From Porphyra umbilicalis (taxonomy: Eukaryota > Rhodophyta > Bangiophyceae > Bangiales > Bangiaceae), in contig KV918825.1 in NCBI GenBank assembly GCA_002049455.2, positions 186,001 through 250,000 on the forward strand: a stretch of DNA of 64,000 nucleotides. The letters run 5' to 3'. Shown one piece after another: positions 1 through 64,000 of the stretch. The notes under the pieces are model-generated. The model saw nothing but the letters and a program-made list of their open reading frames with translations. It searched no databases and had not been told where the DNA came from. Both the position numbers and the translations under genes were made by a program. The number at the start of each line of letters is the position of its first letter. Position 1 is the first letter of the stretch.

Positions 1-247
1 CTTGACGCGAGTCGATTGATTGTGGAAAGCCTGTCTGGCACCGAATGGGTGGTGCCCTTCGCTTGCCACGATTTGAGTCGCGATTCACCCACGATACGAT
101 CTGCCAGATCTGACCATAAACTTCTGGCACAGTGTGTTCGTGCGTGCCGTGAAGAAAGACGGCGCCACATCACGTGCTTTTTGGCGGACTTGTGTTCATA
201 TTGGCGCCGAATCACGTTCACGTCGCTCGCCGTGTAGACTGGGCCTT
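1..247. other. Left flank, no gene seen
   Basis: Mixed-composition DNA outside the first large transposon. Only short chance open frames are present and no repeat or RNA motif was recognised. Confidence 0.5.
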
Positions 248-283
248 AGAGCACACCCAACAACGTCTCCCCCAAGTTCTGAA
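248..283 (+). repeat. Left terminal inverted repeat, Harbinger A
   Basis: Matches the reverse complement of 14351-14384: 19 of 19 bases at the outer end, then an imperfect continuation (ctcccccaagttctgaa against attcacccagttcaa). It resembles both ends of element B. Confidence 0.7.
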
Positions 284-1704
284 ACTCCAAACGGAATACG
301 CCACGTTTGCTTACGTGCAGGGCGGTGAGCGGCCCCCCATTTTTCTCATCCAAGAGGGCCCTCTGCCCTCCTGGAGTTACCGGAAACGAAGGCTACATGA
401 TCACCAGATGGGGAAAGCAAGATGGGGGATGCGCGCCCAGCAACGTTCGTCCCCAAGTAGTCGAAGTTCGTGCAAAACGTGAAGCAGTATCGATGCCATG
501 ACACACCGGACGAAAAGGCTGCCGTGCGGCAGAGATCGTGAGACGAAGTGTCTATGATCCCAGTGGAACATTTCAAATCGCGTCAATAAAAGACACTTTT
601 GGCACACACGTCTAAAATAGAGAGACACGAATCGTGAACATCGGACGAAGTGGTCGCACCACGCGTCCAGATTCAGCACGGCGGGAGAAACTTGGCACAT
701 TTGTCTCCAACCCGAGTCTCACGGGACACAACAGAGGTGCTGGCGTTGGTCGAGGTTCCCTCAACGGGTGCGTGATGCGATGCGCTGTCGCGACAAGCCC
801 GAGTCGTGGACCGCGCGGTCCGTCCCGAAACGCCTTTCGGGTGCTTCCAGAAGCAACGGTGGCCAACGCCATTCGTTGGACCAGGCGTCGACAGTCCCTG
901 GAGGCGGGCTGGTGCAAAAATCCATTGGGGCAGTATCGCTGGTCCGGCGCCAGAAAACTGGTCCGATCCCGCAACCAGTCTCACGATTTGTTTGCTTGAC
1001 ATGGGGAAATATTGAAAAGTTTGTAGTAGTATGGAGCCTTGTCATTTGCTCGCGGAATTGTTTAGAAAAACTCAGATGGGAGGCGGATTCGATGCGGCGA
1101 GGGGTCAGCCGGCCCGTGATCAGATTGTGTTGCTTCCTGTGTCCTGTGTGCGCCCCTCCCGCCCAACCGGTCATTTGGGGCCACCCCGTGACCGCTGCGG
1201 ATTGGGCGGGGGTGCGTGGAGGGCGCGCGGGTCACCGCGCATTGCGGCTGGGGAGGCGTCAGCCGGGGTTCGTGTCCACCTCGGGCGCCCTCGAAGACAC
1301 CTCGTGTGTTTCGGGCCCGCTGCGGGCCTGCGCCCTGCCCCGCCCCCTCGTCCAGCGCGCACGAGGGGTCCCCCGGGCACGGTCGAGCACTGGCGCAGCT
1401 TGCGGGGGCGCGCCGCCCTCCCGCCCTCTGGCCCAACGACCGCCTGCGCGACACCGATCACGTGCTTTCCGCCGGAGTGCCAGAGCGGAAGACACCGGCG
1501 GCTCCTGCCCCTCCTCCCCCTGCCCCACTCGTGTTGATTCTCTCCTTCTTGCCTCCCGCGCGCGCCTGTTGCAACCGACACGCCGCCGGTGTACCGCGAG
1601 CTCCGGCGGCGCGTCCGTGTGCTCTGGTCACCGCTCCCCCCTTGTCCCCGTCTCCACCCCCGGCCTTCAAAAGCCGGCCTTCTTCCTCCCCCCCCTTTCC
1701 GATC
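284..1704. other. Subterminal region of Harbinger A, no gene recognised
   Basis: Up to about 1000 the base composition is balanced and only short frames exist. From about 1150 it becomes GC-rich with overlapping Arg/Pro/Ala frames on both strands, none resembling a known protein. A C/T-rich stretch at 1640-1700 precedes the ATG at 1705 and could act as a promoter or leader for the repeat-bearing frame downstream. Confidence 0.4.
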
Positions 1705-4270
1705 ATGACCCGTAAGCCGGACCGGGAGCGCGACACGGAGCGTCGCCGTGACCAGCGTCGTCGTCATCAAGAGCGGCTCACCGTGCTCGCGCGGTGCACG
1801 TGCTCTTGACATATCGAGGGCTGCCCACCGTGCTCAACGTCGGCCCCACCACGCTGGGGGCCCGCGCTTCCTGTCTCTAGTAGCTGTGCGCCGCCGGCTG
1901 GCCAAGGACCGCCGGTAGCTGGCGGCGCCTGGGTGCCGCCGCCCAACGCTACACCGAACCAGGGCGGCGGCAATTGGGCCGGGGGGGCGGGACGGTCGTC
2001 ACTGCCAGCGCGCGGCAGCTGGGGCCCGGGACAAAGAGCGCGCCAAGACAACTGGGGCCCTCCGGGAGGTCAAGCAAGTCTTCAAGCCGGCGGCCACGCG
2101 GGACCCTACAACAACTGGGGGCCGCCAGGTGGAGGACCCCCCCAGACCGGCGACTTTGAGCCGATCCGCGACAACAGGCAGCCGCCGGTCGGTGCCAGAC
2201 TGCCGGACACCGGCGGTTACAGTGCGCGTCAGGGGCACTTCGACGCGCCCTGCACGGACGGACAAGAGCCGCCGGCTGCTGCCCCTTCCCCGCTAGCCAG
2301 CGGCGGCGGATCGCCTCGAGCCGGCGGCGGCGCATCACCGGCCGCCGGTACCGCCGGCGACGCGCCCCGCCCTGACGGTCAAGTGCCGCCGGCTGTTGCC
2401 CGACCACCGCAAGCCGGCGGCGGCGCGTCACCGGCTGCCGGTGCCGGCGGCGACGCGCCGCGCACGTACGGACAAGCGCCGCCGGCTGTTGCTTCATCCC
2501 CGCAAGCCGCCGGCGGCGCATGACCGTCCGCCGGTACCGGCGGCGACGCGTTCCGCCCTGACGGACAAGTGCCGCCGGCTGTTGTCCGACCATCGCAAGC
2601 CCGCGGCGGCGCATCACCAGCCGCCGGTTCCGGCGGCGACGCGCCCCGCACCGACAGACAAGCGCCGCCGGCTGTCGCGTCATCCCCGCAAGCCGGCGGC
2701 GGCGGATCGTCTCGAGCAGGCAGGGCCGCGTCACCGGCTGGCGCAATCGGTGGCGACGAGGCCCACACTGACGGACAAGTGCCACTGGCTGTTGCCCGAC
2801 CCCCGCAAGCCGGCGGCGGCGCATCACCGGCCGCCGGTTCCGGCGGCGACGCGCCCCGCACGGACGGAAAAGCGCCACCGGATGTTGCTTCATCCCCGCA
2901 AGCCGGCGGCGGCGCATCACCGTCCGCCGGAACCGGCGACGACGCGCCCCGCACCGTCGGGCAAGTGCCGCCGGCTGCTGCCCAATCGCTGCCAGCCGAC
3001 GGCGGCGCGTCACCGGCCGGCGCAACCGGCGCCGACGAGACCCGAACTGACGGACAAGTGCCGCCGGCTGTTTCCCGACCACCACTAGCCGGCGGCGGCG
3101 CATCACCGGCCGCTGGTACCGACGGCGACGCGCCCCGCCGTGACGGTCAAGCGCCGCCGGCTGTTGCTTGATTCCCGCAAGCCGGCGGCGGCGGATCGTC
3201 TCGAGCCGGCACGGGCGCGTCACCGGCCGGCGCAACTTGCGGCGACGAGGCCCGCACTGACAACAACGTGCCACCGGCTGTTGCCCGACCACCGCCAGCC
3301 GGCGGCGGCGCATCACCGGCCGCCGGTAACGGCGGCGACGCGCCCGGCACGGACAGACAAGCGCCTCCGGCTGTTGCTGCATCCCCGCAAGCCGGCGGCG
3401 GCAGATCGTCTCGAGCCGGCAGGGGCGCGTCACGGGCTGGCGGAACCGGCGGCGACGAGGGCCGCACTGACGGACAAGTGCCGCCGGCTGTTGCCCGACC
3501 ACCGCTAACCCGGCGGCGGCGCATCACCGGCCGCCGGTACCGGCGGAGACGCGCCCCGCCCTGACGGTCAACTGCCGCCGGCTGTTGCACGACCACCGCT
3601 AGCCGGCGGCGGCGCGTCAACGGCACCCGCTACCGGCGCCGACGCGCCCCGCACATACAGACATGTGCCGACGGCTGTTGCTTTATCCCCGCACGCCGGC
3701 GGCGGCGCATCCCCGCCCGCCGATACCGGCGGCAACGCGCCCCGGACGGAAGGACGAGCGCCGTTGGCTGATGTTTTATCCCCACAAGCCGGCGGCGGCG
3801 CATCACCGTCCGCCGGAACCGGCGACGACGCGCCTCGCACCGTCGGACCAGTGCCGCCGGCTGCTGGCCGATCGTCGCTTGCCGGCAGCGGCACATCACC
3901 GGCCGCCGGTACCGGCGGCGGCGCGCCCCGCACCGTCGGACAAGTGCCGCCGGCTGCTGCCCAATCGCTGTCAGCCGACGGCGGCGCGTCACCGGCCGGC
4001 GCAGCCGGCGCCGACGAGACCCGAACTGACGGACAAGTGCCGCCGGCTGTTTCCCGACCACCACTAGCCGGCGGCGGCGCATCACCGGCCGCTGGTACCG
4101 ACGGCGACGCGCCCCGCCGTGACGGTCAAGCGCCGCCGGCTGTTGCTTCATCCCCGCAGGCCAGCGGCGGCGGATTGCCTCGAGCCGGCGGCAGCGCGTC
4201 ACCGGCCGGCGCAACCGGCGGCGACGAGCCCGGCCGTGAAGGACCAGTGCCGACGGCTGCTGCCCAATAG
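1705..4270 (+). pseudogene. Pro/Ala/Gly-rich tandem-repeat open frame, interrupted
   Basis: A single plus frame can be followed from ATG 1705 to about 3500. It opens with a strongly basic, Arg-rich segment of about 25 residues. An in-frame TGA follows at 1807-1809, and from there the frame is open again through a Gln/Gly/Asn/Trp-rich stretch into a long array of 31- or 39-residue repeats. Further stops lie at 2521-2523 and 3169-3171. Between 3500 and 3665 the frame shifts by one and runs to TAG 4268-4270. A typical unit reads DGQVPPAVARPPQAGGGAS, then PAAGAGGDAPRT. The array lies just upstream of, and in the same orientation as, the SANT-like gene. It could be a decayed or spliced low-complexity protein gene, or a non-coding minisatellite whose period happens to be a multiple of three. 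Function unknown. Confidence 0.4.
2240..4235. repeat. Tandem array with 93-bp and 117-bp units
   Basis: The motif g(g/a)acaagYgccgccggctgtt recurs at about 2470, 2563 and 2656, exactly 93 bp apart, then at 2773 after 117 bp. The longer unit contains an extra 24 bp. About 20 units can be followed. Both periods are multiples of three, so every frame stays open across the array, which explains several long antisense open frames. Confidence 0.85.
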
Positions 4271-4326
4271 CCGCTAGCCTGCGGCGGTGGCACGTCCGTC
4301 TAGGCGGTCTTCGAGGCGGGCCGTTC

Positions 4327-5652
4327 ATGACCCCTTCCCCACCTGTGGGTGGCGGAGAGGGTGCTAATATGTTTGCCGCAGTCTACGCGCCGGCTGCCAT
4401 GCGAACTGGGCTTGGCTGGACGGACGAGGAGAGGGTGGCCCTCAGCAGGGCCTACCTGTCTACATCATTGGACGCTTTGAAGGGTTCGGACCAGACTGGG
4501 ACAACCTTTTGGGCGGAGGTGGTCTGGGAGTGGAAGCGCCTATTGGCCGGTCGCCCTGGCGCACGACGGCGCACCGAGAGCGGTGTCGGGGGGGTGCAGA
4601 GGCAGTGGGACAAGATCGGGAGGGGGGTGAGCGAGTTTTGCTCGCACTACCTGGCCGTTAAGCGGCTGTCACTGACAGACAACCCGAGCGACAAGGATTT
4701 GATCAGCGCCGCTGTGGCGCGTTTTTGCGGGCTCAACACTTACGAGTCGATGCGGAAGGACCGAACATCTGACAAGGCGAAGGGCAAGACAACGAAGCGG
4801 AAGGTGAAGCAGACGACCTGCCCGTGGGTGTCGTGTTGGCGGGTGTTATGCCACGTCGACAAGTTTAGCGGCGCCGCCGGGGCCGCCGCCGCAGACGGTG
4901 GCGCTGGCGGCGCCGGCTCCTCAAGCGCGTCTGCCGGCGGCCGTGCCTTCCCAAGAGACACGGACGAGGAGGAGAACGGGCCGCCGGCGGCGGGTGCCTT
5001 CCAGTCACGTCCGGGCGGTTCTAAGGCGGCCAAGCGAGAGATGAGTGAGGACATCCGCACGTCGCGGACGCTCAAGGACAGCTCGGACGCTCTACTGGCG
5101 CTGACACGGGCAACGACGGAGCGGACAACTGTGGCGTTATTCAACACCGCGGAGATGCGCGACACGCCCGAGGCAATTGCCTTCCGCAAGATGCACGCGC
5201 GCAAGCTGATGGCGGCGGCTGGCATGGACTTGTCCTCGTCCCCGCCGGCGATGTTGTCGGGCCCGGCGGGGACGGCCGCCGCCTTAGCGACGGTCGCGGG
5301 ATGGTCGACCGCACCGGCGCCCGTGTCGGAGGTGCATCCGCCGCCGCCGGTCGGCAACAAGCCGGCGGCAGTCGAGTCAGAGGTGCACTCGCCGCCGACG
5401 TCTGGGGACAACACGCCGGCGGCGCCTGAGGCGACAGATCCTGTTCCCAAGACGACAAGCAGAGGCAGGCCGAGCCGTGGGGCTCGGTCCCAGGTGACGA
5501 AGCAGGCGAAGGCGGCGGCGGCACTTGCTGCCGCGTCGACTACTTTGGATAACGACGATGAGGTGTACTTGGTGCCCATTCACCACGACAAGGCGACGGA
5601 CGACGCCGACTCTGCTGTTCAAGAGGCCAGTGGGGACAATTACCATTCCTAG
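4327..5652 (+). CDS. SANT/Myb-like DNA-binding partner protein of Harbinger A
   Basis: This 441-residue protein is the expected second protein of a PIF/Harbinger transposon, a trihelix/SANT-type DNA-binding factor that in known elements helps the transposase enter the nucleus and bind the element ends. Residues about 30-110 hold the helical module: WTDEERVALSRAYL, then GSDQTGTTFWAEV and QRQWDKIGRGVSEF. A basic segment GKTTKRKVKQTTCPW follows, then an Ala/Gly-rich linker. A second conserved block at about 235-295 contains SKAAKREM and predicted helices. The tail is Pro/Ala-rich and ends acidic, with DNDDEVYLVPI near the C-terminus. The same blocks in the same order occur in the protein at 22275-23600. 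No internal stop is present, so this is the better preserved copy. Start chosen: first ATG of the frame, 57 bp after the repeat frame stops. Family-level identification is firm; the exact role in this organism is inferred. Confidence 0.75.
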   Translation: MTPSPPVGGGEGANMFAAVYAPAAMRTGLGWTDEERVALSRAYLSTSLDALKGSDQTGTTFWAEVVWEWKRLLAGRPGARRRTESGVGGVQRQWDKIGRGVSEFCSHYLAVKRLSLTDNPSDKDLISAAVARFCGLNTYESMRKDRTSDKAKGKTTKRKVKQTTCPWVSCWRVLCHVDKFSGAAGAAAADGGAGGAGSSSASAGGRAFPRDTDEEENGPPAAGAFQSRPGGSKAAKREMSEDIRTSRTLKDSSDALLALTRATTERTTVALFNTAEMRDTPEAIAFRKMHARKLMAAAGMDLSSSPPAMLSGPAGTAAALATVAGWSTAPAPVSEVHPPPPVGNKPAAVESEVHSPPTSGDNTPAAPEATDPVPKTTSRGRPSRGARSQVTKQAKAAAALAAASTTLDNDDEVYLVPIHHDKATDDADSAVQEASGDNYHS

Positions 5653-5828
5653 TCCCTTTAGTGCTTGACGTGTATGTGCTTTAATCTGTAGCGTGCCAAA
5701 GGATTCTTTTTCCCGTTGGGAAGGTTTTTTTTTCCTACTTCTGTGCACCGCGCATCCAACCACGAATGCGCAACACCCCTGGTGGATCCCCTGCATTCTC
5801 TGCCCCTGAAGATAACCTCTCACAAACA
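5653..5828. other. 3' flank of SANT gene A
   Basis: Short AT-richer segment downstream of the stop codon, containing the T-tract hairpin annotated separately. No canonical AATAAA was found. Confidence 0.4.
5704..5735 (+). promoter_or_regulatory. T-tract / CCCGTTGGG hairpin motif downstream of SANT gene A
   Basis: Two T-runs flank a small GC hairpin, tcccgttgggaagg, 50 bp after the stop codon. The same arrangement occurs, read in the SANT-gene sense, downstream of the paralogous gene in element B (21011-21047, reverse strand). A related palindrome in the opposite orientation is at 6788-6824. It could be a transcript 3'-end or termination structure; that role is inferred. Confidence 0.45.
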
Positions 5829-5829
5829 C

Positions 5830-6730
5830 CGGCGACGGGCGCTACACCCCCCACACATGTCGGCGCACGAATGCCGGCGGTAACATGCCCGGTCCCTTCC
5901 GCGCTCCAAACACCCGCCGCCGGCCACGCCAACGCCGGCGACTGGCCACTAACATGTAGTCGTCTCCCTTGCCCGCCCCCCCCTTCGTAAACGCAAAGTT
6001 GCCGCCGGTCATACCGACGCCGGCGGCAACCCGCCCCGCCGAATGGCCGCCGCCGGCCGTACAAACGCCGGCGGCAGCACACCTGCTCCCCTTCTCACCT
6101 CACACGTGGGCCGCCGGTCTCACAAACGCCGGCGGCCTAGTTTTCACAGATGGTCGTCCGCCTTGCCCGCCACCCCCGACGCCATGTGCCGCCGCCGGCC
6201 ATATCAAAACCGGCGGCGACACACCAGCACCCCTCCCCGCCCGACACGCCCGCCGCCGGGCTTGCCAACGCCGGCGGCGGAGCAGTCACAGGTGGACCTC
6301 TCCCTTGCACCCCGCCCCCTCCAACACGTAGAGCCGCCGCGGGACGTACCGACCCCGGCGGCGACACACCAGCACCCCTCCCCGCCCAGCACGCCCGCCG
6401 CCGGGCTTGCAAACCCCGGCGGCGGAGCAGTAACAGGTGCGCGCCTCCCCTGCCCGCCCCCCCCCCAACACGCAGAGCCGCCGCCGGCAATACCGACGCC
6501 AGCGGCAACCAGCCCCGCCCGATGGTCGCCCTGAACACACGCCGCCAGTCTTGCCAACATCGGTGGCGGAGCAGGCACAGGTGCACGCCTCCCTTTCACG
6601 CCGCCCCCCCCCCAACACACAGAGCCGCCGCTGGCAATACCGACGCCGGCGGCAACCCGCCCCTTCCCATGCCCGCCGCACACGTGCGCCGCCGGTCTGG
6701 CCAACGCCGGCGGCGGGGCAGTCACATGAA
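5830..6730. repeat. Imperfect GC-rich tandem repeats built on GCCGGCGGC
   Basis: Units of roughly 60-120 bp repeat the phrases cacaaacgccggcggc, ccgccgccgggcttgc and ggcggagcagt(c/a)acaggtg, with C-runs between them. Each unit contains self-complementary GCCGGC cores. Open frames on both strands are by-products of the repetition. Confidence 0.7.
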
Positions 6731-7614
6731 GACGTCGACTTCATCCGCCGCCCCCCCAAAAGATCCTCTCCGGACGACGTTATCGAAGAAAAAAATAAAA
6801 CCCTGCGCAGCAGGGAAAAAAAACAACCTTTTGTACTCCCACCTAGGGCGCAACAAGCGTCCTTCTCTCCGCCCACACGCGTTCAGGAAGGTCATGCCTC
6901 AGGCGCTCGTGCTCCTCCTCGTCCCGTGCCTCCGCCCAAGCGTTCAGCGCGTGGCCAAAACTTCCGGCAGGAAGCGCGCCGGCCGGCGCGATCGTCGGCA
7001 GCCGTGCCCACCTGCATCTGGATGTCATCTTCTGCATCGCACCGCATCTCGAGCGCTGTACATGACATCGGGACGGCTCTCGACGTGCTCCAAGAAATAC
7101 TTTTTTGCATCTTGTCGTCATTTTCTAGTCCGTATATGTCATTTCTCTGCTGCAATGTCCTCGGCCGCGACCGGTCGATTCTAAGACTGGGAGCGTGAGG
7201 ACTTGACCGCCAACCTGACCTTAGGTCAGTCCATAATGATACCAAAGGCAGGCAAATGCGTGCAACCATCCGACCATCCGCAACAACTGTGTCGGCTGGA
7301 GTTCTCCGATCCCGTTAGGACATCATTTCATCTGCACCTCAAGCGTTAGGGTGGGTCCTCAATCAACCCCAGTTCGCGCAGTGGCCCAAGTGAGCGTCGC
7401 CGTGCCTGTAAACAAGCACGAGGAACGTTTTTTGACCACGTGCTGGGGGGCTACAGGAAGTAAACCGAGTCCGTGCAGGGCTGATTGCAGATGATTCGTT
7501 GGATCTGTGGTCTAACAATCGCCAATCACGCAGGTGTGCCTTCTCGACGCCACCAGAGAGACCCACAGCGAGGACGGGCTTCTCTAATGCGACCACGATT
7601 CTGGGTTGAACAGC
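6731..7614. other. Interior of Harbinger A without a recognised gene
   Basis: Contains the A-tract palindrome at 6788-6824 and then unremarkable sequence with only short open frames. No protein family was recognised. Confidence 0.4.
6788..6824. promoter_or_regulatory. A-tract flanked palindrome ccctgcgcagcaggg
   Basis: The perfect stem ccctgc/gcaggg sits between A-runs. Reverse-complemented, it has the same T-tract/hairpin/T-tract plan as 5704-5735 and as the motif in element B. Confidence 0.4.
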
Positions 7615-7725
7615 TCTCACGGCCAAGACACTCCCGAATGACTTGGACTGTGCGCGAGCCTCCGGAAAAGGGCCTTTGAGGCCATCTGAGGGCATTTCCA
7701 TCACACGCTTGGCAGTGATTCAGGA
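7615..7725 (+). repeat. 111-bp direct repeat, copy 1
   Basis: Begins tctcacggccaagacactcc and ends at gtgattcagga. It recurs at 7847-7957 with about ten substitutions. The copies are separated by about 120 bp of unrelated sequence, so this is a spaced duplication. Confidence 0.85.
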
Positions 7726-7846
7726 CTTTGGTGTGGCGAGGACCCGAAGAGCTTCCAGTCGTGGAAGAGGTCTGACGGGTGAGATGTCCTTCAATGTCAT
7801 CCAATGCAGTACAATGTCAGCAAAAACATGTAGATGATAACAGATG

Positions 7847-7957
7847 TCTCACGGCCAAGACACTCCCGAATGACTTGGGCTGTGCGCGAGCCTCAAAAAA
7901 AGGGCCTTCGATGCCGTCTGAGAGCATCTCTATCACACGTTTGGCAGTGATTCAGGC
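7847..7957 (+). repeat. 111-bp direct repeat, copy 2
   Basis: Second copy of 7615-7725. It runs directly into the GC-rich stretch that holds the minus-strand open frame at 7933-8298. Confidence 0.85.
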
Positions 7958-8298
7958 TCTGATTTCGGCGTCGTCAAGGGCGACGCCGTCGGGGCCCGCG
8001 TCGCCGTCGGCTGCGCCGCCCCCCCCGCCGGCGGCGGTGGAACCCCCCTCCAGCCGGAACCCCCCTCCAGCACGTACGTGTGTACGTGGAGGTCCGCGTC
8101 TGTAGGGTGCACCAACCGCAGCACCCCCCCCCCCCGCCCCTTCCCCCCACGCGCCCACCCCCCCTTGTCAATTTCGTCCGCAATGTCGCCCACGCGCACG
8201 GTGGCGACGCGCGGCACCAGGTCCGCGTCGGCGGCGGCCACGTCCAGCCGCCCCCTCCAGACAAGGGGGGCGGCGGGGGGGGGGGGTGGCGCCGCCAA
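7933..8298 (-). CDS. Unrecognised open frame inside Harbinger A
   Basis: A 121-residue frame with less repetitive composition than its neighbours, including DLVPRVATVRVGDIADEIDK and LRLVHPTDADLHVHTYVLEG. These read like folded protein, whereas the ends are Pro/Ala-rich. It may be one exon of a larger minus-strand gene, since the frame upstream of 8298 passes through a G-run where splicing or a frameshift could occur. No family was recognised. It could be passenger (cargo) sequence captured by the large transposon, or chance. Confidence 0.25.
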   Translation of the reverse strand: MAAPPPPPAAPLVWRGRLDVAAADADLVPRVATVRVGDIADEIDKGGWARGGKGRGGGVLRLVHPTDADLHVHTYVLEGGSGWRGVPPPPAGGAAQPTATRAPTASPLTTPKSEPESLPNV

Positions 8299-8299
8299 C

Positions 8300-9095
8300 G
8301 GTGCCGCCGCCGCCGCCCATGGTGGGTTGGGGTGCCGGGGGGGATGGGGCTTGGTGGGTAGCGCGCCGCCAAAACCGGAGGGAGGCGGAGGGAGGAAAAC
8401 AGGCGATGCGGGAGAGGGGGCCGGCCAGAGCGGCGGTACCTGTGGGGCAGCGGCGGGTTAGGAGGGGGGTTATGCGGGGGAGGGGAGGCGCGGCGGGGTG
8501 GGGCGAAGCGGAAAGTGGGGCGAAGGGATGGCGGACAGTCGGGCGGGGGCATGGCGGACAATGGGGTGGACTGTCGCGACGGTCACGGCCACACGTGTGT
8601 CGTCTCGCCCACAAGAGTCGCCGTGCCTTGCAACTGCGTCCGTTGCCGCCGCCACAGTCTGGACGGCCGCCGCCGCAGCGGTCAAGCACGAGCACGCCAC
8701 AAAGAACTACCAAAGAGCATTCATAGAACTGATCTCAAGAATAGTCAGGTGCTCAAAAACTTTCTTGAGAATATTTCAATTCTTAAGCATCCTTGAACAA
8801 GTCGTTTATAAGTATGTACTTCTTCGTGTAACTGTTTTCTAGGAGCACTGTGATTGGCCGTAGAATCCCACAATTGCACTACCGGAGTATTTGTTCACAT
8901 CTTCGGCGGCTATTTCTCGTTTTCGAGTTCCGACTTCTTGTTCTTGAATGGAAATCATTCGTCATTTGTACACTAGTGCTCGATCTTGTTTTCTAAATAG
9001 TTCTGTCGACTCCGTGGCGAACTTGAGATCGGGATAATTCTGTATGTCTTGAGGGAGCTCGCGGGATCTCCCCCTCGATCACGGCGAGGAAAAGG
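8300..9095. other. No gene seen; G-runs then AT-richer DNA
   Basis: 8270-8520 is dominated by G-runs; 8720-9060 is balanced sequence with T-rich patches. Nothing coding was recognised. Confidence 0.4.
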
Positions 9096-9107
9096 TGGGT
9101 GGCGGCT

Positions 9108-9139
<32 letters not shown>

Positions 9140-9550
9140 GCACCGTCCCGCCCCGCCGCCGCGCACGCGGCTCGCCGTGACGCCCCGCGCGCCGGGGCGG
9201 CCGGCAGCGGCGGCGGCGGCGGCGGGGCGGCCACGCGCCGCGCCGCGCCGCCCGTGACGCGACGGCCGTCGATGGCCGCCTTTGCGGCAGCGGCCACCAC
9301 CGGCACCGGCACCGCCCTCTCCCTCCTCTGTGCCACCCACCCGCCCTCTACCACAACGGCGGCGGCGGCGACGACGGCGGCAGTGGCGGCGTCCCCGCGC
9401 GGCCCCGCCACCACACAAGGACAGCACTGGCCTCGTGCTGCCGCCTCCTCCTCACCGCCCTCCCCGCCACCGCCGTCACGGCCGCCGTCGGCGTGGCGGA
9501 CGTACCCCCCGCCGTCGGCGGCGGGGTGGTCGGCGCGCCCACCGCGACCG

Positions 9551-9581
<31 letters not shown>

Positions 9582-10500
9582 TTCCGCCGCCGCCGCCACC
9601 CGACGCCCGCCAAGGCCGCCCGGCCACGGGCATGCGGTGGTTGTGAAGCAGCCACGGGGCGGCGGGGCAACGGCGGTAACGGCGGCGGCGACGGCGGCGA
9701 CGGTGGTGGCGGGAGGGGCGACGGCGGCGGCGACGGCGGCGACGGTGGCGGCGGCGGCGGCGGCAGGGGCGGCAGCGACGGCGGTGACGGCGGCAATGGC
9801 GGCATAGGCGCCGAAGACGGCAAAGACGACGGCAGCGGCGGCAGCGGCCGCGGCAATGGCGGCAACGGTGGCGGCAGCGTCGGCGCCGACGGCGCCGTCG
9901 GCGGCGGCAAGGGCAGTGGCGGCGGCAACGGCGACGTCCCCAACGGCGGCGGCAATGGCAGTGGCGGCGGCAATGGCAACGCCCCCAACGGCGGCGGCAA
10001 CGCCAGTGGCGGCAGCGACGGCGCCGACGGCGCTGATGTCGGCGGCAAGGGCGGTCGCGGCGTCAACGGCGACGCCCCCGACGGCGGCGGTAAATGCGGT
10101 TGCGGCGGCAACGGCGACGCCCACAACGGCGGCGGCAATGGCATTTGCGGCGGCACCTGCGACACCCCGAAAGGAGGCGGCAACGGCGGTGGCGGCAGCG
10201 ACGGCGCCGACGGCGCCAATGTCGGCCGCAAGGGTGGTCGCGGCGGCGACGGCGACGCCCCCGACGGCGGCGGCAACGGCGGTGGCGGTAAAAGCGGTGG
10301 CGGCGGCAACGGCGACGCCCCCAACGGCGGCGGCAATGGAAGTTGCGGCGGCAACGGCAACGCCCCCAAAGGTGGCGGCAACGGCGGTGGCGGTAGCGAC
10401 GGCGCCGACGGCGCCGATCTCGGCGGCAAGGGTGGTCGCGGCGGCGACGGCGACGCCCCCGACGGCGGCGGCAACGGCGGTGGCGACGGCGATGGCAACC
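9096..10500. repeat. GGC/GCC trinucleotide-rich array with about 190-bp higher-order units
   Basis: 9096-9640 is mostly CCG runs. From 9640 the sequence is GGC-rich. A longer unit beginning gacggcgccgacggcg recurs at about 10018, 10200 and 10400, each ending near ggcgacggcgacgccccc. Every frame on both strands stays open, giving Gly-rich, Ala-rich and Pro-rich translations. I treat these as by-products of the repeat and not as genes. Confidence 0.8.
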
Positions 10501-11433
10501 CCGGTTTGAAGGGGAAGGGTGGGGGGGGGGGTGTAAGACCACTGGGGTGGCAGCGCAGCCCGCGGGTTTGGGCGTGGAAGCGGGGAAGGGCGGCAAGAGG
10601 CCGCTGGCAGGTGTAGGTGTGTGTTTGGGGGGGAGGGGGTTGGGGGCGTTAGGCCACGGCCTGCCGCGGGTTTGGGCGTAGTTGGGGGGGAGGGCGGGGG
10701 GAGGCCGCCCTGGGCCCCGCCGCTCACCTGGAACGGGTGGCCACGGCGGTGGCGGCAGCGGCACGGGTGTGGGCGTAAGTTGGGGTGGGGGCGGGGGGGG
10801 GGTGGGGGTGTGTGTGGGGGGGGGACGCCACCTTGTGCTTTTCATGGACGCACGAACTGACGCCTCCCCTGGGCCCTTTTCTCGTCCTGTGCTACTCTTG
10901 ATTGCCTGTGATGAGCCCATTTTTTTCGTTCACGCGCTGGGGACATGACGCCCGCGCCTGTGGCGGGTGAGTTGGCCAGGAGATACGTGGAAGGCACGCA
11001 CCTGTGCTGAGGTTGACATGAACGGAGATGCAGTGCAGGTGCAGTATAAATGCAACCTGATCAATTCGACTTGGCCCGTTGCACAGCTCCGACTCGCCCG
11101 GGGCCCCAGCACCGCAGTTCAGAAGCAGCCACGGCTGTGCTTCCGGACACGACAGTGTCAGGGCGGTGTGCCCGGTGTCTGCGACAGTGTGTCTGACCAC
11201 CCGACACGGGTGCCAGACACAGCAGGCCGCTGATGTCAGGCTGTCAAGTGGCCTGCCTGGAAGGCAGCTCAAGTCAAGTGGCGACAACTTCATGCAAGTG
11301 ACGGCAAGTGGCGGCAAGCTCCATCCGTGACGGGATAACCGGCGGATGCCTGAACAAGAATTAGCGAGCCGTTAAGGCTTGAAGGAAGTAGGAAATAAAT
11401 TAATCAAATTACACATCCCCCCGCCGCAGCCGG
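10501..11433. other. G-rich tracts then non-coding spacer
   Basis: 10510-10830 has many G-runs of 6-10 that could form quadruplexes. 10850-11430 is ordinary sequence downstream of the transposase gene (minus strand) with no recognised feature. Confidence 0.45.
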
Positions 11434-13610
11434 TTAAACGGATGACATTGCTTTGCAAAGAATCCATGCATCTGGACTCACATATGACGACATCTGCAGG
11501 CCTGTCGTGCGAAGCTTTCGAAAATGCGATGGTCTGCGAAATGCAGCAGGAGTGCAGTGAGATGCGGCTGAGATGCGGTGGGCGCAGCTGCCGACGATGA
11601 CAGTGGCGGCCACACCCGCCGGCGGGCCGTCGCTGGCCCCAGGACTGTTCGCATTGCTCTTTGGACTGCCTCCGGCCGCACCGCCGCCGGCGGCGTGGCT
11701 GCATCCATCTCCCGACGGATCCGTCCCACTGCCCCCACCACCAGCGGCCCCGCCGCCGGCAGCGCCAACACCAGCGGCGTGGCTGCCACCATCAGCCATC
11801 AGACCCGTCCCACCGCCCCCACCCCCACCAGCCCCGCGGCCGGCTGCACCAGCACCGGCGGCGGCAGTACCACCATCAGCCATCATACCCGTCTCACCAC
11901 CGCCACCCCCACCAGCCCCGCCGCCGGCTGCACCAAAACCAGCGGCGGAAGCACCACCATCAACCATCATACCCGTCCCACCGCCCCCACCCCCACCAGC
12001 CTGACCGCCGGCTGCGCCAACACCGGCGGCGGGAGCACCACCATCAGGACCCAAACCTGTCTCAAAACCGCCACCCCCACCAGCCCCGCCGCCGGCTGCG
12101 CCAACATCAGCGGCGTGGCTGCCACCATCACCCATCATTCCCGTCCCACCGCCCCCACCTCCGCCAGCCCCGCCGCCGGCTGCGATAGCACCGGCGGCGG
12201 GAGCACCACCACCAGGACTCAAACCCGTCTCACCACCGCCACCCCCAGCAGCCCCGCCGCCGGCTGCGCCAGCACCGGCGGCGGGAGCACCACCAATAGG
12301 AATAAAACCCGTCCCACCCCTGCCACCCCCACCAAACCCGGCGCCGGCCGCAGCGCCGGCCGCACCACCGGCGGCGGCCGGGGTCTTAGCAGCCCCGTTC
12401 CCCACGTCCTCGGCTCCGCCACCGACTGCGCCTCCGCCGCCGCTACCGCCGGCCGCCGCCTGGGCAGTGGAGGCCATTCGAGTGCGTGACACGTACCCAT
12501 CGCGTCGCTTCTCCGTCACCATATTGTGTAAGATGGCCACCGACTTCGCGATGGTGACCATTGCCTCGACGGTGACATGCCGTGCGGGGTGTACAGCAAT
12601 GTGGAAGCGCGCATTTAGAACGGCATATAGCCATTCCACATCTTTCCTCAAAGCTTCTTGGAGCCGGTTGAATGTCGTCTCAACTTCTGTGGTGGGGTCG
12701 GGGAACGGAGACACGAAAAATGCGAAGGGAGGGTAAATTCCATCAACCAGATAATACAAAAGCGTTCGGGTGGTGCCGTTAGCTGTATATCAAAACGTAC
12801 GAGGCGGCCACTCGCCTCCCTTCACAGACAAATACAGAGGGGAAGCATGCATAACATTGAGGTCATTCTGAGAACCAGGGCAACCAACAAACAAATGCCA
12901 TATCCATAGGACCACATCGCAAACAGTTTCCATTACCGCAGAGCGTTTGCCGTGCCGATTATGATACATGCCGGCAGACGCCTTGGGGCAGTTCGCCCAC
13001 TTCCAATGGCTGCAGTCCAGCGATCCCATACACTCAGGCAATCTCCGTTGCGCATTGCGCTCCAGGATACGCTCCAGCTCGGCCGGGGTGGGGGGACGCA
13101 AATAAGCCGGACCAAACTCATCCACAATGAAACGTAGAAGCTCTCGAACAGACATAGCAATGGTCGATGCGGACAAACGAGCGTATGCATCAGTCCGATC
13201 GGGCGCCTCTCCGTAAGCAATCACTCGGTAGCCACCACCAAGGGGTGTGCCTGCGGTCTGCCCGTAGCGTTAATAAGTTGCGCAAAGAAGGGGCGACCCT
13301 TCACGGCGTGCTAGATACGCCAAAACACTGACCGGGGCACACGGAACCGTCTCTCAAAGTCCGCCTCGTCGAGTACGGGAGGGGAGCCGTCCAATTCAAA
13401 ATAGTCCCTCAAAATAGCTCGCAAACCTGATCGAAAATCACGGCGGCCAGGCACCGACTCAATATGCCGCCGCCGGCCGAGCCGCGACCGGGGGATGCGA
13501 CGACGATAGCGCCATAGCGCCTGCATGTGGGCCGCCACCGCGGTGGCAACTTCGCCGTCCATGGGGTCCGCCAGCATCGCATCCGCAGAGACGTCGAGTG
13601 GATCGTCCAT
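11434..13610 (-). pseudogene. PIF/Harbinger transposase (DDE_Tnp_4 type), copy A, broken
   Basis: The N-terminal part (13610-13311) contains LRAILRDYFELDG and FERRFRVPRSVFWRI, followed in frame by TAG. After a short damaged stretch with a frameshift and small loss, the catalytic core resumes at 13224. First acidic residue: GSLDCSHW (Asp codon 13015-13017). Second: GCPGSQNDLNVM (Asp codon 12862-12864). An in-frame TGA at 12790-12792 follows PPRTF. The last part has YYLVDGIYPPFAFFV and the third acidic residue in RKDVEWL (Glu codon 12634-12636). The C-terminal third is a Gly/Ala tail made of 28-residue repeats. All three catalytic residues survive, but at least two stops and one frameshift make this copy non-functional. 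The enzyme would cut and paste the element, acting with the SANT-like partner encoded convergently at 4327-5652. Confidence 0.85.
11640..12400. repeat. 84-bp coding tandem repeat in the transposase tail
   Basis: On the minus strand each 28-residue unit follows the pattern (G/E)TGMMxDGGxxAAGxGAAGGG followed by AGGGGG. About nine units are present. A Gly/Ala-rich tail with a different period (66 bp) occurs at the same place in the copy B transposase, so repeat growth at the C-terminus happened in both. Confidence 0.8.
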
Positions 13611-13614
13611 CGTG

Positions 13615-14350
13615 GGAAGAAGACGGTGTCGTCGACTGTGACGTCGTCCGTCGACACGGGCGTCGTGACGCGCCTGGCGCCGTCACACAATCACGCTGCG
13701 GGGCGCCAAAAGGACCTCGTCCCACTGCCCCCTCCGACAGGCCCACAAGTTTATCCCATCTCCCAGCCTCCAACGTCCTCAACCCCCCGCCGCGAGCACG
13801 GACAAAATCGATCTCGCGAGGCTGCAGAAACCAGTGCCTGGGGATACCGCCGCCGTGCCCTGCATCACGCTGTGCGCGCTACCGAGAGCGGCAGCGGAGC
13901 GACCCACCGCACCCCCAACGTGCGTCGAATGGGGGGTCCTGAACCGGTCAGACTCGGTCAGGCTTTTCTGGGTCTCGATGGTGATCGCCGAGATCGTAGA
14001 CGGCCCCGGAGAGCGCCAGTATCGGGCCTTAAGATTTCAAATCTGATCATGCCACGTGAGCTCGATTTCCGAAAGTACCTGAATCTGCAACAGCCAATGG
14101 CACGCCAGGAAAAAATGAGGAGGAGCAGCGGGTCCCCCTAAATCGGAGAGAAAATGGGGGACGGGGGCGCCTCCCCCCATTTCTGACTCATGAATGTCCG
14201 AGGACTTATCCGATTCAGACTAACTGTATTCAAGTTCTATCGGAGCGTTTCGGGGTGCCTGATGTAGCTGTGGGGCCCTCTCCATCCCCAAGAGCTGAAA
14301 TTAAGGCACGTGGCTCATTTATGAGACACATTTGTGACACGTCAGCGTAT
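13615..14350. other. Subterminal region of Harbinger A, transposase side
   Basis: Upstream of the transposase N-terminus; presumably holds its promoter. Only short frames occur and no protein similarity was recognised. A 13-base imperfect inverted motif (cccccattt ... aaatgggggacgggg) lies near 14140-14185. Confidence 0.4.
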
Positions 14351-14384
14351 TTGAACTGGGTGAATACGTTGTTGGGTGTGCTCT
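14351..14384 (-). repeat. Right terminal inverted repeat, Harbinger A
   Basis: Reverse complement of the left terminus at 248-283. Followed after 26 bp by the left terminus of element B. Confidence 0.7.
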
Positions 14385-14410
14385 CAGGGTGCGGCGGCAC
14401 TCGGTGTTCT

Positions 14411-14440
14411 GAGCACACCTAGCATTGATGGACTACCGAA
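14411..14440 (+). repeat. Left terminal inverted repeat, Harbinger B
   Basis: Starts gagcacacctagcattg and continues tggactacc. The reverse complement of 28455-28487 gives gagagcaaacctagcaatg then ggactatcc. The first bases match the termini of element A. Confidence 0.65.
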
Positions 14441-15517
14441 GCGTGTCTGTTTCATTGGTGCAACGTGTCAATAATCGCTTATTGGTCCACGAACCACCCT
14501 CTTGTCAATGTAACCGTGGCCCAAACAACGTCGAATTACCTCGAACCACCACCAACAATTTACATAATTCTTTCTCGATCCAATAGTCCGGGTGGCACAA
14601 CAGGGGTACATGTTCTCTCTGAAGGCGAACTACGGCACAGCACCCCTATTCAGGACACGAGGACTATCCTGGACGCCCTCCCATTGGCTGATCGTCAAAT
14701 GAGATGGATCAACCACGTGTCCCACGGCCTCGGATAACCTGAAACGCCGACCGACAAACGATCGCACGCTACAGACGGGGCTGTATCTGACATGGGACCG
14801 AACGTTTCACTGAGTGTTGGACGCTCCGAGACAGACACAGCCGGCTCGAGGCGTCGGAACGTATGCGCGAGGCACGGATGCCGGACGAAGGGACACACCA
14901 GTACCTTGACTCCATGGGCCGGATACATGACACCTGAACGAAACGAGCCGTTTCACATCGGGAAAAGTGGAGCACACGCGGGCCTGTCACGTTGACACGG
15001 TCTCGCGTTGGTCGCGGTGATGGCGCACTCAGCTAACAGAAAATCGAGTACCCAAGGTGACGAAGTGTCAAGGACCTTGCACTAAACAAGATACGTTGTC
15101 TCGGCATGGCGAAAACACGACTGCGGGAGTCGAATCCACAGTGTGTGGCAGGAAATCGTGCTTCGTGACTATCGGTCAACTTTCCGGTAAAGGTGTGTCG
15201 GTCAACTGTCCTCCTATTGTGACAGCCTCTGACACGTACTTGATTGTGGATTGTGTGGTCCAGGAGGGACCGTTTTGTTGAACAAGGGAGCATGCGTCAA
15301 ACTTCCTCCCCGTTGGTATGATGTGAGGGGTAGCGGCAGGTCCGATGTCCTGTATGGACCCGCCGATGCTCTGGGAGGGGTGGGGGCAGCAACGATATGC
15401 TGCTCAGGCGCGATGGCATTCTGGGGGTGGCGGGGCCGGCTGCTCAATCCGCGGCTGCACCCGTCGCGCTCCGTCCGCCAGCGACACGGAGGAGCACCGC
15501 GCTCGCGACAACGGTGA
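14441..15517. other. Subterminal region of Harbinger B, no gene
   Basis: Balanced-composition DNA between the terminus and the transposase gene, with only short frames. It probably contains the transposase promoter; no specific element was recognised. Confidence 0.4.
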
Positions 15518-15620
15518 CCGCCGTGCTTTCGACTGCCGTCCGACCGCCGTGCTCGCGACCACCGTGCTCGCGACCGCAGTGCTCGCGACCGCCGTGCTCG
15601 CGACCGCCGTGCTCCCGCCG
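15518..15620. repeat. 15-bp minisatellite ccgtgctcgcgaccg
   Basis: About six tandem copies of a 15-base unit with single-base variants, just upstream of the transposase start. On the minus strand it would read as a VASTA repeat. Confidence 0.85.
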
Positions 15621-16363
15621 CCGCGATCGCGTCGTGTGCGCAAGCACAGTACTCCAGCGCCCCGGACGGCGGTTCCATGGGGGGTGGTTTCATGTCACTG
15701 AGCGGATGGGAGGGGGAGGGGGGTGGCAACGACGACGTGGCGACATCAGCTGTCGCCGCAGAGCATGCTGGTACGCTCCTGGACTGGTGCCGTCGCGCTG
15801 TGGCGGCGCGACGTGTGCAGCGCCCGCGATACCGCGGCTCCACGCCCGGCCGGGTGGCCAACAGGCCCCGCAATTTCGAGCTTGGTCTGCACAGTATTCT
15901 GCGGGACTACGTCGGCGTGGATGGCCTTGCCCCAGTTTATGGCCTGCGGGAGTTTGAGCGTCGTGTTCGCGTGCCTACGCCGGTTTTCCTGTGCATTTAC
16001 CGCGCTATTGAGGACCGCCCGTTCTGGGTACAGAGCGTGAACGCGACCGGGCGGCCGCAAGCGTATCCTCTGCAAAAGCAGGTTGCAGCGTTCCGGGTGC
16101 TCGGGTATTGGGAGTCGTGCGATCACGCGGACGAGTACGCGCGGCTCTCCAGTTCAACAATATCTCGGGCAATGACGCTCTTCACAGAGTTCATCTTGGA
16201 CGAGTTCAGCCCCCGGTACCTGCGACCGCCCACCACGGCGGGAATCGGGAACATCCTCGCCCGAAACGCTGAGCGCCGGTTTTCTGGGTGTCTCGGGTCG
16301 CTCGACTGTTCTCACTGGCAGTGGTCTGCTTTCCCCAAGGGGCGTGCGGGCACCTACCAGGGC

Positions 16364-16368
16364 CGTGA
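16364..16368 (+). repeat. Target-site duplication CGTGA, left
   Basis: Identical to 16913-16917 on the other side of the solo LTR. Removing the LTR and one copy joins the transposase reading frame. Confidence 0.9.
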
Positions 16369-16912
16369 TGTTGAAACGCAGTGGGGATAGGGGATGGGGG
16401 ACCACGGTGAAGTGGTTGAGTGGCTTGAGCTTGTGTGTATGTGTGCGAACGTGCTTTGTTGGTTGTCTCTCCAAAGCGCCCCTCTTCCCATCAAGGGCAC
16501 TCCTCAAGTAGTCCAAGTCGGAGCACTCAAGCCCACCACGCAGCCCAAGCAGCTCGCCCGCGCACGCGCCCGCCCACACTCTAAATCAAAACGCTCACCA
16601 AATCAAAGCATCAGGGATCAAAGCGAAGCCCATGCAAATCAAAGCATCAGAAGCGCAAGAACAAAAAATGTGAAATCGCAAAAATTTCACTCAAAATCGC
16701 TCGGGTACAAATGTCGAATGCACCAGCGGTCATCAAACCGCGAGGAAGTCGCATGGGTAGCCTAGTGGGAAGTAGGCACCCACTTTCATTAGGCGTGACC
16801 TTCGGGTCGCGTCCGGGAGTCGGGGGTTCGAACCCTGTCAATACCTGGTTTCTTGAATTTTGCTTTTTACAGCAGGAGGGCTTACAGCGGCGTTCAGCAT
16901 GACGTTCCAACA
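16369..16912 (-). mobile_element. Solo Copia LTR, 544 bp
   Basis: Ends are TGTTG and CAACA, flanked by the 5-bp duplication CGTGA. The first 130 bases (plus strand) match the reverse complement of the 3' half of the Copia LTRs at 29120-29537 and 33582-33998: gggggaccacggt, a GT-repeat followed by gcgaac, then tcaccaaatcaaa and catgcaaatc. It is therefore a reverse-orientation LTR of the same or a closely related family, left by recombination between two LTRs. It is about 125 bp longer than those LTRs because it contains a tRNA-like segment. Confidence 0.85.
16756..16845 (+). repeat. tRNA-like (SINE-type) segment nested in the solo LTR
   Basis: Has an A-box-like ggtagcctagtggg, a D-arm gcct/aggc, a variable-arm hairpin gacc-ttc-gggtc and a T-arm with the B-box-like gggttcgaaccc, closed by ggta/tacc ends. 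Size and the long variable arm suggest descent from a Ser or Leu tRNA. The anticodon stem does not pair, so it is not a working tRNA. A tRNA-derived SINE inserted in the LTR is the likeliest reading. Confidence 0.6.
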
Positions 16913-16917
16913 CGTGA
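16913..16917 (+). repeat. Target-site duplication CGTGA, right
   Basis: Pairs with 16364-16368. Confidence 0.9.
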
Positions 16918-17559
16918 TGGCCAGCGGTCCATCGTGATTGAGGCTATCCGTGACGAGGACACTTGGATATAAATCGTTTTTTTTCTGGATGTCCCGGGAG
17001 CCTGAATGATATTGACGTCCTGTACCAATCTCCGTTGTATATGGATATGATCACCGGGAAATGGCCCCCGCGTGACTGTCCGTTCACTGTGAATGAAAAT
17101 ACCCGCACCTTCCTATATTACCTAGTGGATGGCATTTATCCTCGCTTCGCGTTTTTTGTCGCCCCTTATCCGAACCCCCAAACTCGAGAGCAACGGACTT
17201 TCAACCGCCTGCAAGAGGCGCTACGCAAGGACGTGGAGCGCCTCTTCGGGATCCTAACGGCACGCTTGCACATTATGCTGCAACCGTGCCGGTACTCGGC
17301 GGTACCTCGAATGGTGCTGACCACGCAAACCGTTGCAACTTTGCATAACATGGTTGTCGAGTGCCGCCGCGACGGGTTCGTGTCGCGATCGCGCTCGTCG
17401 GTGTACGGGGGGGTGGCGGCGGGGCTGTTGGGGCGGGGGCCGCCGGAGCGGCGGAGGCGGATGGGGCGGACGGGGAGGGCGGCACCGCCGATGCGGGCGG
17501 CGCCGCGGGCGCGGGCGCCGCCGGTAGCGGAGGGGGAGTGACGGACGGTAGTGCTGCGG

Positions 17560-17915
17560 GCGGCGCCGAGGCGGGCGCGGGCGCCGCCGGTGGCGGTGGT
17601 TGAGCGGCGGGGGCTGGTGGGGCGGGCGGCACCGACGCGGGCGCGGGCGCTGCCGGTGGCGGTGTTGGAGCGGCGGGCGCTGGCGGGGCGGGCGGCACCG
17701 ACGCGGGCGCAGGCGCCGCCGGTGGCGGTGGTCGAGCAGCGGGCGCTGGTGAGGCGGGCGCCGCCGACGCTGGCGCGGGCGCCGCCGGTGCCGGCCCTGG
17801 AGCGGCGGCTTGTGGTGTGGCCGGTGCCGCCGACGCAGGTGCGGGCACAGCCGGTGGCGGCGCTGCAGCGGGGGCCGCTGGCATTACAGGGGCCGTCGGG
17901 GCTGGTGCGGGTGTG
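17560..17915. repeat. 66-bp tandem repeat in the transposase B tail
   Basis: About five units of gcgccgccggtggcggtg, then a gcggcgggcgctgg block and a gcggcaccgacgcgggc block. Translates as a Gly/Ala-rich 22-residue repeat (GTDAGAGAAGGG...) in the tail frame. Confidence 0.75.
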
Positions 17916-17919
17916 CTAG

Positions 17920-18300
17920 GGGATCTAGAGCAGACCCCCGGCGTCCCGCCCCCTCAAGTCGAAGGCTGTCAAGTGGCGCCAATCCGCGAGTTTATGCGCA
18001 TTTGTCATGGCCACCGGCGAGGCAAAATACGTCGCAGAGCACAAGGCGCTTCGCGAAGACCTGTGTGCGCATGTTTTTCCGCAGCGAGGTGAGCTGCTGG
18101 AGCCGTATGTTGATTGAGCCTTGGTGTCTGTTCTTTTTTCGCGTCATCTGCCTCTTTGTCGCCATCTTTTTGTGATCTGGTACGATGGGCACCATCTTCT
18201 CTACTCAGTGGTCTTGTGTCTCTCGCTACGTTCGAAAAGCAGTGATTCAACAGGTGCGATGGTGTGATGTTCCCCTTTTCCTTTCTGTTTTTATTTGCGA
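17920..18300. other. Spacer after transposase B
   Basis: Balanced DNA with T-rich patches (18120-18180). Likely the 3' untranslated region and terminator of the transposase transcript; no clear polyadenylation signal. Confidence 0.35.
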
Positions 18301-18479
18301 TGGCGACCGCACAGAGTTGGGCGGCGGCAGCCGCTGCCCTTGTGGCGCTTGCACGAAGGCGGCCGCACGAGCGGCCGACAGCCGGAGATGCTTGTGCTGC
18401 ATGGAACGCGCAGCGGCCGCCGCCCTTGTTGCTGCTCCAAGGTGGCCGCCGCACTGACTCTTGTTGCCGCCGCACCTGT

Positions 18480-19700
18480 TGTTGATTCGCGGCGGCAGCC
18501 GCACCTGTTGTTGCGCGGCGGCCGCCGCACTTGTCATCGTTGCGCTGCTGCTGCCGACGTGCGTCCGCATTTGTTGCTGTCGAGCGGCGCGCCGGCCGCT
18601 GCCTTTGCTATCGCTGCGCGGCCGCCGCCGCACGTCACGTTTCGCGGTGGCCGCCACACTTGTCGTTACGCTGCGGCCGCCGCCCTTGGTGTTGTTGTGA
18701 GGCGGCTGCCGCACTTGCTTTTGCGTCCAGGCGATGTGCCGGGCGGCACCAGCCTCTGGTCTGGATGCACGGCGGCCGCCGCACATCTTGTTGTTGCGCT
18801 GCGGCCGCCGTTTAACCGGGCGCGTCGCGGCGACCGCAGCCCGTGCTGTTGCTGAGCGGCAGTCGCCGCACGTGTTGTCGTGGAGCAGCGCGACAGCCGC
18901 CACACTTGTTGCTGCTGTGCGGCGGCCGCCGCCCTTATTGTCACTGCGTGCCGCCGCCGCACGTGGTCCGACGCGGCGGCCGCCACACTTGTTGTTGCGC
19001 TGCGGCGGTCGCCCTTGGTGTGGTTGCACGGCGGCCGCCGCGCGACTTGGGTATCGCTGCGGCCGCCGTGTAAACGGGCGCGGCGCGGCGACCACAGCCC
19101 GTGCTGTTGCTGAGCGGCGGCCGCCGCACGTACTGTCGTGAAACGGGGCGGCGGCCGCCACAATTGGTGCTGATGTGCGGCGGCCGCCTCCCTTGTTGTC
19201 ACTTCGCGGCCGCCGCCGCACGTGGTTCGGCGCGGCGGCCGCCACACTTGTTGTTGCGCTGCGGCGGTCGCCCTTGTTGTGGTCGCACGAAGGCCGCCGG
19301 GCGACTCGGGTATCGCTGCCGCTGCCGTGTAAACGGGCGCGGCGGGGCGACCCCCGCAAGTGTTGTCGCTCAGCGGCGGCCGCCGCTCGTATTTGTGTGG
19401 ACCAGCGCGACGGACGCGACACTTGTTGCTGCTGTGCGGCGGCCGCCGCTCTTCTTGTCACTTCGCGGCCGCCGCCGCACGTGGTCCGGCGAGGCGGCCG
19501 CCACACGTGTTGATGTGCTACGAGGGTCGCCCTTGGTGTGGTTGCATGGCGGCCGCCGCGCGACTTGGGTATCGCTGCGGCCGCAGTGTCAACGGGCGCG
19601 GCGCGGCAACCGCCGCACGTGTTGTCGCTCAGCGGCGGCCGCCAAACGTGTTGGTGCAGCGCATCACGACGGCCGCCGCGCTTGTTGAGGATGTGAGGCA
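18480..19700. repeat. About 260-bp macrosatellite rich in GCGGCCGC palindromes
   Basis: The phrase cgcacgtggt(c/t)cg(a/g)cg recurs at about 18957, 19217 and 19478, spacings of 260 and 261 bp; a more diverged unit lies further left. Each unit holds several GCGGCCGC or GCGGCGGCCGCC palindromes spaced by cac-ttgttg phrases. A 593-residue antisense frame crosses the array but reads only as Arg/Ala/Pro repeats. Confidence 0.8.
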
Positions 19701-19739
19701 TGCCGTATCGCTGCTTATGTCGTAAAGGCCCCGTCTCCT

Positions 19740-20690
19740 TTCCCAACCCCAGCCACTGCGGCAAGGCCGGGCCCATTCTCCCCCTCCTCACTCGCAACCG
19801 CGTCGCCAGGACGGAAGCCGTCCCCCCCAGCCACACAAGTAACCGCAGCGCCGTGCGGCTGCCGGTGGGAGGCGTCGCGAAAGCAGCGGCCGCCAGCTCT
19901 GGCAGTGGGCGCTGGTAGCCGCTGCACACACAGCACAATGTTGGGGCACATGTCTCCGCCCCCAATGAATGCACCACATCGCCGTCCATGCCGCGCCACC
20001 CAGCTGTCCGCGAGGGCGGTGCGCACACGCGGCCAAAGGTCCGCTACATCCGCACCTTCTCCCCTGGCGGGCGCACACACGCGGTCTGTCGTCGGCCGGC
20101 GGTGGGCGATCTTGCGATCGCTGCGGCCGCCAGCGCTCGCACTGGGCTCTGGCGGCCGCCGGACACACGGCGCAAACACAAGTCCCATCTGTCCACCCGA
20201 CTAACGCAGCGTCGTACGCACCGAGCCACTCAGCTATCCGCGCGGGTGGCACGCGTGGACGCATGCGGCCTAAGCTCCGGCGCATCCCCGCCCCCCTCCA
20301 CACAGGCACGCAGGCTGTCAGCTGTCGGCCGCCGGTGGGCGGCCACGCTATAGCGGCGGCCGAGAGCTCTCGCAGTTGGCGCGCAGGCAGGTGCTGCACA
20401 CACAGCGCAAATGATGGAATGGGCGGATCCCCCCAGCCACACCGGCGACCACTCTGGTGCGGGCCGCGCCACTCAGAAGGCTGCGCGAGCGGCGGGCGCG
20501 GAGGCACGTGGGCACTGGTCTGCCGCATCCCTCCCCCCCCGCCCCCAGGAGGCACGCGCGCGGTTGCCGCGCGGCCGTCGGTGGGCGGCCTCGTCGTGGC
20601 CGCGGCTTCCAGCGCTTGCAATGTGCGCTGTCGACAGACCCACGGGCGCCTTTGCAGCCTTGATTTGGTGGATTGGCTGGATGGTGACAG
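19740..20690. repeat. About 235-bp tandem repeat, four units
   Basis: The phrase around g(c/t)ggcg followed by gctgcacacacagcgcaaa recurs near 19893, 20132, 20371 and 20607. Units are only about 65-75 percent alike, so this array is older than the 260-bp array beside it. Confidence 0.65.
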
Positions 20691-21340
20691 TCGCCGAGAC
20701 TGCTGACAGATCGATCACGAAAAGAGTGTATAACAATTCATACGTATAAGGATTAGCCGCGGTGACGACCGAAAGAACCCGATGCCCACACCAGTGACAG
20801 CCCCCCCCCCCGGCGACTGCGGCTGCGCGCTCCCCTGTGGCACGAGAGGCCGATTTGGGGGCCCGCGCGGCCTGTGGCACGAGCAGCACTGTCTCTTGAC
20901 AAGTCGGCAGCCGCCCCCCAGCGTGCGCGCATGGCAAGCCGCCGTGCTAGAGCTGGTCATGCCACGCGCCTGTCTCGCACCCAGGCTGTTTCTCGAGTAC
21001 GACGGTGATAGGAAAAAAAGAACCCTGCCCAACGGGGAAAAAAAAGACCATCTGCAGCTATGAGTACACACCCTGCAACACAACAACGACCACGACACTC
21101 CTACAGACAGAATACGCGTCACATACACAGAAACACAGCGCATACAAGAAAGTCATGTACAAAGATGCACCGCGAGCGACACACAAAGAGCGTCTGCGCG
21201 CCAAGAAAAAGAGAAAAGACGAGAGCACGTACAGAACGAGACGTAACAGGCATTAGTAACTCAGGCACCCTCTTCCGAGTAGCTCCCGTCCGAGTTACTT
21301 GACTCGGTCCAGGAGCGGCCGCCGTGGCGCGCGAACTTGG
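20691..21340. other. Spacer, no gene
   Basis: Contains the A-tract hairpin at 21011-21047 and an A/C-rich stretch to 21250. It lies downstream of the SANT gene on the minus strand. Confidence 0.4.
21011..21047 (-). promoter_or_regulatory. T-tract / hairpin motif of Harbinger B
   Basis: On the minus strand it reads T-run, ccccgttgggcaggg, T-run. This matches the motif just after SANT gene A at 5704-5735 in sequence, order and orientation relative to the SANT gene. Confidence 0.45.
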
Positions 21341-22274
21341 CAATAATGTCTCAGTCAAAGCCGTCAAAGCCGCCACCGTCGGACATCGACTCGACGGACG
21401 ACGACATCGACGGCGGCGGCCACTTGTGGCGCTGCTGTGGACGCTCAGAGGGGGGAGCGGTCGCCGCAGGCCCGCAAGTAGAGGCGGCGGCAGCCGCTGG
21501 TACAGGCAATGCGGCCGCCGCCGCGGACACGACCGAAATGGACGATGTGGCAGCAGCCGTGGCCGCTTATGGTGACGGCTTGGTCATATCGATGGTCGTC
21601 GGCAGCGGCGACGCCAAGGCGGCGGTCTCGATCTTGAGCTTGGTCGCCATCGCCCGGCGGCCGCGCAGAGTCAAACCCGCTGGCCTCGTGGCCGCCGGCG
21701 GTGTCGGCAAAGTCTTGTTGGCGGCCGCTGCCCGTGTGAGCAGCTCCGCACCCGCAGCCGGCCTCGGCGGCATAGCGGCGGCCGCTGTTGAGAATCAAGC
21801 AGCGCCTGGGGTGAGAGCCGGCGACGCAGGAGCGGCGGCCGCCAGCGGCAGACCCTGAGATGCACAAAGGGCAGCCGTCGCCGCCGGTGGCCGAGCATGA
21901 GACGCAGCCGCGCGAGTAGCCGCGAGCCGAGCCCGCCAAATGGCCGCGGCCGTCGTCAACGGCCGCGGCGGCGGAGCAGTAGCGGCCGTTGCTCCTCGAG
22001 CGGCCGCCCGCGCCACGCGAGGAGCCGCAAGGCGAGCCCGTGATACGGCCACGGCGGTCGTCAACGGCCGCGTCGGCGGAGCAGTAGCAGTAGCGGCCGC
22101 CGCTTCTAGAGCGGCCGCCTGCACCGATGACGCCGCTGCGGCAGCCGCCGACGGAGCAGCGGCAGCCGCCATTGCAGTAGACTCGGTGGGCGTCTTAGAC
22201 GCTTGCGTCCTGCCCTGAGTGGGAGCAGCACAGCCGCCCTCTGGTTCCAAGACGGCCGCCGCCGGTGCCGTAGT
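21341..22274. other. Ala-rich low-complexity stretch between SANT gene B and spacer
   Basis: Open in several frames on both strands with Ala/Pro/Thr-rich translation. A duplicated block of about 100 bp (cgtcaacggccgcg, then cggcggagcagtagc) occurs at about 21945-22000 and 22050-22105. It could be the extended C-terminal tail of the minus-strand SANT protein or non-coding repeat. Confidence 0.35.
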
Positions 22275-23600
22275 TTATCTAGCGGCAGCCGTCATCAATG
22301 CGCGCTCGGCGGAGAGAGAGCCTGAAGCTACTGATGCAGAAGTTGAAGATGCACCTTTGGTGGCCGCCGACGCTGTAAAAGTACCTTTGGCGGCGGCCGA
22401 CGCTGGGGACGCCCCATCGGAGGCCGCCGGCGCGGCACCTGACGACTTGGCAGGATGCATGTCGCCTGAGGGCACCAGAAAGATATCGCCGTCGCCGTCG
22501 ACGGGGATGGCCTTGATCGCCTCGGGCAATGCTGCTTCCCCCGAAGCCTAGACGTGGTCATCGGGTGACCCGCCGTCCACCGCACCGGCGGGGGGCGGAG
22601 CCGCACCTCCTGCCCTGTCGGCGGCGTCGCTCGACAACCGCCCGGCGGCGGCCGGCTCGCCATGAGGCACCTTGATGCCCTCCCTGGCCCTCATCTTTTT
22701 CGTCTGATGCGCCCAGTACGCCGCCCCCATCGCCGTCTCGCGCATGAAGATCTGGCTGAATGCCATCATCATCGTCCGCTGCTCCGTCGCGTCGCCAAGC
22801 TTCTCCACTACTCTGGCGACGCGGCCGATCGTTCGGTCATCCGCAATGGTCTCGGCGCGGGCACGCTTGGCCGCCTTGGTACCAAGAGGGCGGTCCCCCC
22901 ACGGCTTGTCTTCACTGTCGATGACTTCGACCGCCGCCGGTGCGCCACCAGCATTTTTACCGGCAGCCGCATTTGCTGCGGCCGCCGGTGCCGGGTCTCC
23001 GTCGTGAGCCTGCTGCTCCGCGGCGTCGCCGCCGCCATGGACACGAGCGGCGGCCGCCGCCCTTGCCGCCGCGATCAATTGCTTGTCGGCGGCCTTCTTC
23101 TGCATGGAGGCAAAGACGGCTCCCGCCGACTTGAAACGGTGTCGGTCCTTGAGCTGCTCCCAATAATGCGCCCAGGGGCACGACACCTGCTTTTTGCGGC
23201 GCTTGGTGGTCTTGCCCTTGGCAACATCGTCCTCGTGGTCGCCGCGGATGCGGCTGTAGATGTTGCTGCTGCAGTAGAGGCCCTCAGCACAGTTGACTTG
23301 GTCGGCGTGGGTCGAAATGCCCGTCGGATTAGAGAGACGCGCCTGCCAAACACAGCTGGAAAACTCCATCGCGCCGGCCACGATCTTGGCCCCCTGCTTC
23401 CTCATCGTGTCAAACCCCCGCTGCTCCCGCGCCGCGCCGCCCGGCTCTCCGCGGAGCTGTTGCAGCCAGCCCGTCAGAACCCGGCGCCAAAAGTCCTCGC
23501 CCGACTGGTCGGTTCCACGGATTGGGTTGTTTGCCTCAAAAAGCGACGCCTTGATTATTGTATCGTGTTTTGCCATTGTCCAAGCTGGTCCGCGCGTCAT
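22275..23600 (-). pseudogene. SANT/Myb-like partner protein of Harbinger B, one in-frame stop
   Basis: Residues 1-350 (23600-22551) are open and align in order with the 4327-5652 protein: KASLFEANNPIRGTDQSG followed by EDFWRR, then MRKQGAKIVAGAMEFSS, GKTTKRRKKQVSCPWAHYW, an Ala-rich linker, and a second block GTKAAKRARAETI through FMRETAMGAAYW. After a TAG at 22548-22550 the same frame stays open for another 90 codons and includes DGDGDIFLVPSGD. This corresponds to DNDDEVYLVPI near the end of copy A, so the TAG is probably a recent nonsense change. With it ignored the frame spans 1326 bp, the same as copy A. It acts with the transposase encoded convergently at 15677-17920. Start at 23600 by comparison with copy A; the next in-frame ATG is eight codons further on. 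Confidence 0.7.
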
Positions 23601-24384
23601 GCTGCCTAAAGGGCGCGGCCGCCGGCACGACGAGAGGTCGCTGGCCGCAGGGGGGGTCGGCCACCCGTGCGGCGCTGGACGGGCGGCCGACCGACAGCAC
23701 CATGGGCAGCGACAGAGTCAGACGCCGGCCGACTGGAAGCGCTGGCGGCGGCGACAGAGTCGGCGGCCGGCCGTCCGACGGCAGCGGCGCCAGCGGTAGA
23801 GGCGGCGGCGGCACCAACGGGTTCGGCGGCGGCCAAGAACCGTCCTTGCACGTACATCAAGGCCACAGTCGCTCTGCTCGAAGCCTGCGCCGCCTTCGTT
23901 GCAGCAACACTCGCCTTGGTAGCCTCAACGTCGGCCCGCGCTGCGGCGGCGACCGCCACCCGGTACTTCGCCGGCGCGGGCGACAACTTGGCTGCCGCTG
24001 CGGTCGCAGTAGCCGCCGCCTCAGCGGAGGCGACCGCAGCCGCAGAGCCGGCGGCGACCGAGGTGCGATGAACAGCCGACCGATCCTCAGGAGTGCGAGT
24101 GAGGACGAAGCGCCGCTTGCAGACGGGAGGTTTCGCCCACTGCGGCCGAGGCGGCCGCTTGCCAAAGAGGGAAAGCGCGGTGGTGGCGGCAGCCAAAGCC
24201 CAGACCGCAATGACAGAGGGTGCCTCTGCTGGAGTTCTCGCCCCGGCGGCCTCGGGCTCGGCCGCCGCTCGTAGGGTGGCGGCGGGTTACCCCCCGGCCA
24301 CCTGGGCGGGCTTAGCGGTCGCTTCTTCCCTGGCTGCTGGCCCACCGAAGGGCCGCCCGCCGTCCACCGACCCGGGCTTGGAGG
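23601..24384. other. GC-rich region upstream of SANT gene B
   Basis: Low-complexity Ala/Arg/Gly/Pro frames on both strands, none recognised. By analogy with element A this is the 5' side of the SANT gene. Confidence 0.35.
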
Positions 24385-25130
24385 CGGCTCGTTGAGCAGC
24401 GCGCCGCCCGTCCACATTTGCTCGCTTGGCTGCTGATCGTTGGGCGGCGCGCCGCCCGTCCACCTTCGAGAGCTTTGCTGTCGACCGTGGGGCGGCCCGC
24501 CGCCCGTCCATCTCAGCGGGCTTGGATGCCGACCGTTGGGCGGCGCACCGCCCGTCCATTGCGGTTAGAACGGCTGCTGACGGTTGGGCGGCGCGCAACC
24601 CGTTCACCTCGGCGGGAGCGGCTGCCGCCCGTTGTGCGGCGCGCCGCCTGTCCAGCTCGGGGGGCTCGACTGCTGAAGGTTGGGCGGCGCGCCGCCCGTC
24701 CTCCTCGGCGGGCTTGGCTGCCGACCGTTGGGCGGCCCGCCGCCCGTCCACCTCGGCGGGCTTTGATGCCGACCGTTTGGCGGCGCACCGCCCGTCCTCC
24801 TCGGCGGGCGTGGCTGCCGACCGTTAGGCGGCCCGCCGCCCGTCCACCTGGGTGGGCTTGGATGCCGACCGTTGGGCAGCGCACCGCCCGTTTACCTTAT
24901 TGGGTTTGGCTGCCGACCGTTGGGCGGCCCGCCGCCCGTCCACCTCGGTAGGGTTGGATGCCGACCGTTGGGCGGCACACCGCCTGTCCACCTCGGCTGG
25001 CTCGGCTGCCGACAGTTAGGCGGCGCGCCGCACGTCCACCGCGGCGGGCTTCGCTGCCGATGGTCGGGCGGCGCGCAGCCATTCCACCGCGGCGGCGTTC
25101 ACGGCCGTCGCTCTTGTGGTGGCGCACCGC
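24385..25130. repeat. 60-bp tandem array, about 12 units, each with an AscI-type palindrome
   Basis: Each unit contains gttgggcggcgcgccgcccg or a close variant; the core GGGCGGCGCGCCGCCC is a perfect 16-base palindrome. Units follow each other at exactly 60 bp (20 codons), so sense and antisense frames stay open: minus VDGRRAAQRSAAKPAE, plus MPTVGRRTARPP-like. Confidence 0.9.
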
Positions 25131-25430
25131 CCGTCCACGGCGGCGGAGGTGGTCGACGGGGTGGTGGAAGAAGACCACCTTGCAGAACTGGACGCGGGGG
25201 GGGGGGCGGGCGGCAGCAGTTGAACTGGCAGTGCGCCAAGTGCAGGGCGACCGCGTCTGTCCGGTCGCGAAGCAGCCGCAGATCTTCGTTGTTCCGCCAC
25301 CGCTGCCACGTCCACTGGGCGCTTTGCCGCTTGGTGTCAGGAGGCTTCTTCTCAAAAATCATGGCGTCGGCAGCCGCCCCTTACTAGGAAAGGAGCTACC
25401 ACCGGGGGCGGCAACCGGCCATGCGAGCCA
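25131..25430. other. Degenerate GC-rich sequence
   Basis: Decayed continuation of the flanking arrays with a short G-run; no gene recognised. Confidence 0.35.
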
Positions 25431-25640
25431 CGGGCGGCATCCAGCCGCAGCAGCCGGTGACGGCAGCCGCCCACACATCCGCCGCGCGGCCGTCGCCCAC
25501 ACTGCCGACGGGCGGCAGCCGCACACACCACCGGCGAGCGGCCGCCGCCCAAACAACCAGCGCGCGGCGGCCGCCCACTCCGCCGACGGGCGGCAGCCGC
25601 CCACACCACAGGCGCGCGACCGCCGCCCACAGCACCACAC
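25431..25640. repeat. Short array of gccgacgggcggcagccgc
   Basis: The phrase recurs at about 25504 and 25580 with diverged copies between, followed by CGCGCG runs. Confidence 0.55.
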
Positions 25641-27100
25641 TACCGGCGGGCGGACGGAAAGCGCGCGCGCGCCAAACGCGTCAACGCGTGCCCCCCTCTG
25701 GCAGCGCAGGCGGCCGCAAAGCGCGTATTGGCGCGGCAGCCGCCCCCGACGTTGCCGCACCAGCCGCACCCGCCGCACCCGCCGCCGCCGCCGCCGCCAC
25801 CGCCGCCGCCGCCCCCCGAGAGCCGCTTACGAACAGAGGGGGGGGGCCCGGGAGAGGCAAACCGACGTGGGAGACAGGACGGGGTGGTGGGGGGATATCG
25901 CCCAAGAAGGTGCCTACAAAGCAAGTCAAAAAGCGCGCGAAAACTCGAGCCCAAACCCGCCGTGCACCTGCCGCCGTCGAGGTTGCGGCCGCCGGAAAAA
26001 AAGGGCGCGCGTAAAAAGCGTGCGCTCGACGGGCAGCCGCGTCAGCGACGATGACGCTGGCTGGGGTGTGACGATACCACGCAGGAGAGGCGGGTGCTGG
26101 GCGGCAGGCGGCGGGGGGCACGAAGGACGCTTCCAACACGACGGTACGCCCCGCGAGCGTATGCCCCACCACCGACGCCACCGCCACATTCACACCTCCC
26201 CCGCAGGGACACGCATCAGGGGTGGTCCGCGCCCGCGTGGCGCCCAAGACTAAACACGCCGCCTCGAGCCCCGCCACCACACGCCAGCGCTGAACCTCGA
26301 CGGCAGCCGCGGACACGCCTCTCAGCACGGGGCCGACGATGCGTGGCGTGACGGCTGCCGCGCGCGAGCGCGCCCGAAGAGCTGACAACCCCAGGCCGAG
26401 GCCGACAGACCGACAAAAAGTGCGTGGACTCGCCCCCACCACCGAAAAAGAGATATGCTCCACCTCTTATTGCATGGGGCCGAAGAGCCGCGGCCGACGC
26501 GGATATCTAGTGGAAAGTGCGAGCTAGTGCCAGGCGCCAGATACGGGTCACGGGCACGGCGCAGAGAGGGGGCTCCAACGGTCGCAGACAAGAGCTTATC
26601 AAATGGAAGTCAGCTGAAGGCACGTTTTCTGGAGAAATTGTCCTGCTGATGGTGGTTCGCCTCAACCAATGAGAAGGGGCTGTACTGCTGAACAAACGGA
26701 AGCGGAAGCCACGCATCCTGGCCCAGGTTCCTCAGTGCTGTCGCGCCCACCTGTCGGCTGTCAGCCGTCACTAAAAACTGCGGGCCGCCTGTGGGGGCCC
26801 ACGCCTGTGCGGCCTGCTCATGTCCCACCGGCAAACGGCCAGCAGCGCACCACGTGGCCGCGGTGGGGGAACGTGGTGGACTCAGACAGCCTGGTCGGGG
26901 GGTCATACGTAGGGCCTGCGGATCGTTCCTAACACGATCCGCGGCGCGCGCGCGACGCGAGGCGATCGCATGGTAAGCCGTAACGCGGTGGCGCTTGCGG
27001 CCGCCTTGTCTCGGTCGCGTCGTCAGCAAGACGCGTGCCGGACCCGAGACTCGATAGAGACCGGCCCTTCCCAAAAACTGTCGGACACGGTGGGGCGCGA
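25641..27100. other. Subterminal part of Harbinger B, no gene recognised
   Basis: CCG/GCC-rich to 25830, then increasingly balanced. Minus frames at 25681-26463 and 26610-27269 are open for 260 and 219 codons but show no family features. Confidence 0.35.
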
Positions 27101-27164
27101 CCACGCTCGCAGCTGTTGGTGGTGGGCCCTGCCTGGGAGGAGGTGTGACGGGAGGGCCCCACCA

Positions 27165-27640
27165 CTCTCGCAGCTGTATTGCTGATCCCCCAATTCTGTC
27201 CTTATCGACCAGGAACGGTTCCTGGCGGTACGGTTCTTGTGGAACTGGCCATCTATTGGTTAAACGCAACGTAAACAGCTGCTCAGCACGAATCTGAGAC
27301 GTCCTATTGGCTCTCCCAACGCCGCTTCCAAGAAAAACAGAGATCCTTCTTTTTCTTGAGATTTTCTTCCGATGCCTTCCATGTCAAGGGAGCAACCGGC
27401 CCGCAATCGTTGGCATATCGAGATTTTTTGGGAGATACGCAGAAAAGTGCAGAAGAGCGCAGGCGTCGATTGTGCGATCGGGGGCCGTACGGGCACATTC
27501 TGTAAAGATCGGGCCGGACGTGCACTGCTGTCGGACTGCTCGACCAATGAGAGATCTGCATTCATTGCCGTTCCACTATCGTTCCTGGGCGATGAGGCCA
27601 GAATTGGGGGATCAGCAATAGGTTGTTGGCCCTGCTGGGG
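27165..27640. repeat. Imperfect inverted repeat near the end of Harbinger B
   Basis: Left arm 27165-27230 (tattgctgatcccccaattc, then tcgaccaggaacgg) recurs in reverse complement at about 27570-27640. A GC-rich motif with gcagctgttgg lies outside each arm (27110-27180 and 27630-27720). Resembles a small foldback/MITE remnant nested in the large element. Confidence 0.55.
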
Positions 27641-28454
27641 AGGAAGTGTGGCGGGGGGGCACCACCACGCTCCCAGCTGTTGGCGATGGGCTCTGCCCGG
27701 GCGATGCGTGGCGGGGGGCCACGAAAAGTCTTGGCGCGCCTGTGCGCTCGCCACTTTGAGCTGTCCTCCCAGGTCCTTGTCATTCTTCAGTCTCGAGCTG
27801 TACGCAACAGCTTGTACGGCAGCGCTGCATCACAGAGAGCCACAAACAGGGTTCTCAGGACGAGACTCGTTGCCCTGGATCTGCCTCCTTTTCTCGATCT
27901 CGAGGCCCACGACACTTGTTCTGGAGCGGATCACTCGAATGCCGGTCGATCATGTGAGACATCCGTGCCAACGTGCGGCTCCCATGCTCCGTGGAGTGGG
28001 CCGCGCGAGCATACGTCTCACTCTCCATTGTGATTCTCAGCGGGTTCCATCTGGCGAGAGTACCATTGGCTGGGAGAATACCTTACCCGTGTGCCGTGGC
28101 AGCCCGTGGCGCCTCCACGTGGCGCTCAATCGACGATTTTAACGACGATCTCTCATTTTGTGTCATACATGTGCTTCGTGTCTGCATCGTGTCAAATGAT
28201 CTCTGCCTTTCGTCGGCCTGTCAACCGCAATCTGCAGCGGATCTCGCGGATCACGCCACCTCAGAGGCTCCGAAATTCCGCGGAAAGTTTACTCCAAAGG
28301 ATTGGGCCACGGACCGTCCACCAACACTGAGGACTATCGATGAAAAAGTAGCCAGGTACGGGGTAACTCTATTGCACATATGGCCCATTCCAGGACCCTA
28401 CAATAGGCGGCCCCGTGAGGGTGCGCCACGTCGCAAGCCCAATTGAGATTTCAA
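27641..28454. other. Right subterminal region of Harbinger B
   Basis: Balanced DNA with short frames only. Nothing recognised. Confidence 0.4.
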
Positions 28455-28487
28455 GGATAGTCCTTTGACATTGCTAGGTTTGCTCTC
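28455..28487 (-). repeat. Right terminal inverted repeat, Harbinger B
   Basis: Plus strand tagtcctttgacattgctag then gtttgctctc; its reverse complement matches 14411-14440 with small gaps. Confidence 0.6.
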
Positions 28488-29114
28488 AGGCTGCTAGACG
28501 TAGACCTACTACTTTCAAAGTCGCAGAAGAACCCTTGGCGGGATATGCAACAGGAGCTGTGAAAGAAGTCCGCGCTCTCGAGGTGTTGATCTTACGGTTC
28601 TCATGTGTCATAACACTATGACATTGATGTCCTTCGATTGCACAAGCAACATGGTATGGATCACCCTTTATTTAGCCTTCAGGCCCCGATGCTTGTACTC
28701 GACACGCGTCTACGACACCCCCGCGATACACAACATAATCGCTTCCGGGTCTACACCCGGAAAGAGGACCGTATTCAGCGATTGTGTTGGTTTAGAGTTT
28801 TGTGGCACGTACACGATAGCGTCAGGGATGGTACCAAGTGCGTTCTGCCCTCACATGCAAAGACGCGCTCCTGCGCTCGGGCCAACCCTGTTTAGAAAGC
28901 AGAGAGGGCGAACCTGCTGTCAATGGCGCCGGGTAGACGCAGACAGTCGGTGGGTAAAGGCCCGCAGCCGAAATAATGCACAGCCACGCGAACGAAGCAC
29001 AAGCGGAGCTGTCCCCCTCCCATAAGGCATGGCCCTGAATAAAACTTCGCATGTGAATGGTCCGTCCCACTCAGCTGCAGGTTTTTTGTGTGAGCGTGAG
29101 AGCTAGCCTGGTAC
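28488..29114. other. Intergenic flank between Harbinger B and the Copia element
   Basis: No gene or repeat recognised; only short frames. Confidence 0.45.
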
Positions 29115-29119
29115 AGGTC
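29115..29119 (+). repeat. Target-site duplication AGGTC, left
   Basis: Identical to 33999-34003, immediately outside the two LTRs. Confidence 0.9.
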
Positions 29120-29537
29120 TGTTAGACTGTGATGCTCGTCGCCGACTCCACTGGCGGTTCGCGGATAGATAATGGTCGGTGACCCGTATGGTACCCCACA
29201 TGGCACATTTGCAAGACGTGGTCAAGTTGCACACATTCGTGTTGGGTGATCTTGGGGCGTTACTTTTGGCATGTTTCGGATTTGATCTTCGCTTTGCTCT
29301 AGTGGTTTTTGATTTGGTGAGGGATTCGATTTGGTGCGAGGGCGTGGGCGTCGGTGTGGGCGGGACAGGGGGAAGCACTTCGGCTGGTGGGGACTATTTG
29401 AGAGGTACTCTCGGTTGGGAGAGGCGGGCGAAACTTAGGAAAACCAAAACTGCATGTTCGCACACACACACACAAGGTCAAGCAACTCAACCCCTTTACC
29501 GTGGTCCCTCAACCCCTATGCTTACTGTGATTCAACA
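29120..29537 (+). repeat. 5' LTR of the Copia element
   Basis: 418 bp, starting TGTTAGACTG and ending TTCAACA. Differs from the 3' LTR at roughly 26 positions by eye (about 6 percent), so the insertion is not recent. Contains a CA microsatellite near 29460. The reverse-orientation LTR at 16369-16912 belongs to the same family. Confidence 0.9.
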
Positions 29538-29556
29538 GGTTATGGGCCCAGAGCCG
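29538..29556 (+). other. Primer-binding site of the Copia element
   Basis: ggttatgggcccagagcc directly follows the LTR. The same ggttatgggcccag follows a short LTR at 60697, supporting it as a conserved priming site. The complementary tRNA could not be assigned with certainty, although the end resembles initiator Met primers. Confidence 0.65.
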
Positions 29557-29577
29557 GGGCTGTGACAAGAGCAAGGT

Positions 29578-30470
29578 GTGCCAGTTGGTGTCGTGGCGGG
29601 CGCGGCAAGTGCGAAGAAGACGAGGTCAAAGTGGTTTAAGGACGTGACGGTCAAGGCGCACGACTCGGCAATGGCGGGCGCCCGCAAGTTGCGTCAGCGC
29701 ATTACGATGGTCCTCGCGCTGCGCGACCTGGACGATATGCTTGACGAAGACGGCAAGCCGACGGACGCGGAAGACCGCGAGTAGGCTTTGTGGAAGCGTC
29801 GAGACACGAAGGCGAGCACCATCATCCGGCTCACCCTTGGGTCTGAGCAGCTCGAGCACGTGTCGGGGTGCAAGACGACGGCGGAAATGTGGTCGACGCT
29901 GCAAGGTGTCTTCCAGCGCAAGAGTGTGATAAACAAGATGAAGGCGAGACGCGAGTTCCACACCGTCAAAATGACCGTCGGCGAGGCCATGCTGGGCAAC
30001 ATCAACCGCGTGCAAAACCTCGTAGAGAACCTCAAGGCCATGGGCGGCGAGGTGCCGGAGATGGACGTTGCCATGAGCGGCATCAACGGGCTGACGTCCA
30101 AGAACGGGAACCTACTGGTGGCTCTTGACGCCAAGGGCGAGGACAAGCTGAGCCTCGTCTTAATCAAGAGCCGCTCGCTTCAGGAGGAGCGGCGGCAGGC
30201 GGACAAGTCACCGTCGACCAAGCGCATTGGCGACATGAACTCGTCGGCGCCAGCTATCGACGTCACGGCCGCCGTGGTGTCCTCTCCAAGATCGAGTGCT
30301 ACTACTGCCATATGTTTGGGCACATCTCTTACGATTGCCCAGAGCTCAAGGCCAAGAAGCAGAGACAGGACAAGGTGGCCGCCATTGGTGCTGACGATGG
30401 TAGCGACAGCGACGACGCCATCTGTCTTGTTGGAAGCGCGGCTGACAACAATGACATCTCCAAGTCGTAG
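29578..30470 (+). pseudogene. Copia Gag remnant with CCHC zinc knuckle
   Basis: The N-terminal part to TAG 29782-29784 begins near 29578; the same frame resumes after the stop with the retrotransposon Gag (UBN2-type) fold: IIRLTLGSEQLEHVSGCKTT, EMWSTLQGVFQ and HTVKMTVGEAM. After a frameshift near 30280 the zinc knuckle ECYYCHMFGHISYDCPE (CX2CX4HX4C, 30294-30344) appears in another frame, ending at TAG 30468-30470. Gag packages the RNA in the virus-like particle. The two stops and one shift mean no full product. Confidence 0.85.
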
Positions 30471-31829
30471 CTTGTCGACTCTGCGGCGTCTGCACACATG
30501 TGCTGGATGCGTGGGTGCTCCGACTTCTATCGTCAGACCACGGGACGAAGCGTCACGATGGGTGACAAGGGGTCCGCAGCCACGGCGGGTGTCGGAGCCG
30601 TTGTGCTCAATGTCATCGTTCACGGCAAGACGCGCAAGATTAAGTTGGAAAAGGTACTTCATGTTCCTACTATCGGCTTCAACCTCATGTCGGTCGGCAT
30701 GATGGAGGAGCGTGGTGCGGAAGTGTCATTCAAGGGCGGTAATACGATAATTAAGATTAGCTACAATGTCGCTGCGTGCGGCACGCGGAAGAGCGGGCTC
30801 TACCACCTGGATATGGCCGCACTGTCGGATATTGCTGCGGTGGCCTCTCTTCAGCACTGGCAAGAGCGCCTTGGGCACGTCAACGTGACTGGTGTTAAGC
30901 GGATGATTAAGAACAAGGACATCGATGGACTCGAGTGCTCTTCCATGGCGGTCAATGACGTCTGCGAGCCGTGCATGAATGAGAAAGCGGCTATGACGCC
31001 TATGCCCAGGGCAGGAGGAATCCGAGTGACTAAGCGCCTGCAGCTCGTGCACTCGGACCTGGGCGGGCCAATGTCAGAGCCGTCGCGTGGCGGTGCGCTC
31101 TACTTCGGCACCTTTACCGACGACTTCTCCCGCTGGACAGACGTGGTCTTTCCGCAGAAGAAGAGCGATCTGCTCTCTGAGTAAAAGAAGTGGCTGACGA
31201 AGGCCCAGCTGCACACGGGAACCAAGATCAAGATCCTGCGCTTCGACAATGTCGGCGAGTATGTGACGAACGCATTCAAGGCTCTTCACGATGAGAACGG
31301 CACGACGCACCAGACCACGGTGCCCGAGACGCCGCAGCAGAACGGTGTTGCTGAGCGGCTCAACCGAGTTCTCGTGGAGATGGCTCGCACCATGATGCGA
31401 CAAAAGGACGTCGATCAGGATCTTTGGGCGGATGCCATCAAGACGGCGGTCTACATCAATAACCGCGTCACCAGTCGGGCACTTCCCGTAGGCAAGACGC
31501 CTTTCGATCTGTGGACCGGGAATATGCCCAACGTAATCCATATGCGGGTGTTTGGGTCGACATTCTGGGTGGTGCTGCACAAGAGTCACATCGACGGCTG
31601 GTTTGGCTACGAGGCGGCAAAGGGCGTCTTCTTAGGCTATCCCGACGGCAGCACGGCGCACAAGGTCATCCTCGACGACGGCAAGGTCGTCAAGGAACGA
31701 AGCGTCGTGTTCAACGAGACGAACGAAACAGAGGTCGCAGAAGTTGCGGAGGAGCTTTCCGGAGACGAAGTTGTCGAAGTCGAGACGGGTTTGCGACCCC
31801 AAAAGCGACGGCGAAGACCTAGATGCTGA
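30471..31829 (+). pseudogene. Copia protease and integrase remnant
   Basis: Opens with the aspartic protease site LVDSAASAHM (Asp codon 30477-30479). GAG-pre-integrase and zinc-binding HHCC follow: HWQERLGHVN with His at 30855 and 30876, and CEPC with Cys at 30963 and 30972. Integrase core: first Asp in QLVHSDLGGPM (31056), in-frame TAA at 31182-31184, second Asp in RFDNVGEYV (31245), Glu in QQNGVAERLNR (31353). The usual DNGGEY is DNVGEY here. The frame decays after 31744, where a shift to the next frame is needed to reach RT. Confidence 0.88.
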
Positions 31830-33546
31830 CAGTGACGACAAGGATGACAAGCAAGACGATGGATCTGACAAGTCCGCGGATGACAATCAAGGTTGTGGCG
31901 GCTCTCAAGACACGCTGCGTCGGAGCGGCGGAGCGCGGCGACGACCTGTCGAGTACTGGCGCCCGGTGTGCCTGGTTGCTCACGAGACGCCCACGACGTA
32001 CGTTCAAGCCGTTCAAGGGTAAGAATCGGCCCAGTCGCAGATTGCCATGGATAAAGTTATAGAGGCTATCCGCAAGAACAAGAATTGGCGCTTGACGGAT
32101 CGCCCGGCCAGTCGACGCGTGCTGAAGGGAAAGTGGGTTAAAAAGGTCAAGAACGAGGTTGACAAGAACGGGAACAACACGACGCGGCACAAGGCGCGCC
32201 TGTGCTTCATTTGGAATCGGCAGATCAAGGGGCTCGACTTCAACGAGACGTTCGCGCCGGTGGCCAAGTTCACCATCATCCGATGCATCCTGGCGATGAC
32301 GGCGGCGAACGGGTGGGAGCTACATCAGATGGAAGTCAAGACGGCGTTCCTCAACAGCGACCTCGACGAGGAGGTCTACATGGAGCAGGCAGAAGGCTAT
32401 GTCGATCCGACGTATCCTGAAAAGGTGTGTCGTCTCCTCCAAGCGCTGTATGGGCTGAAGCAAGCCCCCGAGATGAAATACGCAAAGCTCGACGACTTCC
32501 TCAAGTCGCAGGGGGTAGATAACATCGACCCAGAAGCATGCCTCTACCTTCTTATGAACGACGGCGATATTATCATCGTCCTGGTGTACGTCGACGATCC
32601 TCTTTTGGTGGCATCAAGCCTGGCAGCGATCTACAAGATTAAGGACGCTCTGCACAAGCGTTTTCAGATGAAGGACCTGGGCGAAGCGAGGGTCATCCTC
32701 GGGCTAGAGATTTGACGTGACAAGGCGTTGGGTGCCCTCAAGCTGTCGCATGGCAAGTACGCGGGGCAAGTGCTGCAGAAGTTCGGGATTGCGGAGTGCA
32801 ACCCGATAGGAACGCCGCTGGAGGTGGGCCTGCAGCTGGTCAAGGTTGACAAGAGCGACGACGCGCTGCCCTACCGCGAAGCCGTCGGTAGGCTTCTGTA
32901 CCTGATGGTCGAAACGCGTCCTGGTCTCGGCTTCGCCATCGGGAAGCTGAGTCGGTTTGTCTCGTGCTACGGCAAGGAGCATTGGGCGGCGATCAAGCGC
33001 GTTCTACGGTATGTCAAGGGTTCGATGGACAAGGGTCTGGTCTTCGACAAGAACTCTTCCTGTGTTCTTCAAGGCTTTAGTGATGCCGACTGGGCGGGTG
33101 GTCACAAGACGCGACGTTCTACGACGGGCTTCACCTTCATCTTTGGCGGGGCAGACGTCAGCTGGGATTCTAAGTTGAATAAGTCGGTGGCGCTGTCGAC
33201 GATGGAGGCCGAGTGCATGGCTCTTTGTGGAGCCAGCAAGGAAGATGTTTGGCTCAACAAGCGCGTGCGAAGCTTGGCATCACAAGGGCTGCGGACAGCG
33301 ATCTCGGGCGGGCCGATCAACATCAAGGTCGACAACAGCGGGTGCAATAACTTCTCCAAGAACGCCGTCCACCACAAGCGTACCAAGCACATCGACATTC
33401 GCAACCACTTTGTGCGCGAGGCCATCACGACGGACAATAAGAAACTGGAGCATTGTGCAACGGACGACTTGCTGGCTGACCCGATGACGAAGGAGCTCGG
33501 CAAGACCAAGCACGACAGGCATGTCGAGGCCATGGGGCCTTGCTGA
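31830..33546 (+). pseudogene. Copia reverse transcriptase and RNase H remnant
   Basis: After an acidic linker and a TAA at 32020-32022, RT runs from NWRLTDRP through FNETFAPVAKFTIIRCIL, QMEVKTAFLNSDLDEEVYM, YGLKQAP and YVDDPLL (32587-32607). The first catalytic position, Asp in most Copia elements (DVKTAFL), is Glu here. A TGA at 32713-32715 separates this from the connection and RNase H part: GFSDADWAGG, STMEAECMAL, VDNSGCNNFSKNAVHHKRTK, and the C-terminal DLLADPMTK. Ends at TGA 33544-33546, 35 bp before the 3' LTR. Confidence 0.9.
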
Positions 33547-33581
33547 ATACAAGAACCGCCGCGGTAACAAGTGAGGAGGAG

Positions 33582-33998
33582 AGCTGGACTGTGATGCTCG
33601 TCGCCGACTCCACTGGCGGTTCGCGGATAGATAATGGTCGGTGACCCGTATGGTACCCCACATGGTACATTTGCAAGACGTGGTCAAGTTGCACACATTC
33701 GTGTTGGGTGATCTTGGGTCGTTACTTTTGGCATGTTTCGGATTTGATCTGCGCTTTGCTCTAGTGGCTTTTGATTTGGTGAGTGATTCAATTTGGTGCG
33801 AGGGCGTGGGCGTCGGCGTGGGCGCGAGAGGAGGGAGCACATGGGCCGGTGGTGACTATTTGAGAGGTACTCTCGGTTGGGAGAGGCGGGCGAAACTTAG
33901 GACAACCAAAACTGCATGTTCGCACACACACACACAAGCTCAGCCACTCAACCCCTTTACCGTGGTCCCCCAACCCCCATCTTCACTGCGATTCCACA
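33582..33998 (+). repeat. 3' LTR of the Copia element
   Basis: About 417 bp; shares the gactgtgatgctcgtcgccg start with the 5' LTR, while its first five bases have changed. Ends ATTCCACA followed by the target duplication. Confidence 0.9.
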
Positions 33999-34003
33999 AG
34001 GTC
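33999..34003 (+). repeat. Target-site duplication AGGTC, right
   Basis: Pairs with 29115-29119. Confidence 0.9.
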
Positions 34004-34725
34004 AGCTACCTCTGGAGTGCAGTGAGCATGATAGCCCCAGGTCTTCTCAACTGAGCGCTGGGCCGTACGTTTTACTGGCGGGAGCCACGGGAGAGACGCC
34101 AGCGGCCAGACATATTCAAATGGCACTGCCGATAGAAGTGCGTTTTAATTGGCGCGGGGGGGGGGGGGGGGGGGTGCGGGGTGGGAGGTTGGGCAGAACG
34201 CCACCGAAAGCGCTCACGCGGCGCCCGGGCGTGAGCGGGCGCCACGACCCGTTCTTCCCAATGACTTTGGTGGATTCATGACCGGGCACATCCATTTAGG
34301 GGCAAGAGAGGAGGAAAAACTTCGAGTAGCAGAACCGCGCTCACTGGACACGTACCAACAGAACACTGGCTAACAAAGCGCTACCCGACAGCTTTACCGG
34401 GCTGTTTCCCAGGCGCTCACAGGGCACTGCCGCTCAACCTCATAGGGTACGTCTTTATCAACGCAACCGAGTTCCTCGGCTCGACCTTGCACGTTTCCAC
34501 CCCGTCGATGAGCCCGAAGTGCCACGCGCACCGTCACCTGCGCTGGGCACCCCGCGTCCCAAGCCACTCAACCCCCCCCCAGCGCCTAGTCCTCAATTGC
34601 AAACGCCTCGACACCCTCAATTCCAAAAAACGCGATACATAGTCTCGGGAACACTATCTGTGAGAGGATTTTGAGGACCATATTGCGCCGCAGGCCACCA
34701 GAATGAGGACTACACTTCAGGAACC
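34004..34725. other. Intergenic, no gene
   Basis: Contains a G-run of about 18 at 34156-34174. Otherwise only short frames. Confidence 0.5.
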
Positions 34726-34730
34726 GTGAC
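34726..34730 (+). repeat. Target-site duplication GTGAC, left
   Basis: Matches 36230-36234 across the Gypsy solo LTR. Confidence 0.75.
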
Positions 34731-36229
34731 TTTGGCGGTCGGGGGTTCCGCAGCTGGAAGGAACGCGGCCCCTCGTCCGTAGACAGCACACCCCTGGGGC
34801 CAACCCAAAATATCCCCGATACGGGCCAGCGCAGCGGCGACCTGGGCGCACGCCCAGTAAATGCACTGTGGATCGGCTCTGAGAGCTCTTCTGGCTCTCC
34901 ATTGGCAGAGGCCGTCAATTCGGATCATCCATTGGCTGCCATATGTTCTGTCAGATACATGCGAAACACGAAGGCATTCTGGGCTAGAAGTGGCGGCGAA
35001 AGTAGCGTGTCTGCTCTGCAGCGCGCTCTTTTAGTCTCTCAGCCGATTCTCGGCGGCAAGACGCGCGCAGCAATGACTCAGCCCAACCACAGGGCTGTCG
35101 TGGTGGCGGTCGCCCGCATGTATGCGCCCTCCCCGCCACCCCACCCCCGGGCATACGAATGCGTATTTATCAACAAGGTATGCGCACCTTAATGACCTCC
35201 CCCTGAGTGAGTTTCCCGTCGGTTGTCCCAGCGCTTCCGCCCCCCCGGGAGAAGTAAACACACGGTGCACTTCTGTGTCCTTTCCTCTCTCGCACTGCAT
35301 AGAACGACTTCTCACTCCTCCCCGTGCCCTTGTGTCATTGTCCCCCCCCCCCCCCTCCCCCCCCACGCCGCCCCCGTGTGCCCCTCGCCTTGGTTGTGCC
35401 CGCTGCCTCAATTCTTCTGCGCCGTCACTGCATTGCTCCGCGGTGCTCGGTATGTACTGCACCCCTCTCTTCCGCCCCGCACACCCTTACCCCACCTCAT
35501 GAAGACGACAACGGCGCGGCGATTGCCCGAGCGCCCATAGAAAACTGACTGCAGGCGACGATGCACGGGCAAGATGTGATCCGGGGCTCAGTCAATATCT
35601 GCAGCTCATCCTGGATTGCCAGCCACCTCTCTCAGAGAGGCTGAAGAAGCCAGATTTGGGACGCGTCCCACCCATCTCACAGATTCCATCGAGGCAGAAA
35701 CGGTGACGGGTCGCCAATTCGACGTTAGTGGCCTCTCTGAGAGGGAAACTTCTCTAGACCACTCGTAAGTTGACACGTTGCAGCTTGGAATTTCCTACGT
35801 CCGATGTAAAGCTCAGAGGTGTAAGAGCCGGTTTAAATCGGCGTGTCAGGGTAACAGGGACATCGGATATGGCAGGGGGCAAGGTTTTTTCCCAGTGGAT
35901 TCCCCAACCCCTCTACTACCTCGTCTAAACTTTTCGCGTTGGAGGGAGTTATCTGTTTGGCGCATTCGGGGCGGCTACTTTGGCCGCCGGCGCTCGGGTT
36001 GGAGAAGAGTTTATTGACAGCGGGAACGGCCCTCCCCGTCGGCGTTTGATAAACCGACCAGTGCTTTGGACTGCGATTCCCCCATGGGCTTTGCCGTGAT
36101 CCTCACCCCCGTTCAGAAGGCCTGGGCTGTCGTTTGCTTTCCGAGGCGCTTCCTTCGACGGACCGGGCTTATCAAGAGGTCTCATCGACTGAACGGCGAA
36201 CAAACGTGGTGGTGCCAGGAACCGCTACT
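34731..36229 (+). mobile_element. Gypsy-family solo LTR split by about 1 kb of other DNA
   Basis: 34731-34850 matches the first 120 bases of the LTR at 45216 (ggcggtcgggg, gacagcacaccc, tatccccgat). 35855-36229 matches the remainder, including cttttcgcgttggaggga, gtttattgacagcgggaacg and cgtggtggtg near the end. The outer bases are tttggcggt and accgctact, decayed forms of TGTGGCGGT and ACCGCCACA. A GTGAC duplication flanks the whole. The 34855-35850 insert is unrelated to the LTR. Confidence 0.8.
34855..35850. other. About 1-kb insert inside the solo LTR
   Basis: No gene, terminal repeat or known motif was recognised; it carries a C-run with T interruptions at 35340-35366. Ends of the insert are not precisely defined because the LTR halves are diverged. 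Confidence 0.4.
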
Positions 36230-36264
36230 GTGACATACACGTTCTTGTGCAGGCAGGATTCCGA

Positions 36265-36590
36265 GTTTTTTGCTTAGTTATATGTTGCCTTATCCTTGCA
36301 ACTCGTCGTTCATCTGGTCTATTGCGGCGAGCGCGCGGCCCGACCGTGTCGTGTGAGATTAACGACTGATGCCGGGTCAAGAGGGATCGATGCGGTGAAC
36401 ACGAGTGCTGCCTGCTCGGAGGGAAAGAGCGGACGTGGCGGCCGGCCTCGCGCACAACGAGAAGCTTTAGACGACGCGCCGCGCTCTCTTGATCCTTCCC
36501 CACCTGGCCAGCACGTCCGACGTCTTTCGCACACATTTCTCACGCTAGCTCGGGGTGGACGACGTCTGGGGGTCTCGTGTTCCCGGGCTG
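36265..36590 (+). repeat. Left direct repeat of the DIRS-like element
   Basis: About 65 percent alike to 40460-40800 by eye, with well-kept blocks cgagtgctgcctg, gcggcc(a/g)gcctcg and cgccgcgctct. The outer limit is uncertain. Confidence 0.6.
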
Positions 36591-38602
36591 ATGTTATTGG
36601 GGTGCGACCCAATGCCGAAGCTGCCTTCTTCGGGGGGCGGTCATACGGCGGGTCCTACCCCGTTCCTCTTCGAAGTCACCAGGGCATCTGTGAGCTGTGT
36701 CCGATAGTAGAAGTTGGGCTTCGTGTTTTGGTGCTCGCCCCTTGCCGTGGCCCTGGGTTCGTGGCATTTCGCGGTTCGTGGTGGCATGTTCCCCGACGCC
36801 GGACAGTTATCGGACGTTTAGTTTGGCAACGGGATTGCGGCGGCCGCGAAGAAATAGACCTCCGCCGCATCCGCAGCGGCGGCGGCGGCAACCGTCGGCG
36901 CCGACGGGGGTACCGGCGGCGCCGGCGCCGACTCTCGCGCTTCCCCGCCCCCCTAACTGCTCCCAGGCGTTTAAGGCGGTGGACGGTCGCCCCGACGAAG
37001 ACGGCTACGGGACGCCCGCCGCGCTGCTTCTTACATCGACGACGAAACGAGGATGATGACGGGGACGAAACTGACGCTGAGTGGGTGCCTACCGACGACT
37101 CCGCGGTCGAAGACTCCTCCACTCACCGCTTTGACGCCGCTGCCGGCCGCTCTTGTCTACCGGGGGGCAACCCACTCACGCAATTCAATGGCACTAGGGA
37201 ATGACCCGCTCTTCATCGCCTCGTCCCGATCAGGGGCTCGCGCTTCCTCAAGTCTCGCCCCGAAGAGTTTGGCATCAGCCGTCCGCGCCCGACTCTAATG
37301 CACAAGCACTCGCGGTGTGCGGACGCGTGTGCCTTGTCGCCAACTTCTATTTTTGAGGAGGCCCGCACAACCTGAGACCAGTACGCGTCGACGGAGCAGC
37401 TGCCTCACTTGCTTTAAGGCGCCGAGATGTACCGCCTCGACGGGCAGCTGTCATCCCGGCAGCTGTCAAAAGAGGTTATATCCACCAACACTGCTCTATA
37501 CATCCTTTTCGTCAACCTCGCCATCCGCTACAAGGTTATGCATTTCCGGTGCATAAGCCCTACGTTGTCGGCCAACCTCCAGAGCTACGTGTTGCACTCA
37601 AAAACCAAGACGGAGTGTATTGCCCGACGACAGACTTGTTTGCGTTGAATTACCATATGCGATGCGCCGTTGCCGTCTCCCGGCAGCATTTTAAGAACGT
37701 TCAGGCCAGGCTCCATCACCGTCGCCGCGTCCTACCCACCTGTCTCGCTATCCTCAGCACTACTCTGTCTGGCGCTGCCCGCCGCCGCCCGGCGCGCCTC
37801 CGCGCGCATCAAACGGGCCAGATTGGCCACCGCCTTGCACGGGCGGCGGCGGCGGCCGCCGCGGCGGAGGTGGCCGCCCCGGTCCGCCCGGGAGTGGCGT
37901 CGGGGACCACGGAAGAGTCCACGGCGGGGGGGGCGGTCGGAGCAGCGCCGAGGAGAGGGGTGAAAGGTGCGGGGGCGTCACCGGTCGGGCATGTCACGGA
38001 AGAGGCGGCGGAGCTCCCGGCGGCGGCTCCGGCAGTGGCTACGGCAGCGGCGGCAGACGCTCAGGCGGTGGTGACACCACCGCCACCTCCGAGTTCTCAT
38101 ATGCTTCGCACAAGGCGGCTTGCCGCGCCCCTTTTTACCAGTCGAAAGATGTCTCGGGCCGGACCTAGCTCTCCGGGTGGGCGGCCATGCCGTCAGGCAC
38201 TCAAGCACCGACGACGACCCTAACAGTTGACGCAGCAGATCGTAGCGTCGCGAATGGTGGTAGAGGCTGCCACAACGCCTATTTCCGAGCATACAAGACT
38301 CGTGCGCGCCTCTCTGACCAGCTGAAAAGCGCTTTAAGCCTATTTCTAATCGCTCCCTGTGCTGCGCTTTTGATATAGCGTGCTGTAGAGGCAGTATCCC
38401 GCTCCCCACCTCGCGGCGGCCTACTCCCAGATTTCCCGCCCGCGTACGGCGAAGTGGGTCACATTCCGGTCGACTTCTGCGAATTTAAAGGCTTTGTGAC
38501 GGTGCTTTCGCCGACTGAGGCCGCGACGGCGACGGATGTGGCGTCGGAGCTCCTCATGGACCGCCTCGTCGTGGACCTGTTGCGAATAACGCCGTCATGC
38601 AG
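36591..38602. other. Internal 5' part of the DIRS-like element, unassigned
   Basis: Would be expected to hold Gag. Frames such as 36296-37204 are open but Arg/Pro-rich and unrecognised. A better-looking stretch, LDGQLSSRQLSKEVISTNTA, lies at 37431-37490. GC-rich Ala/Gly repeats occur at 37780-38070. Confidence 0.35.
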
Positions 38603-39006
38603 GACGAAAAGCTCAAATACGACTCTGTGCCGCGCTGAGCGGCCCCAAAGGCACAGGGGGACCACCTGGTGAGTTGGAACATCTCTCACGCTTTCATCCA
38701 CGTGCTGCTGTGACTTGCGGGCCAGCAGATGTTGGCAATCCGGGTGGGTCGCCGCGTTGGACTTCCGCTCGTCCGCCTGAGTTTCATGAAGCTTTCTTCG
38801 AACGTCTTCACCAATGGGATGCGCCACGAAGATGTGGCTTTCCGTGGACTTCACTGGGTATTGTTCTCGACACTCGGAGGAAGCCGATATTCTTTCCGCG
38901 ATGGAGGCAGGCCGCAGTCTTGGCCGACGTGCACGCGCTGTCTCCAGCGGCGTCGGGAAGCGCCCTCTACCAGTCGTTCAAGTCGCTACAGCGCTTGACG
39001 TGCTAG
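38603..39006 (+). pseudogene. Reverse transcriptase fragments, DIRS-like
   Basis: In one frame: DEKLKYDSVPR, TGA, then GDHLVSWNISHAFIHVLL and TGA (38603-38718). This resembles the RT motif PGDWLVSxDIxxAFxH of algal DIRS elements, with the catalytic Asp changed to Asn. In another frame, TSLGIVLDTRRKPIFFPR (about 38848-38901) resembles the LGxxxDT...F.xP segment that follows the RT palm. Assignment rests on motif resemblance only. Confidence 0.5.
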
Positions 39007-39701
39007 ACCGTGTCATGCGTGTTGGCGATTCAGGCCGCCCACCTGTAGCAAAGCCGCCTGGACGCGATTCGGGGCGGGCGGTCGAGGCACCGGTACGTGA
39101 AACAATGTGTGGGGAACATGTTTGCCAACTCTCGCTTTCCGCAGATTCCTCACGTCTTGCAGAAGCTCGCCGAAAAAGAAAGCACTGGCACCATGAGTCC
39201 CCGTGCTTGGCAAGCTCAAGCTTGGCGGCCGGCGGCGATGACGAGCATCGACAAGTCTCTCAATCTTCCTTGTTCCTCAGGGCTGTTTGAGCCCTGTCGC
39301 GTGCAGCGCCTAAAATCAACCCCTCACTGGCGGGCGGCCGTGTTGCGCGTCATGCCCGGCGTCAGGTGTTCACCACCACTAGTTCTCGAGACGAAAAGCT
39401 GAAAGTCCAGGACCGCGCCGCACCCGACAGAGGCCCTGCCACCTCTGCCATCCACCGATTGCGGAATTTGCGTTTGCGTATCGTCACGGCGGCAACTTGC
39501 GGGTGGGCGTGGCAGCTGTCTATGTGGCTCATCTTGGCAGGGAGCTGCCGCCTGCTGCCCGCGACGACCAATACGGTCGGCCCGTACGTCGCCTGCCCCG
39601 AAATGCGAGGTACCATCCAGCTCACGTGTGCCCGCACCTACCTCTCTCCTATCCGCAAGTGTGACCTCGCCGCGGACCACCCTAACCCGTGCGCGTGAGA
39701 C
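39007..39701. other. Decayed stretch between RT and recombinase
   Basis: RNase H would be expected here. Frames are open in patches but no motif was secured. Confidence 0.35.
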
Positions 39702-40408
39702 ATGGTCACCGAGGCGATGGAATTCCTCACCAACGCGTGGTCTGATACAAACGGCTCCAAGCCCATGAGTATCTTACTCCCATCGGTGACGTGGCGGCTG
39801 GATTTGTTGGTGGCCACGTCCGTCGATCCTGATGTCCGAAGCAGCCTCATGGCCGTGTCGTCCCACTCTTTCATGGGCCGTCGAGCCAAATACGCGCTTA
39901 ATCTCACGGCGGCGGACCTGTCCTTTCCAGCGGGGTCTACGTTTCTTTTTGAATTTCCCGCACCAAAACTGAGTCACGAAAGCCTGGTGGTGAGCGGGGG
40001 CCGCACACCTATCACGCCTTCAGATTCTCTACCGCGGCCGACCTGCCGGTGCTTCTTCTTCAGAAAGCCATCGCCACTCACCTCTTCCAATCCTTACCAA
40101 CTCACCCGCTCGTCCACCCGGGTGCCTTTCACCCGGGCTGCGTCCTACCTTCCTGGAACGCGCCAGGTTGCGGATACTCCACGTCACCGCACCCCGTCGG
40201 CACGGTTTATGCCCGCCACTCCAACCGCAGCGGCGGGCGAACGGCCATATGGACGATGGTTCTTGGTCTCGACGCCAGTGCTCGATGGGAAAGAATGGCC
40301 ATCAAGACGCTGACCTCAAGCTACAATGATGCCCTGGCCCCAGTTACACTCGAGGCACACGTTTGTTATGGGCGTCTGCTGCTCCGCCAGCTGAAACTCC
40401 TGGCGTGA
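39702..40408 (+). pseudogene. Tyrosine recombinase of the DIRS-like element
   Basis: The first frame contains DPDVRSSLMAVSSHSFMGRR then AKYALNLTAADLSF, resembling the segment around the first catalytic Arg of DIRS recombinases. After a frameshift near 40010-40045 the second frame has LLLQKAIATHLF, the HxxR signature in ARHSNRSGGRTA (His 40217, Arg 40226) and the Tyr region in TLTSSYNDALAP (Tyr 40322), 32 residues later, as expected for this family. Stop TGA at 40406-40408 lies just before the right terminal repeat. The identification is from motifs; one frameshift breaks the gene. Confidence 0.65.
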
Positions 40409-40459
40409 GGCGATCTTTTCCAACTTTTGGCATACTGCGGCGCTTGCATGGTGTTTGGT

Positions 40460-40800
40460 ATGCTTCGTAATGTTTTGCATGATCCATGTAACAAGTTCTT
40501 CATCTGTTCAAATGCGACGAGCATGTTGCCCAACCGCGTCGTGTTAAGTGCACAACAGGTTTCGAGATCCGGGAAGCGACGCTGATCAAACGAGTGCTGC
40601 CTGAAGGGAAAAACCTAGCAGACGTAGCGGCCAGCCTCGTGCGCAGCAAGCCGCCCTTGACGACCCGCCGCGCTCTTTCTGTTTACACCCCGCCTGTCTG
40701 GAACGTATGTCGGCTCTCGCACACCCCGACGTCCCTGCCCAAGCATCTTGCGTGCTATTTCCGTCGTCTTTTGTCGGTGGGCTGGACGGGTCGTACGAGC
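40460..40800 (+). repeat. Right direct repeat of the DIRS-like element
   Basis: Counterpart of 36265-36590. Confidence 0.6.
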
Positions 40801-41381
40801 TCATACACTTGGCGAGTTCTATATTCTCACCCTTGTTTGCACTTTCACAAACCAAACCAACAAAAAAACGACAATGGCTAACAGCTGCACTTGCTTCGTG
40901 TTTGATAGCTGTTTTCATCATCTCAGCGATGCCCGGGGCCCGCTTTGGAGCAGCGTCACACACCAAGTCATGTGGTTGACCGATCCACGCGTCGAGGCCA
41001 TCAAGGCAATAACGGCTGAGTTCCCCGACTGCACTCCCGTGACTGGACCATTTTATTCCCGAAGCATATGCTCAGTCATTTTATTGGCGAAGAATATGCT
41101 CAGAAATTTGTCCTAGGTCCGCGGATCCAATTTCCTGGCTCGAAAAAGGAAGTCCTTTATCGGGGGTTCGTTAGTGGCCAACGAGCCGGAACACGTTGAC
41201 CTTTAGTTGCTGGGGCGGAGCCGCAGTGTCGCCGACGCTCCCGAAACGGGCGCCACCAAGACGGTTGGGGCGGCACAGACCTCCGAGCCACCGTCCGCGC
41301 CGCAGTCCGCGGCGGCGCCGCACGTCGTGACCTCCGCCGCCACGGCCACCGCCGCCGCATCAATGCGTGCGGTGGTTCTGA
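40801..41381. other. Intergenic, no firm gene
   Basis: 41207-41390 is Ala/Thr-rich and GC-rich with coding-like composition on the plus strand but too short to judge. Confidence 0.35.
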
Positions 41382-42110
41382 TCACCTGTCTGTGCCCGTG
41401 AACTCCACGTGGCGCTCGGTGAAGTCCCCGTTTCCACAGTGATTTCCACGTGGCATAACTTTAAGCCAAGTCCAGTTGCGCTGGTTGAGATCAATGCCCA
41501 ACATTGCTTTCCAGGTGACAATTATCACTCCAGGCAACTCTACGAAGCACACAACATGCTCGAAAACCTTATATGTATGGGTGATACTGCGGAAACTAAA
41601 CAAAAAACAACGCAAGCAAACAAGAACGCATGTGGGAGACAAGGGATGCATCACCCGGGCAGAAGCGATGGGTGGCTGGTTGGGCTCCTCCAGTATGCTC
41701 TGCCGCCAAGGGAACACCATTGCAGCCGCGTACACAACGAAGCATGCACAGGCTTCCTGTTCCTTCCGTTGGATACTGAGCATTCTTGCTATGCTATCGA
41801 GGTCCAGGCACGACATGAAGGGTTGGGTACGTTTGAGGGAGGTCACTTTGTCTCTTTGCAACTCATTTAAAGCTCCGATCAACTCTTTGACCATGCATGA
41901 TCGCTGCCCTCTCGTCGGTTTTTGGTGAACATGAAAGGACGCTCCACGTGCATGCATCTGTTTTAGCAAGGAGGCCAATTTTTTTTCCATGAAACCTCTC
42001 AGCAAAGACTTTGAGATTCGTGTAGTTCTACTCGACTTGTTCGTATGTGCTCGCACGTGTGCACGTACTGTAAGATCCAGTTCACGGCCAATCGAATGGC
42101 GATGATTCAC
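41382..42110 (-). CDS. Hypothetical protein, 242 codons, in moderate-GC DNA
   Basis: An open frame of this length is unusual in a region of about 50 percent GC. Its translation is not repetitive: RGFMEKKLASLLKQMHARGA, MVKELIGALNELQRDK and FMSCLDLDSIARMLSIQRK look helical. Around 41590-41620 (minus) the stretch ttgttttttgtttag resembles a splice acceptor, so only part may be coding. No family was recognised and there is no supporting neighbour. Confidence 0.3.
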   Translation of the reverse strand: MNHRHSIGRELDLTVRAHVRAHTNKSSRTTRISKSLLRGFMEKKLASLLKQMHARGASFHVHQKPTRGQRSCMVKELIGALNELQRDKVTSLKRTQPFMSCLDLDSIARMLSIQRKEQEACACFVVYAAAMVFPWRQSILEEPNQPPIASARVMHPLSPTCVLVCLRCFLFSFRSITHTYKVFEHVVCFVELPGVIIVTWKAMLGIDLNQRNWTWLKVMPRGNHCGNGDFTERHVEFTGTDR

Positions 42111-44972
42111 TTCACGTGGAAAGAGTGTGCATTACGGCGGCGGCTGCGGTCGTTCACGAGGGCGCCGCCGGCGGCTGCCAGTCGGCACCGCAGCTGCACG
42201 TTCCAGCGCCTTCGGCGAAGGGCGCCACAGATACGCATTCGTCGATTCCGAGTGGGGAGAGCCGTGAAGGGGAGGCGGCCGCCCGCTGAGAGGCGGTGGA
42301 GGCGTATCGGTCGCTTTACTCATCGCATGGTTCAACCGAGCGGCTGCCGCGTCTGGCAGTTCCCGGGCTGCGGCTCTCTGTCCGTCGTCCACGTCAGAAT
42401 GCCTGTGATGGGCGTTCCGCTTCCGCATTGCCACTCACTGTACCGCCTGTGGCGCACGGCACGCCGCATGGGGCGCCTCTGGCGGCGGTGGGTGCGCACT
42501 GGTGGTGCGCAAGACCGCCACCAGTGTGTGTGTGCGGCGTTCGACAGATGCGTAGGAAGACGGCGCCGCCGCCATGACAATGGCGGATATAGTTACTTGC
42601 GGGGTCATGAGCCCACCTATCGGTGTGAGGGTCTGGCAAATTTAGCTTCCTTATACGTAGCGTCGGCATCAGAATATTTCACTTTTTGCCAAAGCATCGG
42701 AAGACATTATGGGCGACGAAACCGGGCTACGAGCACCGCGTCCGGCCTTTGCCTATGGAAAAGTCAACATCACAGCCTCCCCCACATATGACCAATAACC
42801 TCATACAGAGAGCTCTCTGCGTGTGTATGTTTGATGCTTTGATGTCAGCGCACACCAGCGTGGCGGTTGCTCGCTCGCGATGCCAGGAATACCATGGTAC
42901 CCCCTTGTTGCGCCCACGCACAGTCGCACCCCTCTCAAAGTGGCACAGGTCCCGAAATTTCAGAGTCGCGGGCCGCGACCCGTGATCCATACAAAAATCT
43001 CCACATCCTTACAATATTGCTGCATCGCTAAATGCCAAAAGAGTCACATTACAATGCGATCTTGTTATAACAGACAGCTGGCTGATCCAGCTCAATATGA
43101 TTATAACGTGGCCTACAAGGATGGGAATGGAACACTCGCGACCCATATTCACTTGTGAGGGAATCTCTTGTTATGACGCCACACTGAAACTGGGAGTACG
43201 TAAGGATGGGTGGCGAGTCATGTCAAATACAGGCCGACTAATCGTGCCACATTTACGGAGCGAACTCCGACGGTTGTACGTCTCGCGTTGGGAGCGCCAT
43301 AAGAAAACTTGTGGGGTGTTGCTGTCTGGGCGTCTTGGCCCTTGATGGATACAATCGTACATGTGTTACAACTATTGCTAACCTCCAAAAAATGGCGGTT
43401 GCAGAAAAAAGGGAGGCAGAGCCGACGGCCCCGCGCAGAAATGAAGTCGGATTGGCTGTTCAACAAGCCATGATCGTACTATTGGCTGAGAGTTGCCGCC
43501 AGTAATCTTGCAAGCCAATCAGCGTAACTGACAGCAGTCATGCAGAGCCATTGCAACCCACATTGAGATTTTCTAAGATTTTTGGGCAGCTTGCTTGGGT
43601 CAGAAGAGGGCATGGAGAGGGTTGTGGGCAGGACTTGTCATTTCTCATGAGATCAACAAATTTCTTCAGATTTGTTGAGATTCTGATGTGCGTTTTCAGT
43701 GGGCAGAGCTGCAAGAGGAGACTGTTAAGGAACTCGCATGATTTCTAGCCTTTTCATTGGTCCCCGTTTTCTATTGAATGATTGCAGGCACTGTGGAACC
43801 GCCATGTTTTGGAGGTCAGCAATACGTTCGAGTAATCTATCGATTAAACTAATAATTCCCGTTTCGTAAGTAAGCGGTCATCAAATGGCCGTTTCGGTGC
43901 GTGGATGTCGTCAACTGCCTGGGGAGTGCTGGCACTGTTGCGATGGAGGCGAGGGAGGACGCTCCCCGTACAATAAACGAATGTATTCATTTTGGTGGGC
44001 GCCAGACCGATTCATCGGTAAGTTACCTATACATGAAGTCGACTTCCTATTGTGTATGCATTTTTTTCTGCCATCCATCGTCGAGAGAGGGATCCACGTT
44101 ACTGCGGCGGTGCTGGAGCTGTGACCCGGCAAATTTCAAAGTGCTCTCAGTCTCCTATGAAGAGAGGTTACTGGGCCATGTTTGACCCCTCTCCTCCACA
44201 AAGTTCTTCCGGTTCAGTACAATCGTCATTTTTGCGTTATAGAAGGCAGTATGGCCACAGTACAGCTCTGACAAAGATCTATGACGTCTCTGAAAGCCGT
44301 GTGCACAATGTGCCACCCCCCCACAGCACCGTCTGGAAGCTCTCCGAACACCCCACCGCAGTTGCTTGGGGACCTATGTTCTGCCCCCCGGAGCGATATT
44401 GGTGAGCGCCTCTGGGCTCGATTCGTAGTCACGTAGCGGTCTGATACGTGATGCATGCTGGTGACCAGTCGTACGTGGCCAATGTGGCGCTTCGTCATCA
44501 CACGCAAGCTAAGTACGTGCGAGAGTATTGAAGCGACTTTTTATGATCCTCTAGCGCCTCCGGGACTGGAGTCTTACATCCTTTTCTTAGCTCTTCTCGC
44601 CCCCCTCCCCCTCCCTTCACCACCCGCCCCATACAGCGCCCTGCAATACATAAAAAATAGAACATAGGGAGATAAACTCATGCAACACCCCCCCTGAGTG
44701 TCCGCGTCCGCGCCTTCCCCCCAGAGCTGTCGGTGACGAATGGGCAGTCGGGGAAGCTGGGCCGTGGATGCCAAAGGGGGAGCATGGAAATGCAGAGGCA
44801 GTAGCGGGGATTTCGTTAGTATGGGAAGAAGGGGCACGAGGGGCGAAAGGGACAGAAAACAAATAGAGCCCACAGGGGCAAAGTCGATAAATCGGGCGAA
44901 TGGTACAGCAGGAGCAAGACGGCAGCAGGGATAGTACGGATTGCCTACACATCAAGACAGGACACAAGTCAA
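42111..44972. other. Long stretch without a recognised gene
   Basis: 42120-42590 is GC-rich with Arg/Ala-rich overlapping frames (one plus frame is open 42045-42791). 42600-44580 is balanced DNA with short frames; 44590-44760 has C-rich tracts. Nothing matched a family or repeat in this window. Confidence 0.45.
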
Positions 44973-45215
44973 TCACCTCCAGGACGCGCGTAAGAACTGA
45001 CGACAAAGTCCTACACCACGCGACAATTCATTTGTCCCCTTCCCCCACACGTCTTCTTTCCAGCGGACGTACATGGATACTCTTCCTGGGAGGACGACGA
45101 GGACAGCGAGAACGGGGGGAAGCGTAGCTACCGGGGACTCATGTGGGGGACTTGGAATCCTTGGCGGCGGCGTAAGAGGCGCTCTCATCCTTCGCTTCGC
45201 CCTTCGCGTCCCCCG
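44973..45215 (-). pseudogene. 3' part of a gene split by the Gypsy insertion
   Basis: Reading from 45210 in the frame set by 50220-50950 gives 79 open codons ending at TGA 44973-44975. They include PHESPVATLPPVLAVLVVLP, a possible membrane-spanning stretch, and a Lys/Trp-rich end. Continuity appears only when the element and one CCCCG copy are discounted, which supports a single pre-insertion gene. Function unknown. Confidence 0.5.
45211..45215 (+). repeat. Target-site duplication CCCCG, left
   Basis: Identical to 50220-50224. Confidence 0.9.
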
Positions 45216-45714
45216 TGTGGCGGTCGGGGGTCTTACAATTGAAAAGGGGGGTGGCCCCTCAGCTGTGGACAGCACACCCCCGGGGGCCGTCCCAACATAT
45301 TCCGATCCGGGTCAGCAAGGGAATGATCTGTCCAGATCTCGCGGAGATCGGATGCGGTCGGGGGCGGGCCTTTTCCTCAGTGGTTTTCCCAACCCCCCTA
45401 CTACTTGTTTAAACTTTTCGCTTTGGAGGGATTTATCTGTTTGGCGCATTTAGGGCGGTTACGTTGGCCACCGGCGTTCGGGTTGGGGAGGGGTTTATTG
45501 ACAGCGGGGACGCCGTCCCCGTCGCCGTTTGATAAAACCACCTGTGCTTTGGACTACGATTCCCGCCTGGGCTTTGCCGTGATCCTTTCCTCCCGTTGGG
45601 GGGAAGCTGGGCTGTGGGTCGACTTCCGGGGCAGTTCCTTCGACGGACCGAGCTGATCAAGATGTCACTTAGGCCAGACGACGAACCAACGTGGTGGTGC
45701 TTAGAACGGCCACA
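45216..45714 (+). repeat. 5' LTR of the Gypsy element
   Basis: 499 bp with 9-base inverted ends TGTGGCGGT and (A)CGGCCACA. Differs from the 3' LTR (same length) at about 25 positions by eye, about 5 percent. Confidence 0.92.
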
Positions 45715-45746
45715 ATTTCTGGTGGAGCAGCAGGGGATTCCGGCTG

Positions 45747-46720
45747 TTGTCAGGCCCGTACCGGGTAGCCGGTTCCCCGATCGTATGTTGGTTTGTGAGT
45801 TCAAGGCGACGTAGATCTCCGCGTCGGTCTCTCGTCGATTACCACCCAGCCAATAATGAGGCATCGCCGCCCGACATCCCCAAGTCGGACGCGATCGCTA
45901 GCGGTAAGCCGGCGGGTACATCCGCGGTGATCCCAGCGGTCGCTGCAACCAAGGGATTCGCGGCTGGATCAGGGAATCCTTTCACTCCGCCTCGGCCATT
46001 GGCGGACCTCGTGGGCGAAACGTTACGGCGGGTCCCACCGGGGGCCGATGCCTTTCTCCCTCGACGACACGACGAACGGACGAAACTGGTGGATCAAGAT
46101 CGTGATCCGGCGACTCCTCTGGCGATGGCCGATCTGGACACGGCGCTGTCGACGCTCCGCGAGTTGTTATCGGCCGACGCTTCTCGGGTCATCGCGGCGA
46201 GCCCCGCGTATCGGTCAACCAACTCCACTCCCCGTGGAAGGGGGATGACACGGCTTCGTATGACACGGTCGCGGTGCTGCTGTCGGGTACCCCGGGGTTA
46301 CGCACGGCCGGAGGAGCGCCCTACGATCGGCGGGAGGCCCCGACGGATCCCCCGCTGTGCTAAATGTGTGGGACGCGCGGACACCGGGTCCCTGATTGCA
46401 AGACTCTGACGGACAAACAGCAGGACCTCGTGAAAGCCGCGCGGAGCACCTTCCATCGACAGAGGAACGCGGGGGCGGGCGCCGTCGCTGATCGCACCTC
46501 CCTCGTGGCCCTGGTATGGGACGACCTGTTGGGCAGCGCGGAGTCAACGAGGACGGGAAAGGGGGACGCCCCGCCCGTGGCCACCCCGGCCAAGGGGCGC
46601 CGCGGGGCGGGAAACGCCTCGGGAGGGTGGCATCGCCATCCCCCTCCATTTCCCCTGTCCGCCCCAGCTCCCCGGTCGCCCCCCGCCACGTCACGTTTGC
46701 CTCCCCGGGGGTAACCGCAA
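45747..46720 (+). pseudogene. Gypsy Gag remnant with CCHC zinc knuckle
   Basis: Gag-like helical text MADLDTALSTLRELLSADAS sits in one frame (45747-46409). The zinc knuckle lies in the next frame at 46358-46399: C-stop-M-C-GTRG-H-RVPD-C, that is CX2CX4HX4C with a TAA inside the first CX2C. A proline-rich tail follows to about 46720. Both a frameshift and a stop prevent a full product. Confidence 0.7.
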
Positions 46721-46788
46721 CGTGGCCTATCCCGGCCCGCTGTTCCTGCCGTCGTGGGCGATAACGCCCGCGGTTCAAGGGGACGCTG

Positions 46789-47155
46789 TTGCTACTACGG
46801 AAAGAGAATTTTGAGTCTAGCGCGTCGTACCAGTTGGCGCCGTGGCAGACCCCCGTCCCCACGAGGGCGGTGGTCGAAACTGGCGCCGGGCCAAGTGTGA
46901 TCCGCTCGGATATGTTGCCCGAAGGGTGGGCGGAGTTTGCATCGCGGGCGCCGCCCCGGACCCAAGTGAGTGACGCCCCGGGGGAGCTGCTCAAGGTGAA
47001 CGCGGAGATGTCGCTGTCGATCTACGTCGGGTAGGCCGCTATGGAGTATGAGTTCCTTGTTGTCCAGGTGCTGTCGGTTCCGCTCATCCTTGGGTGGGAC
47101 TTCCAGCGCAACTACGTGAACACCATCTCCCCCAAGACGCAGACGATAAAGTGAG
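46789..47155 (+). pseudogene. Gypsy retropepsin-like protease remnant
   Basis: TRAVVETGAGPSVIRSDMLP fits the retropepsin active-site region, but the catalytic Asp of DTGA is Glu (codon 46876-46878). The second conserved block VLSVPLILGWDFQRNYVNTI follows after a TAG at 47032-47034. Ends at TGA 47153-47155. Confidence 0.75.
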
Positions 47156-47172
47156 ACGACGGCACGTCCACG

Positions 47173-47994
47173 GTGGCGATGCGGAGCTGGACGGGGAACA
47201 CGCCAGCCGCGCCCCCACGCCGAGGAAGCAAGCCGAAGGCCCAAGCCGGAACTAGTCGGCTAACGTTGGCCTACAACAGTCGACCGCAGCAGAGCACCGG
47301 GGTGGCGCCCCTCGAGTTCGTCACCCCCGAGCGTGTACGGAGTCTCTCCGTGGAGCGCCTGGTCGGCTCTTCGGCACCCGAGAAGACGGACAGTAGCCCA
47401 CGAGCTGTCCGCAAGGGCATCCCAGCGCGGCTGCGGAACCTGATTCACAAGGTGCGGAAGTCCCTCATGCTGGCCCTGAGGCGGTACAAGAGGAACAACG
47501 ACGCCCGCGTACGACCTGTGAACGAGGACGTGCACGCGGGGGACTGGGTGTTCGTCGATGGCCACGCGCGGACCAAGTATAAGCTCGGAACCCGCGCGGC
47601 CGGGCCGTACGAGGTGTTATTCCGCGGAGAGGGCACGTTTTCGCTGGACATCGAAGGGTACCCTGAGACGGTAAGCAGTGACCACTTGACGGCGGCGCCG
47701 GGCCCGCCGGGGGATCCGCAGACGCTCCTGCAGAACCTCGGGGTGCCCCAAGACATTGTGGTTCCCGAGGGGCATCAACACATGGGCAAAGAGTTCGTCT
47801 GGGAGGCCTTCGTGAACCACGAAGTCGCTGACGATGGTACGCTACGCCAGTGGACCCACTGGTGGGGGTGCAACCCCGAAGAGGACACCCTCGAGTTGGC
47901 CAGTCGATTCGACAGACGTAAGGTGCACCAGTATATTCGGCGTGTGGGCCTACGAGTCGAAGAAGCCGGAACGGTTGTTGACTTCCTCGCCTAA
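47173..47994 (+). pseudogene. Gypsy integrase C-terminus with chromodomain-like tail
   Basis: Residues 27-53 resemble the end of the integrase core (LAYNSRPQQSTGVAPLEFVT). Residues 105-175 are the C-terminal DNA-binding part: NEDVHAGDWVFVDG, AGPYEVLFRGEGTFSLDI. Residues 208-257 look like a chromodomain: FVWEAFVNHEV, QWTHWWGCNPEEDTLELAS, VHQYIRR. In related elements the chromodomain steers integration to particular chromatin. The catalytic D,D,E core is absent, removed by the deletion that abuts residue 27. The frame itself is intact. Confidence 0.8.
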
Positions 47995-48217
47995 GACAAC
48001 TCCCACGCGGAACACGTGGTTTTCAAGTTCCGAATGGTGGCCGATTTTCGTTTACCGCACGTGTCCCGGTCGGAGCCACGTGGACGTGGTGGTGACGATC
48101 ACTGTCGTGCGGCGGGATCGTGTCCCTTCTCGTGGCTATGTCGTCCAGTCAAATTGATCGGTCATCGTGGAAGTGTCCGGAGGGGGCGGATAGGGCCGGC
48201 TGGCCCGTGCGGATCTG
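47995..48217. other. Gypsy 3' region between integrase and antisense frame
   Basis: No clear coding sense on the plus strand. Confidence 0.4.
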
Positions 48218-49101
48218 TCAGGAGGCGGATCGCAAGGTGGGATCGGGATTCGATTCGGGGTACAAATGGCGCTGTCGTGAGGCGTATGCAAATGACCTAC
48301 GCGGGGTATACTGGTCATGGACGTGCCGACTGGCACCGTCGACGCAACGACACCTTCTAGACTCTAATCTACTACAACCCCGTGGGTCAGTCCCCTCTCT
48401 CCCGTCGCGTTTCATCCTCCCCTTGTTCAGCGGCGCCTCAGGGCAAGGCCACTCGATACGGAGGATGGCCCACGGGGTATGCCGCCCCGCGTGGAGGTCG
48501 TCCGTCGTGTCCGCGGGGACCCACGGGAGCTCCGCCATGCTGCCGTATGGGACCTCCACCCCGTAGCACCACGCGAAAGTCGACAGGTTCAAGCGCGAGC
48601 TGGTCGCCGTTGCACAACTTAGGTACTCCGCTCGATGACGGGCTACGAGGTGGCCTGTGAGCCCGCCCCGGTGGTGGTTGCGGGCGGTCGTCGACTGGAC
48701 CATCGTGGTGTCTTCCTTGTCGGACGCCCCGATGAACGGGGGAGACGTGTAGATGTAGGTGAAGGTTGGCACCAACGGCGAGTCCCCGGGGGCGTCGTCC
48801 ATGAAACCGACGTAAAAACGACGGTACCTCGCAGCGCAACTACGCCGCACCACGGTGATTGACGAGGCTCGGTCGTCGAGGGACGGTACGAGTGCGTGTG
48901 GCTTGGCGGCAGTCTGCTTGGCGAACGGGTTGGAGGGGCGCACCGAGTCGATGCCCCGGAATGTCGCATGGGCCAGCGTGTCCGCTACGCCTGAACGGGC
49001 TTCCTCGCGCTCCCCCGCCAGTGCCCACGTCTACTGGTCAGATCACACGGGTAGGGGGCCCACGGCGGTGGAGGACGCCATCTCCTCTTCTTGTCGGCCA
49101 T
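48218..49101 (-). CDS. Antisense open frame inside the Gypsy element, function unknown
   Basis: On the minus strand an ATG at 49101 starts MADKKRRWRPPPPWAPYP. After an apparent one-base shift near 49035, a long open frame runs to 48218 with protein-like text: ADTLAHATFRGIDSVRPSNP, RRFYVGFMDDAPGDSPLVPT, STFAWCYGVEVPYGSMAELP, HTPWAILRIEWPCPEAPLN. It is not low-complexity, unlike flanking frames. Lying between pol and the 3' LTR in antisense, it could be an additional retroelement gene or a captured host fragment. The last 60 residues, Arg/Ser-rich, may be non-coding. No family recognised. Confidence 0.4.
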
Positions 49102-49720
49102 CGCGGAGGACGACGCAGACGCGGACACCTTGTTTTCGGGGGGGGGGCCGCCGGGTCCTCGGTCCGACGAGGGTGGTGGGGGCACCTGCGTGGTGGAGAA
49201 GGAGGGGGGGGGTGTGACTCCCCGAGGGCCCACAGAAGCAAGAATCAAGAAGCGACGGGCACCACGGGGGGGGAATGGACGGCACGTCGTGGGGTGGGGG
49301 GAGGAACGAGTCGACGAGCACCGCGTCGCAACCAGCGCGGATGGGATACGTCGCGGGGTGGTGGGGAGGAGCCGCGGAGTTGCACGTGCTGGGGCAGGAG
49401 CTGCGAAGTTGCACGTGGTGGGGAGGTGAGACAGGGGTGTGCGTGTGAGCCCACGGGGAGGGGTGGGGCCAACGTGCGTCACGGGGGGTGTGGGGGCCGC
49501 GAGACACCGGTGCGGGCCGCGCGCCACGCCACACCGGTGTGGCGTGGGCCCGATCCAGTCCGCGGACCGACCTCGACCACCCCTCTGGGGCGAGGATCGG
49601 GGGGGGGGGGGGGGGGTGGCGGTTGTGACCGGCACCCGGCCGGCGGGCCCGGCCGGAACCCCCTCCCCAGGGGTCGTCGCGGGACGGGCAGGGACGCCAC
49701 GTCACGCGACGAGGGGGCTG
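49102..49720. other. Gypsy 3' internal region, GC-rich
   Basis: Overlapping Pro/Arg/Gly frames and G-runs (a run of about 19 at 49598-49616). No gene recognised. Confidence 0.45.
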
Positions 49721-50219
49721 TGTGGCGGTCGGGGGTCTTACAGTTGAAAAGGGGGGTGGCCCCTCAGCTGTGGACAGCACACCCCCGGGGGCCGTCCCAA
49801 CATATTCCGATCCGGGTCAGCAAGGGAATGATCTGTCCAGATCTCGCGGAGATCGGATGCGGTCGGGGGCGGGCCTTTTCCTCAGTGGTTTTCCCAACCC
49901 CCCTACTACTTGTTTAAACTTTTCGCTTTGGAGGGATTTATCTGTTTGGTGCATTTAGGGCGGTTACGTTGGCCACCGGCGTTCGGGTTGGGGAGGGGTT
50001 TATTGACAGCGGGGACGCCGTCCCCGTCGCCGTTTGATAAAACCAACTGTGCTTTGGACTTCGATTCCCCTCTGGGCTTTGCCGTGATCCTCTTCTCCCG
50101 TTGCGGGATGGCTGGGCTGTGGGTCGACTTCCGGGGCAGTTCCTTAGACGGACCGAGCTGATCAAGAGGACACTTCGGCAAGTTGATGAACCAACGTGGT
50201 GGTTCTTAGAACCGCCACA
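49721..50219 (+). repeat. 3' LTR of the Gypsy element
   Basis: 499 bp, starts TGTGGCGGT and ends ACCGCCACA. Confidence 0.92.
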
Positions 50220-50224
50220 CCCCG
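50220..50224 (+). repeat. Target-site duplication CCCCG, right
   Basis: Pairs with 45211-45215. Confidence 0.9.
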
Positions 50225-51406
50225 CCCTACCGCGCTCTTGGCGTCCTCTCCCGAAGACGTCTCCCCCTCACTCGCCACGGTTGTCAACTGCAACCCAGGC
50301 CACGCAAGCAGCCTTGTGTCCTTCTGTCTAGCCAGGAGGTCACCAAGGAGCCGGAGAGCACTCGCGCCGACCAGCGCAACGGGCGCGGCGTCGGTGTGCG
50401 CGAGCTGCTGCGCGGCATCTGGCTCCGAAACAAGTAAAACAGGAGAGAACGAGATATAGGGTGCAGAAAAAATGTAAGCCAGCACTGAACATATGCCGTC
50501 CATGGCCGCCAGACCAGCCCGCAACCCGGGCACAAGTCCAAGCCGCGCCAGACACCCCGCGTCCAGCCGGAGTTGGCGGCGACCGCAGTCGCCGCTGGCG
50601 CCGCGCGCCGTTGCCTCCGCCGCTACCGTCGTGTTGAAGATCACGACAAGCAGGTCTCGCACGATATCCGCTGCGTCGCCAAGCGCCACAGCCACCTGCT
50701 CCGCACCGACCCCTCTGCAAAACACCCAGAAGCCGGCGACGCCCTTCATGAGCGCCTTGCGCACCATGTCCAGGGGTCCGCCCAGCGCCCATGTCCCCGC
50801 GCGCATGGCCTCGACGCCACGAGAGGCCGCCAGAGCCGCGTTGAAAGACCGCGCCAATTCTGCTTGGGGGCATGCCAGTGGCCCACAAACTGCAAGGGCG
50901 CGTCGTAACTTTGGGGCACACGCACCGCAAACCGATGCAGAATCCACCAAGTCGAGCGCCTGGCCGTCCGAGAGAAGGGGAAATGGGGGCGGAATCGAGC
51001 GTGAATCGTGGGGCTAGGGGGAGCAGGCAGACGGGGACGCGAGCGGGGGCCGAAGAGGTGGAGCGGTTACACCAACAAGTGCTACATATGGGGGGGAAGG
51101 AAGGGGAAGTTGGGCGACGGCAGGGGTGGTGGCAGTCACCGTCCGTGCGCGGGGGGAGAGATCACACGCCGCTTTAAAACGGGAAAGTTCTTCGTGAGCC
51201 GCGGCCATGGCCATTTCATTCGGTATCAAAGGCAAGCCCGAAGAGCTTCCGACGACCTCATCTCGTAGTGCCCGGCGGCGCGTGAGCTCGCGGGCATTGG
51301 AATCCGCGGTCCAGGCCCGCTTGTACTCCGAGCTGTACGTGCGGGCCCAGTCCGCCTTTTCGTCCAGACTCAAACCTGCCACAGCAGGTGGTCGTCCCCC
51401 TTTCAT
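50220..51406 (-). pseudogene. Host-type gene of unknown function, interrupted by the Gypsy insertion
   Basis: A first exon candidate starts at ATG 51406 with MKGGRPPAVAGLSLDEKADW and includes YKRAWTADSNARELTRRR and MAMAAAHEELSRFKA. Its frame loses sense near 51170, where an intron probably starts. A second exon begins around 50977, after the acceptor-like ccccttctctcggacggccag, and runs to the insertion at 50220: CGACAPKLRRALAVCGPLAC, DMVRKALMKGVAGFWVF, SEPDAAQQLAHTDAAPVALV. Composition is Ala/Leu-rich with GC-ending codons and few repeats, more like a folded protein than the arrays. The tail VAVLRTTTL seen after residue 243 is LTR sequence. The original frame continues at 45210-44973. No family recognised. 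Confidence 0.5.
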
Positions 51407-51586
51407 TCCTCGGAAGTGACCTGCACAACGTAGGATGACGTCTCGTCGGCAACGGTGTCTACCGGGATGACGACAGGCGACCAAGTCGCTCATCGACACT
51501 CTGTGCGCTTCATCCGCACATGGAGCCCTTGCACTCGCAATTGTTTCGAGTGAACCGCTGACCGCCCAGTGCTCTGTCATTGAATA

Positions 51587-51880
51587 GGTTTTTTGGATGC
51601 CTGTGAGCCAATGGATCCCCAGTTAAAGCTTTTTTTGGACGCTCCTCAGCCAATGATGCACTGTAAGGCCAGGCTTCTGGTCACGGACGCGTATTTGAAA
51701 CGTGTATTTGAGGCTGGACAAAAGCTCTCAGAGTCAGGCCTTTTGCGGCGCTTCATCAAGCAGCGGCGCCACCCAGAGCTGTGGCAGAGGCTCTGTTTCT
51801 TGGACGCCTGTGAACCTATCATTTCAAATCTCCTGACACTCGAGAGGTTTCTTGGACGCCTGTGAGCCATTCATGCACTG
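51587..51880 (+). repeat. Spaced repeat of ttYttggacgcctgtgagcc, four copies
   Basis: Copies start near 51588, 51631, 51795 and 51847. Three continue into ca(a/t)tgatgcactgt or a close variant. Spacing is irregular (43, 164, 52 bp). Confidence 0.7.
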
Positions 51881-52857
51881 TCAAGTATGACGCAGTGGGC
51901 TCGTCGTATTTTGTCAGTGGCTTAGTGCCCCCCTTCCCTCAGGACTACCGCTTTATCGACTCCATGCCATCCTCACGTCGGCTGCACTTATGCATGGCTG
52001 GTACACAGCCCCCAGCGTAATACTACGAGAAGTGGACGCCACAGGGCTTGGCCGTTGTTTCCCAGGCTTGGCCTCATGCCGTTTCGAGTTGCGGTATCTC
52101 AGTGGGGAGAGCACACGCGGGTGGTCTCGCTGGGCGGGCTCTATGGTGGCACTTGCTGCTTGTGCTTGGCTTAGATGACGCTCCTGCTCCTGTCCCTACT
52201 GGCTGCTCTTCAGACAAGCTGCACAGAATATGGGCCTCTGGTGCTGTGCCAGGAAAGTGGCTCAAAAACCCAGTCGATTGTGTTCCACCTGCGAGCACAT
52301 CATTGTTCATATCTATGAAGCTGCAGGGCAGCAGACTATGTCTTATATTTTGCACAACTGTCTTGCCCACGAGCAGTTCTTCAGTGCAGCGGCGGACTGA
52401 AGCCGCTAAAAGCAACCGAGAAAGATAATGAAGCTGGATAATAGCCGTGCAAATTGAAAACACGTAAAGAAGCAAGAAACGGTGCAGTTGTTTGTTCCGA
52501 GTGGCGTCATGAATCACAGCCGCCTCTGCACAGACCAATACTCCGCTGATGATGTGTTCGACTCACGGTCGACCGTCTGTGGGAAATTCAGACGTGTCTT
52601 TGTCGAATATGACCAGATAACACACCCGTGGGGCTACCGCAGCTACACCGCCGCGCTCGCGCCGCCACGGGCTCTGCGGACTCAGTCGTCGACGCGTTGG
52701 CGGGACTACGCGCGATTCGCATTGGCACGGATCATCTTCATACACCGGCAGCGGGTGTACTTCGAACGTGGCGCTATGAACAGAACTCTCTCTGTCCATT
52801 TGCTCAGTTTTCTTCCATAAAATCCTCATCAGCTCCCTCATCATGACCATCTTCTCC
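51881..52857. other. No gene recognised
   Basis: Balanced DNA with short frames. Probably includes flanking sequence of the Tc1-like element, but no terminal repeat was found. Confidence 0.4.
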
Positions 52858-54058
52858 CTATCCTTCCTCGTGCTCGCCCTCTTCTTCTCCCTCGTCGTTC
52901 TCACCACCTCCCGCGCCTACATACGCTGCGGCTTGACGAAGCCACTCCCAATAAACGCTCTCAAACTGGCTAGCACACTGAGCCGTAGTCAACGATGCCA
53001 AGCCCTTATCTACAATCAAACCAACGTACTTGCCCATGCGCTCCCCATTGGGCATCACGACACCAGCGAGCCGGTCTCGTGCCGATTCTGCCGCAATCCA
53101 CTGCTTCAGGATGGCTAAGACGCCCTCCACTGGGGCAAAATCCAGTGAGTAAGGAGAATGCCGCAGCACCAGGATACTGTACTGACGGGCCAGGTCGTCG
53201 GCCTCATCGGAGTGGATTGCGGCATTGTCGATGAGGATGACGGAGCGGGAATTTTGCGCCTCCCATTCCTCGGTAGGTAGGTCCGGATTCCAATTTCGTG
53301 GATGGCGCCAGGGCGTGAATGAACAGCGCAGAGTCGCGAGCCGTGTAGGACGGAGGTACAGCGCACGTCATCGTCCCAACGACGCCGTCGATGCTTTCGG
53401 CTGCCATCACAGAGAAGCGAGAGCTCTTGCGGGGGTCTCAAATCATGACCTCATCTCTCACACCGCGCAGCGCCCAGCCGTACCGACGATAGTGTTTGGA
53501 ACCGTTCTCGTGCAGCTCGTCCATGCTGAAGATGCACTTAATGGGTACGCGGCGTATCTCTGTCGCGAACCCTTGTCGGCGATGTGCCCAGCGCTGGCGG
53601 AAGTGCGTGATGATGCGCTTGTGGGTGTATCTGACGGCGCGCAGCACGAGCGACACGGTGGAGGCCGAGTGCGGCAGCCCCTCCCAGCCTGTAAGCTCCG
53701 AGAGTTGCCGCAAGGTCTCTGAGATCTCACCCACGAAGGCCTCCGGGAATTCTACAATCAGCGACGACACCGCGACAAGCAAGGTGGGGTTGAAAACGGC
53801 GTTTTCGTAATCTCGTTGACCTAGGGCGTAATCCCGAAACAAAGCACCTGTCCTACGAAACACCCGAAACCACCGCCCTGCAGTGACCACACTCACTCCA
53901 TTTAGCTCTGCCGCCTCTGCCCAGGTCATCCTGCCACCGACAAGCCAGGATATGACCAGCACACGGCGGTCCTCTACAAACTTCATGTGGACGGCAACCA
54001 ATCCCGACGGCTGCACAGTCCACACTGCCACCGTCATGACTTCCAAATCAAGAATCAC
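52858..54058 (-). pseudogene. Tc1/mariner-IS630 (DDE_3) transposase, broken
   Basis: From 54058: a helix-turn-helix region (residues 44-70, MTWAEAAELNGVSVVTAGRW), then a second helical block to about 150, and the first catalytic Asp in KCIFSMDELHENG (codon 53519-53521), followed by HYRRYGWALRG. An in-frame TGA at 53438-53440 interrupts. The frame continues to about 53265, where a one-base shift occurs. In the new frame VILIDNAAIHSDEAD gives the second Asp (53227-53229) and RHSPYSLDFAPVEGVL the Glu (53125-53127). A Gly/Glu-rich acidic tail ends at 52858. The triad D, D, E is intact but the gene is not. It would move a short TA-targeting transposon; terminal repeats and TA duplication were not found. 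Confidence 0.85.
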
Positions 54059-54468
54059 AACACAACCGAGCAGGAATGCATGCGTCGATCAAAGCGCGGC
54101 GCTGCTCAGCGTCTCCCGCGGTGAGGGTGCTGACCACAACAGACCTCTGCGACTCGAAACGAGGGCGCAGTGTCCTGTGTGGCGCGAGCCGTCAGGTCAT
54201 CGGAGAGGCAACAGATGCGTTCAGTGGCGGCCGGCCGACGCCCACACACAATGGCTCACAAAAAGACAGACGGCAAACTAAAACAATGCCGGCGTCCACA
54301 CAATCTGCCATGCACGCAATACAAAGCACGGTGCATCCAGTTCGATGACAAGCCGCCCTTCAGTCGCAGGTCCATCCCGCCGCGCACATCTGTCAGCACC
54401 CCTCTGCCCCCCCTCACCCGCCTCGTCTCGCACAAAACGGACATGCGTGCTTAGAACCCGACAGATGA
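54059..54468. other. Spacer between Tc1-like gene and foldback element
   Basis: Nothing recognised. Confidence 0.45.
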
Positions 54469-55212
54469 TTGCTCTTGCTGACCTATTTTCTACCGAGGGC
54501 CTGAAAACCTGCACCGAGTACGACGAGAACTGGCCTGCCGAGCAAAAATGCGGCCGGCTCTTCATTAAAACGGTCGCTCGTCTTCATTCGTACTCTCTTT
54601 CCTGAAAAGGTAGGCATGTGCTACCTTTTCAGGTCTAACAACCTCTCTTGTGACCTGAGCGTGGAGCTTCCAGGCAAGCACTACGTGAACAGAAGAGTGG
54701 GCCAACAAAGAGATGCGTCGGCCGCTCACGGTCGGAGTCAGACGAGCGCCACGTAGACATCACGGCGGGAAGCCACTGGCCGACGCCCTGTGGAGCGATC
54801 GGTTTGAGGCCCGGTGTCACCCACCCCACACCAACCGTCTGATGGCACACCAGCTCAGTCAAGATGCTACAACAACTGTATGTAAACGTGGTCCCTGTAA
54901 ACGCGCGGCCGAATTGCCCCCCCTCCCCGTCCCTTCAGGGCAGGAATTGTCAGGAAATCCCAGACATGGACGCTGATGGTGTGGAAACCCGTGCATTTCT
55001 GCCACCGTGCCCGGTCCTGCTTACTGAAAGCGGTCTGCACCCATCCTAGAAGCATTCACCGTCGTCGTGGCGTTCACCGTCTGCACACAGTTGACTGTCG
55101 AGGCACCTTGCTGATCCCCATCTCCGCTCACAGCTGTCATCAGCGTACACTACTGCCTATGCATACCTGGACAGCCGCAATGCGCCGCACGCTTTCAAGC
55201 GTGCGCCGACGG
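54469..55212 (+). repeat. Left arm of a large inverted repeat
   Basis: About 740 bp, nearly identical in reverse complement to 56330-57062. The outer end is ttgctcttgctg(a/g)cctatt. Confidence 0.92.
54601..54633. repeat. Perfect 13-bp hairpin in the left arm
   Basis: cctgaaaaggtag, seven-base loop, ctaccttttcagg. Repeated at 56898-56930 in the right arm. Confidence 0.95.
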
Positions 55213-56329
55213 CCGATTGACCGAGAGCAGGTTCAACTGGACCTTCTTGCTTCTGCATCTTGGCTTTTTGCTTTTATTTGGCGTTCTTTTCCGCCGACCG
55301 ATATGTTTTTTGGACGAGTTTCTTCCTGTTTTGTACGGCTTGCCCTTTTACATGGCTTGTGGTGCGGGGTCTCTGTAATGGACCATTCAGGGCTTGACGA
55401 CCTTGTTTCTTTTTCCGGTCAGTCGCTTTCACGTGCCCGTAGCTCTTCTTCGAAGGATGCACGGTGTGAGAATGTGTGCGTCACACTGCCCTCAAAGAGC
55501 AACAGTGACGTTCAGGATCAGGGTCTTCCCTGTCACTGTAGGTCGATCGCAGAGGCTTGGTGCTTGTGTGCGAGGAATCACAGCCCTATTTTACGCTTGC
55601 ATTGTTGGGTCGCATGCTGTCTGTGGCGTATGTTGAACCATAAAAGGTCCACAACCACTCTCTGTACGACGGAGGGCAGACCACCAACACAGACGAGATA
55701 CGGGATGCCCCTAGATGTCACGAGTCTTGAACAATTCATCTGCTGGTATAAGGCTAGCGCATGCTGCTTCTTCGACCCCAGCAGCAGCAGGCACTCGAAG
55801 TCACCGGAGGCGCCCACATCGTTCAGAACCAAACAATACTTTATTACGGTTCTACGCGAGGCATGTTCGCCGACAAAAAGACAGGAGGGACGACACAGCA
55901 CAATAAAATACAGCTGACTCGCACACAAAGAACCCCAGCCGAGCTGATCGTCGTCGTCGTCTGTACACTCAACATTCGGCCGACCAACCAAGGAAGAGGA
56001 ACACCATAACCACTGGAAAAAGATACTGTTTCAAAACTGATCAAGAAGGAGGACAAATCTTCCCGAACTGGTCCTCCATCATCCCGCTGGCAAGGTTCTC
56101 GGACGTGACCACAACCACAGCCGCCGCCCCTCATCCTGCATCTAACGACACAGCCACGCGCGCATCGTAAATGGTCTTAATTGAGTCCACAATCGTTTCA
56201 AAGAGACTGAAGGCGCCCGCAAAAGCAATTGTGGCGACGCCTTCGGCACCGCCACGTACGACAAAAAGAAAACACAACGCGCTCTATTGTCGAATCGTGC
56301 CGGCGCTCTGTCCATCGGACGTGTTCGCA
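55213..56329. other. Spacer of the foldback element
   Basis: A plus frame stays open from 54976 to 55917 across the arm boundary. On the minus strand 55578-55991 reads more like protein (VIKYCLVLNDVGASGDFECL, SRGIPYLVCVGGLPSVV). Neither was recognised. Confidence 0.35.
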
Positions 56330-57062
56330 CGATTGAAAGCGTGCGGCGCATTGCGGCTGTCCAGGTATGCATAGGCAGTAGTGTACGCTGATGACAGCTG
56401 TGAGCGGAGATGGGGATCAGCAAGGTGCCTCGACAGTCAACTGTGTGCAGACGGTGAACGCCACGACGACGGTGAATGCTTCTAGGATGGGTGCAGACCG
56501 CTTTCAGTAAGCAGGACCGGGCACGGTGGCAGAAATGCACGGGTTTCCACACCATCAGCGTCCATGTCTGGGATTTCCTGACAATTCCTGCCCTGAAGGG
56601 ACGGGGAGGGGGGGCAATTCGGCCGCGCGTTTACAGGGACCACGTTTACATACAGTTGTTGTAGCATCTTGACTGAGCTGGTGTGCCATCAGACGGTTGG
56701 TGTGGGGTGGGTGACACCGGGCCTCAAACCGATCGCTCCACAGGGCGTCGGCCAGTGGCTTCCCGCCGTGATGTCTACGTGGCGCTCGTCTGACTCCGAC
56801 CGTGAGCGGCCGACGCATCTCTTTGTTGGCCCACTCTTCTGTTCACGTAGTGCTTGCCTGGAAGCTCCACGCTCAGGTCACAAGAGAGGTTGTTAGACCT
56901 GAAAAGGTAGCACATGCCTACCTTTTCAGGAAAGAGAGTACGAATGAAGACGAGCGACCGTTTTAATGAAGAGCCGGCCGCATTTTTGCTCGGCAGGCCG
57001 GTTCTCGTCATACTCGGTGCAGGTTTTCAGGCCCTCGGTAGAAAATAGGCCAGCAAGAGCAA
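56330..57062 (-). repeat. Right arm of the large inverted repeat
   Basis: Counterpart of 54469-55212, including the hairpin at 56898-56930. Confidence 0.92.
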
Positions 57063-57681
57063 AGTTTTGTCACAGATCACCCTCATTTGTCCGTCTTGCT
57101 CTCAGAAAAGCGGCCCAAGGGGATCAGACGAGCGCCCACAGCCCTCAAGGTTGAGATGGAGTGGTGATGGAGGCACAATACTCCTTGACGTGGGATGGAC
57201 TCAGATGTGAAAATGAATAATCGGTTCGGGATCATTTTTGTGGCTGCTCTTCTTGTTTCTCGGTATTTTTCTTTGCCGCATGGTGCGTGCGTGCTGTGTC
57301 TTTCCGTCTCTGCCCCTTATACGCACAGAGGAAGACCGCCAGCCGGCTCTGAGCCGTTGCCAGGTTTCTGGCGCTGTGTCCTGTGTGGTGATGTGTTGCG
57401 CTGCGGTGTGTGCGTGGCGTGGCATGGTGTGACTTGCCTATATGGGTTATTGACCTTCTTTTGCGGTTGAGCGCCTGTGCGCTTTGACGGGGCGGCAGAG
57501 AGCTCTTGCGAAGTGCAAGTTTTGCGTCCACCAGTCACAGGATGGTGGTGCCGAGCACGATGCTTGAAATTGCGATATGGTCACTATTGTTTGACCCTGT
57601 CGCCTGAGTCAACAGAGCCCCATGTTTACCGCTACCCCACGCCACACAAAGACGTGGTCAACTCAAGCAGGCGATTGTGTC
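57063..57681. other. No firm gene
   Basis: Probably 5' flank of the gene at 57935. No promoter motif was identified. Confidence 0.4.
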
Positions 57682-57756
57682 ATGGACTGTGACCTTTGTG
57701 TCAAGGACGGGCACATGGCCATGACGATCGAGTACAAGGCCCTCTCCGAAAAGTAA
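57682..57756 (+). CDS. Possible upstream exon of the 57935 gene
   Basis: A short frame MDCDLCVKDGHMAMTIEYKA followed by LSEK with a CX2C pair, ending beside a possible splice donor (gtaaag at 57752). The phase does not join cleanly to the next exon, so the link is weak. Confidence 0.2.
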   Translation: MDCDLCVKDGHMAMTIEYKALSEK

Positions 57757-57934
57757 AGCTGTGACGACGGTTTCAATGCAGGCCTAAAAACATGATGTGG
57801 GATACATGTTGACTTGTGCGTTTTCTGGAGCATTGTATGACTGGGACGGGCCTTCGCATTCTTCTGCAATGGGTCTCTGTGTGTGAGTGTCACGTCTGGA
57901 TTTTTGATTGTCTCGCTTGGCTTTTCTTTTCCAG

Positions 57935-58924
57935 GCCAACGAGAAGGGAAAACTTGTCTTCCGCCACAAGCGTAACTTGGTCATGTCAGCCGCCGTGATG
58001 GTGTGCCATTCTCAGTTAGTGACGGACGTGTACGTCAAGAAAGCGCAGGAGGCCGCTCAGACGCGCTTCGCGGAGAAGGAGGACGATCACCGCAAAGAGA
58101 AGGCGGCAGCAAAGGCGCTCCACACTGCACATCCCTCATTCGTAGGACGCGACGGCGCCATGGCGGGATCACGCGCCGCGGGGGCCCCCTTCAATCGGAG
58201 CTACGCGGCCACGGACATGGACAGTCTCATGGTAGTTGCCAGCCGCCAACAAGATGTCACCGCCATCACGCGCGCCAAGAACAAGGACAAGCTGCGAGCT
58301 GCTTTTGCTTACCGCAAGGTTGGGTTTTCTTTCTCAAGCGCCAAGATTTTGGCTGCGGCTGACGATGCTGGTGGCCTGCCGGCATTGCCTGACAATGAGC
58401 GCCGTCGGGGACGTGATGCTCTTTTGGGCGTTGACACGCCGCTCAAGAAAATCCGGACGGTGTTGTCTGCGCTCGGGGCAGCCCGTTCTACCTCATGGAC
58501 CTTATCGCTGGCAGCATCGCCCATGCGGCTCCGCGCGCCTGCGACGACCCAAAGCAGTCGGCTGGTGGCAAATGGCGTTGTGCACACCGTCGACACCATG
58601 ATGGCGCCGTCTGCTGCTGGACGAAGAGTAGAGGCTGCCGTTAACGAGCCAAATGTAGCCTCTTTGGTGGACGCTTTGGGTGTCTTCGGTCCGGTTAAGA
58701 AGCGGTACACCATCAAGGACGACGCCGTCAATCTGGGGCTGGAAAAGACGGTCCTCCTGGAGGAGAGTATCTCTTGGGCAGTGGTGGTTGACGCTGGCAC
58801 CCCAGTCAGTGACCTAGTCGGCATTTTCTGGGGCACCATGCAGGATGCCAAGCAGTGGACGCTTGGCCACAAGCGGTCCTTGGACATATTTTCCCGCTAC
58901 TTTCGGGAGGCCACAGCTCTATGA
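57935..58924 (+). CDS. Conserved-looking protein of unknown function, about 329 residues
   Basis: The exon begins after the acceptor-like cttttcttttccag and reads ANEKGKLVFRHKRNLVMSAA, then MVCHSQLVTDVYVKKAQEA, a charged helical stretch RFAEKEDDHRKEKAAAKAL, a middle part rich in Ala/Ser/Arg, and a C-terminal block that looks folded: FGPVKKRYTIKDDAVNLGLE, VVDAGTPVSDLVGIFWGTMQ, KRSLDIFSRYFREATAL, TGA 58922-58924. There is no stop or shift over 990 bp and GC is moderate, so this is one of the more credible intact genes here. No family recognised; an N-terminal exon is probably missing. It could be host or a transposon accessory gene next to the foldback element. Confidence 0.5.
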   Translation, partial: ANEKGKLVFRHKRNLVMSAAVMVCHSQLVTDVYVKKAQEAAQTRFAEKEDDHRKEKAAAKALHTAHPSFVGRDGAMAGSRAAGAPFNRSYAATDMDSLMVVASRQQDVTAITRAKNKDKLRAAFAYRKVGFSFSSAKILAAADDAGGLPALPDNERRRGRDALLGVDTPLKKIRTVLSALGAARSTSWTLSLAASPMRLRAPATTQSSRLVANGVVHTVDTMMAPSAAGRRVEAAVNEPNVASLVDALGVFGPVKKRYTIKDDAVNLGLEKTVLLEESISWAVVVDAGTPVSDLVGIFWGTMQDAKQWTLGHKRSLDIFSRYFREATAL

Positions 58925-59200
58925 TACGATATTTGTTAGTTTTTTTGCCTTCTTCCTTGTTCTTTCGCTATTTGCTTGTGCATAACGGTGCTGCATTGCG
59001 TACGACAGAAAATCCAGCGGATCCCTCTCGTCTTCGATTGGTCTCTCAGTCATTGTTCTCGTAAGGCAGAGGCGCCGCGCGCGCGGCGCCCACTGGTGGC
59101 CCCCTGGCAGCCCCCCCCCCTAGTTTCCAACCTGAGGTGGGTGGGGCGGCCCCTTACCCCCCACTCGGTGGTGTCGGTGGGGGTCGGAGGCTGTTTCCCA
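58925..59200. other. Intergenic spacer
   Basis: T-rich 3' flank then C-runs; no feature recognised. Confidence 0.4.
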
Positions 59201-60143
59201 ATTTCGGGCGGGCGGCGATGGGCCGGCCGGCCACCGTCCCAACGTGTATTGCTGTGCGTTCTCTTCTTGGCGGAGGCGCCGGCGGTGCTCACCCTCTCGG
59301 CGGTCAGGGACGAGGACGTGCTCACCCACGACTACCACAAGGTTATGGGGAAGACGACTGTCGTGAGGGTGTTTGGGGGGGTGCACGTGGTGTCGGTGAG
59401 CGTGTTGGCGGCGGCAGTGCTGTCGGTGCTGGTGCGGCGGGGGGTGTTGGTGCTGCTCTAGCGCCGGCGGGGGCTGTCCACCCTCCTGCTGCTGCTACTC
59501 CCCCTGCTGGGGGAGCATGGACCTTGGTTGCCCGCTTTGCGCGTCGCCGTGAGCGCGGACCTGAGGAAGGGCGGGCGGCTGCTGCTGGGGGACCGGCCGG
59601 TGCTGCTGGCGTACCGCCGGCTGTTCCCCCTGCTGGTTTTCGCCCGCTCCCCCTCATCGCAGCCGCCCCGGCGCACCACGCCCGGCCGTCGCCGGTGGAG
59701 CGGGCGGCGCGTGCCGCCGCGTCGCTCACGCGCGAGCGGCCGCTCGCGGGGGCGCTTGTCGCCCTCGAGACAGAACATGTCTCGGGGGTGACGCGTGCCG
59801 CCCCCGCCCAGCGCCTGCGCGCGTTGCTGGCCGACCTGACCGGTGCGCAATTCCACGCAATAGGGGACGTGCGCCTGTTTGGGTCGATTACTGCGGTTAT
59901 TCTGGCATCCATTTCTGTGGCCTCGTTTTCGGCAGCGGTCGCCACTGGCTCCACCGCCTGCGTCCTGACGCTCCTGCGTGGGGCCGACCCATGAGGCCCC
60001 GGGGTTCTCGGCTCTCGCTGGTGGGCGCAGCTCTCGGCCGACGCTGCGGCCGCCGCAGCGGCCGCGCGCTTCCGCCGCCGCCTGACGGAGCAGTTCGACG
60101 ACAGGGCGGCGCGGACGCCCATGCCCCCGTATCTGCGTTGGTA
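59137..60143 (+). pseudogene. Unknown, possibly membrane, protein with a premature TGA
   Basis: The frame is open from 59137 with GC-ending codons, strongest from about 59640: VERAARAAASLTRERPLAGA, LVALETEHVSGVTRAAPAQR, then a hydrophobic stretch FGSITAVILASISVASFSAA, which could span a membrane. A TGA at 59992-59994 interrupts, but the same frame stays coding-like afterwards (SRWWAQLSADAAAAAAAARF, RRRLTEQFDDRAARTPMPPY) to TAG 60141-60143. TGA may be a C-to-T change of CGA. A second frame upstream (59200-59461) is also coding-like, with LTHDYHKVMGKTTVVRVFGG and a hydrophobic segment, so the N-terminal part may involve a frameshift or intron. No family recognised. Confidence 0.4.
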
Positions 60144-60203
60144 GCTGGAAGGCCACTATAAGGGAGACCTAGCGGCGCACGCTGGTACCGAGGGAAGGTC
60201 GCT

Positions 60204-60611
60204 GCGTCGTCGGCGGTGGCCCGCGGCGGTTCCGGCGCTGCATCGGCTGCAGCGCCCGCCGCCGCGGCCAACACTTTGGCGGGTGGGGGCGCCGCGTTGT
60301 CAGCCGCCGCTCATCCCGCTGCCGCCGAGGCCCCGTCACGCCACATGTTGGGCACGGCGGCGGTGGGGGCCGACGTTTTCGCGTAGGCGGCGGCCGTCGC
60401 AGCGAAGGCGTCCACCCTCGGCGATTTCGCCGAATTGGCGGTGGCCACCGCCGCCGCCGCCGCAATTTCTGCAGTGGGGGGAGCCGAGGCGTCCACCGCC
60501 GCGCCTCCCGCCGCCGCTCGGCCCCCTACCCGCCACGTGTCGACCCCATAGCGGCGGGGCCGACCTTTCCATGTGGACGGCCGCCGTCGCGACGTCGGCT
60601 GCCTCGCCTGG
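60204..60611 (+). pseudogene. Ala-rich 65-residue-repeat gene, 5' part, split by a short-LTR element
   Basis: Units end in a basic-His motif: EAPSRHM at about 60341 and RPPTRHV at about 60535, 195 bp apart, separated by Ala-rich helices such as TLGDFAELAVATAAAAAISA. Stops at about 60384 and 60549 and a frameshift mark decay in these units. The last frame, MWTAAVATSAASPG, reaches the insertion point at 60611 and joins in phase to the sequence at 63293. Confidence 0.5.
60607..60611 (+). repeat. Target-site duplication CCTGG, left
   Basis: Identical to 63288-63292. Confidence 0.85.
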
Positions 60612-60697
60612 TGTTGGCCTATACGTTTGAACTCCTCAGGAGCATTCACACCGGTATTGTGGCCGTATCTGATTGGTACAATTTGCGAATCCCACCA
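60612..60697 (+). repeat. Short 5' LTR (86 bp)
   Basis: Starts TGTTGG, ends CCCACCA, shares cattcacaccggtattgtgg and much of the remainder with 63180-63287. Confidence 0.85.
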
Positions 60698-60711
60698 GGT
60701 TATGGGCCCAG
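60698..60711 (+). other. Primer-binding site of the TRIM-like element
   Basis: Fourteen bases identical to the start of the site in the Copia element. Confidence 0.75.
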
Positions 60712-60719
60712 AAAATTCC

Positions 60720-60775
60720 AGCTAAAGAAGGTTGACTTTGCAAAAGGTCGCAGGTTCAAATCTCACTTGAGGGCG
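60720..60775 (+). repeat. tRNA-like B-box segment
   Basis: ggtcgcaggttcaaatctcac matches a T-arm/B-box, preceded by gctaaagaaggttgac, which is only weakly A-box-like. A tRNA-derived remnant is possible; not a functional tRNA. Confidence 0.3.
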
Positions 60776-61394
60776 ACTTGAAATCGCAGGGGTCTGGGGA
60801 TTGGCTTCGTGAGTGAGACCTGGCGGCTTGGGGTCCTGTGAAGCTAGGAGGATTGTTGGCCCGTCGTTCCACAAAAATCCTAGCACTCCGGCGGGATCAA
60901 CAGTGCCCTCGACATACCACATGTGCCTCTTTTGCGATGCAACGCTCTCGATTTGGGACAGGCGCTCTCGAAAATCCCTCAAACGTGACCGATCCACGAT
61001 TCCAGGAGACGCCCAGCGGTCCCGGGGGATCCTTTCGTGAGGGACTTGAGATTTCTGAAACAAACTTTGTGGGACAGCCGACGCCGCGCCCAACCTCGGC
61101 GTTCGTGGCAGGACCATTGCAGACACGGTCCCAGAATGTCGCCCGCGTTCGCACGTGGTGGGCACTATCGCGCAGGACGGAAAATTGTTGCGTCAATAGT
61201 TTCCACGGCTCCGCGCCCTCATTGGCGCGAGGGTCTAGGAGGCACTGCCCACTTTGTCGGTGATCTAGTGGACCAATGAGAGAGCGCCAGAGCGTCTCTA
61301 TTGAAAAAGGGCCCTTCAATATATTCCCCACTTGTCACCGGCTCACGGACTGCGTGGAGGCAGGTCACGACTCACGCGGGTTGGTGCCGTTGGA
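60776..61394. other. Internal region of the TRIM-like element, no gene
   Basis: Balanced DNA without a recognised coding frame. Confidence 0.5.
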
Positions 61395-61965
61395 ATCCTT
61401 CCCTTTTTTCGGTAATGAGCTCATCAGACGAGGGCTGCCCTGACACACTAGGCTGCACATGACACCAATGAACCCTCCATCGCTCTTTCTGGCCCCCTTG
61501 TATCGTGGAGCCGGGCCCATCCGCAAATATGGCTTGTCTCCCACTGGCGAGCGTGCCAAGGGTCACACGTCCCGTTCGAATGTTCAGAGCACGGAGGCGG
61601 GCCCGTCGGCCAATTTTGGCTGACGGCCGAGTGCGAGGTGGACAGAGACCAGATGATCTCGTCCTGTGCGGTCTCTTGGGACGATGGCAAGTCCATTGCG
61701 ACATCATCGGGAATCGCAGCATATCATGATCCTGGTCTGATCCCTGAACAATGGCCCGACGGTCGCGATCATGGGACCGTTCTTGGTCGCTCAATATTGC
61801 ATTAGAAAAATTGTGACGAGCCGGGCGCCGTTGTCGACCGGACGACGGTGTCGCCGATCCAGTCGACGTCGCCACCGCGATCCGCTACCCCCCCTCCCCC
61901 CCCCGCCCCCCTCCCCCCCACCGCCGCCACCACTATCCGCGCCCCCCCCCCTCCCCCCCACTCCG
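61395..61965 (+). repeat. Left arm of inverted repeat with C-tracts
   Basis: Matches 62525-63095 in reverse complement: near-exact around ttagaaaaattgtgacgagc (61802) and the catatcatgatcctggtctg block (61720), more diverged outward. Its inner end is C-runs of 7-12. Confidence 0.85.
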
Positions 61966-62524
61966 CCCACCGCCGCCATCGCGATGCGCGCCCCCCCCCC
62001 ACACCGCCGCTTTCGAGGCCGCCGCCGGCGCCGTGGCCGCCCCATTCTTTATGCGTTTGCCACCGCTGTTGCTGCTCTTGTCTGGCGTCCTCGCTCTTGT
62101 GCTCGATCTTTTTTGTCCTCTGGCTTGTTCACCTGGCTGTTGTTATGTCGCCTGAAGACGTAAATTACTCTCGCTGTTGTTTTTTTGTTAGCCACCTCGT
62201 CTTGGAGATTTTGCCATAGGACTCAAAGCGAAGTCCCGTCAATTTAGTGCACCGCATCTTTGTCGACAACGTTGCTCCTGGACCGTTCCAAAATGCACAT
62301 GACATATTCGCTGACAGCGAGAGGGGGATGCGCCTTCGGACAAGTAAGGAGACCCCACAAGAAAAAACGCGAGCCCATTTAATCCTGAGACAACAACACA
62401 GCAAACGAAAGGCGAGAGAGAACACCGACAAGGCAGCCACAGCGTTGATCGGCACCAAAAGCCGATATCGGCGAAGCGGCGCAGGCTGCGGACCGGGCGA
62501 CTGCGGTTTGGGGGGGGGGGGGGG
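61966..62524. other. Loop of the inverted repeat
   Basis: About 560 bp without a recognised gene; starts and ends in C- and G-rich tracts. Confidence 0.5.
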
Positions 62525-63095
62525 GAAGGGGGGGGGGGGGGGGGGGCGCGGATAGTGGTGGCGGCGGTGGGGGGGAGGGGGGCGGGGGGGGGAGGGGGGG
62601 GTAGCGGATCGCGGTGGCGACGTCGACTGGATCGGCGACACCGTCGTCCGGTCGACAACGGCGCCCGGCTCGTCACAATTTTTCTAATGCAATATTGAGC
62701 GACCAAGAACGGTCCCATGATCGCGACCGTCGGGCCATTGTTCAGGGATCAGACCAGGATCATGATATGCTGCGATTCCCGATGATTTCGCAATGGACTT
62801 GCCATCGTCCCAAAATAGCGCGCCGGACGAGATCATCTGGTCTCTGTCCACCTCGCACTGGGTCGTCAGCCAAATTGGCTGCTGGGCCCGCCACCGCGAT
62901 CATAAATTCCAATGGGGCAAGTGACCCTGGCACGCCCACCAATGGAAGACCAGCCAGAATGGCCGAAGGGCCCGGCTCCACGTTGTGGGGGGCCAGAAAG
63001 AGCGATGGAGGGCTCATTGGTGTCATGTTCTGCCTTGTGTGTCTGAAGACCCGAAGTCTTTCAGCAGAAAAGCGCCTTTGAGACATGTTCGTTGA
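62525..63095 (-). repeat. Right arm of inverted repeat with G-tracts
   Basis: 62508-62605 is almost pure G-runs (up to about 20), the complement of the C-tracts in the left arm. Confidence 0.85.
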
Positions 63096-63179
63096 CACGT
63101 CACTGGCTCTCAGCCACGTTTTTGGGAAACGAGGAACATATGGAGGGCACTATTGATCTGGGCTTAGTGCCAGGTTTTT

Positions 63180-63287
63180 TGTGGAACGACTCTACGTTTG
63201 AACTTCGCAGGACCATTCACACCGGTATTGTGGCTGTACACCGGTAATGTGGCTGTAGCTGATTGCTACAATTTTCGAATCCCAACA
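63180..63287 (+). repeat. Short 3' LTR (108 bp)
   Basis: Starts TGTGGAACG, ends CCCAACA. Longer than the 5' LTR because an 18-bp segment (accggtattgtggctgtac) is duplicated. Confidence 0.8.
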
Positions 63288-63292
63288 CCTGG
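63288..63292 (+). repeat. Target-site duplication CCTGG, right
   Basis: Pairs with 60607-60611. Confidence 0.85.
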
Positions 63293-64000
63293 CGTCTCGA
63301 CTGCGTCTTTGGCGGACGCAGCCGCCGTCGCAGCAACGTCTACGGGCCGAAACGCTGCGGCATCCGCCGCCGTGACTCCTGCTGCCCCCGCGCCCTTTCC
63401 TCACCACATTTCCGCCTCCGAGGAACGGCTGGCCGACTTTCGCGCGTCGCCGGCGGCAGTTGCGTCTGTGGCGACGAGCCCCGGTCGTTTTTTGGGGTCA
63501 GCGGCGGCATCTGCAGCCGCCGCAGCACTTTTGGCAGGTAGCGGTCACACATTAATCCCCGCCGCACCCCTCGCCATCGCCCTGCCATTTCCTCGGCATG
63601 AAAATGCGGTCGTGGTGCCTGACACTGGCTTTGTCGCGTCAGAGGCGGGCTCGGCCATGGACATGCCGTCAGACGCCAATCCCGCCGCCGGAGAGCTGCC
63701 CGCCGACTACGCGTTGCCAAAGGCGACCGTGGCGTCGACCACCAGTTCTCCCCCGACCGCTGGAGCTCCCGCGGCTGCGCCGCCGCCGCACACGGCTTCA
63801 CCCTCTCCCCCGGGCCGGCCGGCAGCCCCCCCCCCCGCCAAAGAGCCTGTTCGCCGCATGTATGGTCGGCGTTCTGGGGCGTCGTCGGCGTCTGCCATGC
63901 CCGCCAAAGACGCTTTCGGTATGGACGTCGACGACCCGCTCGCCACGGCCACCGAGGCGGCAGGAGAAGGCGGATCGCCGGCCGCCCCGCCCCCGGCGGC
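63293..64000 (+). CDS. Ala-rich 65-residue-repeat gene, 3' part, runs off the window
   Basis: The frame of codon 63285 is open, without a stop, to the last base. It reads STASLADAAAVAATSTGRNA, then FPHHISASEERLADFRASPA, SPGRFLGSAAASAAAAALLA and FPRHENAVVVPDTGFVASEA, then a Pro/Ala-rich part and KEPVRRMYGRRSGASS, DAFGMDVDDPLATATEAA. The His/Arg motif (FPHHI near 63402, FPRHE near 63595) spaces at about 195 bp, continuing the periodicity of 60204-60611. GC-ending codons and clear Ala/Ser/Thr preference support coding. No family recognised; possibly a structural or extracellular-matrix-type repeat protein, which is speculative. Confidence 0.5.

Follow-up and report, generated by a model that had tools for sequence, protein, structure and literature searches.

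The elements of the PIF/Harbinger superfamily are usually regarded as small. The plant representatives (PIF, Pong and MtPH of Medicago) have, in the accounts available, a DDE transposase, a second ORF, short terminal inverted repeats (TIRs) and a 3-bp target site duplication (TSD), as do the elements presented here; the duplication is TTA or TAA in plants and TNA in our case. According to the accessible part of the Medicago study, MtPH elements of up to 25,288 bp exist and some contain tandem repeats of 60 bp, but the copies exceeding 20 kb are mosaics that harbour nested insertions or are outliers in length, and the rest mostly stay below 9 kb (PMC2213677), whereas the elements described here have collinear cores of 9-14 kb. 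In Ectocarpus, all autonomous Harbinger elements are stated to have two genes in tail-to-tail arrangement, and TNA is the triplet duplicated by one group (PMC12477816), in which they resemble elements A and B of this work; the giant elements named in the available parts of that source are KDZ, EnSpm and Sola-1, not Harbinger. In Chondrus, a red alga, the giant EnSpm elements measure 16-20 kb according to the available text (PMC6431247); they are likewise enlarged red-algal DNA transposons, but they belong to another superfamily and have 4-5 ORFs versus the two recognised genes found here. No description of the present families, or of contacts across a shared TNA in PIF/Harbinger, was found in the literature covered, which was mainly at the title and abstract level, with subscription papers and Repbase largely outside it.

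Structure and coding content of the locus

The window, i.e., the whole analysed stretch of 64,000 nucleotides of Porphyra umbilicalis, contains the following features:

1-245, right part of element C (715 bp, C65:185531-186245; TIR GGCCCAGTCTACAC; TSD TTA/TTA)
246-248, TTA common to C (right TSD) and A (left TSD)
249-14383, element A, 14135 bp, PIF/Harbinger family A
249-266, plus strand, left TIR of A
4240-5649, plus strand, Myb/SANT-like partner ORF of A (conserved part 4399-4872; PF14303, E 2e-6)
6993-11596, nested insert in A, 4604 bp (TIR CGTCGGCAGC, 2-bp AT duplication)
11437-13559, minus strand, transposase gene of A (Plant_tran, PF04827), by profile matches of its open pieces
14366-14383, minus strand, right TIR of A
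14384-14410, spacer: TCA (slot of the right TSD of A), 21 bp derived from the old target, TCT (slot of the left TSD of B)
14411-28485, element B, 14075 bp, PIF/Harbinger family B
14411-14427, plus strand, left TIR of B
15233-17538, plus strand, transposase gene of B (Plant_tran, PF04827; E 2e-6 and 2e-32), interrupted by an insert
16364-16912, nested insertion in the transposase gene of B, 549 bp, with the repeat CGTGATG at its borders, missing in both relatives of B
22551-23717, minus strand, partner ORF of B (conserved part 23127-23600)
28469-28485, minus strand, right TIR of B
28486-28741, right flank: TCA (right TSD of B) plus target sequence; the empty paralogue has this flank too

The preliminary description of this DNA had reported two elements side by side in inverted orientation, and our analysis agrees: in both, the inverted ends match and a Plant_tran gene is accompanied by a related partner gene. 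The Plant_tran gene lies on the minus strand in A and the plus strand in B, the partner on the opposite strand in each, and both pairs are directed inward. The gap between them is 27 bp and not 26 bp as given there. The TIR of A is 18 bp long and perfect (GAGCACACCCAACAACGT), while that of B has 17 bp and two mismatches, so both elements carry the short terminal inverted repeats (17-18 bp) of the superfamily. A 14-base TIR pattern, searched with up to two mismatches, matched only the four ends of A and B within the window, a number not above chance (shuffle mean 2.7); its recurrence across the genome is above chance. The flanking triplets are TTA/TCA in A and TCT/TCA in B, each TSD being one base off perfect, which counts against the reading of two independent insertions.

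PF04827 and PF13359, the DDE transposase of the PIF type, were found in A, B and the two relatives scanned. In A, two open pieces of the transposase gene matched PF04827 (E 1e-27 and 1e-21), but a frame change near 13235 and a stop codon at 12790-12792 disrupt the gene, and its tail is an 84-bp minisatellite. The transposase genes of both A and B are broken, and both copies are now defective. A PDB sequence search with one transposase piece gave no match. The partner profile PF14303 is above the cut-off in A and weaker, below the cut-off, in three relatives; the partner of B has no Pfam match, and the two partners share 28% identity over 354 columns (BLASTP, E 1e-25). The predicted structure of the partner is poor (pLDDT 63.5), the fold search gave no significant match, and the protein is presumed from its sequence to bind DNA. 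Codon-position counts between B and a relative were noisy, with uneven windows in the transposase and partner genes and likewise in a few others.

The search for cargo genes in selected long ORFs (10 of A and B, 8 of relatives) revealed only the Pfam families of the transposase and the partner; one other match was sub-threshold and at chance level. The extra length is mostly a large interior, often rich in minisatellites. Among 20 elements examined by tblastn, the gene pair is convergent in all 13 in which both genes were found. Termini lacking the complete pair, which the preliminary description had counted as a point against itself, do occur: of the other 7 elements, 6 showed one gene and one (L019, 9.5 kb) neither.

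Two long families in the genome

The core of A without its nested insert has 9531 bp and is collinear with relatives of 9.4-9.6 kb, one of which (C24:231405-240936) has 9532 bp. The empty site of the nested insert is present in relative L015; L009 and L017 yielded no matching stretch. A is a member of a 9.5-kb family and reaches 14 kb solely through the nested insert. B is 89.6% identical to C19:31343-45279 over 13,019 columns and 87.2% identical to C8:113701-125958 over 11,710 columns, and both relatives have equal TSDs. The near-equal lengths noted earlier (14135 and 14075 bp) are correct as measured, but they are a coincidence because A contains the 4604-bp insert in addition to its 9531-bp core; equal length as a sign of kinship was rejected. 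B belongs to a 12-14-kb family.

The survey of ends covered 100 exact ends in contigs C1-C33, among which there are 29 facing pairs less than 25 kb apart. TNA flanks 93 of the 100 ends, and equal 3-bp TSDs occur in 27 of the 29 pairs (chance about 0.28 per pair); the other two have mismatched TSDs, as do A and B. The TSD-matched pairs span 1.1-22 kb with a median of 9.8 kb; 21 of them reach 9 kb or more and 7 reach 13 kb or more. Two or three copies of each family are collinear. The assignment to PIF/Harbinger is supported by the TNA duplications, the Plant_tran transposase and the convergent partner gene. Long PIF/Harbinger elements are likewise supported as a lineage. The earlier suggestion of a new giant lineage holds in that long elements recur and are collinear; it does not hold for the 14 kb of A, which is due to the nested insert, nor for novelty of size, since PIF elements above 20 kb are known in Medicago according to the accessible account.

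Separate insertion of A and B

An empty paralogue of the site was identified on the minus strand of C65:156800-158200, with the site itself at 157.8-158.2 kb. It lacks C, A and B and shows the left flank of C, TGA, the 21-bp spacer core, TCA and the right flank of B in this order, with 126 of 144 bases identical in the left flank of C next to the site and 18 of 21 in the spacer core; 68 extra bases lie 10 bp further on. Both insertion points carry single TNA triplets. A and B were inserted into two different TNA sites, because the paralogue keeps the spacer core between two TNA. The empty-site comparison proposed previously, done here on a paralogue inside the same genome, thus shows A and B as separate insertions. 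Flanks without the termini, as this paralogue has them, had been named as a sign against the elements; they are present, but they support insertion and do not speak against the elements. In principle, precise excision could have created this empty state; separate units would be shown in that case as well.

It had also been proposed that A and B form a single mobile 28-kb composite, which would have used the left end of A and the right end of B. The outermost ends are indeed related inverted repeats, and the outer flanks (TTA and TCA) differ by one base, which is no worse than for A or B alone. However, in the paralogue the spacer core runs without a break into the outer flanks, which makes it target sequence and no part of a moving unit; beyond this the spacer is single-copy, with no other copy at up to three mismatches in the 84-Mb genome, and the A-B junction is unique there. 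Moreover, both families recur singly with equal TSDs. The empty paralogue, the unique spacer, the independent recurrence and the unequal outer triplets rule out the composite, to which we give practically no credence. We conclude, with a probability of about 0.93, that A and B are independently inserted, defective copies of two abundant PIF/Harbinger families with cores of about 9.5 and 12-14 kb.

Such elements would move by cut and paste. By analogy with the superfamily, the Plant_tran DDE transposase and its convergently encoded Myb/SANT-like partner would bind the GAGCAMACC ends and insert the element at TNA; the duplication of TNA is observed, the action of the proteins is presumed. On this reading, a target with two TNA triplets 21 bp apart received C and A at the first triplet, leaving one TTA in common, and B at the second.

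Contacts between element ends across one TNA

Element C is flanked by TTA on both sides at C65 and by TAA on both sides at C32, and each right TSD is at the same time the left TSD of A. As the TSD of C differs between the two places, these contacts arose separately. Ends of different elements abut across one common TNA in 4 of the 100 sampled ends, with one more against element C. Genome-wide, 53 such junctions were counted versus 4 for a control pattern, and another count gave 30 places versus none for the control. In the 80-bp flanks of the 100 ends, TGCTC-TNA was seen 4 times at distance 0, compared with a single occurrence when every other distance is pooled. Multimers of MITEs and nested Tourist elements were reportedly described by Jiang and Wessler in 2001; in those cases elements are joined, whereas the junctions in this genome link different families, long ones in many cases, through one TNA. 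KolobokP multimers also consist of joined elements, but with long direct repeats and an endonuclease according to the available text (PMC9587614), versus one shared TNA here.

Sequential insertion, in which a later element would insert into the TNA duplication of an earlier one and the ends would come to abut across one TNA, fits these contacts best. Some of them may be copies of a few old contacts, through segmental duplication or unmerged haplotypes: C121 matches C657 at 100% identity over 2183 bp and C32 matches C259 at 99.5%; for C408 and C87 the identity is 99.5% around the junction and 96.5-99.5% in samples of 1 kb taken as far as 15 kb away, on one side only. With copies counted once, at least seven fetched contacts remain (C87-199, C87-208, C121, C80, C193, C274 and C586), differing in arms or shared triplet, and we regard copying as an improbable source even of part of the contacts.

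A short target preference in a genome dense with elements, without any attraction to their ends, is a possible but doubtful explanation. PIF and mPing are known to prefer a 9-bp target according to the sources available, 43 of 88 non-abutting ends have C before TNA (P 2e-5), and a GAGC end offers G after TNA. This preference is, however, less than twofold; at the next base C is preferred more weakly (36/88), whereas the T offered by the TIR is not (16/88, about 20 expected). From composition, some 0.1 contacts of the form TGCTC-TNA would be expected per 93 TNA ends, and 4 were observed. The measured preference alone is too weak to explain the contacts. We tentatively propose, as no more probable than that explanation, that the transposase-partner complex may be guided to resident Harbinger ends, those of other families included, and insert in the flanking TNA, building arrays. 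Sequential insertion guided in this way would yield contiguous arrays whose neighbours have one common duplication, and several elements might then be mobilised jointly by the outermost ends.

Long-cored PIF/Harbinger elements (9-14 kb; up to 22 kb by matched ends) are common in one red-algal genome, where a precise meeting of element ends also recurs and hints at target choice. If this contact reflects end-directed insertion, it would provide a countable system for Harbinger target choice and the growth of transposon arrays.

Structure and condition of elements A and B

The two PIF/Harbinger elements A and B are separated by 27 bp with their transposase ends pointing at each other, so that the head-to-head adjacency of the preliminary description is retained, but the gap is not the 26 bp given there. 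Its convergent arrangement of transposase and SANT-like partner holds as well, the two genes lying on opposite strands in both elements.

Elements on the left side of the window, which spans C65:186001-250000 (window positions unless a contig is prefixed)
C65:185531-186245; element C, 715 bp long, terminal sequence GGCCCAGTCTACAC, flanked left and right by TTA
249-14383; element A, PIF/Harbinger, partner gene on plus strand, transposase on minus strand
6993-11596; stretch nested in A, 4604 bp, with its own 10-bp inverted ends (TIR CGTCGGCAGC) and an apparent 2-bp AT duplication
14411-28485; element B, PIF/Harbinger, transposase on plus strand, partner gene on minus strand

The transposases of A and B were both assigned to Plant_tran (PF04827). 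The partner of A matches PF14303; the partner of B is homologous to it but gave no match in a Pfam scan. Among the best 120 of 1085 transposase relatives, the sole named species was the bangialean red alga Pyropia yezoensis (58% identity), which suggests a related red alga as the source of the window.

Element A is collinear over its length with three 9.4-9.6-kb relatives (L009, L015 and L017), except for the 4604 bp of the nested stretch, the empty site of which is present in L015. In this nested 4.6-kb element the open frames are long and of low complexity, and there are repeats of 45 bp. Element B is collinear with C19:31343-45279 (13,937 bp, 89.6%) and C8:113701-125958 (12,258 bp, 87.2%). 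The transposase of A carries one frame change and one stop codon. The transposase of B is split by 549 bp that have a 7-bp repeat at their borders and are missing from the C19 and C8 relatives. The partner ORFs are open in both elements. Because their transposase genes are broken, both copies look non-autonomous at present.

Within B, positions 27177-27620 include 41-nt arms that are 93% complementary, and 27311-27610 aligns so poorly to a relative (123 differences in 215 columns) that a local replacement or insertion is indicated. In two relatives, the transposase frame, open for 1116 codons (L010, 6038-9385) and 700 codons (L009, 850-2949), extends into a long low-complexity tail that may or may not be translated.

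Other repeats in the window
29125-34002; LTR element, Copia-like; gag match to PF14223 (E 4e-26) enclosed by 418-bp repeats of 93.8% identity
45215-50219; direct repeats of 500 bp (95.6%) at a distance of 4.5 kb, likely an additional mobile element
54469-57062; inverted 763-bp repeats, 98.4% identity, around some 2.6 kb of sequence; may be a long-TIR element
61442-63043; inverted 537-bp repeats, 90.5%, likely an additional mobile element

The insertion site and element C

The 256-bp right flank of B has a single partial relative. It lies on the same contig at a distance of 28 kb and matches over two stretches, one of 116 bp at 92% and one of 105 bp at 86%. The minus strand of this paralogue (L042, C65:156800-158200) reads without a break: left flank of C, TGA, 21 bp, TCA, right flank of B. 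The left flank matches at 126 of 144 bases and the middle 21 bp of the A-B spacer at 18 of 21, while the right-flank match runs for 10 bases from TCA and resumes after 68 extra bases. These 68 bp, 10 bp past the site of B, are missing from the window, and the right-flank match is broken once more, for about 630 bp. In the window, the same flanks enclose TTA-C-TTA-A-TCA, 21 bp, TCT-B-TCA, so the first TNA of the original site is occupied by C and A and a second, 21 bp on, by B. The A-B spacer is target sequence, and on the empty site the single 28-kb composite that had been suggested is rejected in favour of two separate units. L042 could alternatively be an excised rather than a never-occupied site, but excision there would leave A and B as the same two units anyway.

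The window opens with the end of element C, 248 bp that run up to A; the two elements share a single TTA. The C family is repeated (at least 40 scored matches), and all 12 further C-type ends among those listed are TNA-flanked. A contact of this kind also occurs at C32/C259, two contigs that are 99.5% identical and were counted once; there the shared triplet is TAA, as is the one on the other side of C. Joint movement of C and A would have kept the inner triplet, yet it is TTA at one locus and TAA at the other, so A-type and C-type elements met twice independently.

The lineage across the genome

In the 83.8-Mb assembly (665 contigs), at least 150 Plant_tran matches were scored among 624 candidates. 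The 14-base TIR pattern (at most one mismatch) has 474 hits in forward and 499 in reverse orientation; the pattern written backwards, as a control, has 176 and 152. All 100 listed exact matches, from contigs C1-C33, were fetched, and 93 of these ends are flanked by TNA. Facing pairs less than 25 kb apart have equal flanking triplets in 27 of 29 cases, the two unequal pairs being at C2:346234 and C5:237824. The matched pairs measure 1,122-22,067 bp; 21 of the 27 reach at least 9 kb and seven at least 13 kb. The median is 9,758 bp. Some of the longest pairs may hold nested inserts, like A.

The presence of genes was surveyed by tblastn in 20 elements (A, B and 18 elsewhere). Both genes were detected in 13, in all of them convergently; termini also occur around a single gene (six elements) or neither (one). 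Tandem repeats with a period of at least 20 make up 17-33% of the length in 12 of 14 measured elements, 7% of C30:238359-249730 and 0% of the 9.5-kb element L019, with 14% and 1% in flanking controls. Thus, minisatellites account for part of the length in most families, though not all.

Shared-TNA contacts and proposed mechanism

Two GAGC-type ends, the TIR ends of A/B-like families, stand head to head across one TNA (at most three mismatches) at 30 places in the genome, against 0 in the control; 14 of the 30 were inspected as sequence, and the repeated-family status of the second arm is unconfirmed in some (e.g., C43 and C84). The shorter pattern TGCTCTNAGAGCA occurs 53 times against 4 in the control, partly in local repeats, e.g., C9:377322-377381. 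C121 and C657 are identical, and C87 and C408 are copies on one side. Near-identical contig pairs (L050/L051, L052/L057 and L033/L035, over the 0.6-2.2 kb compared) suggest unmerged haplotypes or assembly duplications, which would somewhat inflate copy counts.

Among the 100 listed ends, TGCTC-TNA directly abuts four and ACTGGGCC-TNA one; elsewhere within the 80-bp flanks either motif turns up just once. Composition predicts about 0.1 TGCTC contacts per 93 TNA ends, against the four observed (Poisson P 4e-6). Of 88 ends, 43 have a C in front of TNA (P 2e-5). This measured target preference does not by itself explain the excess, because it is under twofold and the next base offered by the TIR differs from the favoured one. 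The maize PIF target is CWCTTAGWG, which CTC-TTA-GAG would fit; the string CWCTTAGWG was not found in the papers searched.

Beyond the observed ends, duplications, collinear copies, convergent genes, empty site and contacts, we infer from the superfamily cut-and-paste movement by the transposase with its DNA-binding partner; PMC2836001 describes both proteins as necessary in PIF/Harbinger. The most likely source of the contacts is insertion into a pre-existing TNA duplication, in which a later element would enter the TNA already duplicated by an earlier one. We also propose that the transposase complex is perhaps held at resident ends and guides later insertions to them.

Tail-to-tail genes and TNA duplications, as in the A/B families, are already described for Ectocarpus Harbingers (PMC12477816), as are copies of over 20 kb and tandem repeats for Medicago PIF (PMC2213677). 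What appears to be new is the presence of long cores across several families in one genome, combined with recurrent exact end-to-end contacts.
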